DNA from: Sinomicrobium weinanense
Lineage (GTDB): Bacteria > Bacteroidota > Bacteroidia > Flavobacteriales > Flavobacteriaceae
DNA length: 64,000 nt
Reading direction: 5' to 3'
Assembly (NCBI RefSeq): GCF_018863395.1
Contig: NZ_JAHKRR010000002.1
Coordinates: forward strand, 1-64,000
Both the position numbers and the translations under genes were made by a program. Below, piece by piece: positions 1 to 64,000 of this stretch. The notes under the pieces are model-generated. The model was not told where the DNA came from and ran no database searches. It saw nothing but the letters and a program-made list of their open reading frames with translations. The number at the start of each line of letters is the position of its first letter. Position 1 is the stretch's first letter.

Positions 1-159
1 GGATTGGTCATGCGAAAGGTCCAGGGAACTAAACCGCCCTTAAAAGTGGAATACGCACTGACGGAATTTGGCAAGACCCTTATTCCCGTATTGGATGCCA
101 TTGCCAACTGGGGTTGGGAATTAGGGTGCGCTAAAGGTAAATTGGTTGACTTGGAATAG
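1..159 (+). CDS. HxlR-family winged-helix regulator, C-terminal part (cut by window start)
   Basis: The open frame enters from the left edge and stops at 157-159, leaving 52 residues. The pattern PPLKVEYALTEFG, then LIPVLDAIANWG, is the usual ending of HxlR/DUF24 winged-helix regulators: the wing strand, then the dimerisation helix. This family contains many redox, aldehyde and xenobiotic sensors that act on a neighbouring enzyme gene. Here the next gene encodes a monooxygenase-fold protein and a perfect palindrome lies between them, so local control is plausible. The N-terminal half and the start codon are outside the window, so no ligand or sensing cysteine can be judged. Confidence 0.8.
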   Translation, partial: GLVMRKVQGTKPPLKVEYALTEFGKTLIPVLDAIANWGWELGCAKGKLVDLE

Positions 160-217
160 GCGGGAAAAGTCCGATCAAAATTTGTCCCCATATTGTTAAG
201 CTATCATTAAATTTTCA

Positions 218-237
218 ACCTGTCAATTTTGACAGGT
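218..237. promoter_or_regulatory. Perfect palindrome between the HxlR gene and the monooxygenase-fold gene
   Basis: The 9-base arm ACCTGTCAA at 218-226 and its exact reverse complement at 229-237 flank a two-base centre. No T-run follows, which argues against a simple terminator. Its position between a regulator and its likely target suggests an operator for a dimeric winged-helix protein. The assignment is an inference from symmetry and position. Confidence 0.45.
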
Positions 238-303
238 ATTTCCCTTCAGGGATATTTTATTTAGGTTTACATCTATATAAAAGATCGTATTAAATCTAAG
301 AAA

Positions 304-720
304 ATGAAACCAAAAATAGTTATGCAATCAGTTTATGTCATTGCAGCAATGCTATTCTTCCTTTCTCAAAAAGGCTTCTCACAATTAAAATCAGAAAATA
401 TGAACACAAATCACTCTTTAGAAGTTATTCGTTATACAATTCCAAAAAGCCAGCACAAAAATTTTGAACAAGCATATTCCGAAGCCGGGAAACACCTTCA
501 ATCGTCAGCCTATTGCCTCGGTTACAACATAGTGCACGGTGATGAAGATCCGGATAATTATATCGTGTTTATTCAGTGGACCTCTGCCGATGAGCACTTG
601 AATGGATTTAGAAAAAGCCCTGAATTTACCCCCTTTCTTAATTTGGTAAGGCCCTTTTACAATAACATTCAAGAAATGAAGCATTACAACCCTACTACCA
701 TACAGTGGACAAAAGAATAG
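304..720 (+). CDS. Secreted protein with antibiotic-biosynthesis-monooxygenase (ABM) fold
   Basis: A 138-residue protein. Residues 1-26 form a Sec signal peptide (hydrophobic core around IAAMLFFL, cleavage near GFSQ). The rest has the dimeric ferredoxin-like ABM pattern: a first strand LEVIRYTIP, a helix, YIVFIQWTSADEHLNGFRKSPEF in the middle, and a C-terminal strand. ABM proteins range from cofactor-free monooxygenases to stress proteins with no known reaction, so the substrate cannot be named. It follows an HxlR-type regulator, a common pairing. The start is the only ATG giving a signal peptide. Confidence 0.65.
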   Translation: MKPKIVMQSVYVIAAMLFFLSQKGFSQLKSENMNTNHSLEVIRYTIPKSQHKNFEQAYSEAGKHLQSSAYCLGYNIVHGDEDPDNYIVFIQWTSADEHLNGFRKSPEFTPFLNLVRPFYNNIQEMKHYNPTTIQWTKE

Positions 721-765
721 TACAATATGAAATGAGCCATAACAGCTAAGTTGATACCAACCAAG

Positions 766-1068
766 ATGTTCAATATCACAAGCAATGGAATTATATTTGA
801 AAATGAAGAAATTAGAGTAGATGGAATATATGGCCCTTGGGGAGCAACAACTAAGATTGACGCGACAAATTTTGAAGAGTTATTAATTAATTTAAAGTCA
901 CAAAATGTTGATTTTACCTTCAAGAATAAATTTTTAGAAATACTTACAAAAAGGCAAAAAGAACTGAATTGGGTAGATATTGAAGTTGAATATTATGAAT
1001 TACTTAAAAAATCCTTTAATGACAAAGAGAAAGGAACATTAGATTATACTATTCGTAGCCTTTCCTAA
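766..1068 (+). CDS. Small hypothetical protein
   Basis: About 100 residues, acidic and lysine-rich, with no signal peptide or membrane segment. The frame is open from a TTG at 751, but the ATG at 766 (MFNITSNGI) is the more natural start. I do not recognise the family. The segment IYGPWGATTKIDATNFEELL followed by two amphipathic helices gives a compact alpha/beta look, as in small immunity-type or DUF proteins, but this is impression only. The DNA is much more AT-rich than the ICE genes and lies in a run of unrelated small genes. Confidence 0.5.
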   Translation: MFNITSNGIIFENEEIRVDGIYGPWGATTKIDATNFEELLINLKSQNVDFTFKNKFLEILTKRQKELNWVDIEVEYYELLKKSFNDKEKGTLDYTIRSLS

Positions 1069-1204
1069 ATGCTCTCAACTTGGATGATTACCCTTAGGAG
1101 TTTAAAATTACGTTTTTTGCGTGTAGTCAATATTAAAATGTTAATTTGTTTTACACCTGAAATCAATCTATTTTTAATCTTTAATCGGTAGTTTAAAGAC
1201 TGCC

Positions 1205-1221
1205 GTTATAGCCAATATAAC
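1205..1221. repeat. Short hairpin just upstream of the DUF5694 gene
   Basis: The arms GTTATA (1205-1210) and TATAAC (1216-1221) flank a 5-base centre, 11 bases before the next start codon. Similar short hairpins recur between the unrelated small genes of this 0-4.3 kb stretch. It may be a cassette-type recombination site or just a leader hairpin. Confidence 0.25.
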
Positions 1222-1231
1222 AAAACGATAA

Positions 1232-2096
1232 ATGAAACAAACCATTTTACTTTTATGTATTTTATTTTTCAGCTGTAAGACAGCAAATAAATCTCACGAA
1301 TTAAAAAAGGAAAGCTTATCTGAACAAAAAAATAATAAAATAAAAGTTCTAAATTTTGGAACATTCCACTTTGGACATACGCCTGATGCCAACAAAACAG
1401 AATTTGATGAGCATAGCGAGGAAGCACAGAAAGAAATTAGAGAAATTTCTAAAATGCTAGCTGAATTTAAGCCAACGATAATATGTATTGAAAACTTACC
1501 GAAATTTAATGATGAGATTAATAGAGCCTATCAACAATTTTTGGATAACCCCTCTAAATTAAATACTAATTATGGCGAAAGTAGTATGATTGGGTTTGAT
1601 GTAGGTAGGTTGAGCAATGTGAAAAAAATATATGGAATAGATAATCATATGGGATATAATTATAGTGTTGGGGATTATATTGAAAGAAGTCCAGAACTTG
1701 AAAACTCCATTGATCCAAAAACATATTTACAACTTACAAACGAGCCATTTAAAGATTATCCCGAAATTGCTAAACGTGAAGCGAACTATGAAAAATTGTC
1801 ATTACTTGAAAAATTAAAATTAAGTAATGAACCCGTGCATCTTGATTATTCAATAAACACCAATGCAGATAAATTACTTTATGTAGGTATAGGTGACGGG
1901 TTTGAAGGAGCTGATAATGCAGCTATCTTTTACCATAGAAATATGAAAATATATTCTAATCTAAACAGAATTCCAATGACAAAAAACGACAGGGTATTTA
2001 TAATTATGGGAACAGCCCATACTGCTTTTTTTGAGGGAGTTCATGAAAAGAAGTCCAAAGTTTGAAATGGTAAATACATTAGGTTACTTAAAATAA
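1232..2096 (+). pseudogene. DUF5694-type lipoprotein with a frameshift near its C-terminus
   Basis: The frame from 1232 opens with a lipoprotein signal (FFSC, lipid-attachment Cys at residue 15). It continues with VLNFGTFHFGHTPDA and CIENLP, which match DUF5694 proteins, relatives of TraB/ChaN-type hydrolase folds. The conserved end-motif GTAHTAFF is present. Right after the 7-T run at 2026-2032 the frame leaves the family pattern and stops at 2065. Shifting by one base at that point gives REFMKRSPKFEMVNTLGYL and a stop at 2094-2096, the ending expected for such a protein. So one base has been gained (or two lost) at a homopolymer. It could be a real mutation, a slippage switch or a sequencing error. 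Function unknown. Confidence 0.7.
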
Positions 2097-2100
2097 ATAT

Positions 2101-2119
2101 TGTCTACAATGGGTAGACA
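2101..2119. repeat. Hairpin after the DUF5694 gene
   Basis: Perfect 7-base arms TGTCTAC and GTAGACA flank a 5-base centre, starting 4 bases after the restored stop codon. No T-run follows on either strand, so a Rho-independent terminator is not well supported; a recombination-site relic is an alternative. Confidence 0.3.
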
Positions 2120-2132
2120 GCTCCGCTCCTGA

Positions 2133-2258
2133 TTAAGAATGGAGTGCACCTCTGATACTTTTAGCTTTGGTTTTAGTATAATCTATATCCTCAATGGCCA
2201 AATAAAGTTGGAACTTGTGCTGTTCTTTTGACCCACTGTATTTAGTTTCTGTATAGCC
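2133..2258 (-). pseudogene. Possible gene remnant without start codon
   Basis: On the minus strand, 41 codons stay open between an in-frame stop at 2259-2261 and the stop at 2133-2135, reading ETKYSGSKEQHKFQLYLAIE and on to SIRGALHS. The composition looks protein-like, and a neighbouring frame just upstream reads LSRELGKAIQ, as if the two belonged to one gene broken by a frameshift. No start codon or ribosome-binding site is visible. I do not recognise the family; chance openness in AT-rich DNA cannot be excluded. Confidence 0.25.
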
Positions 2259-2278
2259 TTACCCAATTCTCTTGACAA

Positions 2279-2716
2279 ATGAATATAAAAAAATTAAAAA
2301 TACAGCCGAATAATGGTCTTGACAGTTTTAAGATTGATATTTTAAAATCCCTTAACTTATATGATCGCAAAAAAAACTGTTTGCTAGATTTTGATTTAAG
2401 GCTTGAAAATTATTTTAATAGACATCAAAATTTAAAAGTGGTAATTGATATTGATGAAAAAAAATTATCCAAGAATATTTTTAAAAAGAAGTTTTGGAAT
2501 CTAAGTGAATACAAACGGGAAATCCCAAAGGGGTACCCCTTTGGATCTTCGAATATGGAAACACAAGCACACTATGATCCAATTGTTTGTAATGAGAAAT
2601 ATTATAAAGATGTCGAAAGAATTAAATCCGAAACTAAAGAAGAATTAAACTTTCTGATTATAAATTTTGAAAAATTAAATATGACAGATCATTTGGAAAT
2701 TAAAATACATGAATAA
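2279..2716 (+). CDS. Hypothetical cytoplasmic protein
   Basis: A 145-residue lysine-rich protein without signal peptide or membrane segment. Predicted pattern: an N-terminal alpha/beta part (LKVVIDIDEKKL), a central loop KGYPFGSSNMETQAHYDP rich in glycine and proline, and a C-terminal pair of helices. I recognise no family. It lies alone between the broken DUF5694 gene and the DUF1963 gene, in strongly AT-rich DNA, consistent with recently acquired accessory DNA. Confidence 0.5.
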   Translation: MNIKKLKIQPNNGLDSFKIDILKSLNLYDRKKNCLLDFDLRLENYFNRHQNLKVVIDIDEKKLSKNIFKKKFWNLSEYKREIPKGYPFGSSNMETQAHYDPIVCNEKYYKDVERIKSETKEELNFLIINFEKLNMTDHLEIKIHE

Positions 2717-2802
2717 CTATCACCAATAATGTTGTAGCCTAACCCTTTTTGATAAACTGAATTTGAATACCTTGTATACCCAATATAAAACAGATCAATG
2801 AT

Positions 2803-3639
2803 ATGAGCTTTTGGAAGAACATATTTGGATATAAAACCGGGAAAAATAACACGAAAACGGGTTCCCATTTTGATACCTACAGAAATGAACTCCATAAACT
2901 CAACTTAAAATCAATTTCAGATTTAGAAGCATTAGTAAAGCCCTTAATCCGGGAAACCACAAAAATTGAAGTTTTACCGGCTTCAAGGCCTCCTGAGAAC
3001 TCTCAATTGAATTCTCATTTTGGAGGGCAGCCGTATTTTGAAAAAGGTGAACACTGGCCAACTACCAAAGACGGAAAAGCACTAGATTTCATATTTCAAG
3101 TATTCAATGCTCCAGATCTAGATTTACCAAAGCATATCGCGCTGATCCAATTCTATTACGACTGGGAGGTATCTCCCTGGGATTCTATAGATGATGGGTG
3201 GAAAGTAAAAATATACCCTAAAGTGAATCCGGAACATCTAAAATTCATTGAAAAACCTGAAACGTCATATACATCGAGCTATTGCGGGATTGCTTTTAAA
3301 CCAACAAGGACGTTACCCGATTGGGAAGGGATTGATCTGCACTGTCCTGATGCCTCAAAATTATCTTGTGTGCTAAACGAAAATGAGCCCTGGGAACCTT
3401 ATGACCAGGTAGTTACCAAACTCATTGGGGAACAGGATTATCAGAGCCAACTCGGGGGCTATCCCAAATGGGTTCAAGGAGAGGCTACCCCAAAAGATAA
3501 CGAAGGTAAATCCATGAAACTTTTATTTCAAATAGATTCAGAGGACCATGCCGGATTGATGTGGGGAGATACCGGATTGATTTATGTTTTTTATGATCCA
3601 AAATCGGAACGCATCGAATTTACCCTGCAATGTTATTAA
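2803..3639 (+). CDS. DUF1963 (YwqG-like) protein
   Basis: A 278-residue soluble protein. The N-terminal third is helical (FDTYRNELHKLNLKSISDLE). Then comes the DUF1963 signature: SHFGGQPYFEKGEHWP, a strand-turn unit of the YwqG fold, followed by IFQVFN and the repeated FQIDSEDHAGLMWGDTGLIYVFY near the C-terminus. YwqG-type proteins are common in bacteria as presumed immunity or SMI1-like accessory proteins, but no biochemical role is established. A gene for a toxin partner is not visible next to it. Start at the ATG following a short AT-rich leader. Confidence 0.75.
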   Translation: MSFWKNIFGYKTGKNNTKTGSHFDTYRNELHKLNLKSISDLEALVKPLIRETTKIEVLPASRPPENSQLNSHFGGQPYFEKGEHWPTTKDGKALDFIFQVFNAPDLDLPKHIALIQFYYDWEVSPWDSIDDGWKVKIYPKVNPEHLKFIEKPETSYTSSYCGIAFKPTRTLPDWEGIDLHCPDASKLSCVLNENEPWEPYDQVVTKLIGEQDYQSQLGGYPKWVQGEATPKDNEGKSMKLLFQIDSEDHAGLMWGDTGLIYVFYDPKSERIEFTLQCY

Positions 3640-3691
3640 TCAAAAAAACGCTACACAACGCCGGACCCTGGTGTGTAAAATTGTAATACAA

Positions 3692-4261
3692 ATGAAATTC
3701 AGAACTGTCCTATTAGCACTAATTTCCGGTTTGATTTTTTCCTGCAAAAATGCAAACAACCCAACAAATCCTGTTCCTACCGATCAAGTTAATGATTCAA
3801 CCCAGATCAAACTGTTCTTGAATGAAAAACCCAAAAGTTTCAAAGCAAAAACCATAAAGGGAAACGAGTTCAATTCTAAAAATAACGCCGGTAACTATTG
3901 GGTGATCTTTATTTATGACAAGGGATATTTAAAACCTAGCGAAAGTTATGATATGGCTTCGGAACTGAACTATACCTATAAAAAATTCAAGGGTAAAATT
4001 TCCTTTATCGGGATTATTGAAGGGTTGATTGAAAGTGAAAACGAACTGGATGCTTTACTCCATCAAAGTGACATTCAATTCAATCAAATTGACAACACAA
4101 GGTCCTGGTCTTTTGAAAAGGAAGAACAATTGAATTATAACATGTACTGTAGCCCGGCAAAAATAATCATAGATCCGGAAGGAAAAGTTATTTTCAGTAT
4201 GTGCGGTGGACATACTGAAACCATAAATTACAAATTGGACAGTATCGTTCAAAAACTATGA
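3692..4261 (+). CDS. Thioredoxin-fold lipoprotein without active-site CxxC
   Basis: The frame is open from 3584, but the first part overlaps the preceding gene; the ATG at 3692 gives a proper lipoprotein signal (MKFRTVLLALISGLIFSC, Cys at 18). The mature part reads FKAKTIKGNEFNSKNNAGNYWVIFIYDKG, then a helix, then PAKIIIDPEGKVIFSMCGG, the order of elements in AhpC/TlpA-like thioredoxin folds including the cis-proline region. The usual CxxC or peroxidatic Cys after the first long strand is absent (DKGYLKP instead). It is therefore probably a redox-inactive binding version anchored in the envelope. Confidence 0.6.
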   Translation: MKFRTVLLALISGLIFSCKNANNPTNPVPTDQVNDSTQIKLFLNEKPKSFKAKTIKGNEFNSKNNAGNYWVIFIYDKGYLKPSESYDMASELNYTYKKFKGKISFIGIIEGLIESENELDALLHQSDIQFNQIDNTRSWSFEKEEQLNYNMYCSPAKIIIDPEGKVIFSMCGGHTETINYKLDSIVQKL

Positions 4262-4388
4262 ATCTACGCCCCTGAATTTATTATATCCTGAATTCGGTCC
4301 ACAGGGGATAGCGGTCTGAAATCATGCAGGACAAACTCCATTTTTACGGGAAACCATACTAAAACAAAAAAACAGGAGTTACATTAAT

Positions 4389-4604
4389 ATGATGATCACC
4401 AGGGTACAGAAATTAATTGTAAGGCAGATGGCCAAGGGGTATACCCAGCCGGAAGTATCGGCCTATTTAAAACGGCGGGGGATCACCCCCAATAGCCTAA
4501 GCACCATTGAAAAGGAACTTTTAAAGTTAAAAAAGGAGTTCAAGGCACAATCCATGGTGCACTTGTTTGTTATTTTGATCCGTAAGGGGCATTTAAAGGT
4601 ATAA
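4389..4604 (+). CDS. Small helix-turn-helix protein (LuxR/sigma-4-like)
   Basis: A 71-residue protein consisting almost only of an HTH: LIVRQMAKGYTQPEVSAYL as helix-turn-helix entry and TPNSLSTIEKELLKLKKEF as recognition helix, resembling the C-terminal domain of LuxR-type regulators. There is no receiver or sensor part. AGGAG is visible about 9 bases upstream of the ATG. Its target is unknown. The end nearly meets the convergent SRPBCC gene. Confidence 0.6.
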   Translation: MMITRVQKLIVRQMAKGYTQPEVSAYLKRRGITPNSLSTIEKELLKLKKEFKAQSMVHLFVILIRKGHLKV

Positions 4605-4610
4605 CATGGG

Positions 4611-5060
4611 TTAAGCATCGGGAATTTCGGGCTCGACCAGTTTCTTTAGTTTTTCCAGTGATTCCTGCCAGCCCAGGTAGCACATCTCTAGGGGAATAGC
4701 ATCAGGGATGCCCTCCTGTACGATATGTAGATCCGTTCCGCAGGAAATTTTTGCAAACCGGATCGTGGTTGTCATTTCCCCCGGCAGGTTCGCATCATCA
4801 AACCGATCGGTATGCCTGATCATTTCATTGGGTTTTATGTCGAGGAACTTACCTCCGAAGGAATGGCCGTTACCGGTGGAGAAATTGGTAAAGGACATTT
4901 TATAGGCACCTCCTGTTTTAAAATCCAGTTGGTGCACTTTTGCGGTAAAGCCATAGGGCGGCAGCCAGGCGGCATAGGCCTCTGCGGTTGAAAAGGCTTT
5001 AAATACTTTCTCAGGGGTAGCAGTCAGTACCCGGTGTAAGGTTACGGTGTTGTTTGCCAT
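4611..5060 (-). CDS. AHSA1/SRPBCC-family protein
   Basis: A 149-residue protein with START/Bet v1-type fold: LHRVLTATPEKVFKAFSTAEAYAAWLPP is the typical opening strand and two short helices. It is followed by FKTGGAYKMSF, FLDIKPNEMIRHTDRF and the long C-terminal helix LGWQESLEKLKKLVEPEI. Such proteins bind hydrophobic ligands or act as stress or Hsp90-activator-like factors. The specific ligand is not predictable. Upstream at 5096-5103 (minus strand) TAACTTTG matches a Bacteroidota -7 element, although no good -33 box is seen. Confidence 0.8.
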   Translation of the reverse strand: MANNTVTLHRVLTATPEKVFKAFSTAEAYAAWLPPYGFTAKVHQLDFKTGGAYKMSFTNFSTGNGHSFGGKFLDIKPNEMIRHTDRFDDANLPGEMTTTIRFAKISCGTDLHIVQEGIPDAIPLEMCYLGWQESLEKLKKLVEPEIPDA

Positions 5061-5378
5061 GATCTTTATTTTTTAGTTCAACTTGTTTTATACTTCAAAG
5101 TTAGGCCAGGTAAATGGGAATTAAAAGTCGTGATTACGACGGATCAAAGGGGTGATCACGCCATAGCGGACTTTGCGGCATTCTTTTTGGCCTGCAACAG
5201 CAAAAGAAACCAAATCTCTTTAAAAACCTGTCTATCTTTATAAAGGTATACATTTATCCTTAAGGCAATCCACGTACTAGGTTAATTTATATTACCCCCT
5301 CCTGACAATAAAAAAAGTTCATAAAAAAAAGGAAGAGGCCGGTTTCCCGGCCTCTTCCATAACTCCAATTACCCTAAG
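5061..5378. other. Intergenic region between the accessory genes and the ParB gene
   Basis: No gene is supported here. It contains the SRPBCC promoter region (TAACTTTG on the minus strand, 5096-5103), small symmetries around 5128-5160 (CGTGAT and ATCACG facing each other) and the ParB-gene terminator at its right end. It is the last stretch before clear ICE genes, so the element boundary may be here or further left. I see no copy of the tRNA-Pro end that would mark it. Confidence 0.4.
5331..5358 (-). terminator. Rho-independent terminator of the ParB-like gene
   Basis: A 12-base perfect stem (5331-5342 with 5347-5358, GC-rich GGAAGAGGCCGG) has a 4-base loop. In the minus-strand direction it is followed by a run of eight T. 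It lies about 20 bases past the ParB stop codon. Confidence 0.85.
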
Positions 5379-7181
5379 CTATCCTTTTAGGGCTTTAGCC
5401 TGTTTTTGGAGTACCTCGATGCGCTCCTTCACCCTTTTTTCCCGTTTGTCCCCGGCTTCGGCATACCGGGCTTCAATGGCTTCAATTTCCTTCTTATAGT
5501 ATGCCTTCATGGCCGCATAGAAACTGATGTTGGTCCAGTCATTGGTATGGTTGCTTTCCCCGAAGTGCACCTGCCTGGTGAGCAGGTACCGGATGAGCTT
5601 GTTGAGGGTGGCCTCCTTAAAATCCTCTTTAAACCGGGCTACAATCTCTTCCCGGGTTCCTTCGATGACATTTCCGTAAAAATCCCTGAACTGGTCGGTC
5701 TGCCCATAATACCCGATATTGTTTTCGTACAGGGAGATCGCAAAGGCGGCCATTTCTCCCGTGGACAAGGGTTTATCCATATTGATGTATTCCGTATCAC
5801 GGATCATGTATGCCACTTCCTCGAATAACCTGTTATTTTCAATCTGTTTTTTCCGGAATTCGCGTCCTTCGATCTTAACGATCTGTTCTTCGGGGGTACA
5901 TTCCGCCATCTTGCGCTTATCCAGCGGAAGTGCCTGTGCTGTTTCTACCCGTTCGGGTATTTCCCTTAACTTTACCAGGATCGCTTCGGACTTATAGGAA
6001 TCCGTATGGAGCAGGATACCTTTTGAGAAGCCATCACCGGTAGCGTTATCGTATTCCTTCCGCGCTTCGGCATAGGTTTCCAGGGCATGGTCCAGCCCCT
6101 CCTGTAGTTCCTCATCGCTGTAGTCGATATGCTGGTTTCGTTCCCTGATAATTTCCAGGGTGGGTTTCACCGGTTCTTTGAGGATGTCAAGCTCATCGGT
6201 AAGGTGCACGGCCAGTCCGTGTTCTTCCATCCGGGCCATGATGTATTGATTGCCTTCTTCTTCCGCCCAATAGCTGCTGATCTTGGGCACCAGCATCAAT
6301 TTATCCTTTTTGGCCTTCCTGATCAGGTTCAGCAAGGTCTGCACCTTTTTGTTCTCAAAACAGGCAGTCCGGGTACAGATCATTTTACCTTCACCGAACA
6401 GGTTGCCCTGGTTGGCGGCGTTAAAGGGACACAGGGTACAGGCACCGGCTTTCGGAAGTAGTTTTTTATCCGAGAGATCAAAAGGGGCATTTTCGAGGTT
6501 AAAGGTTTCGTTCTCTATCAGCCTTTTGAGCTTGTTGGCATGAAATTCCCCGTTCAGGCTTTCCAGCATCATCTGTTGTTCTTCGGGGTCGAAGAGCGCC
6601 ACAGCTATCCCGAGGGAAAGGGTCATCTCCCCGCTTCGTACATAGTGTTTGAACCCTTCGATCAGCCCAGCCAGTTTGAGGCGTTGCCTGACGAAGTTTT
6701 CAGTGCGGCCCAAACGTTTTGCTATCTCTGCCGGGCTATACCTGTAGACCAGGTAGGCCATGGCTTCAGCTTCTTCGGTGGGTTCCACATCCCGGCGTTG
6801 CAGGTTTTCGATGATCTGTACTTCCAGGACTTGATCATCGTCATAGTCCCTGACGATGGCGGGAATGGTTTTTTGCCCGGCCAGTTTACCAGCCCGGTAC
6901 CGGCGTTCTCCCATCACAATGATGTAACCGGTCTTAGCTTTCCGGACCGTGATGGGTTGCAGGACCCCATGCTCGGCAATGCTTTGGGCCAGTAATTGGA
7001 GGCTCTCCTGGTCGAAGGTCTTTCGGGGTTGTTTCGGATCAGGCTTTATAACGGCCAGATCCAGCTCCCGGACCTGAAGGCTGGTTCCGTTCTTGTCGGC
7101 AACGGTCTTAACATTCTCTCTGGCGGGTTTCTTCCTGCCGGTTGTTTTCTGTGCTCTTTTTTGTTTTGTTTGTGTTTCCAT
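5379..7181 (-). CDS. ParB/RepB-like protein, ICE maintenance
   Basis: A 600-residue protein with a basic N-terminal tail. A ParB nucleotide-binding domain lies at about residues 36-130 with the diagnostic GERRYRAGKLAG and ENLQRRDVEPTEEAEAM boxes. A ParB HTH follows (YSPAEIAKRLGRTENFVRQRL). Next is a cysteine cluster, CTLCPFNAANQG then CTRTACFENK, that looks like a metal site, and finally a long helical C-terminus of unknown role. Large ParB-like proteins of this type are typical of Bacteroidota plasmids and ICEs and may serve partition, nucleoid or regulatory roles. No ParA gene is seen in the window, so classical partition would need a host or distant partner. Confidence 0.85.
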   Translation of the reverse strand: METQTKQKRAQKTTGRKKPARENVKTVADKNGTSLQVRELDLAVIKPDPKQPRKTFDQESLQLLAQSIAEHGVLQPITVRKAKTGYIIVMGERRYRAGKLAGQKTIPAIVRDYDDDQVLEVQIIENLQRRDVEPTEEAEAMAYLVYRYSPAEIAKRLGRTENFVRQRLKLAGLIEGFKHYVRSGEMTLSLGIAVALFDPEEQQMMLESLNGEFHANKLKRLIENETFNLENAPFDLSDKKLLPKAGACTLCPFNAANQGNLFGEGKMICTRTACFENKKVQTLLNLIRKAKKDKLMLVPKISSYWAEEEGNQYIMARMEEHGLAVHLTDELDILKEPVKPTLEIIRERNQHIDYSDEELQEGLDHALETYAEARKEYDNATGDGFSKGILLHTDSYKSEAILVKLREIPERVETAQALPLDKRKMAECTPEEQIVKIEGREFRKKQIENNRLFEEVAYMIRDTEYINMDKPLSTGEMAAFAISLYENNIGYYGQTDQFRDFYGNVIEGTREEIVARFKEDFKEATLNKLIRYLLTRQVHFGESNHTNDWTNISFYAAMKAYYKKEIEAIEARYAEAGDKREKRVKERIEVLQKQAKALKG

Positions 7182-7424
7182 GATTCCTGGATTTTAGTTA
7201 AACAATATTTGAGCACTTACCAAGCGGAAGACAAACTTTTGGAGTGGCCAGGAAACGGAATAAAAAGTGAGCCCTGAACGGCTTTATGCCGTCCCTGGTC
7301 CGACAAATAGTTTGCGAGCTTACCTTTCGGAAATATTGTAGGAACGTATACTTAAATTAATACAAGGGCTTTCGGAGCTACTACAAAAGTGGGCAGCCTT
7401 GATCTATTTCATTACAAAACAAAA

Positions 7425-7449
7425 AAGCCATCCCGGGGCGGGATGGCTT
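7425..7449 (-). terminator. Terminator of the histone H1-like gene
   Basis: A 10-base stem AAGCCATCCC (7425-7434) pairs with 7440-7449 around a 5-base loop. On the minus strand it is followed by TTTTTTGTTTTG. It lies 11 bases beyond the stop codon of the small histone-like gene. Confidence 0.85.
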
Positions 7450-7459
7450 GCGTATGGGG

Positions 7460-7636
7460 TTATTTTTTAGAGGCTTCCACGGACGCCTTACGAAACTCTT
7501 TAAGGAGTTTTTCCAGGTTCAAGGATGCTTTCCTGGCCCGGGTCCCGGCAGCTTTGTTACCGCTTTCTACTTGTGCTGTTGCATCTGTGTTAAAGGTTTC
7601 GATTTCCGTTCGGATCTTGTTTAATAGGTCTTTCAT
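7460..7636 (-). CDS. Histone H1-like (Hc1 family) small basic protein
   Basis: A 58-residue protein beginning MKDLLNKIRTEIETFNTDA. The middle AGTRARKASLNLEKLLKEF and lysine end SVEASKK are those of the short Hc1-like nucleoid proteins found across Bacteroidota chromosomes and mobile elements. They bind DNA non-specifically and probably compact it; an ICE copy could help silence or shape the element. It is convergent with nothing, has its own terminator, and lies just upstream of the ParB-like gene on the same strand with about 280 bases between them. Confidence 0.85.
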   Translation of the reverse strand: MKDLLNKIRTEIETFNTDATAQVESGNKAAGTRARKASLNLEKLLKEFRKASVEASKK

Positions 7637-7722
7637 TATTTTCTATTTTGAGATAATAACGTTTACTAACCAAATCTTATTGCCGACCGGTGTTTATTTA
7701 AACCACCTCTTTTTTTTTGCTT

Positions 7723-7980
7723 TCAATGTTGTATCAAAATATGATGGGTCACATCCATCTGGTCATATTGTACATTCATTAAGTACCTGCCACTGGGTAA
7801 ATCCGAAACATTAAATCTAAACACCCTTTTTTCAGGACTATAATTTAATGTCCGTAATGGGTTTCCGGTATGGTCATATGAGGTAATGTTACCTTGGGCA
7901 TTGGAGGTGTTGTAATTTTCAATAATGATTGGTTTTGGATTTAGGTGTTTGTTAGAATCTGATAGTACACTTTTCCGCAC
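7723..7980 (-). CDS. Orphan fragment resembling a type IX secretion (T9SS) C-terminal domain
   Basis: A frame of 85 codons from GTG. The stretch ITSYDHTGNPLRTLNYS, then RVFRFNVSDLPSGRYLMNVQ and a short last strand HHILIQH, has the strand order and DLPSGxY box of T9SS type A sorting domains, normally the last 80 or so residues of a large secreted protein. Here an in-frame stop lies only four codons upstream of the GTG and no signal peptide exists, so it cannot be exported by itself. Most likely it is the leftover 3' end of a deleted gene; a small free-standing protein is less likely. Confidence 0.45.
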   Translation of the reverse strand: MRKSVLSDSNKHLNPKPIIIENYNTSNAQGNITSYDHTGNPLRTLNYSPEKRVFRFNVSDLPSGRYLMNVQYDQMDVTHHILIQH

Positions 7981-8040
7981 ACACAGATATCACGCTTCCT
8001 ATGAAAGGATCGTGGAGAGCACAATAAATATTTAACTGTT

Positions 8041-8394
8041 TTATTTTCGGGCTATGTCCGAAATTATTATTCTATCCGAAGCGGAACAATCCGAATCAGC
8101 CTGTTTTAATTCCCAATTGAGTTCTACTTCCATCGGCATATTATCTGCGGAAAGGTCTAAATTATTATCAGGAAGTTCATCTGGGTCAAATCGATAGGTT
8201 TCTTCTCCTATCTCAATAAAATAGCCTCCGCACTGGCAGACACAGTCCCTGAGATCCGCCCCGGTTATTTTACCCTCGGACTCAAATGTAGTGTTCCCGT
8301 CATCATCATCATCCGAACATGAAATTTGAAACCCAACCAATAGGGCAAGTATAATATATGGCAACCATCTATGCCTAATTAATTCTTTAACCAT
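8041..8394 (-). CDS. Surface-type lipoprotein with Asp-rich export signal
   Basis: About 117 residues from ATG at 8394. There is a signal peptide with lipobox ending QISC, followed at once by SDDDDDG. Runs of acidic residues directly after the lipidated Cys act as a surface-export signal in Bacteroidota. The mature part has four further cysteines (DCVCQCGGYF and SDCSAS), suggesting disulfides, and an EVELNWEL strand near the end. The family is not recognised. It lies between the mobilisation operon and the histone gene, so it is probably element-borne and could be a surface or entry-exclusion factor; that role is a guess. Confidence 0.6.
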   Translation of the reverse strand: MVKELIRHRWLPYIILALLVGFQISCSDDDDDGNTTFESEGKITGADLRDCVCQCGGYFIEIGEETYRFDPDELPDNNLDLSADNMPMEVELNWELKQADSDCSASDRIIISDIARK

Positions 8395-8559
8395 AACCAC
8401 TAATTTGCAATAAAGAAATCATTATCATGAAAGCAACCAGCTATTTTTAATCAGCACATCAAAACACTAATTATAAGCGGATTACCTTTTAAAGGTACAC
8501 AAAAAAATGAAATCCATAATGACTTATATCCCCTAAGATGAATAACTATAAGAAACTCT

Positions 8560-10542
8560 TTAACGTCCTTTCCGGATTACCAGGTGCGCCGTAGCCGGAT
8601 TATGCAGTAAACGGTCGATTTCCGTTTCGATAATATCCTGGATATCCTCTTTAATCTCCCGGTAATTGCGTTGTATCATTTCAGAATCCAGTTGCCGTAC
8701 CGGGGCTATAGGCTTATAGCCCTCCTCTTCCCTTTTGAGGGCTTCATGGTCGTTGATGATCTCTCCGTGGAAGGCTTTCAGGTCAATTTTATCGACAGGG
8801 TTATCGGCCACCATCCCCACAAACTTCCCGGAACTCAGGGAAGCGATAGTGGATGCCGGAACGGCCAGTTCCAGTTGTTTGTTCTTGCTTACCGAGGTAT
8901 CCCCCGAATTGATCGAAATGCTCTGCCGGTCCTGCATGATCTTCCCAAAACGTTCACTTATGCTTCTGGCAGTATCTCCGGTAACCTGGCCACTGATCAT
9001 ATTCCCGATAATATTGATCAGTACATCGGCCTGTTCCCTGCCGTAATCTTTACGGAGCTGGCTGAAATCCTGTACTCCCAGGCAGGTCGCTACCTTATTG
9101 CTTCTCGCTGTTGCGATCAGGCTATCCATATTGTTCAGGTAAATGGTCGGGAACTCATCAAAAATAAGGGAGGATTTAAGTTTTCCTTTCTGGTTGACCT
9201 GTTTGACCAAACGGGTAATGTACAGGGACAGTACGGCTCCATAGGTCTGTATCTTTTGCGGGTTGTTCCCCATACAGACAATTTTGGGATCGTCCGGGTT
9301 ATTGACATCCAGGGTAAAGTCGTTCCCGGACATCACATAGTACAGTGAGGGTGACGACAAGCGGGCCATGGCGATCTTAGCCGCGGCGATCTGTCCTTCG
9401 AGCTGTTCCATCACATCATTGATATAGGCATTGACAAAAGGGTTTATCAGTACTTCTATCTCCGGTTCCATCCGGAGCAGGGTAAAGAGGTCTTCATAGT
9501 CTACCTGCATCAGTTCGATCACATGGGGCAGGGTACAGAACTCGCCGTCCTGGTATTTGCGCAGATACCAGATAATGGCCGTAAGAAAATTGATGGGCGA
9601 TTCCACAAAAAAGTCCCCTTGTTTTTTGATCCATTCCCGGTTGAGCCCCATCAGGATAGTGCGTGCCGATTCCGCCGCATCGGTAATGTCGATCATCGTA
9701 GAGGGTTCCAGCGGGTTGCAGCGGTGCATGATCTTATCAAAATCGATCACATAGAATTTGGGCACTTTTGTGTAACGGTGCTTATATTTTAAAAAGGCAT
9801 TATACGCTATTATGGAAAGGTCATCGAACTTAAAATCATAGACGAACATGGAAAATCCTTTTTGGATATGCTGGGTAATCACATGCCGAATAACAAAATA
9901 GGATTTCCCGGAACCGGGTGTTCCCAGTACCATAAGCCCGCGAAAAGGGTTAATGATGTTGATCCAGCTATCCCGCATCTTATCCTTCAAGCGGTAGCGT
10001 GCCGGAAGGTTTACCGAATACTCGTTTTCGAGCAGGCGTTCTTCCTGTGGGAAGGTTTCATTTTCGCGGTTAAAGATATCCTGGTTGGATAATTTGGTTT
10101 TTATGATCCGCGAGAGCAGGGTCCCCCCGGAGAGTACCAGCAAAAACCCTGTACAGGTCAGGGCCATATACACCAGGGCCACTGTGGTCGCCTCCAGCGC
10201 TAAATACAGGGAAAAAGCACTTAAAAAGTAAATACCCAAGCCGGGAAGGATATAGGTAAAGGCTGTTTTATACCGTAGTTTGTCGTCTTTCCGTCCCTTG
10301 GCTCCCAGCAGGGAAATGGCCAGCACCCCTAATGCAAAGAGTTTGGAGGTACTGAAACCGGCAAAGAAACCGGTAGCTGCAATATTTGACAACAACCGGT
10401 CGCTAAAACTACTGACCAGCCCCCATTGCCGAAAGGCCGTATAACAGTAATAGTAAAAGTGCAGGCATAAAACGGTAACGGCTATCAGCCTGGTCATGTC
10501 CACAATCTTTCGTAGCGCCTGTTCATTTTCTCCTGTCTGCAT
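8560..10542 (-). CDS. mobC: Type IV coupling protein (MobC/TraG-type, VirD4 family)
   Basis: A 660-residue ATPase that would link the relaxosome to the secretion channel at the inner membrane. Membrane segments lie at about 14-32, 58-80 and 95-145. Walker A GTPGSGKS is at about 207-214, the Walker B region SSLIFDEFPTIYL at mid-protein, and the TraG/VirD4 C-terminal QDFSQLRKDYG and GNMISGQVTGDTARSISE boxes are clear. The gene follows the relaxase gene with a 16-base gap in the same minus-strand operon (mobA-mobB-mobC order, as in CTnDOT-like elements). Confidence 0.9.
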   Translation of the reverse strand: MQTGENEQALRKIVDMTRLIAVTVLCLHFYYYCYTAFRQWGLVSSFSDRLLSNIAATGFFAGFSTSKLFALGVLAISLLGAKGRKDDKLRYKTAFTYILPGLGIYFLSAFSLYLALEATTVALVYMALTCTGFLLVLSGGTLLSRIIKTKLSNQDIFNRENETFPQEERLLENEYSVNLPARYRLKDKMRDSWINIINPFRGLMVLGTPGSGKSYFVIRHVITQHIQKGFSMFVYDFKFDDLSIIAYNAFLKYKHRYTKVPKFYVIDFDKIMHRCNPLEPSTMIDITDAAESARTILMGLNREWIKKQGDFFVESPINFLTAIIWYLRKYQDGEFCTLPHVIELMQVDYEDLFTLLRMEPEIEVLINPFVNAYINDVMEQLEGQIAAAKIAMARLSSPSLYYVMSGNDFTLDVNNPDDPKIVCMGNNPQKIQTYGAVLSLYITRLVKQVNQKGKLKSSLIFDEFPTIYLNNMDSLIATARSNKVATCLGVQDFSQLRKDYGREQADVLINIIGNMISGQVTGDTARSISERFGKIMQDRQSISINSGDTSVSKNKQLELAVPASTIASLSSGKFVGMVADNPVDKIDLKAFHGEIINDHEALKREEEGYKPIAPVRQLDSEMIQRNYREIKEDIQDIIETEIDRLLHNPATAHLVIRKGR

Positions 10543-10558
10543 AGCTACTTCTTTTAGG

Positions 10559-11851
10559 TTATCCTTTCTTCTTTTTCTTTCGTTTGCGGTATTTTTTAAG
10601 GTGGTATGGCAGGTAGTCGGAAACCTGTTCCGGTTGTACCAGGGTCTCTAAAAGGGATTCGGAAGATTTAGCAGTAATGGTTTGCTCGGTGTCCTGAATG
10701 ACATCTTTGGTTTCGGCCACAGCAGGTGCTGACTGTGGCGGTAACCCCAATCCCGGCCTCGGAGCGGAATGACGAAGGAAATTCGGCTCCGGGGCCATCC
10801 CTTCCCCTAGCCTGTTTTGTATGGCTTTGGCTCCGTAGGCCTTGCCCAGTTCACTACCGTTAAACACGGTTTGTGTGCGATGGTCAATATAAGTCAGCCC
10901 ATATAACCGTCCTTCCGCATTTTTTCGGATCACGGTATGGATGCCCTGTCCTTCCAGGTTTTTTACCAGGGCTTCCAAGGTGGTGCCCTTTTGCCGTTGC
11001 AGTACTTTGGTTATGGTGTTTTTAAGCCGGAGTTTATGCCTGTCCTTCTGTTTTTTCGCTTTGGAAAATCGTTTTTCCAGGTTTTTTAAGGTGGGCTTTT
11101 GATAAAACAGGCTGGCTTTAATAGGGGTGCCAACAGGGGTTCCATCGAGGTTCAATACCCGGAACTGCAATCCGCCATAGCGGTACATCCGGGAAGTTTC
11201 CTGTCCCCGGTCGGCACGCACGTTGTAGAGCTCCAGGATCGCATTAAGCTGAGGGAGGCTGGAATACCGGTAACGGTCCAACACATTGACCAAAACATTT
11301 TGAATGGCTTTTTTGGTCGCCAATTTCCCGTATTGCACCTTTCGGGCGTCTACGGCGTCTAAGGTATATTCCTGTTTTTTTTGCTGCCCGGCCACTACCA
11401 GCCCAAAGGCCATTTCGATAGCTTTGCGTGCGGGTTCGGACTTGCGTATGCCCAAATGGTGCAGGTCTATACGATTGCCGTCCGCTTCAATATTGGTGGT
11501 TACAATATGCAGGTGGGGGTGCCCGCTATCGTGGTGCTGGTAGACCAGATAGGGCTGTTTCCCAAAGCCAATCTTATCCATATAGGCAGTCGCAATACGC
11601 TTTAATTTTTCTTCCGACAGGCGTTCGGAAGGATCAAAATTCAGGGATATATGAACACTGTTCCGCTTCACATTAGGGTTTAACCCGGTACGTTTCAGCA
11701 GACGGTTGAGCTTCATATTAAGGCTCATCTTATCGGCATTTACGGGGTAGTTCCCCTGCCCTATGCATACGGCCACACCTTCTTTCACCTTATTCTCGTT
11801 GTAGTTAAAGCTGCGGTGTATGGAGCGCCCTGTATTGATCACTGCAACCAT
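10559..11851 (-). CDS. mobB: Relaxase (MobB-type, MobP family)
   Basis: A 430-residue protein. The N-terminal relaxase domain shows motif I-type SIHRSFNYNENKV and the metal-binding three-histidine box YQHHDSGHPHLHIVTTN at about residues 104-120, which would coordinate the metal used to nick oriT. The C-terminal part is basic with a lysine tail (KKYRKRKKKKKG). It should cleave one strand at the transfer origin and stay bound to it. The start overlaps the end of mobA by 13 bases, a sign of coupled translation. Confidence 0.9.
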   Translation of the reverse strand: MVAVINTGRSIHRSFNYNENKVKEGVAVCIGQGNYPVNADKMSLNMKLNRLLKRTGLNPNVKRNSVHISLNFDPSERLSEEKLKRIATAYMDKIGFGKQPYLVYQHHDSGHPHLHIVTTNIEADGNRIDLHHLGIRKSEPARKAIEMAFGLVVAGQQKKQEYTLDAVDARKVQYGKLATKKAIQNVLVNVLDRYRYSSLPQLNAILELYNVRADRGQETSRMYRYGGLQFRVLNLDGTPVGTPIKASLFYQKPTLKNLEKRFSKAKKQKDRHKLRLKNTITKVLQRQKGTTLEALVKNLEGQGIHTVIRKNAEGRLYGLTYIDHRTQTVFNGSELGKAYGAKAIQNRLGEGMAPEPNFLRHSAPRPGLGLPPQSAPAVAETKDVIQDTEQTITAKSSESLLETLVQPEQVSDYLPYHLKKYRKRKKKKKG

Positions 11852-12240
11852 GATTCCGCGGCTTTTTGCAGGTGGTTCTCTATAGCTGCTATGGCTTCCA
11901 GCAGTGTTATTTTATCCGTCTGGTAGGCAGACAACCACGGTTTAAAATCCTCGATGCGTTTTAGGGCATGGAGTTTTTTCACCACCTGGTTGTAGTTGGT
12001 CCCGATACGGTTAAGTTCGCTGCGGAGCAGGCTAAACTCTTCTATAAAATCATCAAGGGAGGTATTGCGGTAGGTGGTTACCACGGGCCGCTCCAAGAGG
12101 CAATGCCTCAGGTAATGGCTTAGTTTCCGACAGGTAGTTTTCTGAAATTCCCGTTGTAATTTTTGGTATTCCCCCGGGGTTAAGCGGACATGGACCACCC
12201 GGGTACGGCTTGTTTTTTCCTTTTTCATCATCTTTTTCAT
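11839..12240 (-). CDS. mobA: Relaxosome accessory protein (MobA-type, ribbon-helix-helix)
   Basis: About 133 residues from the ATG at 12240; a longer frame from a TTG at 12276 exists but adds only a non-family leader. VVHVRLTPGEYQKLQREF, then KLSHYLRHCLLERP, is the ribbon-helix-helix pattern of the small mobilisation proteins. FIEEFSLLRSELNRIGTNYNQVVKKLH is the conserved helix seen in the MobC-like (Pfam) relaxosome family. It would bind near oriT and help the relaxase. First gene of the mob operon. Confidence 0.85.
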   Translation of the reverse strand: MKKMMKKEKTSRTRVVHVRLTPGEYQKLQREFQKTTCRKLSHYLRHCLLERPVVTTYRNTSLDDFIEEFSLLRSELNRIGTNYNQVVKKLHALKRIEDFKPWLSAYQTDKITLLEAIAAIENHLQKAAESWLQ

Positions 12241-12717
12241 TTTCGTGTATCCCAGGCTTAAAAACCTAAACAGCAACAGGGCGTCCGAGTTCCGAGGCCC
12301 AAGCCCAAAACCCGGTTGTGATACAACCGTTCATCTTGCCGTTTGCAAAAAGACCGGCAAACTCCACTAAAAATTCAAAAAGGAGATATTTAGATATGGA
12401 AGCGATCCATACCGGCGAAGGATACTACAAAGATAAAAAAGCTATCCCTCCTGTTTCTACCCTGCATACATATTGAACAGGCTCACAGTACCTATAATGC
12501 AACATTCTGTTAAAAAAAATAGCGCAAATTACATTTGTAACAGCACTTTTTCAAAAAACCCGAATTCTGGATAGTCAATCCCGGATTTTGGTTATGCTTT
12601 TTTAAATACAACCCTATAATTTAGCTCTTGTAATTACAGACAACCGACCCTCTTCAAGGAACCACCGGTTCCCGATGCCTTGTTTTATACCCGCACTTTA
12701 CCATTAAAAGATACCCC
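12241..12717. promoter_or_regulatory. Divergent mob/cargo control region with candidate transfer origin
   Basis: No gene is supported in these 477 bases. Next to the mob operon are two inverted repeats: CGGTTGT/ACAACCG (12313-12319 and 12323-12329) and GTTTGC/GCAAAC around 12341-12362. oriT of related elements lies just upstream of the small mob gene, so this is the best candidate, but no nick site can be named. The right half carries the start region of the MauE-like gene, with an AT-rich TATAATTTAG near 12612. Confidence 0.4.
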
Positions 12718-13200
12718 ATGAAATGGCTGAACAAATACCGTACCTCGGTCTTATATACGATTGCCCTATTGCTTTCCATGTTGTTTATGTACACGGGCCT
12801 TACCAAAATCTGGGAAGGTGACCTCTTTTACCATAATATCATCGATTCGCCCATATTCGGAGGGGAGACCAACGCGCTTGTGGCTTCCTGGGCATTCCCT
12901 TTCCTGGAGATCCTGACCGCAATGGCGCTGCTTTGGCCCAAAACCAGACGACTGGGCCTATTCATGGCCCTGGGCCTTTTTTTGGCCATTACCACTTATT
13001 TGACGGCCAATATATATTTCAGTGAATCCATACCCTGTACCTGTCGCACATTTTTCTCCATGTTGGATTGGCATGGACATTTATACCTGACCCTCGGGTG
13101 CCTGGTGATCACTGTTCTGGGCATAATATCGTACCCGACAAAAACCAAGAGAACTTCTACATATAAAACCCGTTTTGTTGCGCAGCAAAGCCAGGAATAA
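12718..13200 (+). CDS. MauE/DoxX-like redox membrane protein, module 1
   Basis: A 160-residue protein with four membrane helices (about 11-28, 55-73, 79-99, 120-138). GLTKIWEGDLFYHNIIDSP after helix 1 is the DoxX/MauE box. The loop before helix 4 carries SIPCTCRTF, a CxC pair at Cys107/109 facing the periplasm. MauE proteins work with thioredoxin-like partners to form or shuffle disulfides in periplasmic proteins. The next gene encodes a small exported two-cysteine protein, so oxidation of that product is a natural guess. A close paralogue begins at 25293 (NSP box, CxC pair and tail organisation shared). Confidence 0.8.
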   Translation: MKWLNKYRTSVLYTIALLLSMLFMYTGLTKIWEGDLFYHNIIDSPIFGGETNALVASWAFPFLEILTAMALLWPKTRRLGLFMALGLFLAITTYLTANIYFSESIPCTCRTFFSMLDWHGHLYLTLGCLVITVLGIISYPTKTKRTSTYKTRFVAQQSQE

Positions 13201-13254
13201 GCTGAAAACCTGTAATAGAGTAGGCACTTAATTATTAACTTAAAACAATTTGAT

Positions 13255-13524
13255 ATGAAAACTAAATTTTTATTGCCTGTACTGGCACTGATATTTGCCA
13301 CAGGTATGTCGTTTGCGACCGCGAATCTGAATGCCGATCCGAATTTTGATTATATTCAAAGGAACGGTTGGGAAATGATTCCTGAAGTTACCACATGTAC
13401 CCCCGATGCTCAACCTTGTTTAGGAGAATCACAATCGGATGGATTAATTTATCAGGTGTTTGATTCACCAAATGAATTAGATCCAAAAAGTGGAAATGGA
13501 GAAGTGGAGGCTGAATTACCTTGA
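13255..13524 (+). CDS. Small exported two-cysteine protein (DUF6520-like), module 1
   Basis: An 89-residue precursor. The signal peptide LPVLALIFATGMSFA is followed by an acidic mature part of about 66 residues with only two cysteines, Cys48 and Cys55 (CTPDAQPC). It resembles the DUF6520 group of Bacteroidota small exported proteins; no function is known for these. The neighbouring MauE-like protein could oxidise the pair to a disulfide. The paralogue at 25891 has a different mature sequence but the same cysteine positions. A hairpin directly follows the gene. A secreted peptide, signal or pheromone, or substrate of the facing M16/SusCD genes are possible roles; all are inference. Confidence 0.75.
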   Translation: MKTKFLLPVLALIFATGMSFATANLNADPNFDYIQRNGWEMIPEVTTCTPDAQPCLGESQSDGLIYQVFDSPNELDPKSGNGEVEAELP

Positions 13525-13539
13525 AAATTCACTTCTTAT

Positions 13540-13567
13540 AGGAGGTGCCCTAATCGAGGCACCTCCT
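13540..13567 (+). terminator. Hairpin between convergent small-protein and M16 genes
   Basis: Perfect 10-base arms AGGAGGTGCC and GGCACCTCCT flank an 8-base loop, 16 bases past the stop of the small exported protein and 11 bases from the end of the convergent M16 gene. The T-run is poor on both sides, so it may act in both directions or need Rho. Confidence 0.6.
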
Positions 13568-13577
13568 TATCATCTTA

Positions 13578-16481
13578 TCACTTACCCATTATGAATTCAT
13601 AACGGTGGTTCTTGTTCAGATATTTTTTTGCCGTCTCCATTACATCTTCAATATCTAGTGATCTAAGGTAATTTTCCACTTCTGTTTTGTCTAACCACGT
13701 AGCATCATACTTATAATATTCATATAATCTCTCGTCAATTCTTGAATTATTAAAGAAGCCAGTGGAATATTTACCATCGATTTCTTTAAAGACCCGTTCA
13801 ACCTCATTCTTATTAATTGTGCCATTCTTTATTTCTTCCAACAATTGGTGAATCGTCTCCTGCAACAATCGGAATTTTTTGTCTTTTTCCTTTTCAGTTC
13901 CCATGGCATTGAAATCTATCCTTAAACTAATTTCGTACCTGGCACACTCAAAATTATATCCCCCTGAAGCCGCAGGAGTGTACACTGAAAGATCATGATT
14001 TCGCAATACAGTAAGAAGACGATTTCTGATCATTGTAATTAAGGCATCCACTTTTATTCTCTCTTTCCAGCCAAAATTTGCAGTGACAATATATTTTTCT
14101 GCATATACCATACCTTCGTTCCCCTCGGCATAATCCGGTACAGGAATCCTATATAATATTGGTCCATTGTCCAGTTTTATCCTCTTTTGATAATCTGATT
14201 TACTTTCTTTTTTAGATGCTCTGTCTGGTAAATTGCCCAAATATTGCTGGACCATATTTATAACGACATCCTTATCATAGTCTCCGGTTATTGTAAAGGT
14301 AAAATCCCTGGTCCTACCGAAGAGATCTTTGTAGTGCTCGTAGCTTTTGTCTATAGTAACCTCGGGTAGTCCATCCACCATCGCTGTCGTATTGTTATAA
14401 TTAATGTTATAATCCCCGGTCAATGATTTCATTGCGTTGGCCATATCATTGCGAGGCATATGCCATTTTACATAATTCTCAATGCTACTTTTCTTCCAAT
14501 CAGAAAATGCATCAGGATCCTTCCGAGGTTCACGGATATATAAATATATTAGCTGAAACATTGCTTCCATATTTTCGGCCATAGCCTCACCATTTATACC
14601 CGTTTCAGCTACATCGATGTATGGACGTACTTTTACCTTGTTTTTTATTGATGATAAATACCGGTTGATCTCAAACTTGTTCTTGTCACTAATTCCTGCG
14701 TTAAGTACAATGTCTGCGGCGTGTATTGCTGAAAAATAATCTCTTCCTTCAAAACATTGGGCCCCATGTGGATTGAAACCGTGTATTTTGACTTTTCTAG
14801 AGTCTTCATTTAGTGGCAGTAGGACAACCTTAATTCCATTATCCAGAACCAATTCATGAGCACCGGTATCCTGGTTTATTCCTTTATCAGTAAAATTTCG
14901 TTTGGTCAACGACAATACTTTATTTTCCTGCATGATATTTTCAGGTATTTCCGGTGGTCGATATGCTTGTACCGGAGCATTCCAGGCATTTTTTATCCAG
15001 GAACGTATATCGTTTTCATTCAAGGATAAAACGCTGTTGCCCTCGTAGGCTGCAATACCTATGTCATCGGGCATAGCAGGGATCAAGGCTTTTATTTCCT
15101 CGTTTACCTGAGCTAAGGACAACCCTTGGAACCAGTCTTTTAAATATGTACTCTTATCTTCTGGCAGTGCTTCGCCATAAATAAAATGAGAGCTCATTTC
15201 TTTAATCCAAGAGGACCCACTTTTACTTTTGCCATTATCCATTTGCTGAAGCTCTTCTTTCTTCAGCATCTTCCATTCCTCTTCCAACAATCCGTATTGA
15301 TAGAGCTGACGTAAAAGCCTGGTGGCATTTTCAGTTCCTTTTTTTGCACTATTGTTCTTGTTATCTATAAAAATAGTGAACATATTTCGTGCTTGGAATA
15401 TGCCAAAAGCCTTGTTATAAGTCAGATACTTGTTGAATGTACTGAAATCCATATTATATTGTTCTTCTTCAAGGCGGGTACGAATCAGAAGGGCTTCGGA
15501 TAAGATGTTCCAGAGCAATTCTCGTTTCAACCCTACTTCGGTATGGAGCTTAGCCTTGGTATAGGGATCCCTATACCCTAAATGAAGTATTACTTGTTGC
15601 TTGTCAATGTTATCCTGATTCTCCGGGGTGCAAGCTACCTTTGCAAACTGAGGTTCTTGATTAAAGTATATCGAATCCGTATTCTTCCATCTCCTTGGAT
15701 TTCTTGGCGTGGGGATTTTTGAGAATCTTTTTTTCACCATAGCTTCCAAACCATCCACATCCTTTATATTACCCACTATCATTAGTGCACCCAGGTCCGG
15801 ACGGTACCAGTCGTTATAGTAACGTCTTAAAATGTCTGGCTCAAAAGTTCTGTAATATTCCAAGTGATAATTCAAATCATTTTGCCAGTTTCTTGCCCCG
15901 GGATCTATTTTTGATTGCAGTTCAATTCTTGATATCTCCCTAAGGTCGGCGCCGTTGGAGTTCTTTCCAATTCGTTCCTGTATCAAGACTCCTCTTTCCG
16001 CATCAATCTCTTTGGTGGTAAGTTTAAGGCCTCCACCAACAATGTCTTTGAACCATAATATCCCTTTTTTAAGGGCATATAGATTCTTTTCAGAAATTTC
16101 AAAAACATATTGTGTATAATATTTTGAGGTAAAAGCAGTAATATCGCGAAACTCCATTTCTAGACTGTCCAATTGGTTTGGAGCCTTAATTCCCAATGGG
16201 AAATTCTCACTGGACTTGAAAGCCATATGTTCCATAAAATGGGCTATGTCAATCTGATCCATGTCCTGTATACTTGAGCCTCCTTTTAGAATCAAGCTCA
16301 TGTTTATCTTATCGGACGGGGAGGAAGTAGGTTTAATATAATAGGTAAAACCATTAGGAAGTTTCCCATAACGGATGCTTTGATCTAGTGGTACGGTGTC
16401 ATTATTTGGTTGTTTTTGGCATTGCATTGAAAATGCTGTACCTATCAATATTAGAATAAAATAAATATGATTGAATTTCAT
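13578..16481 (-). CDS. Two-domain M16 zinc peptidase, lipoprotein, module 1
   Basis: About 967 residues from the ATG at 16481, which gives the lipoprotein signal FILILIGTAFSMQC (Cys21); the frame also extends 16 codons upstream without a signal. The inverted zinc motif HFMEH is at about 81-85 and the third ligand Glu lies 77 residues later in DAERGVLIQE, the exact M16 spacing, so it should be an active pitrilysin/PqqL-type enzyme. A second, inactive M16 half fills the C-terminus (ELVLDNGIKVVLLP, then FTFTITGDYDKD). M16 enzymes degrade short peptides in a closed chamber. Last gene of the ECF-FecR-SusC-SusD-M16 run. Confidence 0.9.
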   Translation of the reverse strand: MKFNHIYFILILIGTAFSMQCQKQPNNDTVPLDQSIRYGKLPNGFTYYIKPTSSPSDKINMSLILKGGSSIQDMDQIDIAHFMEHMAFKSSENFPLGIKAPNQLDSLEMEFRDITAFTSKYYTQYVFEISEKNLYALKKGILWFKDIVGGGLKLTTKEIDAERGVLIQERIGKNSNGADLREISRIELQSKIDPGARNWQNDLNYHLEYYRTFEPDILRRYYNDWYRPDLGALMIVGNIKDVDGLEAMVKKRFSKIPTPRNPRRWKNTDSIYFNQEPQFAKVACTPENQDNIDKQQVILHLGYRDPYTKAKLHTEVGLKRELLWNILSEALLIRTRLEEEQYNMDFSTFNKYLTYNKAFGIFQARNMFTIFIDNKNNSAKKGTENATRLLRQLYQYGLLEEEWKMLKKEELQQMDNGKSKSGSSWIKEMSSHFIYGEALPEDKSTYLKDWFQGLSLAQVNEEIKALIPAMPDDIGIAAYEGNSVLSLNENDIRSWIKNAWNAPVQAYRPPEIPENIMQENKVLSLTKRNFTDKGINQDTGAHELVLDNGIKVVLLPLNEDSRKVKIHGFNPHGAQCFEGRDYFSAIHAADIVLNAGISDKNKFEINRYLSSIKNKVKVRPYIDVAETGINGEAMAENMEAMFQLIYLYIREPRKDPDAFSDWKKSSIENYVKWHMPRNDMANAMKSLTGDYNINYNNTTAMVDGLPEVTIDKSYEHYKDLFGRTRDFTFTITGDYDKDVVINMVQQYLGNLPDRASKKESKSDYQKRIKLDNGPILYRIPVPDYAEGNEGMVYAEKYIVTANFGWKERIKVDALITMIRNRLLTVLRNHDLSVYTPAASGGYNFECARYEISLRIDFNAMGTEKEKDKKFRLLQETIHQLLEEIKNGTINKNEVERVFKEIDGKYSTGFFNNSRIDERLYEYYKYDATWLDKTEVENYLRSLDIEDVMETAKKYLNKNHRYEFIMGK

Positions 16482-16601
16482 GAGTTGTTTGAATTTTTGA
16501 AACATTAAGTCATGGAAAAACTTCCCCAATCCAGAAAATGTTGGGGAAATTGATTGAATAATTTAATTAAAGGGCTTTCTCTTATTCCTAAGTTGTGTCA
16601 G

Positions 16602-17993
16602 TTAGTAGCCGTTGTTTTGCCCGAGATTGGTATTTTTCATGCGTTCCTGTTCCGGAATCGGATAGAGCACATCTGTATCTTGCCATAACGGATTGCCAGT
16701 TCCCAATATTTCAGAAGCCTTTTCAGTTCGTTTCAGGTCAAACCATCGGTGTCCCCATTCGGTAAACAATTCCTTTTTGCGTTCACCAAAGATTTCTTCA
16801 ATCAAACTAGCCTGATCGATTTCCGGATTCGTCTCCGACAACAAATCCAAACCAGCTCTTTCTTTGATTTTATCTATATCTGAGATTCCACCTGATAGAT
16901 TACCTTGTCGGGCACGTGCTTCTGCCCGGATCAGATACTGTTCGGCCAACCGGAGCACCATGGAGTATTCGGTGATATTGTTAAAACTTTGGCCATCTTT
17001 ATATTTAAAGGGATAGTAGGCTTCTCTATCCTGGCTATATCCAATCCAGTAATTTTTCCTTTTGTCGATGTCTTCAAAAGAATTTGCATACTCATTAGTT
17101 AGAGCTAGTCTCGGAACTGGAGAAACAAATAGCCAACCATCATACGTATTAGTAAAAATATTGCCCCTTCCCGCTGGGGAAATTTGCCAGATGGACTCTC
17201 TACTATTCATCAGAAATACCTGGTCCAATTGCATTAATAGTTCATAATGTGCTGATTGATTAATCACATTTGAACTATGTATCTCCGCTAAAGACCATTC
17301 CTGCTGGAATAAATATACCCTTGCCAAAAGTGCCTCTGCCACAAATCGGTTTACATTCGTACGTTCGCTATCAAAATATTCATCGGTTAACAAACCAACA
17401 GCCTTTTCAAGATCGGATACTATCTGGGTATAAACCTCTTCAATAGCTGTCCTGCTCATCTGCGCATTGATCCTGTAATCTGTACTTAAAATTAAAGGGA
17501 CTTCCCCATACAGATTGACCAATTGGAAATAGGTAAAGGCCCGAATAAACTTGGCTTCTCCTTCCAGTTGATCCCCGACCTCTTCTGATATTTGTTCCGA
17601 TGCCAATACCCCTTCCAATAAAGAATTGCACATATAGATAACATTATAAGCACTGCTCCATAGAGAGAGGTTGGCCGTATTATTGGGCTGAATTTCATTT
17701 TCCTGATATTCCAGAGAAACCTGGTCTGAAGCTTCATTCAAAGTAAAAATTTCTTTGGCACTTAAGCCCGCTAAAGCGGTTACACTATTGTTTCCTCCGC
17801 AAAATGTAGCCGTTCGGAACAGTTCGTTATAGATGCCCTGCATGGCGCTTCGTGCTGTTTCATCATTGCCAAAAACACTTGTCACAGTCAGTTTATCGAC
17901 TGGAGCATCCACTTCCACAAAGTCTTCACATGAGATAATTAGGAGCGTTATGAGGCTTAGTACAATTGTTGTTTTATGAATACTTTTTTTCAT
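16602..17993 (-). CDS. RagB/SusD-family lipoprotein, module 1
   Basis: About 463 residues from ATG 17993, giving the lipobox LLIISC; the upstream extension in frame overlaps the SusC gene and lacks a signal. Typical SusD landmarks: SLWSSAYNVIYMCNSLLEG, FIRAFTYFQLVNLYGEVPLI, YSMVLRLAEQYLIRAEARA, GHRWFDLKRTEKA and PIPEQERMKNTNLGQNNGY at the end. It forms the surface lid of the SusC channel and binds the ligand. RagAB-type pairs import peptides, others glycans; the adjacent peptidase gene favours peptides here. The start lies next to the SusC stop, consistent with one operon. Confidence 0.92.
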   Translation of the reverse strand: MKKSIHKTTIVLSLITLLIISCEDFVEVDAPVDKLTVTSVFGNDETARSAMQGIYNELFRTATFCGGNNSVTALAGLSAKEIFTLNEASDQVSLEYQENEIQPNNTANLSLWSSAYNVIYMCNSLLEGVLASEQISEEVGDQLEGEAKFIRAFTYFQLVNLYGEVPLILSTDYRINAQMSRTAIEEVYTQIVSDLEKAVGLLTDEYFDSERTNVNRFVAEALLARVYLFQQEWSLAEIHSSNVINQSAHYELLMQLDQVFLMNSRESIWQISPAGRGNIFTNTYDGWLFVSPVPRLALTNEYANSFEDIDKRKNYWIGYSQDREAYYPFKYKDGQSFNNITEYSMVLRLAEQYLIRAEARARQGNLSGGISDIDKIKERAGLDLLSETNPEIDQASLIEEIFGERKKELFTEWGHRWFDLKRTEKASEILGTGNPLWQDTDVLYPIPEQERMKNTNLGQNNGY

Positions 17994-18003
17994 TATTAAA
18001 TTT

Positions 18004-21000
18004 TTAGAAATTAAGTTGAAGCCCTGCGGTAATGGTGCGCAAGTTGCCAAAGCTCATTCCACTTAAAGCAAACTCCGGGTCTAGTCCTTCATAACCGGTA
18101 AGAGTAAATAGGTTTTGTCCATTGACAAATATTTTACATCCATTAATACCTATAGTTCGCAGGGTGCTTGGTGGCAAAGAGTAGCTTAGAGAGAGGGTTT
18201 TTAGTCGTATAAATGAGGCATCTGTATAAGCCAGGTCTGTGTTCTGAGCGTTCAAATATGCCTGAAAGGAACTTGAGGATTGAGAAATATTCTGAAAAGG
18301 ACTTTCCTCTTCCAAGGCAGAAACCACAGCTGCCCTTTTAGCACCATATCGACCAGCATCAAATAAGGATAATTTACCCTCTTGCTTGACAAACTGCAAA
18401 AGAAATTGAAGAGAAAAATTTTTATAGGTTAAGGTATTGTTGATTCCTCCGAATAGTTGTCTGGTCTGGTCCTTGATAAGTACTCGATCTTGGTAATCAT
18501 ATCTACCATCATCATTGATGTCCGTAAAAGTATATAAACCAGATTCTGGGTCAACGCCTTCGTATTGATATAATAGGTTAATATTCAAGGGATGGCCCAC
18601 CCGATATGTATTGGCATAGGATGAATCCTCCAATCCAGGGTAGCTTACCAATTTATTACTAGGAAGGCTCACATTGAAAGTGGTTTGCCAACTAAAATGT
18701 TTTCTCCGTAAATTGAATGAAGAAAACTCCACTTCCCATCCGGTATTCTGTACCGTAGCCGGAAGATTTGCTTGAACGGTATTAAATCCGGTTAACCCTG
18801 GCAAGGGATAACCTACCAATTGGTCAGATGAACGATTACGGTACCAACTTACCCCAATGTTAACCATATCTTTTAAAAAACCTAATTGAATCCCTGTTTC
18901 CAGTTTTTTATTCACTTCCCAGGAGTAATCCGGATTGGCCAAGCTAGTCGGGAATAGTCCACCAGGAGCCACTGTGGCCTCATAGGCATTCAAGTAACCA
19001 TAATCCCCAATCTGGTCATTCCCAGTGGTACCATAACTACCGCGCAATTTTCCAAAACTTAAAAATTCCAGATGTTTTCGTACCCATTTTTCCTCGGAGA
19101 AAATCCAGGCTGCCCCGATGGCCCCAAAATTGGCCCATCGTTTTCCCGGGCCAAAACGGGAGGAACCATCCCTTCTTCCTGTAAGGTTCAGATAATACTT
19201 CTGGTTCCAGTTAAGCCCCAAACGCCCAAAAACAGCATGATACCGATAATCAGTAGTTTGATTGATTCCCTGGGTCAATGTCTCTGCCGCAGCCAAATTA
19301 CCAATAATTGATTCCGAAACGTATCCGGATCCTGTAACCTGCATTTGGTTATTTTGGCTTTGTTGAAATGTGGTACCAACCAAAACATCGAAGTGAACAC
19401 TTCCAATATTAGGGCTATATACCAATTGGGGTTCAATGATCCAAGAATCCCGCTTTCCTTCTAAATGCGTTGATCTGTGATCTCTGGTTTGCCAGGTTGC
19501 GGGATTGTAAGATCTTTTGGGAATTTTTACGATTTCTGTACTCTGGAAGCTAGTATAGCCAATGCTTGTCTTAAACGTTAGGTCGTTTATGATTCTATAA
19601 TTGAAGTTTATATTAGATATGAGATTATTGGATTTTGTTTTGCTGGTATTGAAATATCCCTGAATAGGGTTATTTAAACTAGCTTCTGTCCATTCCTCCC
19701 AATGTAGGCTTCCATCTTCGTTAAATATTGGGGGTGCATTTGGGGAAAGGCCAGAAATTAGGTTGCCAGATACTCCCATCAAAAAATTAATGTCCACACC
19801 ATAATTTAATCTTAACCCCAGAGAAAATTTTTGATCCTTGGAACTATGATCAAGGGAAAGACCAACCGTGGCTTTCTGATATTTGGAATCTCCGGGATAG
19901 ACAGTGCCCTGTTCCTGATATCCACCGTTCATTTGGAACTGGGTATTAGCATTACCACCGGAAACTGATAGATTGGCGTTGGTCACCCAGGCATTGCCAC
20001 CCCAAAATACGTCCTGCCAATCCGTTTCACGGTTTTGGTCCCATAAGAGTAAATCATATGCATTTCTTGTTGTTGGTTCTACGCCATCATTTTCAAATGC
20101 CCTATTGCGGATTTGTAAGTATTGCTTTGTATTGAGCAGATCCAGTCGGTTGGGAACCGTGGATACGCCACTGTAAATTCGTGCCTGAAATGCTGTTTTG
20201 CCCTCAAACCCTTTCTTAGTCGTAATCAAAATCACGCCATTTGCTCCCCTGGAACCATAAATAGCGGTGGCATCAGCATCCTTTAACACTTCGATGCTTT
20301 CAATATTAGAAAGGTTAAGGGTACTTAAAGGATCAATACCTTTTAATGTCAAATTACTATTGTTACTTTCTACGGGAGTGGCATTGATGGGCATGCCATC
20401 AATGATGTATAAAGGGTAGTTTCCCTCATCGCGTAAGCTGTTCTGCCCACGGATCCGGATCGTAGGTGCAGTTCCGGGCAAGTCACCGCCAGGAGTGACT
20501 TCCATTCCTGCTACACGTCCCTGAAGTGCCTGAAGTGGGCTGACCAAGGGTTGTAACTCGACCTCCTTTGATGTCACCTTGGATATATTCCCCGTGCGGA
20601 CTTTTTCGGTAGTGGTGTAATACCCGGCATTCAATACCACCTCTCCCAAATCGGTCACCGCTTCTTTAAGGGTTATTGCAATCTCAGTACGTCCCCGTAC
20701 GGAAACCTCTTTTGTTTCGTAACTCACATTGGTAACAACAAGCACATCGGTCGGGGTACATGCCAGTTCGAACACTCCATCCTCGTTGGTGTAGACACCG
20801 GTTTTTGAATTTTTAATGAGAACATTTACAAATGGAACGGGGACACCCTGGGTATCTATAACTTTACCCCGAACGCGATGTTGCTGTGCATTATGGTTTA
20901 TCTTTTCTTTAGGTTGGGGTGAAGATGCTCTTTTGGTAAGGACAATATGTTTGTCCATGATCTTATAAGTGATGTCGGTATCCTTAAATACCATATCCAA

Positions 21001-21291
21001 CACCTGTGAGATCTTTTCTTTTTTTACACGAACATCGAGCTTGCGGGTATTATCGAGTTCTTTATGACTGAATAGAAACTTAAAATCGGTCTTTGCCTCT
21101 ATAGCCGCTATAATTTGCGGTACGGTTACCGATTTTAGTTGTAGTGTGATCTTTTCGTTTTGGGCATACCCCGGCTCTGCATTGATCTGAAATAGGGCGA
21201 TAAAAAAGAGAGCCAGTGTGAGTTTCATTTTAAGATCAAAATTTAAAATAAGAGCATGCCAATGCCATACAGCATTAATGTATTTTTTCAT
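18004..21291 (-). CDS. SusC/RagA TonB-dependent transporter with signalling (STN) domain, module 1
   Basis: A 1095-residue outer-membrane protein. It has a signal peptide (LFFIALFQINAEPGYAQ), an STN domain at about 50-120 (ITLQLKSVTVPQIIAAIEAK), a carboxypeptidase-like domain at about 140-215, the plug with LQGRVAGMEVTPGG and LYIIDGMPI, then the SusC marker SIEVLKDADATAIYGSRGANG and a 22-strand barrel ending in aromatic LNF. The STN domain is the part that contacts FecR, so ligand binding should be reported to the sigma factor encoded two genes away. It pairs with the downstream SusD. Confidence 0.93.
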   Translation of the reverse strand: MKKYINAVWHWHALILNFDLKMKLTLALFFIALFQINAEPGYAQNEKITLQLKSVTVPQIIAAIEAKTDFKFLFSHKELDNTRKLDVRVKKEKISQVLDMVFKDTDITYKIMDKHIVLTKRASSPQPKEKINHNAQQHRVRGKVIDTQGVPVPFVNVLIKNSKTGVYTNEDGVFELACTPTDVLVVTNVSYETKEVSVRGRTEIAITLKEAVTDLGEVVLNAGYYTTTEKVRTGNISKVTSKEVELQPLVSPLQALQGRVAGMEVTPGGDLPGTAPTIRIRGQNSLRDEGNYPLYIIDGMPINATPVESNNSNLTLKGIDPLSTLNLSNIESIEVLKDADATAIYGSRGANGVILITTKKGFEGKTAFQARIYSGVSTVPNRLDLLNTKQYLQIRNRAFENDGVEPTTRNAYDLLLWDQNRETDWQDVFWGGNAWVTNANLSVSGGNANTQFQMNGGYQEQGTVYPGDSKYQKATVGLSLDHSSKDQKFSLGLRLNYGVDINFLMGVSGNLISGLSPNAPPIFNEDGSLHWEEWTEASLNNPIQGYFNTSKTKSNNLISNINFNYRIINDLTFKTSIGYTSFQSTEIVKIPKRSYNPATWQTRDHRSTHLEGKRDSWIIEPQLVYSPNIGSVHFDVLVGTTFQQSQNNQMQVTGSGYVSESIIGNLAAAETLTQGINQTTDYRYHAVFGRLGLNWNQKYYLNLTGRRDGSSRFGPGKRWANFGAIGAAWIFSEEKWVRKHLEFLSFGKLRGSYGTTGNDQIGDYGYLNAYEATVAPGGLFPTSLANPDYSWEVNKKLETGIQLGFLKDMVNIGVSWYRNRSSDQLVGYPLPGLTGFNTVQANLPATVQNTGWEVEFSSFNLRRKHFSWQTTFNVSLPSNKLVSYPGLEDSSYANTYRVGHPLNINLLYQYEGVDPESGLYTFTDINDDGRYDYQDRVLIKDQTRQLFGGINNTLTYKNFSLQFLLQFVKQEGKLSLFDAGRYGAKRAAVVSALEEESPFQNISQSSSSFQAYLNAQNTDLAYTDASFIRLKTLSLSYSLPPSTLRTIGINGCKIFVNGQNLFTLTGYEGLDPEFALSGMSFGNLRTITAGLQLNF

Positions 21292-21340
21292 ACTTTTGAA
21301 TTGATTTTAGTTAATTCGGTTTGACTTTAATCTAATCTTG

Positions 21341-21362
21341 GAAGGGTGTTACCGCACCCTTC
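21341..21362. repeat. Hairpin in the FecR-SusC gap, module 1
   Basis: GAAGGGTG and CACCCTTC flank a 6-base loop; a T-run follows on the plus strand. The same AGGGTG-6-CACCCT core stands at the same place in module 2 (34037-34062). On the coding (minus) strand no T-run follows, so it may be a 5' mRNA structure of susC or a terminator of antisense transcripts. Confidence 0.5.
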
Positions 21363-21415
21363 TTTTTTCTTCGATCTGTTATTTCTCCATAAGCCGTTGG
21401 TGTTAAAGGTTTAAG

Positions 21416-22681
21416 TTAGTTATTAGGTGGTTTATTTATGGTTATGATATTGCCGTTTCTTTTATAGGTAAAAGGGGTATGTGCCTGGAACAATTTTAAA
21501 ACCTTGTCTAAAGATTCATCGTTGGTAAAGGTGGCGGTAAAAGGTATTTCGTTCAATTCGTAATACCTGTTATCTATGCTTACATTATAGTGCCGTTCCA
21601 GTTCTTTCAGTACCAACTCAAAACGGTCTTTCATAAAAAACAGTTCGCCAGTGGTCCAGGCGGTGTATTTATGCACATTGACCTGTTCTACATCTATTTT
21701 CCCATTTTCAAATACGGCCCGTTGTCCGGGTTCTATTTTTACTACAAACCCTCTTTCCGTACTGTTGGGCTGGTAAACCCCTATACTACCCTCCAACAAT
21801 ACGGAGAAGGTATTTTTTTCGTTTTTATAGCTCGATACGTTAAAGGTTGTTCCGTATACCTCCGTATTCATATGGTCGGTTACTACCGTAAAGGTGCGGG
21901 TGGTATCTTTAGCTACCTGAAAGTAGGCTTCGCCATCGAGGAATACGTTTCTTGGACTTCCCTTTAAAAAGTTGACCGGGTACCGCAGTTTGGAACCTGA
22001 ATTCAACATCACTTTGGAACCATCGGCCAACACTAACTCAAAGGTTTTTCCGTAAGGCACGGTTAGCTGATTATAAACCAATTCGCCATCTTCAGCAGTT
22101 GCGTTGTCCTGCCTATAAATTAAAGTTGTTTTTTCCTGTTTTACCACCTGCTTACCATTTACAGTGGTCACCATTCCGGACCCTTGTTCACTAAGTGTTT
22201 TAATGGTTCCATCTTGTAATTCCAAGGTTACACGCGGCTCCGTATTTAATTTCGCCTTTTTGTTAAATACCCCCGTTACGTATACCCCGTAAGACGACCC
22301 TATGATAACAACGATCATAGCTGCCGCACGCAACCATGGAAAAATTCGTTTTGGTGCTTCCTGTTTCTTATCGTCCTCTTCAAAAGGAAATAGATTTTCA
22401 GTATCCGGTTCTCTTCCTAAATCCTTTTGCCTTTCATAAGCAGCCCTGTCCTTATCTATCTTATCCCATATATCTTGTATATCTTGAATGGTAAATTTAG
22501 ATTTTCGCTTATGCAGCGATTGCACCATACTAACAGCTTCCAATACTACTTCTTCCTTTTCGGGATGGCTCATTAACCACTTGGCCCAAAATGCATCGGT
22601 TTCTTTGTCTGAATGTAACACCCATTTCTGAAAGTGTTCATCGAGTACAAAGTCGTTTACATCGTATTTCTTGTATTTCAT
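21416..22681 (-). CDS. FecR-family anti-sigma factor, module 1
   Basis: A 421-residue inner-membrane protein. The cytoplasmic sigma-binding part (1-110) includes WAKWLMSHPEKEEVV, the membrane helix is at about 117-138, then comes the periplasmic FecR domain (LTVPYGKTFELVLADGSKVMLNSGSKLRYP, FLDGEAYFQV, GTTFNVSSYKNE) and a C-terminal DUF4974 part (FTNDESLDKVLKLFQAHTPF). It would hold the ECF factor inactive until the SusC STN domain signals ligand. It lies between the sigma gene and susC, as usual for these circuits. Confidence 0.92.
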   Translation of the reverse strand: MKYKKYDVNDFVLDEHFQKWVLHSDKETDAFWAKWLMSHPEKEEVVLEAVSMVQSLHKRKSKFTIQDIQDIWDKIDKDRAAYERQKDLGREPDTENLFPFEEDDKKQEAPKRIFPWLRAAAMIVVIIGSSYGVYVTGVFNKKAKLNTEPRVTLELQDGTIKTLSEQGSGMVTTVNGKQVVKQEKTTLIYRQDNATAEDGELVYNQLTVPYGKTFELVLADGSKVMLNSGSKLRYPVNFLKGSPRNVFLDGEAYFQVAKDTTRTFTVVTDHMNTEVYGTTFNVSSYKNEKNTFSVLLEGSIGVYQPNSTERGFVVKIEPGQRAVFENGKIDVEQVNVHKYTAWTTGELFFMKDRFELVLKELERHYNVSIDNRYYELNEIPFTATFTNDESLDKVLKLFQAHTPFTYKRNGNIITINKPPNN

Positions 22682-22833
22682 CTGTTACTATTTATCCTTT
22701 TCACCGGATTGCTCATGGGCAATTCTTAACCTATAATGAATTAACCTCCATTGAGAGCCTGTTTCACTTATATAAAGAGAAGTACTTAAAATTTACTTGG
22801 TGTAGTTTTGTTAATTTTTTGTTAAAACCTTAA

Positions 22834-23532
22834 TTACATAAAGAATTCCAAAAGCCTGTCTTTAGATAAGAAATAGGTAAGCCAAAGTAAAGTTCCCCCG
22901 ATCAGGATAAGGTCATCTACGTGTTTTCGGAGTTGGTTAATGGCCTGAAACATCAGGTTGTATACCGATTTGATATTCATGCCCATGATCTCCCCTATCT
23001 CATTATAGGACAAACCGCTGTAGTATTTAAGGTGAATGATTTCCTGTTGCTTTTCACTGAGCTTTGGCAGGGCCTTTTGTACGGCCAACTCTTTTTCGTT
23101 ACGAAATTCAGCTTCTTCCTGAGTATCATCCGTTTCATGGTCTTTACCGGTTACTACCATAGTATCGGACAGGTTGATATTGCGACGTTGCTTTTTTGCC
23201 CTGGCAAACAGGTACCGCTTAAACGATTTTATAAGGTATGGATAAATTGGGCTTACTACGCTTAGCCGTTCTTTGGCTTTCCAGAGTTCCAGGTAAAAGT
23301 TATGTAGTGCATCCTCTACAAAACTTTTGTTGTGATATTGACATATTCCATACTCAAACAAAAGCTCTACATACCGAATATACAAGGTTTCGTAGGCTTG
23401 CTCATCCCCAGCTTGAAAGGCCAACCATAACTCTTTATCCGAGTTATATTTATCTGTATACTGCCTGTCCGAAGGAGAATTTTTACTCCCTTCCGAATCA
23501 GGATTATTCAGATGTAAGAACTTTTTAGTCAA
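22834..23532 (-). CDS. ECF sigma factor (FecI/RpoE-like), module 1
   Basis: About 232 residues if started at the TTG at 23532, which has AAAGG just upstream; the frame continues upstream to 23697 but that part is not sigma-like. Region 2 reads AFQAGDEQAYETLYIRYVELLFEYG with FVEDALHNFYLELW, and region 4 reads KLSEKQQEIIHLKYYSGLSYNEIGEIMGMNIKSVYNLM. A hydrophobic tail LILIGGTLLWLTYFLS after region 4 is unusual and could touch the membrane or FecR. First gene of the module 1 minus-strand run; it should direct polymerase to susC and perhaps itself. Confidence 0.88.
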   Translation of the reverse strand: MTKKFLHLNNPDSEGSKNSPSDRQYTDKYNSDKELWLAFQAGDEQAYETLYIRYVELLFEYGICQYHNKSFVEDALHNFYLELWKAKERLSVVSPIYPYLIKSFKRYLFARAKKQRRNINLSDTMVVTGKDHETDDTQEEAEFRNEKELAVQKALPKLSEKQQEIIHLKYYSGLSYNEIGEIMGMNIKSVYNLMFQAINQLRKHVDDLILIGGTLLWLTYFLSKDRLLEFFM

Positions 23533-23697
23533 ACCTTTAAGTTTAGGGGATCTTTGTAAAATAGTGGTTATAAAAGTATTAAAATTATGACAAAAATCAC
23601 AATTTGTGAATAAATAAACGTAACTATGACGTTTATAATTTACTGTTATACAAAGAATAAACCCTACAGCCTGCGGCACAATAATCCGCATATTCAT

Positions 23698-24150
23698 ACT
23701 ATTTTCGGAGGCTCCACCGGTGCAAGGTTTGGTTTAAAAAATGTAGCTTTTTGATGAATTTTAAAAAGTCTTTTCCCTCTTATTTAAAAAAAGGGGAATT
23801 TTCCCTTTAGGCTACTTTACTTTTTTGTTCACTCGTTTCTGCAATAAGCCATAACCCCCTGTTTTACCATGTCTGTGCCGCTATAAACCAATAACCTCAA
23901 TAATGACTTTACAGAGAAATTCTTCAAAACCCACCGTTCTATAGGGATTCGCTATACCATACATTATTACCTTAAACATATTTAACGTATTTTTAAATAG
24001 TATAACTACATGTTAAGTGAGAAACACTTCATGTTAAAAATATACAAGGCCCCAGCCACCCATTGAATACTAGCTTTTACTTATCCATTCCTTCTTTGAA
24101 CTCATAAACTCAAAGTAAAGGGATGTTTAAGGCTATTTAAACCTGCTATA
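23698..24150. other. Intergenic region between the ECF sigma and PAS-AraC genes
   Basis: Divergent control region without a supported gene. It contains the partly symmetric AAAGTGAGAAACACTT-like element near 24014-24030, in which CATGTTA occurs on both sides as a direct repeat, and a G/C-poor near-palindrome around 23789-23808. Promoters for both flanking genes must lie here, but none stands out clearly. Confidence 0.35.
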
Positions 24151-25056
24151 ATGTGCCGTATAGAAAAAGAGCAATTCGACAATATATGTCGGGTTCTCCA
24201 GGAAATTTCCTTGGGGAACCTGGGTTATAGGTTGCGACATTCTAATGTACATGACTATTACGACATCCTGGTTACGCATATTAACCTCATTGGAGAAATA
24301 CGTAAAAGTAATCACCTGGAATTTGCTCCACAGCACAAAAGAGTTAGTGCCAGGGAGGTATTGGAGTTTTATCTTACCCCAAACTATCGTATAAAAAAGG
24401 TTAATGATGCTACGGCTAAGATCCTGGAAAAAGATGCTGCTAAATTAATTGGCTTTCCATTTGACCAACTTCTTAATAAAGAAAGCCGGAAAAACTGGAA
24501 GCATTTAAAACGGGATTATCGCCATTACCAACCTTTTAGCTTTGGCACTCAGCTCTATTTTAAAATTAATAAATGGCTCCGTTTTACATGTTTTTGGTAT
24601 GTAACACAATTACCGGATAAGACCATCCATATTTCTACCCTTGAAAACAAACCTGAGCCCCGTACTACCAAGGGCTATAACCTCCCTCTTTCCATAAATA
24701 GCGTTGTTTACCCTGAAGATAAACACCTAGGTACGGAAGAAAAACTCATTAACGATATTGCCACATTTATAGAAGAACACATGGATGAGCCCTTGATAAG
24801 TTCCAAGGCACTGACAAGATTTTTTGGCATTAGCGAGAAAAAGTTAATACATGGTTTTAAGCGTGTATATGGCAAAACACCTTATACCTATGCATTGGCT
24901 AAAAGATTACAAAGAGCTAGACAATTACTTCAAACCACCAATAAAAGTGTGGAAGAAGTAGCCCATAGTATCGGATATTTTGGCAAATCGGGTTTTTATA
25001 CTGCTTTCAAAAAACAATTTGGAATAACTCCCGGGCAGGTAAAAAAGCAAAATTAA
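24151..25056 (+). CDS. PAS-AraC transcriptional regulator, module 2
   Basis: A 301-residue cytoplasmic protein. A PAS-like part lies at about 72-170 (VLEFYLTPNYRIKKVNDATAKILEKDAAKLIGFPFDQLLNKESRKNW). An AraC/XylS DNA-binding domain at about 205-300 contains both HTHs (ALTRFFGISEKKLIHGFKRVYGKTPYTY and SVEEVAHSIGYFGKSGFYTAFKKQFGITP). It sits directly upstream of the MauE-like and small-protein genes on the same strand, with a repeat-rich spacer between, so it probably controls them in response to a small-molecule or redox cue. Module 1 has no such gene. Confidence 0.85.
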   Translation: MCRIEKEQFDNICRVLQEISLGNLGYRLRHSNVHDYYDILVTHINLIGEIRKSNHLEFAPQHKRVSAREVLEFYLTPNYRIKKVNDATAKILEKDAAKLIGFPFDQLLNKESRKNWKHLKRDYRHYQPFSFGTQLYFKINKWLRFTCFWYVTQLPDKTIHISTLENKPEPRTTKGYNLPLSINSVVYPEDKHLGTEEKLINDIATFIEEHMDEPLISSKALTRFFGISEKKLIHGFKRVYGKTPYTYALAKRLQRARQLLQTTNKSVEEVAHSIGYFGKSGFYTAFKKQFGITPGQVKKQN

Positions 25057-25070
25057 GAAAACCGAATTTC

Positions 25071-25170
25071 CCTAAAATTCCGAAAAAAAGTCGGTTTTGC
25101 GGTTATTTCGGAATAAAAGTATCCAAAATCCGATATTTCATCCAAAATTAGACCTAAAATTCGGAATAAA
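25071..25170 (+). promoter_or_regulatory. Repeat-rich leader upstream of the module 2 MauE gene
   Basis: TTCGGAATAAA occurs twice (25107-25117 and 25160-25170), 53 bases apart. CCTAAAATTC occurs at 25071-25080 and again at 25153-25162, and ATCCAAAAT twice in between. Such spaced direct repeats fit AraC-type binding sites, and an AraC gene ends just upstream. Confidence 0.45.
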
Positions 25171-25292
25171 TATTCCAGATAGAGGAACGAATCCAAAAAA
25201 TAAATCCGCAACTTTATTCTATCGATTAAGCACAAAAGATTTCCCCGAACCTCAAACCTATCCACGCTTAATAATTTTAAAAACAATTTGTT

Positions 25293-25793
25293 ATGGAAAC
25301 AACATACCCTACCCCCACGAGTTTTTGGCATAAGAACAAGGATATTTTTATAGAGATTATTGCCTTCTTTTTTATTCTGCTTTTTGTGTATGCCGCATTT
25401 AACAAACTCCTGGATGGCCATAAGTTCTATGATAATATCAGGAATTCCCCAATAATGGGAGGAAGAACGGTAGCCTCACTGGCTTCCTGGTTTGTTCCCA
25501 TGGCAGAGATCATTATCGCATTTTTTATAAGTTGGCGAAGAACCAGGATAAAAGGGTTTTACGCAGCCCTGGGGCTCCTGCTTTTATTTACCACTTATGT
25601 AGTTGGGATACTGTTTTTCAGTCCATACCTTCCTTGTTCTTGCGGAGGTGTAATTTCACAACTCACCTGGAACCAGCATTTGATCTTTAATATAGTATGT
25701 ATTCTACTGGCCGTATGGGGCATTGTACTTTCTTACAGGCCCCGGAAACCAAATACCATACCCGAAGACACCGCTCCTTATGAGTATCAGTAA
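25293..25793 (+). CDS. MauE/DoxX-like redox membrane protein, module 2
   Basis: A 166-residue protein with four membrane helices (about 18-36, 66-81, 88-108, 128-147). NKLLDGHKFYDNIRNSPIMGG after helix 1 matches the module 1 paralogue, and the CxC pair is at Cys115/117 (YLPCSCGG) in the same loop before helix 4. A role in supplying disulfide oxidation to the small two-cysteine protein encoded next is suggested by order and conservation, not shown. The start follows a purine-rich GTTATGG context. About 97 bases of partly conserved spacer separate it from the small gene. Confidence 0.8.
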   Translation: METTYPTPTSFWHKNKDIFIEIIAFFFILLFVYAAFNKLLDGHKFYDNIRNSPIMGGRTVASLASWFVPMAEIIIAFFISWRRTRIKGFYAALGLLLLFTTYVVGILFFSPYLPCSCGGVISQLTWNQHLIFNIVCILLAVWGIVLSYRPRKPNTIPEDTAPYEYQ

Positions 25794-25890
25794 AACATAA
25801 AAATATTTTGTTGCAGCAGAAGCAGGTAAATTCAGCCGAAAACCTGAACCAAGGGAGGCACAAGTTATTAATTCTTAAAATATTAAAGTT

Positions 25891-26175
25891 ATGAAACATT
25901 TAAAATTAGTATTACCGATGTTGGCCTTTGTATTGGCCATTGGACTGTCGTTTGCGTTTGTAAGCGAAGATGAAGCACTTGTAACAGGCTATTATGGGCC
26001 TTCAGGAAGTCGTTTGCCTATTCAGGTAGATTGTGATAGTGGAATTAATGAATGTGAGATACAGTTCGTAGATGAAAATGATCAACCAATTGGCTCACCA
26101 CTATTAGTTTATCCTGATCAAACTAGTATGACTCCTTTACCATCGCCAAGTGAAGTACCATACAAAGTTCACTAA
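25891..26175 (+). CDS. Small exported two-cysteine protein (DUF6520-like), module 2
   Basis: A 94-residue precursor: signal peptide LPMLAFVLAIGLSFA, then an acidic mature region with just two cysteines at 48 and 55 (CDSGINEC). The mature sequence hardly resembles its module 1 counterpart, but the signal-peptide style, length, cysteine positions and proline-rich or acidic tail do. That pattern, fixed framework and variable content, is typical of secreted signals, toxins or recognition proteins. A strong terminator follows. Confidence 0.75.
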   Translation: MKHLKLVLPMLAFVLAIGLSFAFVSEDEALVTGYYGPSGSRLPIQVDCDSGINECEIQFVDENDQPIGSPLLVYPDQTSMTPLPSPSEVPYKVH

Positions 26176-26196
26176 AAATCATTTTGATGACAAAGA

Positions 26197-26230
26197 CAAA
26201 GCACCGGAAACAATATTTCACGGTGCTTTG
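26197..26230 (+). terminator. Terminator of the module 2 small-protein gene
   Basis: CAAAGCACCG (26197-26206) pairs with CGGTGCTTTG (26221-26230) and is followed by TTTATATTTT on the plus strand. It begins 22 bases after the stop codon. Confidence 0.85.
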
Positions 26231-26330
26231 TTTATATTTTGGAAATATATCAATATAAAAACAACTCCTCTTGAAAAAAGGATAGAACCAGACATCATTA
26301 CATAAAAGATGTTACAGTTAATGTTAATGC

Positions 26331-29174
26331 CTATTGAGGAACCCCGTCTTTCATTACAAACTCCATCATATATTCATTTTTCAAATATTTTTTTGCGATT
26401 TCCTGAATGTCTTCCGATGTTAGGGATTTTATAAATCGTGCTTGTTCTTTTTTATCTACAAACAATTCATTATGCCTATAGTACATAAACACATCTTTAG
26501 GTTTTACTTGTTCGGAATTAGTTCTATAACGTAACATATCATTACGCCCTAGTGTAAAATCTTGAAGGTTTACACGGTTTTCCTTAATGTCTTCTATCAA
26601 TCCTTTACTTTCTTTCCGTAACCATTCCAACTCCTGTTCTGTGCAATTTAAATAAATTATAAGATTATAGGTTTTTAAATATTTATTAAAATTTGAGTAT
26701 CCATAAAAATTATACAATGCTGCTCCTTTTTCATAACGAAAGCTATTTAATTTACGTCCTATTAACCTCCCTAAAAATGATAGCTTGATGCGTTCTTTCC
26801 AGTCTTTAATATCCTTCGCTTTACTAACAAACCTAAGCATATAATAAACCCCACTATGCATACCGCTATAAGAAGTTTTCATTTGATTTACATGAAATTC
26901 TCTATATAATGGTGTTTTTGGTAAACTAACCTGTTCTTTATTTATAGTAATACAAGTTGTTCCTGTGGTATTTTCAGGAAGATTGCCAAGGTATTTTTGA
27001 ATAAGCGGTAATACGGTTTCTTTTGAAAAATCTCCACTAATAATAAAAGTAAAGTCCGATGCATTGCCATAAAGATCACGATATATATTATAAGCTCTAT
27101 CCCTATCAGCTTGCATAGCCCCTTTAAATCTTTTGGCTCCTCCAATATCTAAAACTGTTGATTTATCATTTAAAACTTCGGCTATAGCTTCATGAAAATC
27201 TATAGATCTCGGCTCTTTATACGGATGTAAATAGTATTTATGTTCTATCCCTTTCCAATCTTCAAAATCTTTCTTATCAGGATATTGTGGTTTAGTACAA
27301 TGCAAATACACTAATTGCAACATACTTTCCATACGATCTAAAACACCGCGTATCTTAATACCGGTTTCAAAGGGATTTATATAAGTGTTTACATAAAAAT
27401 TGTTTTTAGAAATAAAATTTTGAAGTTCCTTACCACTCATATTCCCTACTCCGGCAGTCTTTACTATTAAAGGAGCATTGATAGCAGAAAAATAATCAGT
27501 CTCAGGAAAACATAAAGCTCCTTTGGTACTAAAACCCGATATCCAAATCTTATTCTGATCAAGCCCGGAGAATTTATAATTATGTAATATTACCCGAACT
27601 CCATTATTCAATATAATTTCTTCAACCCCAATTTTATTAACCCCTTTAGATGTATATTCCACTTTTTTTAAGGCCGAAACTTCTTCGGAAGATAATAGAG
27701 GCTTATCCTCCGTTGTTGTAACATATGGAGCTACCGGAATTTCCCTTGACTCTTTTATCCATCCTCGTATTTCCGATTCAGTGTAAGACAAAGCCTTGTT
27801 CCCTGTTGGAGCTATAATACCAATATCATTGGTATCGTCTAATAAATATTGCCGAGCATACGTATTGATATCTTTTAACGAAAGATTTTTTAGCCAGTGC
27901 CTTAAATCCTTATATTTATTCTCAGGCAAGGCTTCCTGATACACAAAATGGCTTTGTATTTGCCCCTTCCAATATGCTGCGTTTATTTGTTGAGGCCGTA
28001 AAACTTCAGCCTGAGCGTGTTCCCATTCCTCCTGATTAAATCCATATTGTTTAATTTGCTGAATTAACTGTATCATTTTTTGAAGTTTCTGTTGCTCCAT
28101 CTGATTATCATCAGAAACTAATATTTGATAAAATGGGAACCACGGTTTCGGAGCTACCAAAAAGGTGTCAAATAATTGCTTTTCCTGTAATCTCCTATCA
28201 ATCATTGTTTTAATTACAGACCACATCAATTTTCTATAAAGTCCCTTTTTAGTGTTTCGAAAAGTCAATGTTTCTTTATCTCTATACAACAAGAATAAGT
28301 TTACTGATTGATCTTCTATACTTTTCCTTGCTTGTTTGCGTTCCAGAGCTACAAACCGGTCCGGGCTTCGCAGGTAACCCCACTGACAATCAGTATCAAT
28401 GGGCGAATCCGATTTTGGTATTGGGATATCCGAAAAACGTTCTTTTATACGCTTTTCTATAGCCTCCATATTATTAATATCACCTGCTATTACCAAACCC
28501 ATACGTTCCGGACGGTACCATGTTTTATAAAACTGAATAAGCGATTGAGGAGAAATATCCCTAAGGTGTTTTATATGACCGGAATAGGGATAAGGTTTAC
28601 AAGGAAACAATCTGGCTAACAATTCCGTTCGCAGGGAAAACTCTTCTAAATTATCCCCATTTTTGAATAAAGCCTCTTGTTCAACAACTCCTTTCTCTAT
28701 ATTTACGGCATCTTTAGTTAACTCTAAATTGGCAATATCCCTAAACCACAAAAGTCCAACATCTAAGGTATCTGTATCCATAAGACTTGAAGGTATACTA
28801 AAGCTATAATAGGTACCTTTGTCGCCTGTACGCCCACCAATCCTAATCCCCAAAGGATTTAATCTTTTTCTTAAATTAACCGGAAAATGTTTGGCCGTAG
28901 TAAAAGCAAGGTGTTCAATAGTATGCGAAAATTCAAATTGATTATTCGCTTCATTATTGTATCCTACTTTTACAAGTAAATCTATAAGTACGTCTTGAGA
29001 ATCAGGAATATGCTTAATGTAATAGGTAAAACCATTAGGTAAATGTCCATAGCGAATGCTTGGATCTAAAGGTACCGAATCCTGTAATGACATCATTGGA
29101 TATGAAAATAGAACAGGTATGCATAACAGGTTGATGAGGGCTACCAGGATAGTCCGCTTTATAATGTAATTCAT
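26331..29174 (-). CDS. Two-domain M16 zinc peptidase, module 2
   Basis: About 947 residues from the ATG at 29174 (MNYIIKRTILVALINLLC, a Sec-type signal; the lipobox is not convincing, unlike module 1). Zinc motif HTIEH is at about 84-88, with the third ligand in NIEKGVVEQE 72 residues later, five fewer than in module 1. The opening PLDPSIRYGHLPNGFTYYIK is nearly the same in both copies. The second half-domain (FTFIISGDFSKETVLPLIQKYLGNLP) lacks zinc ligands, as usual. Probably cleaves short peptides in the periplasm or at the outer membrane. It faces the small-protein gene across the terminator. Confidence 0.9.
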   Translation of the reverse strand: MNYIIKRTILVALINLLCIPVLFSYPMMSLQDSVPLDPSIRYGHLPNGFTYYIKHIPDSQDVLIDLLVKVGYNNEANNQFEFSHTIEHLAFTTAKHFPVNLRKRLNPLGIRIGGRTGDKGTYYSFSIPSSLMDTDTLDVGLLWFRDIANLELTKDAVNIEKGVVEQEALFKNGDNLEEFSLRTELLARLFPCKPYPYSGHIKHLRDISPQSLIQFYKTWYRPERMGLVIAGDINNMEAIEKRIKERFSDIPIPKSDSPIDTDCQWGYLRSPDRFVALERKQARKSIEDQSVNLFLLYRDKETLTFRNTKKGLYRKLMWSVIKTMIDRRLQEKQLFDTFLVAPKPWFPFYQILVSDDNQMEQQKLQKMIQLIQQIKQYGFNQEEWEHAQAEVLRPQQINAAYWKGQIQSHFVYQEALPENKYKDLRHWLKNLSLKDINTYARQYLLDDTNDIGIIAPTGNKALSYTESEIRGWIKESREIPVAPYVTTTEDKPLLSSEEVSALKKVEYTSKGVNKIGVEEIILNNGVRVILHNYKFSGLDQNKIWISGFSTKGALCFPETDYFSAINAPLIVKTAGVGNMSGKELQNFISKNNFYVNTYINPFETGIKIRGVLDRMESMLQLVYLHCTKPQYPDKKDFEDWKGIEHKYYLHPYKEPRSIDFHEAIAEVLNDKSTVLDIGGAKRFKGAMQADRDRAYNIYRDLYGNASDFTFIISGDFSKETVLPLIQKYLGNLPENTTGTTCITINKEQVSLPKTPLYREFHVNQMKTSYSGMHSGVYYMLRFVSKAKDIKDWKERIKLSFLGRLIGRKLNSFRYEKGAALYNFYGYSNFNKYLKTYNLIIYLNCTEQELEWLRKESKGLIEDIKENRVNLQDFTLGRNDMLRYRTNSEQVKPKDVFMYYRHNELFVDKKEQARFIKSLTSEDIQEIAKKYLKNEYMMEFVMKDGVPQ

Positions 29175-29216
29175 TTTACAAATTTTAAATGATTGCAATA
29201 ATTTAAGAGCTATGGA

Positions 29217-30659
29217 TTAATAGCCTTCGTTTTGAGTCAGGTTTGGGTTTTTGATACGTTCTTCTTCAGGTATGGGAAACCAGGTATCTGTACGCTGCCA
29301 TAAAGGTTTTATAGAGGATAGCACTTCAGAGGCTTTTTCGGTACGCTTTAGGTCCAGCCAACGATGCCCCCATTCGGCAAACAATTCCTTTTTTCTTTCT
29401 TCCATAATCACTTTCAGCAATGCTTCCTGGCCTATCCCCGGATCTATATCAGATAATAAGGCAATCCCGGCCCTTTGGCGCAATTTATCTATATCGGCAA
29501 TCGCTTCAGAAAATTTGTTCTGGCGGGCACGGGCTTCTGCCCGTATCAGGTATTGTTCAGCCAATCGTAACACCATAGAATATTCGGGAATGTCCAGGCC
29601 AGAAGGAACACGATATTTATACTTATTGGCATAATAATTAGCAACTTCTCCATTCCGATCTAATTCCTGGCCTATCCAATCCGTAAATCGTTTGTCTTCT
29701 GCATCTATCGTATTGATAAAACTATCTGCTAATTTTATGTCACCCAATATTATAATACCGGGTATAAAAGGAAACCGAATAAAAGCCATCGCTTCATTGG
29801 TTACTCGTTGCGCCTTTTCTCCTTCAGGAGATATTTGCCATATAGCTTCTTTATTATTGGCAAAAAAAACCCGGTTCAGATCTTCTAAAATCTCATAAGT
29901 ACCTGTTTGCGCTATGACCCGGCTACTTAATTCTTCCGCTTTGGACCAATTGCCGCGATAAAGGTATACTCGTGCACGAAGGGCCAAAACAACATACAGG
30001 TTAATATGAGTACGTTCCCCTTCTTCATAATCTTTTACATTATCTAAAAGGACGATTGCTTCATCCAGATCAGTTGCTATTTGTTCCCATATTTCTTCTG
30101 AGGAATTTCGTGAAGCCAGGGCATTATTACTGTAATCCGTTGTTAACAATAAAGGGGCATCTTTATACAAGTTTGTTAAGTAGAAGTAACAAAATGCACG
30201 TATAAACAAAGCCTGTCCCATTAACTGATTTTTTATACTATCCGTAACACCTGTTGAACCAGACAATCCTTCTAATACACTATTTGCCAAATAAATGATA
30301 TTATATGCACTACTCCATAATGACAAATTTGCACCGGCATCAGGAGAATCTATCGTGGAAATTTCATTTTGCCAAAAAGGGCCTAATGTTGTATGTGTGG
30401 AACGTATCGGTTCAATGATATCTGCGGACATCCCTCCTAACACCGTGACCGAATTTTGCCACCCATTTGAAAATTGAGCCTTCATTAGTTGATTATAAAT
30501 TCCAGTTACAGCAGCGATTGCGGTTTCATCGTTCGCAAAAACATTTTCACTGACAATCTGAAAATTGGGCGTATTTATATCCACAAAATCCTCGCAGGAT
30601 ATCGTTGTTAAAAAAACAGTGATACTCACCATCCTTATAAAATATCTTTTCCAATACAT
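29217..30659 (-). CDS. RagB/SusD-family lipoprotein, module 2
   Basis: A 480-residue lipoprotein with lipobox TTISC (Cys22). It shares with its module 1 paralogue the segments SLWSSAYNIIYLANSVLEG, FIRAFCYFYLTNLYKDAPLL, EYSMVLRLAEQYLIRAEARAR, EWGHRWLDLKRTEKASEVL and the tail NPNLTQNEGY. The surface-exposed parts in the middle differ more, as expected if ligands differ. It is the lid of the SusC channel encoded 10 bases upstream in the same operon. Confidence 0.92.
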   Translation of the reverse strand: MYWKRYFIRMVSITVFLTTISCEDFVDINTPNFQIVSENVFANDETAIAAVTGIYNQLMKAQFSNGWQNSVTVLGGMSADIIEPIRSTHTTLGPFWQNEISTIDSPDAGANLSLWSSAYNIIYLANSVLEGLSGSTGVTDSIKNQLMGQALFIRAFCYFYLTNLYKDAPLLLTTDYSNNALASRNSSEEIWEQIATDLDEAIVLLDNVKDYEEGERTHINLYVVLALRARVYLYRGNWSKAEELSSRVIAQTGTYEILEDLNRVFFANNKEAIWQISPEGEKAQRVTNEAMAFIRFPFIPGIIILGDIKLADSFINTIDAEDKRFTDWIGQELDRNGEVANYYANKYKYRVPSGLDIPEYSMVLRLAEQYLIRAEARARQNKFSEAIADIDKLRQRAGIALLSDIDPGIGQEALLKVIMEERKKELFAEWGHRWLDLKRTEKASEVLSSIKPLWQRTDTWFPIPEEERIKNPNLTQNEGY

Positions 30660-30669
30660 AGTTAAAAAT

Positions 30670-33600
30670 TTATAATTGAAGTTGTAGTCCTGCGGTTACA
30701 GTTTGTAATGCAGGTAATGACGAACCTCCGCTGATTAATTCTAAATTTAGCCCGGAGTAGGAAGTGATTGTAAAAAGATTTTGGGCAGCACAAAAGATTC
30801 TAAGTTTTTTTATACCAATTGTATTTAATACCTCCGAAGGAAGATCATATCCAAATGAAACGGTTTTTAATCGAAGGAAAGAGGCATCAACTATACCTCT
30901 TTCACTTAGTAAAGCAAGAGTATATGCCGTTTTGGTCGCAGGAGAATTTTCAATATATAAATCCCCACTTTTCCATGCTTTATAGTCCTCCAAAGGACGG
31001 TTATAGGGATTTCCAGGTGGTTGTGAAAAAATAAAAGGTTTTACGGCTGTTTGTTTGGCAAAATCCCATAGAAAACTTAATCGTACTCCTTTATAAGAAA
31101 AATTATTGGTGATCCCGCCATAATATTGCCTTCCTATATCTTTGATAACCACACGATCTTGGTAATCATAGCTGCCGTCCTCGTTAACATCCAATACCTG
31201 GTATAGTCCTGTTTCAGGGTCAATGCCATTATATTGATACCTTAACAGGATATTTAACGGATGCCCTACCCTATATCTATTAGCATAAGAAGTTTGGTCG
31301 ATATTAGGGAAATTCACCAGTTTATTCTTTGGAAAACTGATGTTAAAAAATGTTTGCCATTTAAAATTTTTGGATTTGATATTCAGGGTAGACAATTCCA
31401 ATTCCCAACCTGTGTTCTCCACCGTTGCAGGTAAATTAGCCTGTACCGAGGTAAACCCGGTAATAGCTGCTAGTGGATATCCCACCAGTTGATTGGAAGA
31501 TCGATTTCGGTACCAGCTTACTCCAAGATTAATCCGGTCTTGTAGGAATCCAACTTCCATAGCGGCTTCCAGCTTTTTGTTTTCCTCCCAAGCAAAATCC
31601 GGGTTGAATAGCTGTGTAGGATATAAACCATTAGGACCGGGTGTTGCCTCATATGCATCTAAATACTGGTAATCCCCGATCTGGTCACTACCCGTAACAC
31701 CATAACTCCCCCGGAATTTTCCAAAACTCAAAAAAGGAAGATTTTTTTTCACGAAGGGTTCCTCGCTAAATATCCATGCTGCTCCAACAGCCCAAAAATT
31801 GGCAAAACGGTTATTGGGGCCAAAACGGGAGGAACCGTCCCGCCGTCCTGTAAAGTTGATGAAGTATTTTTGCTGCCAATTATAGCCTAACCGGCCATAA
31901 AGTGCACTGTATTTGTAGTGTATATTACGACCATCTCCAAACGACCTGTATAATTCGGCCGCCGGTATATATCCTAACAATATTTCCGATACAAATCCTT
32001 CTCCCCATACTCCAAATCCATCACTTTCATTTTTCTGAAAAGTGGTTCCTACCAAAGCGTCTATGGCTCCCTTTCCAATAGTTGAATGATAGTTCAGTTG
32101 TGGTTCAATAATCCATGAGAGTCGCTTTTGATAGTTTTGCGTTGCTACATGTTCAATATCCTCCCGTTCCCAAGGTGCTGCTGTAGTATTGGGTATTTTC
32201 CCCTTACTTTCCCTGACGGTATAGGTATATCCCATATTGGTTTTAAAATTTAACCCTGAAAACAGTTCATAGGATAATCCGAGGTTTGCCACCAGGTTAT
32301 TTACTTGTCCCACAGTAATACTATTTTGTTCCGCTAATGGGTTATCATCCACCCGGGAATATCCCCATTCCTCCCAATGCAAAGAACCATCTTCATTATA
32401 CAAGCGAGGGGCGTTTGGAGGCAGTTGATATGCTCTACGTACTAAATCACGTACCCCTGAGGCTTCACTTTTATCCACGCCATAGTTAACGGAAAGATCA
32501 ATTCTCAACTTTTTATTCTCTGAGGTATGATTAAGGTTTACCGCTGCTGTGACTTTATGGTAGTTATTGTCCAAAGGGAATATTGTCCCTTGTTTATGAT
32601 AAGAACCGCCTAAACGAAAAGAAGTGGTAGCATTTCCTCCTGATGCTGCAAGATTTATGTCCGTCACAGAAGATGATCCTCCTAATAATTTTTCTGGCCA
32701 ATCGGTATACCGATTGGTATCCCAAAGTAACAGATCCCATGCATCTTCCTGATTAGGTTCAAGTCCTGCATTAGCATACGCAGCTTTCCGCATACTAATA
32801 TACTGTTCTGTATTGAGGATCTTCATCTTTCTACCTACCTGTGCAAAACCGTTATACCACCTGGCCTGAACTTCTGTTTTTCTATTGTACCCGGCTCCCT
32901 TTTTAGTGGTAATCAATACTACTCCGTTAGCTCCGCGTGAACCATATATGGCAGTAGCATCCGCATCTTTTAAGACCTCTATGCTTTCAATATTGGATAA
33001 ATTCAACGTGCTTAGAGGGTCCCAATCATTTAAAAACAAATTTTCAGTATCAATGGGTGCGGAGTTTATAGGTACACCATCTATGATGTATAAAGGATAA
33101 TTTCCTTCGTCCCTCAAACTGTTTCGACCTCTTATTCTTATAATAGGAGCATTCCCCGGTACGCCACTTTGCTGTTGGATTTCAACTCCTGCCATACGGC
33201 CTTGCAATGCTTCAATAGGGCTTACAATAGGTTGCAGTTCTATTTCTTCTGAAGTTACCTTAGCTATATTCCCTGTTCGCTCCCGCTCCTTTACGGTATA
33301 GTAACCGGCATTTACCTCTGCTCCTTTTAAGGTCATTACATCCTCTTCCATCTGCACTTCGACAGGTTCCCGGTTAAGAAGAGGTATCTCCACGGTCTTA
33401 TACCCCAAATAAGAAAAGATGAGAACATCTTTGGGAGATACCTTTATACTGAAACTACCGTCTATATCGGCCAGGGTGCCACGCCGTGTGCTTTTTACAA
33501 TAATATTGGCTCCGGCTAGGGGCTCACCATTGGTATCGGTTACCGTACCGGAAACCACAAAATATTGTTGACTATCCCCTGTAGATTTAGGAGCAGGTGG

Positions 33601-33987
33601 GGCATCCTGCTCCTTGGGGGCCTTAATTCTTGGTGTTAGAATAATGTTTTTATCTGCAATCTCATAAAACACCCCGGTGTCTTTAAACAAGGTGTCCAGG
33701 ATCGTTTCTATACCCTTTCTACGTACCCTTATAGTTACTTTACGCGACAGGTCTACCGCGGTTTCCTTATAGTGAAACCGAAAATCCGTTGTCCGTTCCA
33801 CCTCGTCTAAAACCTTTTGCAGAGTTGCCTCCTTCATATCGAGGGATATCTTGGTGTTTTGCGCATACCCGCTATGGGCATGGATCTGAAACAGGACGAC
33901 CAGAAAAAAGAGTAATGAGAGTTTCATCTTCAGGTCTAATTTTGGGAAAAGGGCAAGCCACTTTCCCTGGTTGGAAATAATTTTCAT
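30670..33987 (-). CDS. SusC/RagA TonB-dependent transporter with STN domain, module 2
   Basis: A 1105-residue protein with the same plan as module 1: signal FFLVVLFQIHAHSGYAQ, STN domain (ISLDMKEATLQKVLDEVERT), carboxypeptidase-like domain (VSGTVTDTNGEPLAGANIIV), plug (ALQGRMAGVEIQQQSGVPG, PLYIIDGVPI), SIEVLKDADATAIYGSRGANG and the barrel. The STN domain links it to the FecR/ECF pair upstream. Compared with module 1, long barrel stretches such as GSSRFGPNNRFANFWAVGAA are nearly identical while loop regions vary, pointing to an old duplication followed by change of ligand. Confidence 0.93.
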   Translation of the reverse strand: MKIISNQGKWLALFPKLDLKMKLSLLFFLVVLFQIHAHSGYAQNTKISLDMKEATLQKVLDEVERTTDFRFHYKETAVDLSRKVTIRVRRKGIETILDTLFKDTGVFYEIADKNIILTPRIKAPKEQDAPPAPKSTGDSQQYFVVSGTVTDTNGEPLAGANIIVKSTRRGTLADIDGSFSIKVSPKDVLIFSYLGYKTVEIPLLNREPVEVQMEEDVMTLKGAEVNAGYYTVKERERTGNIAKVTSEEIELQPIVSPIEALQGRMAGVEIQQQSGVPGNAPIIRIRGRNSLRDEGNYPLYIIDGVPINSAPIDTENLFLNDWDPLSTLNLSNIESIEVLKDADATAIYGSRGANGVVLITTKKGAGYNRKTEVQARWYNGFAQVGRKMKILNTEQYISMRKAAYANAGLEPNQEDAWDLLLWDTNRYTDWPEKLLGGSSSVTDINLAASGGNATTSFRLGGSYHKQGTIFPLDNNYHKVTAAVNLNHTSENKKLRIDLSVNYGVDKSEASGVRDLVRRAYQLPPNAPRLYNEDGSLHWEEWGYSRVDDNPLAEQNSITVGQVNNLVANLGLSYELFSGLNFKTNMGYTYTVRESKGKIPNTTAAPWEREDIEHVATQNYQKRLSWIIEPQLNYHSTIGKGAIDALVGTTFQKNESDGFGVWGEGFVSEILLGYIPAAELYRSFGDGRNIHYKYSALYGRLGYNWQQKYFINFTGRRDGSSRFGPNNRFANFWAVGAAWIFSEEPFVKKNLPFLSFGKFRGSYGVTGSDQIGDYQYLDAYEATPGPNGLYPTQLFNPDFAWEENKKLEAAMEVGFLQDRINLGVSWYRNRSSNQLVGYPLAAITGFTSVQANLPATVENTGWELELSTLNIKSKNFKWQTFFNISFPKNKLVNFPNIDQTSYANRYRVGHPLNILLRYQYNGIDPETGLYQVLDVNEDGSYDYQDRVVIKDIGRQYYGGITNNFSYKGVRLSFLWDFAKQTAVKPFIFSQPPGNPYNRPLEDYKAWKSGDLYIENSPATKTAYTLALLSERGIVDASFLRLKTVSFGYDLPSEVLNTIGIKKLRIFCAAQNLFTITSYSGLNLELISGGSSLPALQTVTAGLQLQL

Positions 33988-34036
33988 AATTTAGTATTCG
34001 ATTTAGTTACTTGACAGAATTAAATCACAGCTTTTA

Positions 34037-34062
34037 TCGGAGGGTGCTCTAACACCCTCCGA
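34037..34062. repeat. Hairpin in the FecR-SusC gap, module 2
   Basis: Perfect 10-base arms TCGGAGGGTG and CACCCTCCGA flank a 6-base loop; GCTTTTT follows on the plus strand. It is the counterpart of the hairpin at 21341-21362. Confidence 0.5.
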
Positions 34063-34184
34063 TGCTTTTTGCCCGGAGCCATTCCCACTTCAGGTACTAA
34101 ATACCCGGGCAGCAATTCGTGGATTACTGCTTCATACAGCTATTTTTATGGTTAAACGCTTTTGCTCCCCCTTGACCGACAGGG

Positions 34185-35387
34185 TTAATTTGGGGGTGTA
34201 ATGATTACGGTATTTCCGTCCATCCGGTAATTAAAGGGTTGCAACTTTTTAAGAATGTTTAATACAAGCTCCAATGGGGCTCCTTGGGTAAATGAAGAAG
34301 TTAAGTGTTCAGTATTGATCTTGGGGTAAGAGTTATCGATTGTTATATTATAGTGGCGTTCCAGTTTTTTTAGGATCAGGTCAAAGCGGTCATTTAAGAA
34401 ATAGAGTTCTCCGGCAGTCCAGGCCGTATACTTACGAATATTCACTTTCTCTACATCAATCCTGCCGTTTTCAAAGGTTGCCTTTTGTCCTGGTACGATC
34501 TTCAATGGTTCATTTTGTACAATGGAATCTTCCGTTCCATACACTCCTACACTACCTTCTACCAGAACCGTATAGGTGTTCTGCTCATTTTTATAACTGG
34601 TTACATTAAACCGGGTGCCATATACCCGGGTATTCATTTTTTCTGTAACCACGGTAAAAGGCCTTTCTTTGTCCTTTTCCACCTCAAAAAAGGCCTCCCC
34701 ATCCAGATAGACATCCCTGGGCTTTCCCGGAAGGAACTGCACGGGATAACGCAACTTAGAGCCGGCATTTAAAGTAATATGAGAACCATCGGCAAGTACT
34801 AATCCAAATTTTTTACCATAAGGTACAGTTAAAGTATTATAGACCGGCTCTGTTGCGTTTTGTTGTGTTTTGCTATAAACAAGTAAATCCTTATCCTGGT
34901 TTCCCAAGGCTTGGCCATTCCCTGTGGTGATCACCTTACTCGTAGTTTCATCGATGACCTGCTCAGTTCCATCTTGTAATTGCAGTGTGATTTGTGGCGG
35001 TTGGGATGCAGTCTCTTTATCCAACAGCCCCATGTTGTTTATAAAAAAGAGACTCATTCCCAAAATACAAACCGCCACTATAGTCGTTAAAACCCTTTTT
35101 CGTTCATGCCATTTTTTTAATGGTGTATTGCCGCTTCTGCCCGGACCTGACTGTATTTCATTTTGAACTTTTCCCCAGATCTCCTCAGGTAGCCTGCCAA
35201 AAGAACTTTTTTCAGACAGTTGCATCACTATACGCCTTGCAGCCTTGACATCTTCCCTTTTATGAGGAAAATTGGCCAGGAAGGTTTCCCAGAAACGGCA
35301 GTTCTCAGCATTTGGATGATATACCCATTGTATAAAGTACTCATCTGCTGCAAAATCCATCTTATTATAAGTGGTATACTTCATCAT
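34185..35387 (-). CDS. FecR-family anti-sigma factor, module 2
   Basis: A 400-residue protein with an N-terminal cytoplasmic part, a membrane helix at about 99-117, a FecR domain (LTVPYGKKFGLVLADGSHITLNAGSKLRYP, VYLDGEAFFEVEKD, GTRFNVTSYKNEQ) and a C-terminal DUF4974 (LELVLNILKKLQPFNY). It shares long segments with the module 1 FecR. It would gate the sigma factor encoded upstream and receive the signal from the STN domain of the downstream SusC. Two adjacent ATGs make the exact start uncertain by one codon. Confidence 0.92.
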   Translation of the reverse strand: MMKYTTYNKMDFAADEYFIQWVYHPNAENCRFWETFLANFPHKREDVKAARRIVMQLSEKSSFGRLPEEIWGKVQNEIQSGPGRSGNTPLKKWHERKRVLTTIVAVCILGMSLFFINNMGLLDKETASQPPQITLQLQDGTEQVIDETTSKVITTGNGQALGNQDKDLLVYSKTQQNATEPVYNTLTVPYGKKFGLVLADGSHITLNAGSKLRYPVQFLPGKPRDVYLDGEAFFEVEKDKERPFTVVTEKMNTRVYGTRFNVTSYKNEQNTYTVLVEGSVGVYGTEDSIVQNEPLKIVPGQKATFENGRIDVEKVNIRKYTAWTAGELYFLNDRFDLILKKLERHYNITIDNSYPKINTEHLTSSFTQGAPLELVLNILKKLQPFNYRMDGNTVIITPPN

Positions 35388-35480
35388 ATAAAACCGTGTA
35401 ATAATAAAGGCTTCTATAGTGTAGTGCAGAAAAAAGGGGTTCTTGTTTAAAAAAAATGGCTCTTTTTTTATACAACCATT

Positions 35481-36125
35481 CTAAAAAAAAGATTTACAGC
35501 GATATACAAGAAGAAAATACATTTCTTTTTTTCCCAAAACGGACCCCAAAACCTGCAATGCGGTACGGAGGCCATAGGTAACTTTAGTATAAGATAGTCC
35601 GGTAATTTTGGCAATTTCCTTATTGCTTAGCTGGACGTAATACCGGAGATGAATGAGTTCCTGGTGCCTTTTGGTGAGCTTTTGAATAGCTTTTTGAATT
35701 TCGTTGTTCCGGAGGAAGGTGTTTTCATTATCTATAAACTCATGCTCTGGTGAGGAAGTGGTGTCTCGCTCAAAATCGGAATCCACCAAAGTAAGCATCA
35801 TCCCGCTTTCTTTAGCTTTTTTAAAAATTTTGCGGCGCATAATGGTCAGCAGGTAGGGGCCTACTTTTTCAACCTTTTTATTATAAGACTGCCTGTTTTC
35901 CCATAATTCAATAAAAAGATCCTGAATGATATCCTTTACCAGGTCTACATCACCCACCAACCGAATACCATAAGAAAGTAAATCATTAATATATTGCGAA
36001 TAAAGCGTATGGAAAGCAGTAGTGTTTCCTTCTATAAACCGGTTCCATAATATGCTTTCCGGATCTTGGCTTTTATGGTCCAAATCTCCGAATACCTGAT
36101 GGCCTAATGTGAATTCTGCTTTCAT
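35481..36125 (-). CDS. ECF sigma factor, module 2
   Basis: A 214-residue protein. Region 2 is FIEGNTTAFHTLYSQYINDLLSYGIRLVGDVDLVKDIIQDLFIELW, and region 4 is KLTKRHQELIHLRYYVQLSNKEIAKITGLSYTKVTYGLRTAL. It ends in a short aromatic, hydrophobic tail (EMYFLLVYRCKSFF) like its paralogue. It heads the minus-strand run sigma-FecR-SusC-SusD-M16, so the whole module 2 transport set is probably under its control. Confidence 0.9.
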   Translation of the reverse strand: MKAEFTLGHQVFGDLDHKSQDPESILWNRFIEGNTTAFHTLYSQYINDLLSYGIRLVGDVDLVKDIIQDLFIELWENRQSYNKKVEKVGPYLLTIMRRKIFKKAKESGMMLTLVDSDFERDTTSSPEHEFIDNENTFLRNNEIQKAIQKLTKRHQELIHLRYYVQLSNKEIAKITGLSYTKVTYGLRTALQVLGSVLGKKEMYFLLVYRCKSFF

Positions 36126-36587
36126 TGTAATTCTCCCTTGGTTGATATAGCACCATGAGTAGCAAAGAAATCCATGCTACGATATTAATTCAGATCTAAA
36201 ATCTATTTTATTGGTGAAAGGTTATGTTCTCCAACTATAATCCTAATTCGGATCGTTGTTAACTTGGGGATAATATATTATTGTGGGACTGTCTAAACTG
36301 TGGAAAAAAAATGCTTTTTTAAGCTAAACCAAAGTTAATAATAAATTTAAATAAGTGACATTATTATATAGTTTTTAATCGGCACGCAAGAGAGGTAATC
36401 GCATATAAACCCACATAAAATCAACATAATAAATTCATTATCAACAAAATAAAACCAATACGATTTTCATCACAAAAAGGTATTTAAATTCAACATCTTT
36501 CGCGATTAGTGAATTAAAATGTTAAAATTCTTACGCAACATTATACCTTCTCAACTCTCAAAAGGGGGATTTCCGTACTACTGAAAT
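36126..36587. other. AT-rich gap upstream of the module 2 sigma gene
   Basis: No gene is supported. It is strongly AT-rich, with stop codons in all frames. It should contain the sigma-gene promoter at its left end; the TPR-AraC gene ends at its right side on the same strand. No clear operator or repeat is seen. Confidence 0.4.
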
Positions 36588-38246
36588 TTATTCTTTTTTA
36601 CTGAGATCATCAATAAAATATGATGGCGCTACTCCTGTGCGATGCTTAAATGCATTTACGAAACGTTGAGTTGTGGTAAAACCAGCATCTTTTGCCAAAG
36701 CTTTGACACTATATGCCCTATATATTTTTTCATTCTTCAATAAATACAACATGTACTCTATTCTCATAGTATTGATATATTCTCCAAAACGCTTATTCTT
36801 ATAATGCCATATTACCTTTGAAAGATACCTGTCATTAGCATCAAAAGCCGCTGCCAATTTGACTAAGGTAATTTCTTGCTGGAGGAACCCTTTTTCTTTT
36901 TCAAACTTTTCAAGTTGCTTTACTATAGTCTTTACCACTTCAGGCTTAATACCAGCTAAACGAGAATTTGATCTTGGTTTCTTCTTCTTTATTTTTCCCG
37001 TCTGAAGTTCCTCTATTAATACTTTATACTTTTTTTTATTTCTGACATATCTATACATAACATATATACCTATGAGCAGCAATATTCCCGATAGAATGCC
37101 CCAACGCATTTCACTGTACTGCTTTTGAAGCGTGAGGTTTTCTATCTTTTTTTCTTGTTGTTTGAGTTTGCGAGTGTCGTATTCCTTATATATTTGTCCG
37201 GACAAATATCGGTATGTCTTATTTAAGACATCATCAACCTTTCTAAGTTGCTTGATATAGTATAATTGCGTTTTTAAATTTTCAGAAGATTCATAATACT
37301 TTATCAATAATTCATAACCTTCACGCAGATCAGGACGAATATATTCTTCCTGGTTAAAGATTTCATCCACTTTTTTAAAATACGTCAGTGCCTTCTCTGT
37401 TTTTCCCAAAGCCCAGTAGCTCCTGCCCAGGTAAAAATACCCTACTGACACGTTAGCAAAATCACCTTGGTCCATTATTTTTGGGATGGCCTTAGTTAAT
37501 TTATTTATGGCAAGGTCATAGTCTTCGGTCTTATAGTCATTGATCCCTTCGGAATGATTAAAATACATATCCATCCGGTGATCATTAAAACGTTGGGCTT
37601 CGAGAAGCCCTAAGTTATTAGTCTCGGAGCACAACCCATAATTTCCCATTTGATTATGGCACAATCCCAAAGAGTGTAATGTATTTAAATAAGCTTTATG
37701 ATTTTTTGTTTTAAAATAAGCCAGGCATTGATTAAACAGTTCAACAGCATCACTGTAATACCCTAAATAATACTTTACATGGCCTATCATATAAGTTACT
37801 TTATGCTTTTGATACTCATCATTACTGTCTTTGATATAATCATAGGCAATAATATACTGGTCCATAGCATCCTTTACCTCTTTTAGTCCATAATAAGTAA
37901 TGCCCTTGGTTAAGTAGGCAGACCCTATAAGTGCAGAATTGCCAGATTTTCTGGCTGCGTATATCATACTATCTGCATAGGTGAGTTTTAAAGAAGCATC
38001 TGCACGATGTAAGTAGTTTTTATATCCCTGAACTATCTTTTCCCGGTTCATTTCTTTCCTGGCCTTGGTCAAATAAGCCGCCAGGTATACCTGTTGTTGA
38101 TCGGGTCTTTTTTCGGCTTTTAACGTATTAAAAAGTTCAAGATAACTTTTAAGTAGAAGGCTATCGGGGAATTTATCCGTTGATTGCTGGGGATGCAACG
38201 GCGCTATAAAAAGCGTACATAATACCAAATAAATTCTTAAACACAT
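36588..38246 (-). CDS. Membrane-bound TPR-AraC regulator
   Basis: A 552-residue protein: signal or anchor at the N-terminus (LVLCTLFIAPL), about six TPR repeats at 60-330 in the periplasm (for example AYLTKGITYYGLKEVKDAMDQY, GYFYLGRSYWALGKTEKALTYF), a coiled coil, one membrane helix at about 386-406 (GILSGILLLIGIYVMYRYV), and a cytoplasmic AraC DNA-binding domain (KALAKDAGFTTTQRFVNAFKHRTGVAPSYF). This one-piece layout lets envelope-side peptide or protein contacts control transcription directly. It is read away from the lipoprotein gene at 38596, with an operator-like symmetry between them. Confidence 0.88.
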   Translation of the reverse strand: MCLRIYLVLCTLFIAPLHPQQSTDKFPDSLLLKSYLELFNTLKAEKRPDQQQVYLAAYLTKARKEMNREKIVQGYKNYLHRADASLKLTYADSMIYAARKSGNSALIGSAYLTKGITYYGLKEVKDAMDQYIIAYDYIKDSNDEYQKHKVTYMIGHVKYYLGYYSDAVELFNQCLAYFKTKNHKAYLNTLHSLGLCHNQMGNYGLCSETNNLGLLEAQRFNDHRMDMYFNHSEGINDYKTEDYDLAINKLTKAIPKIMDQGDFANVSVGYFYLGRSYWALGKTEKALTYFKKVDEIFNQEEYIRPDLREGYELLIKYYESSENLKTQLYYIKQLRKVDDVLNKTYRYLSGQIYKEYDTRKLKQQEKKIENLTLQKQYSEMRWGILSGILLLIGIYVMYRYVRNKKKYKVLIEELQTGKIKKKKPRSNSRLAGIKPEVVKTIVKQLEKFEKEKGFLQQEITLVKLAAAFDANDRYLSKVIWHYKNKRFGEYINTMRIEYMLYLLKNEKIYRAYSVKALAKDAGFTTTQRFVNAFKHRTGVAPSYFIDDLSKKE

Positions 38247-38595
38247 AAATAAACATATAGGTTGACGGCATGTTTAGGGAAGGGGGAAGTCCTATATTTT
38301 GTTGTCCTGCAAATTGCTTTGAGAATAACACATTCAAGCAACATTAATCATCTTGAGCTATTATCAAATTTAAGACAATCCTAATGAAATCAACAGTTTT
38401 TAACATAAAAAAACAGTGCATGTGTTTTCCGAAAAACACATATTGATTTTACGAAAACACACGTAGTACCACTTGTTCGGGCTCAAACATGACCATAGCT
38501 TTGCTTGTGGATTCCACTAAGTATAGTTCTACTTAACCCGGGTGAAAATGAACTGATGAAAACAAAGTAATCAGAACATTAACACATCCTACATC
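38247..38595. other. Divergent control region of TPR-AraC and lipoprotein genes
   Basis: No gene here. It holds the symmetric and direct repeats at 38420-38463, listed separately, and must contain the promoters of the two genes reading outwards. Confidence 0.4.
38420..38463. promoter_or_regulatory. Operator-like repeats with 22-base spacing
   Basis: ATGTGTTTT and AAAACACAT (38420-38428, 38433-38441) form a 9-base palindrome, and the half-site CGAAAA(A)CACA at 38430 recurs at 38452, 22 bases later. Two direct half-sites two helical turns apart are what AraC-type proteins bind. The nearest AraC-domain gene is the divergent TPR-AraC gene. Confidence 0.5.
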
Positions 38596-39264
38596 ATGAA
38601 TCGTTCAACAATCTTATGTGCCGTATTGGCATGGATAGCCCTGTCTTGCAGTACGGATAATGACCCGTATATTGACTCAAGCGAAAGCGTTAGAGTACAA
38701 CCAGAAAACAGTGCTAACGCGTATGACTATGCAGGCCGTATATACCAGGAATTTCTGGAATCTTATCCAGAGCATGACCTTACCTCCTGGGACATTGAGG
38801 ATATTGACAAACAAGTCCGTTCCTTATGGAACAATTACGGCTATAAAACATCACAGTATGAACGGTTCTCCGAAATACCTACCGATACTCTCCCTGAAAA
38901 AAACCTTGAAAAAATTCTCTCCGAGGCAAATCTATCAGCTTCAGCAAAGGATAGTTTTCTTGATTTTCTTAATGAGATTCTGGCCCAATCCGGTAATGAT
39001 TATAATACCTGGTACAATACCATATGTGCCTATGAAACTGAAGTAGCAGAGGCAGAATGGATCGATCGGGACAAGCAGGTGATTCTGACCACCACTTCCC
39101 TACTTCGTTATAGCGGATTTACCCTGTATAGTGCAGGAGAAGGAGAGGAAGAAGATGAGGATTGGGATGTAGCTGTGGGAAACGTGGTTTCCATGATTAT
39201 CACAGCTATTGAGGATACACCAACTGCAATTTCCAATGCCTTATTGTATACGCTGCATCATTAA
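38596..39264 (+). CDS. Hypothetical lipoprotein
   Basis: A 222-residue lipoprotein with lipobox IALSC followed by STDNDPYID. The mature region is acidic and helical, with EWIDRDKQVILTTTSLLRYSGFTLYSAGEGEEEDEDWD near the C-terminus and a final helix VVSMIITAIEDTPTAISNALL that might be membrane-active. I do not recognise the family. It is read away from the TPR-AraC gene and is followed after 9 bases by a small membrane protein, so the two are probably co-transcribed and controlled by that regulator. Confidence 0.6.
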   Translation: MNRSTILCAVLAWIALSCSTDNDPYIDSSESVRVQPENSANAYDYAGRIYQEFLESYPEHDLTSWDIEDIDKQVRSLWNNYGYKTSQYERFSEIPTDTLPEKNLEKILSEANLSASAKDSFLDFLNEILAQSGNDYNTWYNTICAYETEVAEAEWIDRDKQVILTTTSLLRYSGFTLYSAGEGEEEDEDWDVAVGNVVSMIITAIEDTPTAISNALLYTLHH

Positions 39265-39273
39265 GAATTTTAT

Positions 39274-39522
39274 ATGAGCAAGAGCTGGTTCCTGGGACGA
39301 TTGGTCATCATTATTTTAATAGTGATCCTATGTTTTGATCTTGTTAGCCTCTATTATGTATTGGATTTATATACCTATGATGAGCTTATAGATTATTTGC
39401 CTGATAATTCCTTAAAGAGCGCTTCTCCCAGGAACATCTCCATTATACTGTTTTTCAACATCTTAATAAACATATTACAATTATCCGTCTGTATGATTTA
39501 CAGATATTTTGCACTCCATTGA
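39274..39522 (+). CDS. Small two-helix membrane protein
   Basis: An 82-residue protein with hydrophobic helices at about 7-28 (LVIIILIVILCFDLVSLYYVL) and 55-76 (ISIILFFNILINILQLSVCMIY), joined by a short acidic loop. It has no recognised family. It starts 9 bases after the lipoprotein gene and ends 37 bases before the next AraC gene. A partner of the lipoprotein, for example an immunity or anchoring subunit, is only a guess. Confidence 0.5.
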   Translation: MSKSWFLGRLVIIILIVILCFDLVSLYYVLDLYTYDELIDYLPDNSLKSASPRNISIILFFNILINILQLSVCMIYRYFALH

Positions 39523-39559
39523 CCTTCCTATTACCAAAACCTAACTTAAGTATACCCCT

Positions 39560-40408
39560 ATGAATTCTGAACTCCACAGACCGTTTACTGTTGAATACAT
39601 TGGTAATAATAAACAAAAAGGAAAACTAGATCTGTTATTAAAAGAAAATGGCTTCAACATCCTCTTAGTTAATACGGGGTATTTGGGCATGGCCAGGAAA
39701 GGGACTGAAATTGAATTAGCCTCCCGGGACCTATGTCTTTTAACCAAATCTTACTACAATAAGGCCCATATTATAAATGATAGCTCTGAACTTTGGGTGT
39801 TATCGCTTAACCTCAACTACCTTTACCAAAGGAACTTGGTAAAAAATGCACCATCTTTTCTAATCTTTTTAATTTCTCTGGGATATTCCAAAATAACTTT
39901 AAGGTCCACTGATTTTATTATTCTCCTTCAATGGTTTAAATTATTGATCCTTAAATACGGGAAACATTATAGAAATCCGTTAGGAAAAAGATTTTTAGAC
40001 CGAAAGGTTCTATTTCTTTTACGGGAGCTCCGGGAAATCTATTTTAGTTATGTCCCTGAAATGAAAACAGAATATCAATACAAGTATTTTCTTGTTTTTC
40101 GTTTTTTACAACTTGTAGAAACACATTTTAAGTCGGAACATATGGTAAAATTTTATGCCAATGCACTACATGTAAGTGCAGATCATCTCTCTAAAGTAGT
40201 TAAAGAAGTAACTCATAAACCGGCAAAAGAATGTATTGAAGAAAAACTAATCACAGTAGCCATGGAGTTGTTAGGTAAAAAAGAGCCCATTAACAGCATC
40301 AGTAATATCCTGGGGTTTAAAACTTCTTCACATTTTGCCTATGTTTTTAAAAAGCATACTTCTTTTTCTCCTTCAGATTTTAGAAGACAGGGATTTGTGA
40401 TCCCCTGA
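39560..40408 (+). CDS. AraC-family transcriptional regulator
   Basis: A 282-residue protein. The N-terminal cupin-like part (1-170) has the pattern NILLVNTGYLGMARKGTEIELASRDLCLL. The AraC domain follows: MVKFYANALHVSADHLSKVVKEVTHKPAKECIEE and PINSISNILGFKTSSHFAYVFKKHTSFSPSDFR. It lies between the regulator cluster and the RteC-like gene on the same strand as the tra operon, so it may control transfer or the two small envelope genes upstream. Confidence 0.85.
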   Translation: MNSELHRPFTVEYIGNNKQKGKLDLLLKENGFNILLVNTGYLGMARKGTEIELASRDLCLLTKSYYNKAHIINDSSELWVLSLNLNYLYQRNLVKNAPSFLIFLISLGYSKITLRSTDFIILLQWFKLLILKYGKHYRNPLGKRFLDRKVLFLLRELREIYFSYVPEMKTEYQYKYFLVFRFLQLVETHFKSEHMVKFYANALHVSADHLSKVVKEVTHKPAKECIEEKLITVAMELLGKKEPINSISNILGFKTSSHFAYVFKKHTSFSPSDFRRQGFVIP

Positions 40409-40498
40409 TTCCTGTATATGCTATGCGGGTATTTTCTTGATGGAAATACCATCCTATATTGTAAAAATCCCTTTTTAAAAGGGTTAAATAATATAAGC

Positions 40499-41176
40499 AT
40501 GGCACAGGAATATCTATTAGCATGGCTGGATACATTAGTAAGTATAAAGTTGAACCCCGAGAAATCTCATATTTATGCTATATCAACAACGCAATTGGAC
40601 GATCTTTTCCGGAGAATTCCTGAAGAAACCATAGCTGTACAATCCAAATTAAAGCATCAGGTTTTTTCTTTGACCCGGGAAAAACACATCCGTTTGATCA
40701 TTGTTAATTACCATACTTCTTTACACATACTACTGGATAGTATTGTTCAATATGAATTCACTCAACCTTTTCAACAAAAAGAATTAAGGAAAATCCTCAA
40801 TGCACTTAAACAGTGTTTCAAGGAACTTATAAATTTTATGGAAATAAGATTTGTTTACTACTTAAACCCTGGAAGGTTCTCTATAAAGAATAGGGAAACC
40901 ATACCCGCCAAGCTAAAGGTCAAGGACAAAATATTGTGCGACCTATCTACAGACCAAATTGCATTGTTCCTCCGGGCTGCTGACGAACTCCGAATAATTA
41001 GGGCCAGATCGTTGCGCACTGTTTTCAAGCATATTGCTCCATATCTTTCTACACCTCATAAAAAAGAAATTTCTTTTGAAGCCATGCGGGTAAGTGCATA
41101 TAAAGCAGAAGAATCCGATAAGGAGGTCGTTATTTCAGAATTGATCCGGCTTATTGAAAAAATTAAAGAGTACTAA
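40499..41176 (+). CDS. RteC-like protein, probable regulator of ICE excision or transfer
   Basis: About 225 residues from the ATG at 40499; the frame is open from 40418. The C-terminal region ILCDLSTDQIALFLRAADELRIIRARSLRTVFKHIAPYLSTPHKKEISFEAMRVSAY, which I compare by eye with RteC, follows the pattern of RteC of CTnDOT (Sxx(Q)xAxLFR, N-terminal helices, final helical pair). In CTnDOT RteC activates the excision operon. Here the gene stands directly upstream of the tra operon, separated by a repeat-rich leader. Family assignment is moderately sure; the target is inferred. Confidence 0.6.
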   Translation: MAQEYLLAWLDTLVSIKLNPEKSHIYAISTTQLDDLFRRIPEETIAVQSKLKHQVFSLTREKHIRLIIVNYHTSLHILLDSIVQYEFTQPFQQKELRKILNALKQCFKELINFMEIRFVYYLNPGRFSIKNRETIPAKLKVKDKILCDLSTDQIALFLRAADELRIIRARSLRTVFKHIAPYLSTPHKKEISFEAMRVSAYKAEESDKEVVISELIRLIEKIKEY

Positions 41177-41259
41177 GTGACTTGTTCCTGTCATCCCACT
41201 CAACAAAATACACTTTATTCAAAAAAAGTACATCTCTCTAAACCCCTTATTTTATTGAG

Positions 41260-41300
41260 GGCTACAAGGCTACAACTTGGGCTACAACAAAAAGTTGTAG
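41260..41300 (+). promoter_or_regulatory. Triple repeat and hairpin upstream of the tra operon
   Basis: GGCTACAA occurs three times (41260, 41268, 41280), and the last copy opens a perfect hairpin CTACAAC-5-GTTGTAG (41282-41300). It lies between the RteC-like gene and the first tra-operon gene, a good position for an operator or leader structure that controls transfer. Confidence 0.5.
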
Positions 41301-41386
41301 TTGTCGTGCCTTCCTATTCGCAGTTCCTTTGTCCTGAAAATTAATGCACTACGAGTGCAACCATAGATGGATAAAATTGAACAGTT

Positions 41387-41815
41387 ATGGAATGGCAACA
41401 TTATTTTCTTGGTGTTTTTTTAATACTACTTCTCTATTATAGTGCCCTGGGCCTATGGTACTCTTTTCAGAAGTTCAAAACGCTTCCCAACACCTTTTCA
41501 AATACAAAAAATGAAACTACGGAAAGCCCTGTACTACCTTTTGAAGAAACATCCGATGAGATATTTGAGCAGATTGAACATTTGAGCAATACACTGAAAC
41601 AAACTATTGCCGATGCATTTCAAAAACGATATAACCGAAGTGAGCTTTTGAATAGCCTGGCATCTGTACTTCGCCGCTATCCCACCCTGCAACACTTTCC
41701 TTATCAGGCAGCTATTCACGAGCTCATCGCTTCGGAATGTGAAAAATACGGTCCGGTCGGTCTTCGGAAAGATGAATTAAGAGATCTATGGCGCAGGGAG
41801 CCCGATCAGGCCTAA
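41387..41815 (+). CDS. Small membrane-anchored protein at the head of the tra operon
   Basis: A 142-residue protein: one N-terminal membrane helix (FLGVFLILLLYYSALGLWYSF), a variable linker, then a helical cytoplasmic domain (YNRSELLNSLASVLRRYP, FPYQAAIHELIASECEKYGPVGLRKDELRDLW). I do not recognise a named family, but it stands where flavobacterial conjugation operons commonly have a small hypothetical protein before TraE. A scaffolding or regulatory function is possible. Confidence 0.6.
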   Translation: MEWQHYFLGVFLILLLYYSALGLWYSFQKFKTLPNTFSNTKNETTESPVLPFEETSDEIFEQIEHLSNTLKQTIADAFQKRYNRSELLNSLASVLRRYPTLQHFPYQAAIHELIASECEKYGPVGLRKDELRDLWRREPDQA

Positions 41816-41963
41816 AGGAAAGGCCGTTACTGTCCGTTTCAAGGCGTAGGTAAAAAGAAAGGAGCATGAAGAGAAACGAGATGGTAACAGGCCTTTTCAC
41901 TTTTTTAAAAACAATTTAACCCTTAATACAAAATGAAAAATGATAATGTGTAGAAGGAAATGG

Positions 41964-42263
41964 ATGGGGCAAAAGCAGTTAGCCATATCGGCACTTTTAT
42001 GGCTGACTCATGTTGCCGCCCGGGCCCAGGATGGGATTGCCGGGATCAACGAAGCTAATCAGAAAGTACGAAGTTACTTCGATGCAGGGACTAACCTGAT
42101 GTACGCGGTCGGAGCCATCTTAGGGCTTATAGGCGCTGTTAAGGTCTATCAAAAATGGAATGCCGGTGATCCCGATACGGGTAAAGTAGCCGCTGCCTGG
42201 TTTGGAAGCTGTGTCTTTCTCGTGGTGGTCACTACGGTGATCAAATCTTTTTTCGGTGTATAA
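41964..42263 (+). CDS. traE: Conjugation protein TraE (DUF4134)
   Basis: About 99 residues from the ATG at 41964, preceded by AGAAGGAAA; an ATG eight codons earlier lacks such a site. A signal peptide (LAISALLWLTHVAARA) is followed by DGIAGINEANQKVRSYFD and two membrane helices (LMYAVGAILGLIGAVKVYQKW, AAAWFGSCVFLVVVTTVI). This is the DUF4134/TraE plan of CTnDOT-type elements, comparable with the small VirB2/VirB3-like channel subunits. Confidence 0.85.
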   Translation: MGQKQLAISALLWLTHVAARAQDGIAGINEANQKVRSYFDAGTNLMYAVGAILGLIGAVKVYQKWNAGDPDTGKVAAAWFGSCVFLVVVTTVIKSFFGV

Positions 42264-42274
42264 AAACAAAAGTC

Positions 42275-42709
42275 ATGAAGGAAAAGCTCATTGAAAAACT
42301 CTGGGATTATATCATCGAGAACAATCCTGAACTGATGTTTTCCCTACAGGAAGACTACTCTGTAAGGAAATATCTGGATCATAAGATAGGTACTTTGAAT
42401 GACCAGCTTGAACAATGGCAGGAACAAGGCCTGCCAAACGAAACCTTAGAAGAACTCGCACTACAAGAGTTGACCAAAGACCTGAAACCTTCCAGGTTTC
42501 ACTATGTCCGAAGCATCCTGGAAGAAGAATTCAAACCCGGTTTTTTACGATTTAAAGAAGCAGGTACATTGACTTACCAGGTGGTTACCATTATCGATTC
42601 CTGTAAGGAGGCTTTTGAAGCTATAGGATTTTCTGAACAAAACAAAAACAGTAAAAGGCTACGGGATATCATTACAGGTATAATTACAAAACACCTGGAA
42701 AGCAAGTAA
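42275..42709 (+). CDS. Hypothetical protein inside the tra operon
   Basis: A 144-residue soluble, helical protein (LWDYIIENNPELMFSLQEDYSVRKYLDHK, LPNETLEELALQELTKDLKPSRFHYVRSILEEEF). It vaguely recalls the DUF1896 proteins of Bacteroidota mobile elements, which have a similar ExxNPELM opening, but the match is too weak to name it. It sits between traE and traF with short gaps, so it is co-expressed with the channel genes. Confidence 0.55.
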   Translation: MKEKLIEKLWDYIIENNPELMFSLQEDYSVRKYLDHKIGTLNDQLEQWQEQGLPNETLEELALQELTKDLKPSRFHYVRSILEEEFKPGFLRFKEAGTLTYQVVTIIDSCKEAFEAIGFSEQNKNSKRLRDIITGIITKHLESK

Positions 42710-42767
42710 GTGAAATACAAAATGGTATGAACAAGGGAACCCTTTCCGGGACAGCATATAACAGGAA

Positions 42768-43088
42768 ATGAGCAATAGTGTATATCAAAACCACAAGGGA
42801 ATCAATCAGAGTATAGAGTTCCGTGGCCTCAAAGCGCAGTACATATGGTATTTGGGCGGTGTAGTTGTACTGCTCCTTATCCTATTTGCAACAATGTATA
42901 TTATTGGTATACCGGCCCTGGTCTGTGTGGTTATCATACTTGGATTTGGGGCTTTCCTGATCCTGAAAATCTACAGGATGAGCAAGGTATATGGAGAACA
43001 CGGGTTAATGAAAAAACTTGCGCAACGCCAGGTCCCTCATGTCATAAAATGCCATACACGAAAGACCTTTTACAAACCAGACAGGTAA
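42768..43088 (+). CDS. traF: Conjugation protein TraF (DUF4133)
   Basis: A 106-residue protein with two adjacent membrane helices (YIWYLGGVVVLLLILFATMYI, PALVCVVIILGFGAFLILKIY) after an N-terminal GINQSIEFRGLKAQYIW box, and a basic end. This is the DUF4133/TraF family of CTnDOT-like elements, equivalent in position to VirB3, which assists the ATPase encoded next. Confidence 0.85.
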   Translation: MSNSVYQNHKGINQSIEFRGLKAQYIWYLGGVVVLLLILFATMYIIGIPALVCVVIILGFGAFLILKIYRMSKVYGEHGLMKKLAQRQVPHVIKCHTRKTFYKPDR

Positions 43089-43148
43089 AAGGTAAAAGTT
43101 CAAATACAAAACAGGGAAACCATTCCTAAACTTATAAAAGACAGGAAA

Positions 43149-45626
43149 ATGAAGAACGAAAAGATGATGAAAGACCTGTTTCCGATAATGGATATACAAC
43201 ATGATGGCATCCTTTCCAAAAAAGGGGACATCACGGTAGCCTTTAAGGCAGAACTACCAGAGATCTTTACCCTGAGCAACCAGGAATACGAGGCATTTCA
43301 TCAAGCCTGGATCAAGGCGCTCAAAATACTACCGCACCATACGGTCTTTCATAAACAAGACTGGTTTTTGGATGCCCGTCACAACCCGGATTTCACCAAA
43401 GAGGATATTACTTTCCTATCCCATAGCAGTGAACGTTTTTTTAACGAACGTCCTTACCTGGACCATTGCTGTTATATTTTTCTTACCAAAAAACCTAAAG
43501 GCAGGAAACTCACCACCTCACTTTTCTCCAACCTGATTCGCCCCACCTTGGTTCCGAAAGACACCCTGGATGAGCAAAAGTTTCAGGATTTTATGGATTC
43601 CGTCGGTCAGTTTACCCGAATATTGGAAGACAGTGGAATGGTTAATCTCACCCGGATCGCCGAAAAAGATATTTGGAGCAGCGATAAAACTTCAGGATTA
43701 CTGGAACAATACTGCTTTTTGGAGCCAAAGACATCCGGGAACTTCATTAAAGACCTGGAGCTGACCGGGGACTACCTAAAAGTAGGAGATCAATATGCCC
43801 AGATATACAGCCTGGGTGATGCCACAAATCTTCCTGCATTGTGCGGAAGCCGTATCGATTACGATAAATACAGCACGGATAAAACACGGTTTTCGGTGAG
43901 TTTTGCCTCCCCCTTGGGACAGCTACTCCCCTGCAATCATATCTTCAACCAATACATTTTTATAGAAGATGCACAAAAGACGGTCAAGACTTTAGAAAGT
44001 AAGCGGCTCCGGTTGCAATCACTAGCGGCATACAGCCGTGAAAATACTATTGCAAGGGATGCGGTTAACCAATTTCTCAATGAGGCCATTAGTGAACAAC
44101 GGCTACCGGTAAAGGCGCATTTTAATATAATGGTATGGACAGACCGAAAAGAAGAACTTCCGGAATTAAAAAATAAGGTTTCTTCCGCCCTGGCCCAAAT
44201 GGATGCCGTTGCCAAGATAGAAACGGCCGGAGCTGCCCAGATCTATTGGGGAGGGATTCCGGGGAACCAGGCAGATTTTCCTATGAATGACAGCTTTGAC
44301 ACTTTTGTGGAACAAGCCAGTTGTTTTCTTAACCTGGAAACCGGGTATCGCACTTCCATAAGCCCCGTCGGGTTGCGTTTGGGTGACCGGTTAACCGGAA
44401 AGCCTGTTCATGTGGATATTTCTGATGAGCCTATGAAACAGGGGATTTGTACCAATCGCAATAAGTTTATCCTGGGGCCTTCCGGATCAGGAAAATCTTT
44501 CTTCACCAATCACATGGTACGCAGCTACTATGAGCAAGGTACCCATATTGTTTTGGTTGATGTAGGACACAGCTATAAAGGGCTTTGCGATATGGTTGAT
44601 GGCTATTACTTTACGTATTCCGAAGCAAACCCTATTCGTTTTAACCCCTTTTATATCGGTGAAGGGGACAGCCTGGATACAGAGAAAAAAGAGAGTATCA
44701 AAACGCTACTGCTTGCCTTATGGAAAAAGGATAATGAAACTTTTAAACGGAGCGAATATGTAGCATTATCCAATGCGTTAACCGGGTATTACGAACATCT
44801 TGGACAGTCACCCAACGACTTTGCCTGTTTTGACAGCTTTTATGAATACCTGAAATACACCTTTATCCGGGATTTGGAAAAGGATAATGTCAAGGACAGG
44901 GATTTTGATGTCAATAATTTCCTGTACGTACTTCGTCCTTATTACAAGGGCGGGGAGTTTGACTACCTGCTCAATGCCCGGGAAAACCTGAACCTCTTAC
45001 AACAACGGTTTATTGTTTTCGAACTGGACAATATCAAGGACCATCCTATTCTCTTCCCCGTGGTGACCATAATCATTATGGAAGTGTTCATTAACAAGAT
45101 GCGCAAACTTCACGGGCTACGCAAAATGATCCTGATCGAAGAGGCCTGGAAAGCTATAGCCCGGGAAGGGATGGCCGAATATATAAAGTATTTATTCAAA
45201 ACGGTACGGAAGTATTTCGGAGAGGCCATCGTGGTTACCCAGGAGGTGGAAGATATTATTTCCTCGCCCATTGTCAAACAGGCCATTATCAATAATTCCG
45301 ATTGTAAGATCCTGCTGGACCAGCGCAAATACCAGAACAAGTTTGACCAGATCCAGGAACTCCTGGGGCTTACCGAAAAGGAAAAGGCCCTGGTACTTTC
45401 GGTCAATAAAGCCAACGATCCTACCAAAAAATACAAAGAAGTATTTATCAGTCTGGGTGGGATGGTTTCCAAAGTTTATCGTACCGAAGTCTCTGTGGAG
45501 GAATACCTGGCCTATACTACCGAACAAAGCGAAAAAGTAAAAGTCATGGAATATGCGGAGAAATTCGGAGGAAACATCCAAAAGGGCATTGCTGCCCTGG
45601 CGGCTGATATGAGAAGTCAAAATTAA
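43149..45626 (+). CDS. traG: Conjugation ATPase TraG (VirB4 family)
   Basis: An 825-residue ATPase energising pilus or channel assembly. The N-terminal half is the VirB4 docking domain; Walker A GPSGSGKS is at about 443-450, then YEQGTHIVLVDVGHSYKGLC, Walker B MILIEEAWKAIA, and the C-terminal VVTQEVEDIISSPIVKQAIINNSDCKILLDQ box. Length and order match the TraG conjugation-system ATPase of Bacteroidota ICEs. Follows traF directly. Confidence 0.93.
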   Translation: MKNEKMMKDLFPIMDIQHDGILSKKGDITVAFKAELPEIFTLSNQEYEAFHQAWIKALKILPHHTVFHKQDWFLDARHNPDFTKEDITFLSHSSERFFNERPYLDHCCYIFLTKKPKGRKLTTSLFSNLIRPTLVPKDTLDEQKFQDFMDSVGQFTRILEDSGMVNLTRIAEKDIWSSDKTSGLLEQYCFLEPKTSGNFIKDLELTGDYLKVGDQYAQIYSLGDATNLPALCGSRIDYDKYSTDKTRFSVSFASPLGQLLPCNHIFNQYIFIEDAQKTVKTLESKRLRLQSLAAYSRENTIARDAVNQFLNEAISEQRLPVKAHFNIMVWTDRKEELPELKNKVSSALAQMDAVAKIETAGAAQIYWGGIPGNQADFPMNDSFDTFVEQASCFLNLETGYRTSISPVGLRLGDRLTGKPVHVDISDEPMKQGICTNRNKFILGPSGSGKSFFTNHMVRSYYEQGTHIVLVDVGHSYKGLCDMVDGYYFTYSEANPIRFNPFYIGEGDSLDTEKKESIKTLLLALWKKDNETFKRSEYVALSNALTGYYEHLGQSPNDFACFDSFYEYLKYTFIRDLEKDNVKDRDFDVNNFLYVLRPYYKGGEFDYLLNARENLNLLQQRFIVFELDNIKDHPILFPVVTIIIMEVFINKMRKLHGLRKMILIEEAWKAIAREGMAEYIKYLFKTVRKYFGEAIVVTQEVEDIISSPIVKQAIINNSDCKILLDQRKYQNKFDQIQELLGLTEKEKALVLSVNKANDPTKKYKEVFISLGGMVSKVYRTEVSVEEYLAYTTEQSEKVKVMEYAEKFGGNIQKGIAALAADMRSQN

Positions 45627-45694
45627 TCACGTTGCGGATTCACTCCTATTTGAGTAGACAACAATAGAAGTGTTTTCGGAACTATAAAACAAGC

Positions 45695-46399
45695 ATGGAA
45701 ATGAAACATTTATTAAAAAAGATTATGCTAGGCATGTTATGCATAACCCTTTGGAGTGCCTCCCCTGCTCCATCCGAGGCTCCCCCGGCTCCGATTGCTA
45801 TCCTGGAAGTCATCAAGGCCGGGATCAAGAAGGTAATCAAAGCAGTTGATTTAAAAATCCAGCGGTTACAAAACAAAACGGTATGGCTCCAAAATGCACA
45901 AAAGACCCTGGAGAATACCCTTTCCAAACTCAAACTCACCGAGATCGCTGATTGGACAGAACGACAAAAAGAACTTTATCAGGGGTATTACCAGGAACTG
46001 GTTAAGGTCAAAGCGGTAATCACTTATTATCAACGCATCCGCGACATTACCGAAATGCAATCGGCCATGATTGCAGAATACCAACGGATATGGCACTTGC
46101 TTCGGAAAGATACCCGGTTTACTCCGGATGAAGTTGACTATATGGAAAAAGTTTATTCCACAATGCTGGATAACAGCCTGGAAAACCTGGATCAGATCTT
46201 TTTGATCATCGAGGCTTTTGCCACCCAGATGAGTGATGCAAAACGCCTTGAAATTATCAATAATGCTGCTGACCGGGTAGAACAGACCTATCTCGATCTG
46301 AAACGTTTCAATCGTCAAAATATCCTGCTCAGCTTACAAAGGGCTAAGGAACAGGGACAATTGGAAACGGTAAAGCAACTCTATGGAATCCCTCAATAA
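45695..46399 (+). CDS. Conjugation protein, TraI/VirB5-position paralogue 1
   Basis: A 234-residue exported protein (signal MLGMLCITLWSASPAPSEA) with coiled-coil-rich body (IKAVDLKIQRLQNKTVWLQNAQKTLENTL). It ends in the pattern MSDAKRLEIINNAADRVEQ then LLSLQRAKEQGQLETVKQLYG. Together with the two following genes it forms a set of three related proteins where CTnDOT-type operons carry TraI. By order it corresponds to VirB5-like pilus-tip or periplasmic parts. It overlaps the next frame slightly. Confidence 0.7.
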   Translation: MEMKHLLKKIMLGMLCITLWSASPAPSEAPPAPIAILEVIKAGIKKVIKAVDLKIQRLQNKTVWLQNAQKTLENTLSKLKLTEIADWTERQKELYQGYYQELVKVKAVITYYQRIRDITEMQSAMIAEYQRIWHLLRKDTRFTPDEVDYMEKVYSTMLDNSLENLDQIFLIIEAFATQMSDAKRLEIINNAADRVEQTYLDLKRFNRQNILLSLQRAKEQGQLETVKQLYGIPQ

Positions 46400-46406
46400 A
46401 TCAAAT

Positions 46407-47060
46407 ATGAAAATAACAAGGACATGCTGGGTTTTACTGCTGGTAGGGTTATTATCTATAAACGCTGCCCAGGGCCAAACCTTTTCTGAGTGGTGGCGCC
46501 AAAAGAAAACCCAAAAGAAGTATTTGATTCAGCAAATCGTAGCGCTACAAATGTATATCGGTTATGCAAGGAAGGGGTACTCCATTGCCAAAGATGGCTT
46601 AAACTTTATTGGTGACCTTAAAAACGGAGAGGTCAATTTCCATTCGGATTACTTTCAATCCCTCGAAAAAGTCAATCCGAATATTAAGCAGTACGCCCAG
46701 GTCACCGAGATCATGGTCTTACAATACCAAATGACCAGGGAATATAGTCAATCCCTTAAACAACTCAATCAAAGTAAGGCTTTTAATGAAAAGGAATTAG
46801 AGTATCTCTGTGGAGTTTTCGAAAGAACCCTGGATTTTTCTTTGGACACCCTGAACGAGCTTATTGAAATCTGTACCAACGGTGATCTGGAAATGACCGA
46901 TGATGCCCGGCTAGAACGTATCGATCTCCTCTATAACCAGATGTTGGAACACTATGGTTTTTACCAGGAATTCAGCAAGGAAAGTAAACAACTTGCCTTA
47001 GCACGATTACAGGAAAAAGGCGATACCCAAAAGATACGCCTGATGTACAATCTAAAATAA
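46407..47060 (+). CDS. Conjugation protein, TraI/VirB5-position paralogue 2
   Basis: About 217 residues from ATG 46407; the frame opens 8 codons earlier inside the preceding gene. Signal peptide (VLLLVGLLSINAAQG), then FSEWWRQKKTQKKYLIQQIVALQMYIGYARKGYSI and the same C-terminal pattern as its neighbours: MTDDARLERIDLLYNQMLEHYGFY, then LALARLQEKGDTQKIRLMYN. Probably periplasmic or surface-exposed; an exact role in mating is not known. Confidence 0.7.
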   Translation: MKITRTCWVLLLVGLLSINAAQGQTFSEWWRQKKTQKKYLIQQIVALQMYIGYARKGYSIAKDGLNFIGDLKNGEVNFHSDYFQSLEKVNPNIKQYAQVTEIMVLQYQMTREYSQSLKQLNQSKAFNEKELEYLCGVFERTLDFSLDTLNELIEICTNGDLEMTDDARLERIDLLYNQMLEHYGFYQEFSKESKQLALARLQEKGDTQKIRLMYNLK

Positions 47061-47067
47061 AACAACG

Positions 47068-47712
47068 ATGACACGAAAAATGATATGTTCGGGAATTCTT
47101 CTATTGGGATTTCTGGCACCCTTGAAAACCACAGCGCAATCTCACGAGGTAGCCCAACTACTGCTTAATGTGGAAAAACTCACTCAGTTTAAGCAAATCC
47201 TGAGTGATATGAAAAAAGGGTATCAGATCTTGACCAAAGGATATAATACCATAAAAGATCTGTCCGAAGGGAATTTCACACTGCACCAGGTATTTCTCGA
47301 TGGATTGATGCAAGTAAGCCCAACGGTTAGGAATTACAAACGGGTAGCCGATATTATCCGTTACCAGGGCTATTTGTTTAAGGAATACAAAGCAGCATAT
47401 TCCAGGTTTCAAAAGGATGGCAATATCAATCCGGATGAACTGCTCTATTTAAAACAAGTCTATGACCGCCTTTTCAAAGAAAGCCTGCAAAACCTGGATG
47501 ACCTGGCCACGGTATTGACCGCTAATAAACTCCGTATGTCGGATGATGAAAGGCTTCAGGCCATTGACCGCATCTTTATTGAAATGGAAGACAAACTGGA
47601 ATTCCTGCGCTATTTCAATGATAGGACCACGGTTCTTGCTATTCAAAGAGCCCGTGAGAAACAGGATGTAAACACCCTGGAACTGATTTATGGAATTTCT
47701 CAAACCCCATAG
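47068..47712 (+). CDS. Conjugation protein, TraI/VirB5-position paralogue 3
   Basis: A 214-residue exported protein (signal GILLLGFLAPLKTTA). The body LTQFKQILSDMKKGYQILTKGYNTIKDLSEGNFTLHQVF resembles paralogue 2 (YSIAKDGLNFIGDLKNGEVNFHSDYF), and the end MSDDERLQAIDRIFIEMEDKLEF, VLAIQRAREKQDVNTLELIYG is the shared pattern. It begins 8 bases after paralogue 2 and overlaps the open frame of traJ. Confidence 0.7.
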   Translation: MTRKMICSGILLLGFLAPLKTTAQSHEVAQLLLNVEKLTQFKQILSDMKKGYQILTKGYNTIKDLSEGNFTLHQVFLDGLMQVSPTVRNYKRVADIIRYQGYLFKEYKAAYSRFQKDGNINPDELLYLKQVYDRLFKESLQNLDDLATVLTANKLRMSDDERLQAIDRIFIEMEDKLEFLRYFNDRTTVLAIQRAREKQDVNTLELIYGISQTP

Positions 47713-47716
47713 TCCT

Positions 47717-48922
47717 ATGAGAGCATCGCTTAAAACCATAAAGATATGGCTATTCTTAGCGCTTACACCTGTTACGGGTTTGGCCCAGGGAAGTGGAGAA
47801 ATTAGTAGCCTGCATGGGGTATTACAACAGCTTTATGCAGAAATGTTACCGCTTTGTAGCCAGCTTATAGGAGTAGCTCAGGGAATTGCCGGTTTTGCCG
47901 CCCTTTGGTATATCGCATCAAGGGTATGGCGACACCTGGCCAATGCCGAGTCCATTGACTTTTATCCACTATTCAGACCTTTTGCCATTGGGATCTGCAT
48001 TGCCGTTTTCCCCTCGGTCATAGGACTGATCAACGGCGTAATGCAGCCCACGGTAAGTGCTACTTCGGCCATGGTCCAAAATTCAGATAAGGCCATAGCC
48101 GTATTGCTGGAACGTAAAGAAGACGCCTTGAAAAAAACGGAGGCCTGGAAAATGTATGTAGGTGCTGATGGCATGGGAGATCCGGATCGTTGGTATCGTT
48201 ATACCCATGATAATGCCGAACCATCAGATGCGGGCCTTTGGGAAAGTCTCGGAAACGAGTTTAAGTTTGGTATGGACATGGCTTCTTATAGGTTCCGGCA
48301 TTCCGTCAAGGAATGGCTTAGCGAAGTTTTACGGGTGATTTTTGAATCGGCGACCCTTTGTATTGACACCCTGCGCACCTTCCAGCTTATTGTTCTGGCG
48401 ATTCTCGGTCCCCTGGTTTTCGGAATTGCGGTCTTTGATGGCTTCCAGCATACCCTGGCAGTGTGGATTGCCCGTTACCTCAATGTCTTTCTCTGGCTCC
48501 CCATTGCCAATATCTTTGGCAGTTTGCTCGGGAAAATACAACAAAAAATGCTGGAACTGGACATCTCCCAGGTCGAAGGTTACGGGGATACCTTCTTCAG
48601 TAGTACGGACATTGCCTATATGATCTTTTTAATCATTGGCATCGTTGGATATTTTACCGTTCCTTCCATGGCCAATTATATCATCCATGCCGGAGGTGGC
48701 AGTGCCCTGACCCAAAAAGTAACCAATCTTTTAAAAAGCTCCTCCCGAAAGGTGGTTTCTTCTACGACAACCGGGGCCGGAATGGCTGTTGATGCTATGG
48801 GAGATGTTTTCAGTAGAATGTCGCAGAGTATGGCCGGGCACGGGGTCTCTTCCGATTACTTTGGCAGTAATTCAAATACTTCCAACAAATACATGAAAGA
48901 TAAATTAAAAGGGAACACCTAA
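47717..48922 (+). CDS. traJ: Conjugation protein TraJ (VirB6-like)
   Basis: About 401 residues from ATG 47717. Signal or first helix WLFLALTPVTGLA, then several membrane helices: AQGIAGFAALWYIASRVW, FRPFAIGICIAVFPSVIGLI, TFQLIVLAILGPLVFGIAVF, WLPIANIFGSLL, IAYMIFLIIGIVGYFTVPS. The polytopic plan and the large central loop are those of TraJ of Bacteroidota conjugation systems, part of the inner-membrane channel. The C-terminal tail is Ser/Gly-rich. Confidence 0.9.
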   Translation: MRASLKTIKIWLFLALTPVTGLAQGSGEISSLHGVLQQLYAEMLPLCSQLIGVAQGIAGFAALWYIASRVWRHLANAESIDFYPLFRPFAIGICIAVFPSVIGLINGVMQPTVSATSAMVQNSDKAIAVLLERKEDALKKTEAWKMYVGADGMGDPDRWYRYTHDNAEPSDAGLWESLGNEFKFGMDMASYRFRHSVKEWLSEVLRVIFESATLCIDTLRTFQLIVLAILGPLVFGIAVFDGFQHTLAVWIARYLNVFLWLPIANIFGSLLGKIQQKMLELDISQVEGYGDTFFSSTDIAYMIFLIIGIVGYFTVPSMANYIIHAGGGSALTQKVTNLLKSSSRKVVSSTTTGAGMAVDAMGDVFSRMSQSMAGHGVSSDYFGSNSNTSNKYMKDKLKGNT

Positions 48923-48974
48923 GCTCCATGAGTTGGTTTGAGCCTTCATGAAGACAGATAAATGATAAGAGAAG

Positions 48975-49595
48975 ATGTTTCAGAAAGCAAAAAATATCGA
49001 TACCGCCTTTAAACAGGTCAGGCTTACAGCCCTGGTGGTTATAATTGGAAGTATCCTGATCTGTGCTTATACCATATATCAGGGACATGCCCTTGTCGCC
49101 ACCACACAACAACGGGTTTACGTGTTATCGGATGGGAAGGTGTTACAAGCCCGGGCATCCAGCAGAAGGGAAAATATCCCCGTGGAGGCCCGGGACCATG
49201 TCAAAACCTTTCACCATTGGTTCTTTACCCTGGCACCTGATGATAAGGTCATTCGCGAGCACATCTCCAAAGCCTTGTACCTGGCTGATGGCTCTGCTAA
49301 AAGACAATACGACAACCTGGAAGAAAAAGGGTACTATGCCCAAATGATATCCGGCAATGTCAGCCAGACCATTAAAGTTGATAGTGTTCAGGTAAACATA
49401 GAAAACCATCCTTATGCTTTTCGCTGTTATGCCACCCAAAAATTAGTGCGTACCACCAGTATAGTAACACGGAGACTGATCACAAACGGGGTACTCCGAA
49501 ATGTTTCCCGGAGTGATAACAATCCCCATGGTTTTCTGATCGAGCGTTGGCAAATTCTTGAAAACCGGGATATCCAGGTAAAAAACCGCAGGTAA
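48975..49595 (+). CDS. traK: Conjugation protein TraK (VirB8-like)
   Basis: A 206-residue protein with one N-terminal membrane helix (ALVVIIGSILICAYTIY) and a periplasmic domain carrying VEARDHVKTFHHWFFTLAPDD, then YYAQMISGNVSQTIKVDSVQVN, the pattern of TraK/VirB8-like scaffold proteins. It bridges the inner-membrane complex and the core channel. Fits its place between traJ and traL. Confidence 0.9.
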   Translation: MFQKAKNIDTAFKQVRLTALVVIIGSILICAYTIYQGHALVATTQQRVYVLSDGKVLQARASSRRENIPVEARDHVKTFHHWFFTLAPDDKVIREHISKALYLADGSAKRQYDNLEEKGYYAQMISGNVSQTIKVDSVQVNIENHPYAFRCYATQKLVRTTSIVTRRLITNGVLRNVSRSDNNPHGFLIERWQILENRDIQVKNRR

Positions 49596-49612
49596 CAGAT
49601 AAGCCACATATC

Positions 49613-49945
49613 ATGAAACAAAAACAAACAAAATCATCCCGGGATAAACTTGTGTTATGGGTCATTGACAGGATTCTGAACATACAATCCCGATGGGCTG
49701 CATGGATAGACCGCAAAACATCCCATATTTCCCCTAAAGCCTGGGTACTTCTGCTGGCCTGTTTTGTATTGGTATCAGTGGCATATAACACCTGGCTCAT
49801 TTGGCATAGTCTGACCTTTAAAGAAAAACAGATCATACAAATACCCCCTGCCTCAAAGGAGTCCCGGGATCACGATGATAGCCTAAAGGCATTTGATAGC
49901 ATTCTAAAAAATAAGCCAAAGGACAGCAGTCATATACCACATTAA
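49613..49945 (+). CDS. traL: Conjugation protein TraL-like (DUF3989)
   Basis: A 110-residue protein with one membrane helix (AWVLLLACFVLVSVAYNTWLI) preceded by a basic cytoplasmic part and followed by a short polar tail. The small single-helix plan between traK and traM fits TraL (DUF3989) of CTnDOT-type elements. The sequence is short and low in motifs, so the name rests mostly on position. Confidence 0.7.
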   Translation: MKQKQTKSSRDKLVLWVIDRILNIQSRWAAWIDRKTSHISPKAWVLLLACFVLVSVAYNTWLIWHSLTFKEKQIIQIPPASKESRDHDDSLKAFDSILKNKPKDSSHIPH

Positions 49946-49971
49946 AATGAGTAATTAAAAATCACGAAACT

Positions 49972-51219
49972 ATGAAAAAGAAAAATCGAAAAATCCTATG
50001 GGTCCTTCCCCTATTGATCCTTCCGGTGGTTACCCTGTTATTCTGGATATTTAGTGATGGACCGGGGGAAAATTTCACCCAAAAGTCCACCTGGAAGTCG
50101 ATAAATCCGGAACTGCCGGAAGTAAACACGGAAAAAGAATTTCCATCGGATAAAATGAGTTATTACCAGAAGGCCAAATCGGATTCGGTTAAATGGCAGG
50201 AACAAGCCAAAAATGACCCGTACTATCAGCATGTTCCTGATCAGGATGCGGACCACGGACAAGGGGACCTCTCCAAAAACCGAAAACTAGAAACTTCCAT
50301 AGCATCTCCTTGGGACATGGGGTATCAAGACCCAAACGAGGAAAAAGTGTATCAGAAACTGGCGAAACTGGAAAAAATACTGGATCATCCCGATACCGCT
50401 CCCTCACCCCTTAGCTCCCATCCACAGACCATTCCTGACGGCAGGGTATCTCCGGACAACGAAGACATCGACCGATTGGAACTGATGATGCAGCAGATGA
50501 CTTCTCCGGAACCCGAAGATCCTGAAATCCGGCAACTCAACCACATGCTGGAAACCATACTGGACATCCAACACCCACAGCGGATACAGGAAAAACTGGC
50601 ACAGGCTTCCAGGGAAAACAAAGGAAAGGTATTCCCTGTTTCACAAATGCCTGAAGAAAATCCGGTTTCCCTGTTAGATGGCAGTGACAGCATATTACAG
50701 GGTCTGGATTCCGGTTTTTATGGCCTGGAATCCTTTGCATGGGAAGATACCTTACAAAACGCTATCGCAGCAGTGATCCACGAGACCCGGACCCTGGTTT
50801 CGGGGGCTATCGTAAAACTCCGCCTGACGCAGGATATCTATATTCAGGGCGTACGGATTCCTAAAGGTCATTTTGTATTCGGCACGGCCAATATCTCGGG
50901 GGAACGATTGCATATCACTATCGATGGTATCCGTTATCGGAACTCTTTATTCCCTGTGGAGCTGACCGTATACGGAATGGATGGCATCCAGGGTATGCAC
51001 ATCAAGGGAACCCTCTCCGGCAAGATTGCCAAGGAATCTGCCGGCCAAACGGTACAAGGCATAGGGCTCACCTCCTTTGACACTTCCCTGGAAGCCCAGA
51101 TGGCCAGTGCAGGAATAGAAGCTACCCGTAGTTTTTTTAGCAAAAAGGCTAAACTTATTAAGGTCACTGTTAAAGCCGGTGATCCAGTTTTATTACAGGA
51201 TAAAAAACAGAAAAACTAA
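49972..51219 (+). CDS. traM: Conjugation protein TraM (VirB10-like)
   Basis: A 415-residue protein: membrane helix near the N-terminus (ILWVLPLLILPVVTLLFWIF), a long polar, proline-rich periplasmic linker to about 250, and a folded C-terminal domain (AVIHETRTLVSGAIVKLRLTQDIYIQGVRIPKGHFVFGTANISGERLHITIDGI) of the TraM/VirB10 beta-barrel type. It spans the periplasm and forms the core channel together with TraN. Confidence 0.92.
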   Translation: MKKKNRKILWVLPLLILPVVTLLFWIFSDGPGENFTQKSTWKSINPELPEVNTEKEFPSDKMSYYQKAKSDSVKWQEQAKNDPYYQHVPDQDADHGQGDLSKNRKLETSIASPWDMGYQDPNEEKVYQKLAKLEKILDHPDTAPSPLSSHPQTIPDGRVSPDNEDIDRLELMMQQMTSPEPEDPEIRQLNHMLETILDIQHPQRIQEKLAQASRENKGKVFPVSQMPEENPVSLLDGSDSILQGLDSGFYGLESFAWEDTLQNAIAAVIHETRTLVSGAIVKLRLTQDIYIQGVRIPKGHFVFGTANISGERLHITIDGIRYRNSLFPVELTVYGMDGIQGMHIKGTLSGKIAKESAGQTVQGIGLTSFDTSLEAQMASAGIEATRSFFSKKAKLIKVTVKAGDPVLLQDKKQKN

Positions 51220-51233
51220 AAATTCAATATATC

Positions 51234-52064
51234 ATGAAAACATATTATCGCAATACTTTTACAGCATTAGTACTAATCTTTACTGCATTTTTAAGCTATG
51301 CGGAGTCCATAGGCATCATACACACTATAGAATCTTTTCCTATTGCCATCACTGATAACAAAACTACAAATCTCATCTTCCCATATGATATACGGAGTGT
51401 AGACCGGGGTAGTAAAGAGGTGTTGGTGCAAAAGGCCAAAGGAACAGAAAATATCTTACAGCTTAAAGCCGCACAGGAACATATGAAAGAAACTAATCTT
51501 ACTGTCATCACATCCGACGGTAAATTATATTCTTTCCTGTTGCGATATACGGCTAATCCAAAAACCCTGAATTACTCTTTCGGTATACGGGATATATCGG
51601 AAGTAGCCTTTTCTCCGGGGACATCCAATGAAAGCATCCTGAAAAAATACGCGGAGATCACTGCCGGAAAAAAGAAAAAAATCAGGGGAGTTAAAGATAA
51701 AAATAATGGGGTGACATTTCGGCTAACCGGGCTTTTTGTTAAAGACAATGTTATGTATTATCGGTTTCATATTGAAAACGCTTCTAACCTAAAGTATACT
51801 ATAGACCAGCTCCGTTTTTTTGTCCGGGATCGGAAAAAGGCCAAACGCACCACATATCAGGAGATGGAGATCCCCCCTTTATATATGTATAAAGACACTG
51901 ATAAAGTTGAAGGGCAATCCGGACAAACCCTGGTAGTTGCTTTACAGAAACGTACCCTACCCAATAAAAAACAGCTATCCGTGCAGCTTATGGAAAACTA
52001 CGGAGGCAGGCACCTGGAACTGAGTATAAAAAACCGAAAGCTCATGCGTGCCACGGTATTATAA
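51234..52064 (+). CDS. traN: Conjugation protein TraN (VirB9-like, DUF4138)
   Basis: A 276-residue exported protein: signal TALVLIFTAFLSYAES, an N-terminal beta domain (TTNLIFPYDIRSVDRGSKEVLVQKAKGTENILQLKAA) and a C-terminal beta domain (VTFRLTGLFVKDNVMYYRFHIENASNLKYTIDQLRFFVRDRKK). These are the DUF4138/TraN patterns, a VirB9-like outer part of the channel. It follows traM by 14 bases. Confidence 0.9.
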   Translation: MKTYYRNTFTALVLIFTAFLSYAESIGIIHTIESFPIAITDNKTTNLIFPYDIRSVDRGSKEVLVQKAKGTENILQLKAAQEHMKETNLTVITSDGKLYSFLLRYTANPKTLNYSFGIRDISEVAFSPGTSNESILKKYAEITAGKKKKIRGVKDKNNGVTFRLTGLFVKDNVMYYRFHIENASNLKYTIDQLRFFVRDRKKAKRTTYQEMEIPPLYMYKDTDKVEGQSGQTLVVALQKRTLPNKKQLSVQLMENYGGRHLELSIKNRKLMRATVL

Positions 52065-52093
52065 ACTATTGTTTAACTGAAAAATGAAATGTG

Positions 52094-52870
52094 ATGAATC
52101 AAGAAAATTTAAGTTTCCTACAGGAACAGGTCATGTATGCCGGATTCGGAGATACGCTGGATAATACTTTAAAGGAAAAAATGGCACAAAAGCCCGCTAC
52201 CTTTACCCTGGATTACAAAACGGCCTACGGAGATGACAAAGTAGATGCTAAACTCCACTTTAGCCAATCCAAAAGGGAGGACAGTGATATGTATTTCTTC
52301 AATTCCTATAAAGTGAACCTCAAAAGGGAGGGCAAGCCCGATATGGAGCAACAATTCTATATCAATCTAGGGAACAATATTACCCTTAAGGAAGCCTATA
52401 ACCTCATGCAGGGAAGAGCCGTTAATAAAAACCTCAGAAATAAAGAAGGAGAAGCCTATAACACTTGGGTACAGCTGGATTTTAAGGAAACCAACGACAA
52501 GGGGAACTATCAGATGAAATACTATAACGAGAATTATGGGTATGACCTGGATACCGCTTTGCAAAAATATCCACTCCGCGAACTTGAAAAGGACAGTTAC
52601 AAAAGTAACCTTATGGAATCCCTTAAAAAAGGAAATCCTGCCTCCGCAACCTTGATTCGTGAAGGTAAAGAAGACCAGAAAGTTTATATAGTGGCCAATC
52701 CGAAATTTAAGTCTGTTACCTTACTTGATAGTAATATGCAGCGCTTGGGCCGCAGGCAACGTGAAAAACAGGATTCGTCAAAAACCAAAAAACAAACGCA
52801 GACACCTGAAGGGGAAGACAACTCCCCTTCTGCCAAAAAGAAAAGGAGACGGAAAGCCAAAACGGTTTGA
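52094..52870 (+). CDS. Hypothetical ICE protein, tandem-duplicated family, copy 1
   Basis: 258 residues from ATG 52094 (a GTG precedes it directly). Cytoplasmic, no signal. The domain ITLKEAYNLMQGRAVNKNL, WVQLDFKETNDKGNYQMKYY, YGYDLDTALQKYPLREL and NPKFKSVTLLDSNMQRLGRR recurs in the next gene. The C-terminus is strongly basic (KKKRRRKAKT). This domain is typical of Bacteroidota conjugative DNA (compare the DUF3945-type proteins), but I cannot name its function; nucleic-acid binding is suggested by the tail. Confidence 0.6.
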   Translation: MNQENLSFLQEQVMYAGFGDTLDNTLKEKMAQKPATFTLDYKTAYGDDKVDAKLHFSQSKREDSDMYFFNSYKVNLKREGKPDMEQQFYINLGNNITLKEAYNLMQGRAVNKNLRNKEGEAYNTWVQLDFKETNDKGNYQMKYYNENYGYDLDTALQKYPLRELEKDSYKSNLMESLKKGNPASATLIREGKEDQKVYIVANPKFKSVTLLDSNMQRLGRRQREKQDSSKTKKQTQTPEGEDNSPSAKKKRRRKAKTV

Positions 52871-52888
52871 CCCTAATCACGTTTTATC

Positions 52889-53944
52889 ATGAAAAATACC
52901 ACAATGGATAACAGGGTGGAAATCGAACTTTCCAGGTGGTTGTCCAGAGAGCAACGTTTTCAGAAACTTTTTTCCTTTTCATTGAATGCCAACCGGGATT
53001 TTATCAAGGAAAAATTGCGGTTTTATCGTAGGGTATCGTCCAAATATAAAGGGCAGTTGACACCCCAGGAAAGTTTAACCCTAAGGATGATGCGACAGGA
53101 AAGGCGGCACCTGGAAAAACAACTCTACCCCAATGTATGGGTTCGGCTGGCTTATAAAGCCATCTCCCGAATGGTCCGCGGTGCCCAAATTGCACGAGAT
53201 CAACAAAGGCAAACCACTAATATCGAACAGTTAAAGGATTCCATTCGGAAAATGGGATTTCCGGAAGTTGCTCTACAGCGTGAACAATTGGCTAACAAGG
53301 AAAAAATTTCTATTCCGCTATCGTACCAGGTTGGAAAAAAAGAACAAATGCAATTTGACCTGGTCCTAAAACAAGGTAGTAAGGGATACGAGTTAGCCGG
53401 TTATACGGCCAGCTTACATCGCCAAGAAGGAAACCCATCCAGGATAAAACACTATTTCAAGGCAGCAGGAGAAAATACCGTAACTGCGGAACAGGCTCAT
53501 AATCTACTCTCTGGCCGTTCTGTAATGAAAGGAAATGGGGACAACAGGCATTGGATGCAGCTCGATTTTAATGACAGGAATGCCCAGGGTAATTACAATA
53601 TAAAACGGTTTTATCCCGGGTATGGTTTTGACCTGGAAAAAACACTCAGGAAATTACCACTAAAGGAGCTTGGAAATAAAGCGGAGACCAAAGAACTCGT
53701 GCGTGATTTAAAAAACGGAAAACGCAGGACCGTTACCTTAGTTCAAGGGAACAAACAGCACCACATAACCATTGAGGCAAACCCGAGGTTTAAATCGTTG
53801 AACCTGTACAATACCAAGGGACAGAAAATTGCTTTGGATAAGAATGGGAACAGGTTACTTGGACAGAAAAAAGGGCTTCAACGTAAGGTAAGATTACGAA
53901 AAGGCCTCGTCGGAAAGGATCGTATGCGAATCAAGCGAAACTAA
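52889..53944 (+). CDS. Hypothetical ICE protein, tandem-duplicated family, copy 2
   Basis: A 351-residue cytoplasmic protein. The first 130 residues are basic and helical (LSREQRFQKLFSFSLNANRDFIKEKLRFYRRV). Residues 150-320 repeat the domain of copy 1 (VTAEQAHNLLSGRSVMKGN, WMQLDFNDRNAQGNYNIKRFYPGYGFDLEKTL, NPRFKSLNLYNTKG), and a basic tail ends in RKVRLRKGLVGKDRMRIKR. It stands where CTnDOT has traO-traQ, which are not found here. Function unknown. Confidence 0.6.
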   Translation: MKNTTMDNRVEIELSRWLSREQRFQKLFSFSLNANRDFIKEKLRFYRRVSSKYKGQLTPQESLTLRMMRQERRHLEKQLYPNVWVRLAYKAISRMVRGAQIARDQQRQTTNIEQLKDSIRKMGFPEVALQREQLANKEKISIPLSYQVGKKEQMQFDLVLKQGSKGYELAGYTASLHRQEGNPSRIKHYFKAAGENTVTAEQAHNLLSGRSVMKGNGDNRHWMQLDFNDRNAQGNYNIKRFYPGYGFDLEKTLRKLPLKELGNKAETKELVRDLKNGKRRTVTLVQGNKQHHITIEANPRFKSLNLYNTKGQKIALDKNGNRLLGQKKGLQRKVRLRKGLVGKDRMRIKRN

Positions 53945-53966
53945 TAGGATCAAGTTGAATACCCTG

Positions 53967-54239
53967 ATGTATTTTATGGAAGTAGCTGGCAAGGATTGCC
54001 GTATTCATGCCACGCACATTAGCCTGTTCCTGGTATTATGGTTAAAATTTCAAGAACAAGGTTATATCAACCCTGTCCGGGTGTTTAGTCATGAAGTGAT
54101 GGAAGCAGCCAAAATTTCATCCAGGGCTACCTATTGCAAACGAATTCGGGAATTAGACTATTATGGTTATTTAAACTACGAGCATTCATTTGGAAATAAC
54201 CGCAGGAGTGCTGTGTATCTTAAACAAATAAAGCGATAA
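53967..54239 (+). CDS. Small winged-helix-like protein at the end of the tra operon
   Basis: About 90 residues; a TTG at 53955 is possible but the ATG at 53967 is more natural. HATHISLFLVLWLKFQEQGY, then VMEAAKISSRATYCKRIRELDYYGYLNYEHSFGNNRRSAVYL, has the helix-turn-helix-wing pattern of replication-initiator or phage-type DNA-binding proteins. A terminator follows directly. It may be an autoregulator of the tra operon. Confidence 0.55.
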   Translation: MYFMEVAGKDCRIHATHISLFLVLWLKFQEQGYINPVRVFSHEVMEAAKISSRATYCKRIRELDYYGYLNYEHSFGNNRRSAVYLKQIKR

Positions 54240-54249
54240 AATGATCTAT

Positions 54250-54273
54250 AAAAGCCTGATTAATCAGGCTTTT
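54250..54273 (+). terminator. Terminator of the tra operon
   Basis: An 11-base stem (54250-54260 with 54263-54273, core AAGCCTGAT) begins 11 bases after the last stop codon and runs into TTGCTT. This marks the end of the long tra transcript and separates it from the recombinase unit. Confidence 0.85.
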
Positions 54274-54301
54274 TGCTTATATATTAACGGAGGGAGAAAG
54301 C

Positions 54302-54370
54302 TTTTGTTTTGAACAAAAATGCAGCCGATAAGTGGCATCTAAGAGGCATTTTTCATATCTTTACTTATCG
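54302..54370. promoter_or_regulatory. Inverted repeats upstream of the recombinase unit
   Basis: Two nested symmetries are present: TTTTGTT/AACAAAA at 54302-54318 and CGATAAGT/ACTTATCG at 54326-54333 and 54363-54370. The GGCAT direct repeat also lies between them. The site is a promoter-operator candidate, or an arm of the recombinase attachment site. Confidence 0.4.
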
Positions 54371-54400
54371 CTTTCTCTTTCTTCAAAAAGAGGATTGAAC

Positions 54401-54562
54401 ATGAAGAATGACAAGAAAAAGGCGAACACCTCTGAAATATCCCCTTCAAAAGAATTAGAAATCATTGATCAACAAAAAGAAGAAAAATTAATCTCCTTTT
54501 TTACCAATATTATTGTGGAATTAACCCTCGAACAACATGAAAAAAGCAATTCGATATCTTAG
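54401..54562 (+). CDS. Small protein upstream of and overlapping the recombinase
   Basis: 53 residues from ATG 54401 (the frame extends upstream without a better start). It is charged: NDKKKANTSEISPSKELEIIDQQKEEKLISFFTNIIVELTLEQ. It overlaps the recombinase start by 26 bases, so translation is probably coupled. It may be a recombination directionality or accessory factor, but no HTH is seen. Family not recognised. Confidence 0.45.
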   Translation: MKNDKKKANTSEISPSKELEIIDQQKEEKLISFFTNIIVELTLEQHEKSNSIS

Positions 54563-56105
54563 ATTCAGCCGGATAAATCAAAGCCACAGTTCTATCGAAC
54601 GACAGGAATTATATACGGATAACTGGATAGAATATCACAACGTAAAATTGATAGATACATTTAAGGACGAAGGAAAAAGCGCCCGGTCATTTGATCGTCC
54701 GGATTTTAAAAAATTGAAACTGTTTATTGAAAAGCATCACAGGCATGTCGATTATCTCATAGTTGATCAATTCGACAGGTTCAGTAGAGATGCCGGTGAG
54801 GCACTGGTCATGGTTAAAATGCTGCAAAGCAAATATAAAATTCAAATCGTATCTGTAACTGAAGGCATTACCTTTGATTACAATACTCCGGGAAGTTTTT
54901 TCAGGGCAGGATTACAGCTTTTACTGGCAGAGGAAGATAATATTAATCGAAGTATTAAAATAAACGGAGGTATTTATACTGCGAAAGCTAAAGAAGGCAG
55001 GTATATTTATGGTCACCCGCCTTTTGGGTACAAAAAAATAGGGGAAGGAAAGGACAGACACCTTATTATTCATGAAGAGGAAGCTAGTATCATATCCTAT
55101 ATCTATAATGCCTATTTAGCAGATATCCCACTATACATCATAAAACAAAAGGCAAAAAAAATGGGATTCACCCGGACCGGAAATACAGCAGTGGAATTGG
55201 TTCTTAAAAATCCCATATATGCCGGACTACAAAAAGTCAAGGCCTTTAAGGAATATCCCGGGGGATTGTTTCCTGCCCGCCACAAAGCTATTATTTCCAA
55301 AGCAATGTGGAATGACGTTCAGAATAAGCTAAAAAAGCCAATGACGAAAAGAACGATTATCGATGAGAATATTCCATTAAGGGGAATTCTAAAATGCCAT
55401 TGTGAAAATCTATTATCCGGTGCAGCATCTACAGGCTCAGCAGGCAGACAGTATTATTATTATAAATGCAAACATTCCGGACATAATAATATTAGCGCCA
55501 TAAAAGCACATAAACAATTACATGAGATCCTTGACCTGATGAGTCTTCCCGATAACTATATGAAGAAAATCAAACAGGAAAGTACCAAGACCATAGAGAA
55601 AATGATAATAGCGAACCAAAACAAAATAAAATCGCAAAAAATCAAACTGGATAAGTCAAAAGAAAAGTTACATTCTCTTCAGGATAAGTTTATCGACAAT
55701 CAAATAGATCAGGAAACTTATGACAAGTTTTATGATACCTATACGACTGAAATATATACTTTGGAGGAAACCATTAAAGAATTAGGAAAAGATCGCACTA
55801 CCGTCTATAAAAAGCTCTATAAGAACCTGGACTACCTCAAGGACCTAAGTAAGCTCTATGACTCCATTGATGTTTTAAAGAAAAGACAATTCATTTCCAT
55901 CCTGTTCGATGACCAATTGTACTATGAAAATGGTAGCTATCGAACTAACCACATCCCACTAAACCTTGAAGATAACTTACTGAAAACCAAAAAGAAAGGA
56001 TTAATAAAAATCCAAAAAAAAACGGGATTTCACGAAGAAATCCCGTCAAGTCGGGGTGGCAGGATTCGAACCTGCGACCTCCTGCTCCCAAAGCAGGCGC
56101 GATGA
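54537..56105 (+). CDS. Large serine recombinase (integrase/resolvase family)
   Basis: A 522-codon frame. The resolvase domain (1-150) has YLRFSRINQS with catalytic Ser11, DEGKSARSFDRPDF and VDQFDRFSRDAGEAL. Then come the recombinase domain (160-270, GHPPFGYKKIGE, AVELVLKNPIYAGL), a partial zinc ribbon (LRGILKCHCENLL then YYKCKHSGH), and a coiled coil (IKSQKIKLDKSKEKLHSLQ). It should integrate and excise the ICE. The last codons, SSRGGRIRTCDLLLPKQAR, are tRNA-Pro sequence read in the antisense direction, and the frame also reads through the tRNA terminator, so the natural C-terminus was probably lost or added at integration. Confidence 0.85.
   Translation: MKKAIRYLRFSRINQSHSSIERQELYTDNWIEYHNVKLIDTFKDEGKSARSFDRPDFKKLKLFIEKHHRHVDYLIVDQFDRFSRDAGEALVMVKMLQSKYKIQIVSVTEGITFDYNTPGSFFRAGLQLLLAEEDNINRSIKINGGIYTAKAKEGRYIYGHPPFGYKKIGEGKDRHLIIHEEEASIISYIYNAYLADIPLYIIKQKAKKMGFTRTGNTAVELVLKNPIYAGLQKVKAFKEYPGGLFPARHKAIISKAMWNDVQNKLKKPMTKRTIIDENIPLRGILKCHCENLLSGAASTGSAGRQYYYYKCKHSGHNNISAIKAHKQLHEILDLMSLPDNYMKKIKQESTKTIEKMIIANQNKIKSQKIKLDKSKEKLHSLQDKFIDNQIDQETYDKFYDTYTTEIYTLEETIKELGKDRTTVYKKLYKNLDYLKDLSKLYDSIDVLKKRQFISILFDDQLYYENGSYRTNHIPLNLEDNLLKTKKKGLIKIQKKTGFHEEIPSSRGGRIRTCDLLLPKQAR
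56022..56046 (-). terminator. Terminator downstream of tRNA-Pro
   Basis: ACGGGATTT (56022-56030) and AAATCCCGT (56038-56046) flank a 7-base loop; on the minus strand a run of nine T follows. It starts 4 bases after the tRNA-Pro 3' end, so it ends the tRNA transcript. The plus-strand recombinase frame passes through it. Confidence 0.85.
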
Positions 56106-56126
56106 CCGGGCTACGCTACACCCCGA
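56051..56126 (-). tRNA. tRNA-Pro (anticodon TGG)
   Basis: 76 bases. Acceptor stem TCGGGGT/ACCCCGA, anticodon loop TTTGGGA in a CCTGC/GCAGG stem, T-loop GGTTCGAATCC. CCA is not encoded. The 3' end faces the ICE, as when tRNA ends serve as integration sites. Confidence 0.95.
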
Positions 56127-56234
56127 AAAAATTCAGCAATCTAAAATTTAATGTTCCGGTTCCAAAACGTCTTGTTTCTATGAACCAAACTTGTTCTCAA
56201 CGAAGCCAAAAGGCTATATCCTGAAATAAAAAAG

Positions 56235-56318
56235 CGGAGAGACTGGGATTCGAACCCAGGCAACACTTTCGCGTTGACAGCTTAGCAGGCTGCTGCATTA
56301 CCACTCTGCCACCTCTCC
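56235..56318 (-). tRNA. tRNA-Ser (anticodon GCT)
   Basis: 84 bases with acceptor stem GGAGAGG/TCTCTCC, anticodon loop CTGCTAA and the long variable arm of serine tRNAs (AACGCGAAAGTGTT). It precedes tRNA-Pro by about 110 bases on the same strand; only one terminator is seen, after tRNA-Pro, so both are probably one transcript. Confidence 0.95.
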
Positions 56319-56359
56319 GTTAATTTCTATATGAACGTCTCGCTCTTAAATTGCGGATG

Positions 56360-56390
56360 CAAATGTAGTGGTTCGCCTTATAGAACGCAA
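56360..56390 (-). promoter_or_regulatory. Bacteroidota-type promoter of the tRNA-Ser/tRNA-Pro unit
   Basis: On the minus strand TTGC (56387-56390), a 19-base spacer and TACATTTG (56360-56367) match the -33 TTG and -7 TAnnTTTG elements of the Bacteroidota housekeeping sigma factor. The tRNA-Ser begins 41 bases downstream. Confidence 0.7.
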
Positions 56391-56457
56391 CTATTTTGGA
56401 TACTTTTTTGTTTCTTTTTCATAAAAATTCGTTACCCGTTTAAAAATCAAGTGTATA

Positions 56458-58482
56458 CTATTCCGGGTACTCTACCCTTAGGTGATAGATGTTGGTCAGC
56501 TTCTGTTTCAGCACTTTTTTTACACTCTCTATTTCCTTAAAGGTGATATTGGCATTCAAAAACTGCCCCTCCTCTATCTGCTTGTTTACAATTTTTTCAA
56601 CAAAGTCATTTATGATGCCGTAATTCGGGTTCTTCAGGCTTTTTGAAGCTGCCTCCACGGCATCGGACATCATCACTATCGCGGTTTCTTTGGAAAAAGG
56701 GATCGGGCCGGGGTATTTGTAATCTTCTACCGGGGTGTTTTCATCGTTTTCCAGTTGTTTTTTATAGAAATAATATACTGTCGACGTACCGTGATGGGTC
56801 CGTATAAAATCGATAACCCGGTCGGGCAGGTTGTTTTTACGGGCCAGTTCTATCCCGTCCAGGACATGCCGGATAATGATCTGCGCGCTTTCCGCAGGGT
56901 TTATTTCATCGTGAGGGTTGACACTGGTGGTCTGGTTTTCCGTAAAATATGTCGCATTGTTCATCTTCCCTATATCGTGATACAGGGCCCCTACCCTCAC
57001 CAGCATGGCATTGGCCCCTACTTCATTCGCTGCCGCTTCTGCCAGGTTAGCTACCTGCAACGAGTGATGGAAGGTTCCCGGTGCCTTGTCCGACAGTTCC
57101 TTTAACAATCTGGAGTTGGTATCGGAGAGTTCCAGCAAAGATACGTCAGAGACCAGCCCGAAGAGTTTTTCGTAAATATAGATCAGCGGCTGGGCAAACA
57201 AGGTTGCCAGTCCGTTGAGGATGAACAGGCCGAAATTGAGCCAGATGATATTCTGCAGGTTGCCTTCGTGGATCACGGTAAAGGCAAAATACGTGATCAT
57301 ATACACCAGGGTGATCTGCCCTACGGACACAAACAGGTTGGCCCTGCGATACAGCTCCGAAACCGTAAGGATGGTAACAATACCTGCAATGACCTGCAGG
57401 AATACATACTCGAAACTGTTCGGTACAATAAAGCCGAGCAGCAGCACGGTCAGTACGTGAACGAACAGTCCCAGCCTGGCATCGAAGAAAGCCTTAAGGA
57501 TGATGGGCAGGATACACAAAGGCACAACATATACGTAAGCCCCGTCATATTTTACCGCGATCGTGGTAATAAACACCATGGCAATGATGTTGACGAAAAT
57601 AAAGGTTACCTTGGTATTGTCCTGCAGAATATGCGGCCTGTATTTCCGGAGAAAAAGGAGTAACATCACAAAGGCCAGAGCTACCAGAATAGTATATCCG
57701 AAAACGATCCAGTAATAATTGGTCCCCTTCCACAAATGTGATTCGTACTCTTTTTTCAGGGAAGTCAATATCTCGTATTTTTCACCCTCCACGACTTCCC
57801 CGTTAAGGATGATCCGTTTGCCCCTGTCTATTGTTCCTTTGGTCGTATAGATATTGTTCAGTTCGTCTTCCAGGGCCTTTTCAGAAAGTTCCTTGTTTGC
57901 TATGATGTTAGGTTTTACAATAGCTGTAAACAGGTCGTAAAAGTCGTCTTCATAATCAGAAAGCCTTTGTTGTGCCAGGAAGTCGGAAAGCAGCTGTCTT
58001 ATTTTTCCAATCTGTACTAATTTGTCTTTGGCTACGGGTGTTACTTCATTACCTTTTACCACATTGACAAACCGGGTGTCCGGCAGGGTCTCTGTATCGG
58101 CCACTACCCCGTCGGCATATAGCATTTCGAGAAAATCCTGTCCTGCCTTTTTCGGGCCCCTTCGCTTAAAATAATTGGCGTATTCCGCCTCATAACGGTC
58201 CGTAACACCGGAAACCACACTCGTATCGTAAGCGTAATAAGGTATGAAGTTGGCCCGTACTTCTTCCTGCTCGTCCGCAATTTCTTTTTCCGTTTTCTGT
58301 ATGGCGAAATCAAAAGGGGCATAGAGATTTTCATACTGCCATGCTTTTCCCTTCTGAAATTCGTATTTGAACTTTCCCGCCTTTGGAAAAAGATAGATCA
58401 CCAATGCCGTAGCACAGAGAAAAAGAAAAGTCTTATAGATCAGTGACTGATTCCGGTATATATCGTGCAAGGCATCTTTCAT
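56458..58482 (-). CDS. 7TM-HD phosphohydrolase (PgpH-type c-di-AMP phosphodiesterase)
   Basis: About 674 residues from ATG 58482 (11 codons inside the open frame; fits MKDALHDIYRNQ). One N-terminal membrane helix, a large extracellular 7TMR-HDED domain (about 50-270), seven membrane helices (about 275-460), then the HD domain with HHSLQVANLAEAAANEVGANAMLVRVGALYHDIGKMNN and FIRTHHGTSTVYYF. Enzymes of this plan hydrolyse cyclic di-AMP and so affect wall and osmotic balance. A housekeeping-looking gene, in line with chromosomal DNA to the right of the tRNAs. Confidence 0.9.
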   Translation of the reverse strand: MKDALHDIYRNQSLIYKTFLFLCATALVIYLFPKAGKFKYEFQKGKAWQYENLYAPFDFAIQKTEKEIADEQEEVRANFIPYYAYDTSVVSGVTDRYEAEYANYFKRRGPKKAGQDFLEMLYADGVVADTETLPDTRFVNVVKGNEVTPVAKDKLVQIGKIRQLLSDFLAQQRLSDYEDDFYDLFTAIVKPNIIANKELSEKALEDELNNIYTTKGTIDRGKRIILNGEVVEGEKYEILTSLKKEYESHLWKGTNYYWIVFGYTILVALAFVMLLLFLRKYRPHILQDNTKVTFIFVNIIAMVFITTIAVKYDGAYVYVVPLCILPIILKAFFDARLGLFVHVLTVLLLGFIVPNSFEYVFLQVIAGIVTILTVSELYRRANLFVSVGQITLVYMITYFAFTVIHEGNLQNIIWLNFGLFILNGLATLFAQPLIYIYEKLFGLVSDVSLLELSDTNSRLLKELSDKAPGTFHHSLQVANLAEAAANEVGANAMLVRVGALYHDIGKMNNATYFTENQTTSVNPHDEINPAESAQIIIRHVLDGIELARKNNLPDRVIDFIRTHHGTSTVYYFYKKQLENDENTPVEDYKYPGPIPFSKETAIVMMSDAVEAASKSLKNPNYGIINDFVEKIVNKQIEEGQFLNANITFKEIESVKKVLKQKLTNIYHLRVEYPE

Positions 58483-58838
58483 TAATAAGGATATATTTAG
58501 TTCAAATTTACACAAAATTGTTTCACTTCAAATGTTCAGCGGTGAAAGGTTGCCAGTTGCCAGTTGCGGGTTGAAGGTTTTGTTATTGTTTTTTTTGACC
58601 ATGCTCAGGCATATCCAGCCTGAGCACAGGTATTTGCCAAAGGTTCACCTTACAACAGTAAGGAACCAATGCTTTATAAATGCCAGATTTCCCTCTTCAG
58701 GGTATTCGAACCGGATTCAAACTGACAACCGGCACCCCGCTTCCCTCCTCCAAATCTTACAGGTTGTGTGTTCGTATTCATCCTAAAAATTCATACCTTT
58801 AAACTTCTATAATGAATTATACTAACTCAAAATAGATT
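58483..58838. other. Intergenic region with short tandem repeat
   Basis: No gene. TTGCCAGTTGCCAGTTGCGGG at 58550-58570 contains the unit TTGCCAG in tandem; related units recur at 61838-61860 and 61951-61975. The right end contains the AT-rich promoter region of the M20 gene. Confidence 0.5.
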
Positions 58839-60104
58839 ATGAAAAGACTCTGCCTCTTTATGCTGTTGTGTGGCTGTTTCACGGGTGTTGCACAATCAGG
58901 ACTTCAGAAAGACATTGAAAACATCGAACCGAAAATAATTGAATGGCGAAGGTATTTCCATCAGAACCCGGAATTGTCCAACCATGAGTTCAATACTGCC
59001 AAAAAGATCGCCAAACACCTGAAAGACCTCGGGATGGACGTACAGACCGAAGTGGCCAAAACCGGCGTGGTGGGTATCCTCGAGGGCAAAAAGCCGGGAA
59101 AGGTTATTGCGCTTCGTGCCGATATCGATGCCCTGCCCGTTACGGAACGTGTGGATGTACCGTTCAAATCTACCGTGCGGACGGAATACCTGGGCAAGGA
59201 AACAGGTGTTATGCATGCCTGCGGACATGATACCCATATTGCCATTATGATGGGAGTGGCCGAAGTCCTTGCAAAGAACAATGATTTTGCAGGCACTGTA
59301 AAATTTATTTTCCAGCCTGCCGAAGAAGGCCCGCCCCCTGGAGAGGAAGGAGGGGCAAGCCTCATGGTCAAAGAAGGCGTCTTGGAAAACCCGAAAGTAG
59401 AAGCTATCTTCGGCCTGCACATCAACTCACTCACCGATGTAGGCAAAATACTGTACAAACCCGGCGGAACTATGGCCGCCGCCCAGGAATTTGACATCCA
59501 TGTCAAAGGAATACAGGCACACGGGTCCGCTCCATGGAGCGGAGTCGATCCTGTACTGGTGTCGGCCAAAATAGTGGATGGGCTGCAATCCATCATTAGC
59601 AGGGAAATGGAATTGACCAATGAAGCGGCTGTAATAACCATCGGGAAGATAAGCAGTGGTGTCCGCCATAACATCATTCCGGAAACCGCAGAGATGCTGG
59701 GCACAATACGAACCCTGGACTACGACATGCAAAAGCTGCTTAACCGCCGTATGAAAGAAATGGTTCCTGCTATTGCGAAGGCATATAAGGCTGAAGCTAC
59801 CATCAACATTGCCAAAGGCCTGCCCATTACCTATAACGATCCCGAACTCACAGAAAAAGCACTCCCTTCCCTTAAAAAGGCTGCAGGAGAAAATAATGTA
59901 ATGCTGACCAAGGCCGTCACCGGAGCTGAGGATTTTTCCTTTTACCAGGAAAAAATACCCGGCTTTTTTTTCTTTTTGGGAGGAAAACCTGTTGACAAAG
60001 GGCCTACCCAGCACCATACTCCCGATTTTTATATCGATGAAAGCGGTATGCTGCTCGGCGTAAAAACTTTTACGCAAATTGTTTTTGATTACCTGGGAAA
60101 ATAA
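58839..60104 (+). CDS. M20-family amidohydrolase, exported
   Basis: A 421-residue protein with signal peptide (LFMLLCGCFTGVAQS). Metal-dependent M20D features: YFHQNPELSNHEF, ALRADIDALPVTE (91-103), the zinc-binding box HACGHDTH (126-133), FQPAEEGPPPGEEGGA, GLHINSLTDVG, the lid domain (GIQAHGSAPWSGVDPV) and ending TGAEDFSFYQEKIPGFFFFLGG. Such enzymes remove acyl or amino-acid groups from N-acyl or indole conjugates, or short peptides. The periplasmic location points to nutrient use. Substrate not predictable. Confidence 0.9.
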   Translation: MKRLCLFMLLCGCFTGVAQSGLQKDIENIEPKIIEWRRYFHQNPELSNHEFNTAKKIAKHLKDLGMDVQTEVAKTGVVGILEGKKPGKVIALRADIDALPVTERVDVPFKSTVRTEYLGKETGVMHACGHDTHIAIMMGVAEVLAKNNDFAGTVKFIFQPAEEGPPPGEEGGASLMVKEGVLENPKVEAIFGLHINSLTDVGKILYKPGGTMAAAQEFDIHVKGIQAHGSAPWSGVDPVLVSAKIVDGLQSIISREMELTNEAAVITIGKISSGVRHNIIPETAEMLGTIRTLDYDMQKLLNRRMKEMVPAIAKAYKAEATINIAKGLPITYNDPELTEKALPSLKKAAGENNVMLTKAVTGAEDFSFYQEKIPGFFFFLGGKPVDKGPTQHHTPDFYIDESGMLLGVKTFTQIVFDYLGK

Positions 60105-60231
60105 ATATGTTTATCAGGTAATATATCAATCAGCAAATTGAAATTGATCGGTAAACTGAACATAAGACAACGCTTTAATGTGCCATTATCAAATTAACTG
60201 ATTGACAAATTGGCTAATTAAATTATATACA

Positions 60232-61800
60232 ATGAATATCATAGCTTTATTTCTCGGTGATATCCCATGGTGGGGATGGATCCTTATATTTCTCGCACTT
60301 GTAGCTGTCCGGGATATTTTTGTTCAGCGGGCACACACTATAAGCCATAATTTCCCTATTGTGGGGCATTTACGTTATCTCCTGGAAAGTATAGGTCCGG
60401 AACTCCGCCAGTACCTCGTGGCCAATAACCGGGAAGAACTGCCCTTTAACCGTATAGAAAGGGGCTGGATATACGCCTCGGCAAAAAAGGAGAACAATTA
60501 TGAGGGTTTCGGTACGGACCGGGATATTTATTCTCACCAGTACCTTTTCGTAAACAATGCCATGATCCCCTATAAGATAAAAGAAGGGCATCCGAATTAC
60601 ACAGACAAGTATTTCCTTCCCTGTGCCAAAATTATGGGCGCATATCGCAACCGGCGAAAACCGTTCCGGCCGGGATCGGTGATCAACATCTCGGCCATGA
60701 GTTTCGGATCGCTCTCCGCCAAGGCAGTAGAGTCGATGAACCTCGGGGCTAAAAAAGCAGGCGCTTACCACAATACGGGCGAAGGCGGATTATCTCCCTA
60801 CCATTCCAACGGTGCCGATGTGATATTCCAGATCGGAACGGGTTATTTCGGTGTACGGGACAAGGAAGGCAATTTTTCCATGAAAAAACTGAAGAAGCTG
60901 GTGGAAGAAAATCCATTTGTAAGGGGTATCGAGATTAAGTTGTCGCAGGGCGCCAAGCCCGGTAAGGGCGGAGTGCTCCCTGCCAAAAAGATCACTAAGG
61001 AAATTGCCGGGATCCGGCATGTTGATACGGGAAAAGATGTGCTCTCTCCGGTGAACCACAGTGCTTTTTCTTCCATACCGGAACTCATCGATTTCGTAGA
61101 GCGCATTGCCGAAGAGACCGGGCTCCCGGTGGGCATTAAAGCGGCTATTGGTAAACTGGACCAATGGCACGAACTGGCCATACTGATGAAAGAAACCGGA
61201 AAAGGCCCCGACTTCATTACCATAGACGGTGGTGAAGGGGGAACAGGAGCCGCTCCCCCCAGTTTTGCAGACCACGTTTCCCTGCCCTGGGTATACGCTT
61301 TCAGTGATGTCTACGGGATATTCAAGGAATACGATATTGCCGATCGTATGGTCTTCATTGCCAGCGGAAAACTCGGATTCCCTGCCAAGGCCGCAATGGC
61401 CTTTGCCATGGGAGCCGATTGTATCAATGTAGCCAGGGAAGCCATGATGAGCATAGGATGCATACAGGCGCAATCGTGCCATACCAATCGTTGCCCCAGC
61501 GGAGTGGCCACACAGAACAAATGGCTGCAAAGCGGTATAAACGTCCCCCTGAAATCGGACCGCCTGGAGCAGTATTTCAAAACCTTCCGCAAAGAATTCC
61601 TGGAAGTTACCCACGCCTGTGGTTACGAACATCCCTGTCAGTTTACCATGGACGACGTCGATGTAAGCGTCGGTGACCGCAACCTCACACAAACCCTTGC
61701 CGCCACCTACCAATACAACAAGGTAAAAGTGCCTTTTGAAAGTATGCAAAAAATAAAGGAATGCCCTTATCTGGGCGGGAAAGATCAGCATCACGCATAA
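60232..61800 (+). CDS. FMN-binding glutamate synthase family protein
   Basis: About 522 residues from ATG 60232; a TTG start 10 codons upstream is less likely. N-terminal membrane helix (WWGWILIFLALVAVRDIF), then the glutamate-synthase alpha-subunit-like FMN barrel: SAMSFGSLSAKAVESMNLGAKKAGAYHNTGEGG, GAKPGKGGVLPAKKI, FITIDGGEGGTGAAPPSFADHVSLPW, MAFAMGADCINVAREAMMSIGCIQAQSCHTNRCPSGVATQ (with the Fe-S-type cysteines). Stand-alone membrane-linked members have no proven reaction. Chromosomal context. Confidence 0.9.
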   Translation: MNIIALFLGDIPWWGWILIFLALVAVRDIFVQRAHTISHNFPIVGHLRYLLESIGPELRQYLVANNREELPFNRIERGWIYASAKKENNYEGFGTDRDIYSHQYLFVNNAMIPYKIKEGHPNYTDKYFLPCAKIMGAYRNRRKPFRPGSVINISAMSFGSLSAKAVESMNLGAKKAGAYHNTGEGGLSPYHSNGADVIFQIGTGYFGVRDKEGNFSMKKLKKLVEENPFVRGIEIKLSQGAKPGKGGVLPAKKITKEIAGIRHVDTGKDVLSPVNHSAFSSIPELIDFVERIAEETGLPVGIKAAIGKLDQWHELAILMKETGKGPDFITIDGGEGGTGAAPPSFADHVSLPWVYAFSDVYGIFKEYDIADRMVFIASGKLGFPAKAAMAFAMGADCINVAREAMMSIGCIQAQSCHTNRCPSGVATQNKWLQSGINVPLKSDRLEQYFKTFRKEFLEVTHACGYEHPCQFTMDDVDVSVGDRNLTQTLAATYQYNKVKVPFESMQKIKECPYLGGKDQHHA

Positions 61801-61837
61801 TTGGCCTCCAATCCCCTTCTGCATGCCTGAAGCGGGG

Positions 61838-61975
61838 GCCAGTTACCAGTTTTCCGGTTGGTGGTGGTTATGGGTAAAAGAGCAAATTCATGACAAATAC
61901 TGATGCTTATGCTCGGAATATTAAGAATACATCCCAAAAAGTCCAACAAAAAACTGGTAACCGGCAACTGGCACC
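61838..61975. repeat. Inverted repeat pair of the GCCAGTT type
   Basis: GCCAGTTACCAGTTTTCCGG (61838-61857) and a nearly reverse-complementary copy, AAAACTGGTAACCGGCAACT, at 61949-61968 face each other in the gap after the glutamate-synthase-like gene. The same unit stands before the M20 gene. It looks like a dispersed intergenic palindrome of this genome. Confidence 0.5.
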
Positions 61976-62057
61976 ACCTCTATTAACCTCACGTTAAATT
62001 TTAATTTATCACAATATTTTTACAGTGAGATAGTTATATATTTATCAAAAAAACCCC

Positions 62058-64000
62058 ATGACTCCTATAAAGAAAAGTTTACTTTTTGCTTTTTTCCTAC
62101 TTTGCAGCATTTCCTTTGCCCAGGAAAAGTATACCATAAGCGGTATTGTTACCGAAGAAAAAAGTAATGAAAGCCTCATTGGTGTCAACATTATCGTGTC
62201 GGGACTACACCAGGGAGTATCTACCAACGAATATGGTTTTTATTCCTTCAGCCTCCCGGAGGGGAAGCATACCCTGAGTATCAGCTACCTCGGGTTTAAT
62301 ACCATTACCCGGGAGATCGACTTGCATTCGGATATACGGCTCAATTTGCAACTGTCCGAAAACTCCGAGCAGCTCGACGAAGTGGTCGTCACGGAATACA
62401 TCAGTCCGGAAAATATCGGCTCTCCTCAGATGAGTGTCAACGAACTGTCGATAAACACCATCAAAAAGATGCCTGTTGTCCTGGGCGAGACCGATATCAT
62501 CAAATCCATTCTCCTGCTTCCCGGTGTAACCAGTGCAGGCGAAGCGGCTTCGGGCTTCAACGTCAGGGGTGGTGCTGCAGACCAGAATCTTATTCTATTG
62601 GACGAAGCTACCATCTACAACTCCTCGCACCTCTATGGTTTTTTCTCTGTGTTTAATCCGGATGCCATCAAAGACATCAAACTATACAAAGGAGGGATCC
62701 CTTCGCGTTATGGCGGCAGGGTTTCTTCGGTCCTCGATATTTTCCAGAAGGATGGCAACAGCAGGAATTTTCATATGAACGGCGGAATAGGCGTCCTCTC
62801 CAGCCGACTGCTCGCCGAAGGGCCTATCGTAAAGGACAAGGGTTCTTTTCTCTTCGCAGGCAGGAGCTCTTATGCCCACCTGTTCCTGAAACTTACGGAC
62901 AATGAGAACGCCGCGTATTTCTATGACCTGAACACCAAGATCAGCTATCGTTTTAACGACAACAACAGTATATTTATCTCCGGCTATTTTGGCCGGGATG
63001 TGGTAAGCATCCGCAACAGTTTTAAAAATACATATGGCAATTCCATCCTCAATTTCCGCTGGAACCACCTTTTTTCGGACAAGCTCTTCTCTAACCTTTC
63101 ATTTATATACAGTGATTATTACTACGGATTACGCCTGAATTTTGTTCAGTTTAACTGGGATTCAGGTATTCAAAACTTCAACCTCAAGTACGACTTTAAA
63201 CATTATGTCAACCAGGATCTGAAATTATACTACGGGGTCAACGGGGCTTATTACAAGTTCAATCCCGGGGAGGTTACCCCCACCGGTGAAAATTCCGGGG
63301 CAAATTACCGGAAACTGGATGATAAATATGCCCTGGAAAGCGCCGTCTATATCGATGTGGAACACTCCATTTCCGACAGGTTAAAACTCCAGTACGGCCT
63401 TCGGGCCAGCAGTTTCTTCAGGATGGGCCAAAAAAACCTCAATCTGTATAAAAACAATAATCCCGTGATCTTTAATGAAGATTTCGGCATTTACGAAAAG
63501 GCCGTCCCGACCGGTACGTTGACCAGGTCCAGGACCAAACGCCTCAAGACCTTCATCAACCTGGAGCCCCGTGCCTCCCTGGCCTACAAACTAAGTGAGA
63601 ACACCTCGCTCAAGGTGAGCTATAACCGGATGGCCCAGTACCTGCACCTCATTTCCAACACCAGCTCACCTACCCCGCTGGATGTATGGGCACCCAGTGG
63701 CAGATACATCAAGCCTCAGTTGCTCGATCAGTATGCCCTGGGGTATTTCCACGATTTCAGGGACAACTCCTACACCCTGGAAGCCGAAGGATTTTACAAG
63801 AACATCAAGAACCGTATCGATTATATAGACGGCGCCGACCTCATTGCAAACAATGCCATAGAACAGGTTATACTCCCCGGCGAAGCTCGTGCCTACGGGC
63901 TGGAATTGCTGTTGAGAAAGAAAAAGGGGCGCCTTCAGGGCTGGCTGTCCTACACCCTGTCGCATTCAGAACAGAGAACCCCGCCAAGGACCATCCGGGA
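62058..64000 (+). CDS. TonB-dependent receptor with carboxypeptidase-like domain (cut by window end)
   Basis: Open from ATG 62058 to the window end (about 647 codons, no stop). Signal LLFAFFLLCSISFAQE, a carboxypeptidase-regulatory-like domain (YTISGIVTEEKSNESLIGVNIIVSG, EYGFYSFSLPEGKHTLSISYLGF), plug (ETDIIKSILLLPGVTSAGEAASGFNVRGGAADQNLILLDEATIY), then barrel strands. No STN domain and no SusC box, so it is a classical receptor and not a SusCD pair member as far as seen. The ligand is unknown. Confidence 0.9.
   Translation, partial: MTPIKKSLLFAFFLLCSISFAQEKYTISGIVTEEKSNESLIGVNIIVSGLHQGVSTNEYGFYSFSLPEGKHTLSISYLGFNTITREIDLHSDIRLNLQLSENSEQLDEVVVTEYISPENIGSPQMSVNELSINTIKKMPVVLGETDIIKSILLLPGVTSAGEAASGFNVRGGAADQNLILLDEATIYNSSHLYGFFSVFNPDAIKDIKLYKGGIPSRYGGRVSSVLDIFQKDGNSRNFHMNGGIGVLSSRLLAEGPIVKDKGSFLFAGRSSYAHLFLKLTDNENAAYFYDLNTKISYRFNDNNSIFISGYFGRDVVSIRNSFKNTYGNSILNFRWNHLFSDKLFSNLSFIYSDYYYGLRLNFVQFNWDSGIQNFNLKYDFKHYVNQDLKLYYGVNGAYYKFNPGEVTPTGENSGANYRKLDDKYALESAVYIDVEHSISDRLKLQYGLRASSFFRMGQKNLNLYKNNNPVIFNEDFGIYEKAVPTGTLTRSRTKRLKTFINLEPRASLAYKLSENTSLKVSYNRMAQYLHLISNTSSPTPLDVWAPSGRYIKPQLLDQYALGYFHDFRDNSYTLEAEGFYKNIKNRIDYIDGADLIANNAIEQVILPGEARAYGLELLLRKKKGRLQGWLSYTLSHSEQRTPPRTIR

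Follow-up and report, generated by a model that had tools for sequence, protein, structure and literature searches.

Gene content of the locus and its carrier

The window considered here, a stretch of 64,000 nucleotides from Sinomicrobium weinanense, contains two copies of a gene cassette in which a MauE-family membrane protein and a small exported protein of the DUF6520 family face an M16 peptidase, SusD, SusC with an STN domain, FecR, and an ECF sigma factor (Table 1). In both copies, the first two genes lie on the forward strand and the other five on the reverse strand, and the two groups therefore converge tail-to-tail; the coordinates bear out the original prediction of seven genes kept in the same order and orientation. 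The copies share protein identities of 26-51% (MauE 37%, DUF6520 26%, M16 33%, SusD 50%, SusC 51%, FecR 51%, and ECF 34%). Family membership is supported by PF20130 scores of 62 and 55.7 bits for the DUF6520 proteins of copies 1 and 2 (curated cut-off 25.4), by PF07291 scores of 76.5 and 100.4 bits for the MauE proteins (cut-off 27), and by SusC/RagA and SusD/RagB matches (TIGR04056 in copy 1, PF07980 in both), while STN on SusC with FecR and ECF genes upstream is present in both copies. The individual features first noticed were also confirmed, including a CxC pair in MauE (CTC and CSC in the alignment), intact M16 zinc ligands of the HxxEH type (HFMEH and HTIEH), and an exported small protein. 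This protein now proves to belong to DUF6520; its start resembles a signal peptide and its cysteines are conserved, with two in each mature window protein. An AraC-type regulator lies between the copies, outside the seven-gene set.

Table 1. Features of the window, with positions, strands, and basis of assignment
Feature	Position	Strand	Basis
Coupling protein, YWFCY type	8560..10542	-	PF14293, PF02534
Relaxase	10559..11851	-	PF03432
MobC, divergent from copy 1 cassette	11839..12276	-	PF19514
Copy 1 MauE, 160 aa, membrane, CTC pair	12718..13200	+	PF07291 E 3e-21; alignment
Copy 1 DUF6520, 89 aa, small exported, two Cys past signal-like start	13255..13524	+	PF20130 E 6.9e-17; alignments
Copy 1 M16 peptidase, 983 aa, HFMEH intact, slot enzyme	13578..16529	-	PF05193, PF00675; motif
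Copy 1 SusD	16602..18050	-	PF14322, PF07980; within cassette SusD clade
Copy 1 SusC with STN	18004..21291	-	PF07715, PF07660; TIGR04056 693 bits
Copy 1 FecR	21416..22681	-	PF04773, PF16344
Copy 1 ECF sigma factor, start codon uncertain	22834..23697	-	PF08281
AraC-type regulator, weak PAS match, upstream of copy 2 MauE	24151..25056	+	PF12833
Copy 2 MauE, 166 aa, CSCGG	25293..25793	+	PF07291 E 1.2e-28
Copy 2 DUF6520, 94 aa, two Cys	25891..26175	+	PF20130 E 6.5e-15
Copy 2 M16 peptidase, 955 aa, HTIEH intact	26331..29198	-	PF05193 above cut-off, PF00675 slightly below its cut-off; motif
Copy 2 SusD	29217..30659	-	PF07980, PF14322; within cassette SusD clade
Copy 2 SusC with STN	30670..33987	-	PF07715, PF07660
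Copy 2 FecR	34185..35387	-	PF04773, PF16344
Copy 2 ECF sigma factor	35481..36125	-	PF04542, PF08281
CTnDOT-type transfer genes (TraG P-loop, TraJ, TraM, DUF4138 named)	43149..52064	+	profile matches to named genes
Serine recombinase, end overlapping tRNA-Pro (56050-56125)	54537..56105	+	PF00239, PF07508; tRNA search

The carrier is a CTnDOT-type element, with relaxase, coupling protein, and tra genes all present, and the view of the cassette as cargo of an integrative conjugative element is upheld by its fixed place beside MobC, relaxase, and coupling protein. The serine recombinase at tRNA-Pro probably marks the right edge of this element; on the other side, the contig starts at window base 1. 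In other genomes, conjugation genes were found inside the fetched flanks of 46/80 loci in one sample and 12/24 in the other (sets A and B, described below), and the own genome also has a sister relaxase with MobC that lacks a cassette (locus L172). No plasmid copies of the copy 2 MauE were found.

Conservation of the pairing across genomes

Two samples underlie the counts. Set A comprises 80 MauE-anchored loci, the best 80 of at least 114 relatives, and set B comprises 24 DUF6520-anchored loci, namely 21 places above the Pfam cut-off outside the own genome and three below it, with six own-genome hits (five places) and three weak hits (G290, G225, and G289) left out; the sets overlap by at least one genome or close twin, as L063 and L111 have identical SusDs. 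Slot and neighbor names derive from profiles built in this analysis, with a Pfam check on a subset, and of the 25 neighbor families recurring in at least five loci, nine were named by Pfam and the others judged by eye.

The pairing of the small-protein genes with the importer genes is real and conserved. MauE, SusC, and SusD were all present at 22/24 of the DUF6520-anchored loci in other genomes, compared with 1/16 for SusD, 2/16 for SusC, and 0/16 for MauE in shifted controls, each a 20-kb region taken from the same contig at an offset of 100 or 200 kb (12 genomes in total). In the opposite direction, DUF6520 was found at 36/41 of the top-scoring cassette-type SusDs (61 genomes of one genus), a group delimited by a 530-bit line drawn after the list had been viewed, with the next match at 491 bits and many genomes scored for 26 candidates only. 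The claim of linkage, which would have had to give way to chance if related genomes kept these genes mostly apart, thus survived from either anchor. Within the own genome, three further MauE/DUF6520/SusCD loci occur outside the window, so that together with the two window copies all five own-genome DUF6520 places show the link.

Among the loci listed, SusD-bearing cassettes are tail-to-tail in 95/95. Their SusDs form a single clade (SH-aLRT 97) separate from 33 other SusDs, in a tree built by a quick method that gave long-branch warnings from 28 chosen cassette SusDs, the 30 best-scoring of the own genome's 73 SusD_RagB matches (a few of which are split genes), and five other rows. Of 17 lower-scoring SusD relatives, seven were examined, and DUF6520 was present at three (L190, L191, and L197) and absent at four (L189 and L192-L194). 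The literature searched yielded no description of such a cassette, nothing on DUF6520 or NVEALA, and nothing on MauE with TonB in Flavobacterium.

Variable and constant parts of the cassette

The slot between SusD and DUF6520 is occupied by different enzymes. In the 95 listed cassettes, it holds an S9 peptidase in 64, a thioredoxin-like protein in 15, M16 in eight, and a met-zincin in two, and is empty in six, which places a peptidase there in 74/95. Pfam confirmed all scanned slot proteins (S9 4/4, thioredoxin-like 7/7, M16 4/4, and met-zincin 2/2). The HxxEH motif was present in 8/8 M16, HExxH in 2/2 met-zincin, and the GxSxG nucleophile in 64/64 S9 proteins, for which the nucleophile alone is established throughout, a crude histidine pattern having matched 21/64. 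Thioredoxin-like slot proteins have a TlpA-type CxxC within the first 140 residues in 11/17, and in at least three further proteins the thioredoxin-like domain is C-terminal. The expectation of a peptidase partner therefore stands in that the slot is nearly always filled by a peptidase or a thioredoxin-like protein, but M16 itself is a minority, at 8/95. A peptide held by disulfides is acted on by two classes of enzyme, namely peptidases and thiol-disulfide enzymes.

The signaling parts are more restricted. STN was found in 16/93 complete SusCs and in none of the 64 S9-type SusCs, and FecR in 0/24 S9-type loci with room to see one; sensing and feedback therefore find no support as a general trait, and of the proposed peptide module with sensing, the peptide idea gains support but the sensing part could apply to a minority only. 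In other loci, all 42 of the 42 counted gene hits of the AraC-type family are on the side of MauE. The motif TAnnTTTG occurs within 150 bp upstream of 19/109 MauE genes and 0/101 DUF6520 genes, so DUF6520 is likely co-transcribed with the MauE side; a fuller two-part promoter pattern had no match anywhere.

A beta-propeller is encoded in 92/109 listed loci, often as a MauE fusion. Its divergence follows that of SusC with a rho of 0.79 (0.88 when corrected for reliability) across 54 dereplicated S9-type loci, compared with 0.46 (corrected 0.58) for the MauE domain to which it is fused. DUF6520 follows SusC in the same 54 loci with a modest rho of 0.36 (Mantel p 0.001), a value read from a short region with a reliability of 0.46. 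Against TraG of the element (32 loci), the corresponding values are 0.23 for the propeller and 0.08 for DUF6520 (p 0.06).

DUF6520 is the fastest-diverging part of the cassette (mean distance 0.74, versus 0.45 for SusC) and also the shortest. A four-cysteine mature pattern, which is an observation of this analysis and no Pfam criterion, is present in 77/89 DUF6520s, and the window proteins with two cysteines each fall outside it. Two cysteines occur in 12/12 proteins from loci without a propeller and at least four in 87/89 from loci with one (Fisher 7.6e-14). L058 is apparently another exception to this association. A second disulfide tied to the propeller was rejected, as the SusD tree offers two supported independent contrasts (three in total) and the link is non-significant after phylogeny. 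The median charge past residue 25 is -10 with M16 (n=8), -3 with thioredoxin-like (n=20), and -1 with S9 slots (n=62), a trend confounded with phylogeny and blurred by ORFs that start too early. Structure prediction of DUF6520 was unreliable (pLDDT 52.5).

Several candidate readings were discarded. Diversifying selection on the peptide was not seen, the pooled pN/pS of 0.32 for mature DUF6520 (20 close pairs) indicating purifying selection; a TTQ-type cofactor subunit was rejected as no tryptophan is conserved in the mature protein; and a relation to NVEALA found no support, since the PF14055 cut-off was reached in 0/118 sampled genomes of the phylum and PF14055 had no match in the own genome. 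Neither a RiPP modification enzyme nor a dedicated exporter is found among the main genes of the window between 11.8 and 38.2 kb, and no RiPP modification enzyme occurs among the recurring neighbors, most of which were judged by eye.

Interpretation and comparison with known systems

The reading tentatively favored here is an element-borne convergent cassette that pairs a MauE-oxidized small cysteine protein with an SusCD importer and slot enzyme that take up and end this protein or a ligand matched to it. MauE, the propeller in most loci, and DUF6520 would place a small exported cysteine protein in the envelope, with MauE supporting one or more disulfide bonds in it and the propeller as its probable handler. 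After a presumed release from the cell, the DUF6520 microprotein or its matched ligand would enter through SusC and SusD as a TonB-dependent outer-membrane importer, and the slot enzyme, whether a peptidase or thioredoxin-like, would open or degrade the imported protein in the periplasm. A report of uptake may be added by STN, FecR, and ECF in the minority to which both window copies belong, and the cassette may in turn benefit the element. The reading draws on the linkage seen from both anchors, the invariant convergence, the single SusD clade, the slot enzymes with their motifs, the divergence of propeller and DUF6520 with SusC more than with TraG, and the difference in charge between slot types.

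In a stronger form, which we regard as possible but doubtful, the cassette would constitute a self-contained outer-membrane loop built on a microprotein and disseminated by conjugative elements, through which cells bearing the same cassette recognize and consume each other's product; the differing slot enzymes would then serve as alternative ways of switching off a single class of disulfide ligand. Several observations count against the favored reading, in which DUF6520 is a putative SusCD cargo. L192-L194 keep SusCD with M16, FecR, and ECF, and such DUF6520-free relatives imply that the importer half can work alone. Among the 109 listed loci, MauE cassettes without a facing SusD include four with room for one and three with a truncated S9, and two more SusD-less cassettes with truncated S9 were found elsewhere. 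The modest correlation with SusC, the purifying selection on DUF6520, and the lack, among the 25 recurring neighbor families (mostly by eye), of an exporter that could take a Sec product out of the periplasm point in the same direction.

Much of this evidence also favors scavenging of foreign peptides or proteins by SusCD and the slot enzyme in the manner of RagAB, with MauE, propeller, and DUF6520 as envelope accessories and DUF6520 perhaps a disulfide-bonded periplasmic subunit, adaptor, or barrel regulator. The DUF6520-free relatives, the closer tracking of SusC by the propeller than by DUF6520, the missing exporter, and the purifying selection are all consistent with this alternative, which we nevertheless judge unlikely; the rapid divergence of DUF6520 would be odd for a subunit of a conserved barrel, its shortness notwithstanding. 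A self-recognition or mate-sensing peptide, secreted and re-imported by bearers of the element to adjust transfer, would suit the fixed place and orientation next to the mobilization genes, the AraC-type regulator on the MauE side, and the signaling genes of the window copies, yet it is improbable in view of the S9-type loci devoid of STN and FecR, the conjugation genes in just 46/80 and 12/24 flanks, and the sister relaxase and MobC without a cassette.

A bacteriocin with its own uptake route alongside, suggested by the mobile location of a small exported cysteine protein, is very improbable, since recurring neighbors include no immunity or exporter gene (mostly by eye) and the producer would arm itself with the uptake receptor. 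Equally little weight is given to a methanobactin-like metallophore loop, as a cysteine peptide with TonB-dependent uptake and, in some loci, FecR and ECF is accompanied by no metal pump or modification enzyme among recurring neighbors (mostly by eye), and the slot enzymes suggest disulfide chemistry and proteolysis. Mobile elements do gather unrelated cargo, but chance neighborhood is refuted within these samples by the reciprocal linkage, the 95/95 convergent cassettes, the grouping of the SusDs in a single clade, and the joint divergence of the cargo genes, which hardly extends to TraG.

Bacteroidota carry many SusCD importers, with 73 SusD_RagB matches in the own genome, and most are not known to have a defined cargo. 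The cassette shares parts with several known systems. In methylamine dehydrogenase maturation (MauE/MauD), a small exported cysteine protein is likewise accompanied by a membrane protein of the MauE family, and the mau system also has propeller and thioredoxin-like proteins, but no dehydrogenase or MauG-type gene is present among the main genes of the 11.8-38.2 kb region, all of which are assigned, or among recurring neighbors (by eye), and mature DUF6520 has no conserved tryptophan. Methanobactin (mbn) loci combine a peptide made by the cell itself with its TonB-dependent uptake and with FecR/ECF; the cassette differs in having no modification enzyme or metal gene among recurring neighbors (mostly by eye). 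RapI-PhrI of ICEBs1, an element-borne peptide that is exported and re-imported for signaling, is alike in logic only, as the cassette receptor would be SusCD. The NVEALA peptides of Bacteroides (PF14055) are also small exported proteins of Bacteroidota, but DUF6520 is a separate family.

RagAB of Porphyromonas gingivalis is not known to be linked to a small exported protein, MauE, or a propeller. It resembles the cassette in its SusC/SusD architecture, and the peptidase neighbors suggest a peptide or protein substrate for the cassette SusCD as well. RagAB has been implicated in protein uptake (PMC11817032). In candidate RiPP clusters of Streptomyces found by decRiPPter, a MauE homologue lies beside predicted cysteine-rich precursors, providing a precedent for this neighborhood, but those precursors have at least eight cysteines and belong to another phylum, and the portion of the article available makes no mention of SusCD (PMC7794033). 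Set beside these systems, the cassette offers an entire SusD clade accompanied by a candidate small protein of its own, whose gene position is fixed, and by exchangeable enzymes. The question of cargo thereby becomes open to direct test, and conjugative elements may in this form carry a recognition system.

Linkage of MauE and DUF6520 to SusC and SusD

The original prediction placed the small exported cysteine protein (DUF6520) and MauE in one module with the facing SusC/SusD pair, and their co-occurrence in related genomes bears out this linkage. Among 80 MauE-anchored loci (the best 80 of 114 relatives), predominantly from Flavobacterium and also from Sinomicrobium, Muricauda, Chryseobacterium, Cytophagales, Chitinophaga, Flavitalea and others, DUF6520 was present in 73, SusC in 69 and SusD in 66. 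With DUF6520 as the anchor in other genomes, MauE, SusC and SusD occurred together in 22 of 24 loci, the two misses being L109, where the match contains a stop codon and is not found by our own profile, and L117, a lone DUF6520 match. Sixteen control regions, taken from the same contigs at a distance of 100 or 200 kb, held no MauE or DUF6520, two SusC and one SusD.

Altogether, 109 MauE cassettes were examined (two from the window, three more from its genome, and both locus sets), with SusD at most 9 kb downstream in 95 and convergent in all 95. The other 14 comprise seven with less than 3.6 kb of sequence remaining, three retaining a truncated S9 peptidase gene (L062, L080, L098), and four with room yet no facing SusD (L027, L030, L036, L075), SusC running in the opposite direction in two of these four. 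A further MauE-family gene in the window's genome (CGCFGD type, 365 aa) has neither DUF6520 nor SusD in the 19 kb examined around it; thus, a MauE-family gene alone does not entail the module.

The reverse approach used a cassette-SusD profile against 61 genomes from the genus of G065, probably Flavobacterium, since one member carries the SusD of L063. Forty-one matches exceeded 530 bits, 27 of them adjoining a Pfam DUF6520 match, and fetching the remaining 14 loci revealed DUF6520 in nine more (about 10 kb distant in L181), giving 36 of 41. Of the five left, L184 and L188 reach the contig end, L183 retains a 49-residue DUF6520 remnant, and none was found beside SusD at L175, where the contig ends after roughly 3 kb more, or at L182. 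Seven of 17 lower matches were examined, DUF6520 being present in three and absent from four. In the SusD tree, the cassette proteins form one clade (SH-aLRT 97) against 35 non-cassette rows; two rows labeled non-cassette fall inside it, that of L022 belonging to a second cassette that runs off the edge of the locus, while that of L058 accompanies MauE, the roughly 370-residue beta-propeller protein MID, and a two-cysteine ORF missed by our DUF6520 profile.

Composition of the cassette

Both seven-gene copies in the window are as originally described, with a Pfam family match above the cut-off for every gene. The zinc-ligand motif HxxEH is kept in both M16 proteins, as had been noted; in copy 2, M16_C scores well above the cut-off and the N-terminal M16 domain slightly below. 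Protein identity between the copies is 26-51%, indicating that the doubling is old or that the copies came from two sources. A genome-wide search located six DUF6520 genes at five places, all within about 2 kb of MauE and facing SusCD, with MID also present at three of the five. Side-by-side pairs occur elsewhere, in the window's tandem order in L022 (the first cut by the locus edge) and back to back in L023 and L025, and two or three tandem DUF6520 genes per cassette occur in L018, L024, L038, L049, L057, L060, L080 and L082. A TPR and HTH_18 protein adjoins copy 2, and a TPR family similar by eye recurs in 10 loci.

The position between SusD and DUF6520 (the slot) was assigned in 95 cassettes by our own profiles to S9 (64), thioredoxin-like (15), M16 (8) or met-zincin (2) proteins and was empty in six, Pfam concurring for all 17 slot proteins scanned. 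The motif HxxEH is present in 8/8 M16, GxSxG in 64/64 S9 and HExxH in 2/2 met-zincin proteins, though a crude pattern for the S9 histidine matched in 21 of 64. Five of the six empty-slot cassettes carry a thioredoxin-like gene on the upstream side of SusC; L016 has an additional subtilase, and L120 an additional protein that is subtilase-like by eye. MID occurs in 92 of 109 cassettes, fused to MauE in 70 of these; the predicted structure of the L035 fusion (pLDDT 87.3) has helices followed by 26 strands, and its Foldseek matches are propellers, among them the NHL domain of TRIM2 (TM 0.63 by target). No conserved cysteine was found in MID. Beyond residue 25, DUF6520 has four cysteines in 77 of 89 proteins and two in all 12 from propeller-less cassettes, the window copies included, an association with only two or three independent contrasts on the SusD tree.

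In five SusCD-less cassettes, all that remains of the S9 gene is its 3' end. By eye, homology begins in all five at one shared codon, immediately before the GL(M/I)GHS(F/Y)GG motif, and the DNA past that point is unrelated; two further fragments, G509:C9 and G488:C6, share this query start, as judged from their match ranges alone. In L080, and perhaps L196, the far side of the junction resembles by eye the interior of a tra gene. No complementary 5' fragment was found in 28 genomes at E 1e-15, and no special codon conservation at the junction site was found in intact S9 genes.

Coordinates of remnants and associated genes
Feature	Location
S9 3' remnant	L062:12192-12728
S9 3' remnant	L080:12344-12895
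S9 3' remnant	L098:11889-12416
S9 3' remnant	L195 from 10563
S9 3' remnant	L196 from 9295
Further MauE-family gene, window's genome	L019:12913-14010
TPR and HTH_18 protein	window 36588-38246
DUF7793 protein (example)	L090:8521-8904

Carrier element and co-divergence

The suggestion that the cassettes are conjugative cargo agrees with their surroundings. In the window, the cassettes are flanked by a coupling protein, relaxase and MobC on one side and by tra genes of the CTnDOT type on the opposite side, and a serine recombinase gene sits at tRNA-Pro; elsewhere, conjugation genes occur in the fetched flanks of 46 of 80 (the best 80 of 114) and 12 of 24 loci and of none of the 16 controls. Counted as gene hits in single-cassette loci, MobC (26/26), relaxase (24/24), RteC (33/33) and coupling protein (50/51) lie on the MauE side, oriented away from MauE in 25, 23, 33 and 48 cases, respectively, and 41 of 46 hits to an XRE gene fall on the SusC side. 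All 27 DUF7793 gene hits counted are likewise located on the MauE side, in the same direction. The cassette is cargo rather than element core, since a sister relaxase and MobC of the same genome (L172) lack it and since the 61 genomes hold 38 YWFCY coupling genes, of which eight could be placed at about 10 kb or less from DUF6520. By Pfam, YWFCY occurs in 15 of 23 DUF6520 genomes versus five of 38 others, two of these five in fact holding DUF6520 missed by Pfam (L177, L178, L186).

Across 54 dereplicated S9-type loci, SusC, SusD, S9 and propeller co-diverge (0.74-0.91), the fused MauE domain more weakly with SusC (0.46), while the propeller subsampled to MauE-domain length still averages 0.71. 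Co-divergence with the element's TraG hardly exists (0.23, 32 loci), so the cargo acts as one unit moving between element backbones; DUF6520 follows the same trend weakly (0.36 with SusC, 0.08 with TraG). Every cassette part is under purifying selection in 20 close locus pairs. In the same pairs, the first 24 DUF6520 codons, few as they are, have low synonymous divergence (pooled 0.16 versus about 0.5 in neighbours), which may reflect high expression or message-start constraint.

Possible function and relation to known systems

We tentatively favour a loop in which the small protein is made and taken up again, because the slot enzymes suit opening or degrading a disulfide-bonded peptide and MauE may suit making one. 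MauE might be required for producing such a peptide, a role called speculative in a passage of PMC7794033, and the slot peptidase or thiol-disulfide enzyme would open or degrade it. Against this loop, no exporter was seen among neighbour families recurring in at least five loci, mostly judged by eye, and importer relatives without DUF6520 exist; a scavenging importer, with MauE and DUF6520 as accessories, is nevertheless the less probable reading. Sensing through STN, FecR and ECF, suggested for the window, does not extend to the cassettes generally: STN is present in 16 of 93 SusC proteins and none of the 64 S9-type, being confined in this set to M16 and thioredoxin-like types. No published description of the gene combination was found in the literature covered, which omits most subscription papers. 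Each gene family is already known.
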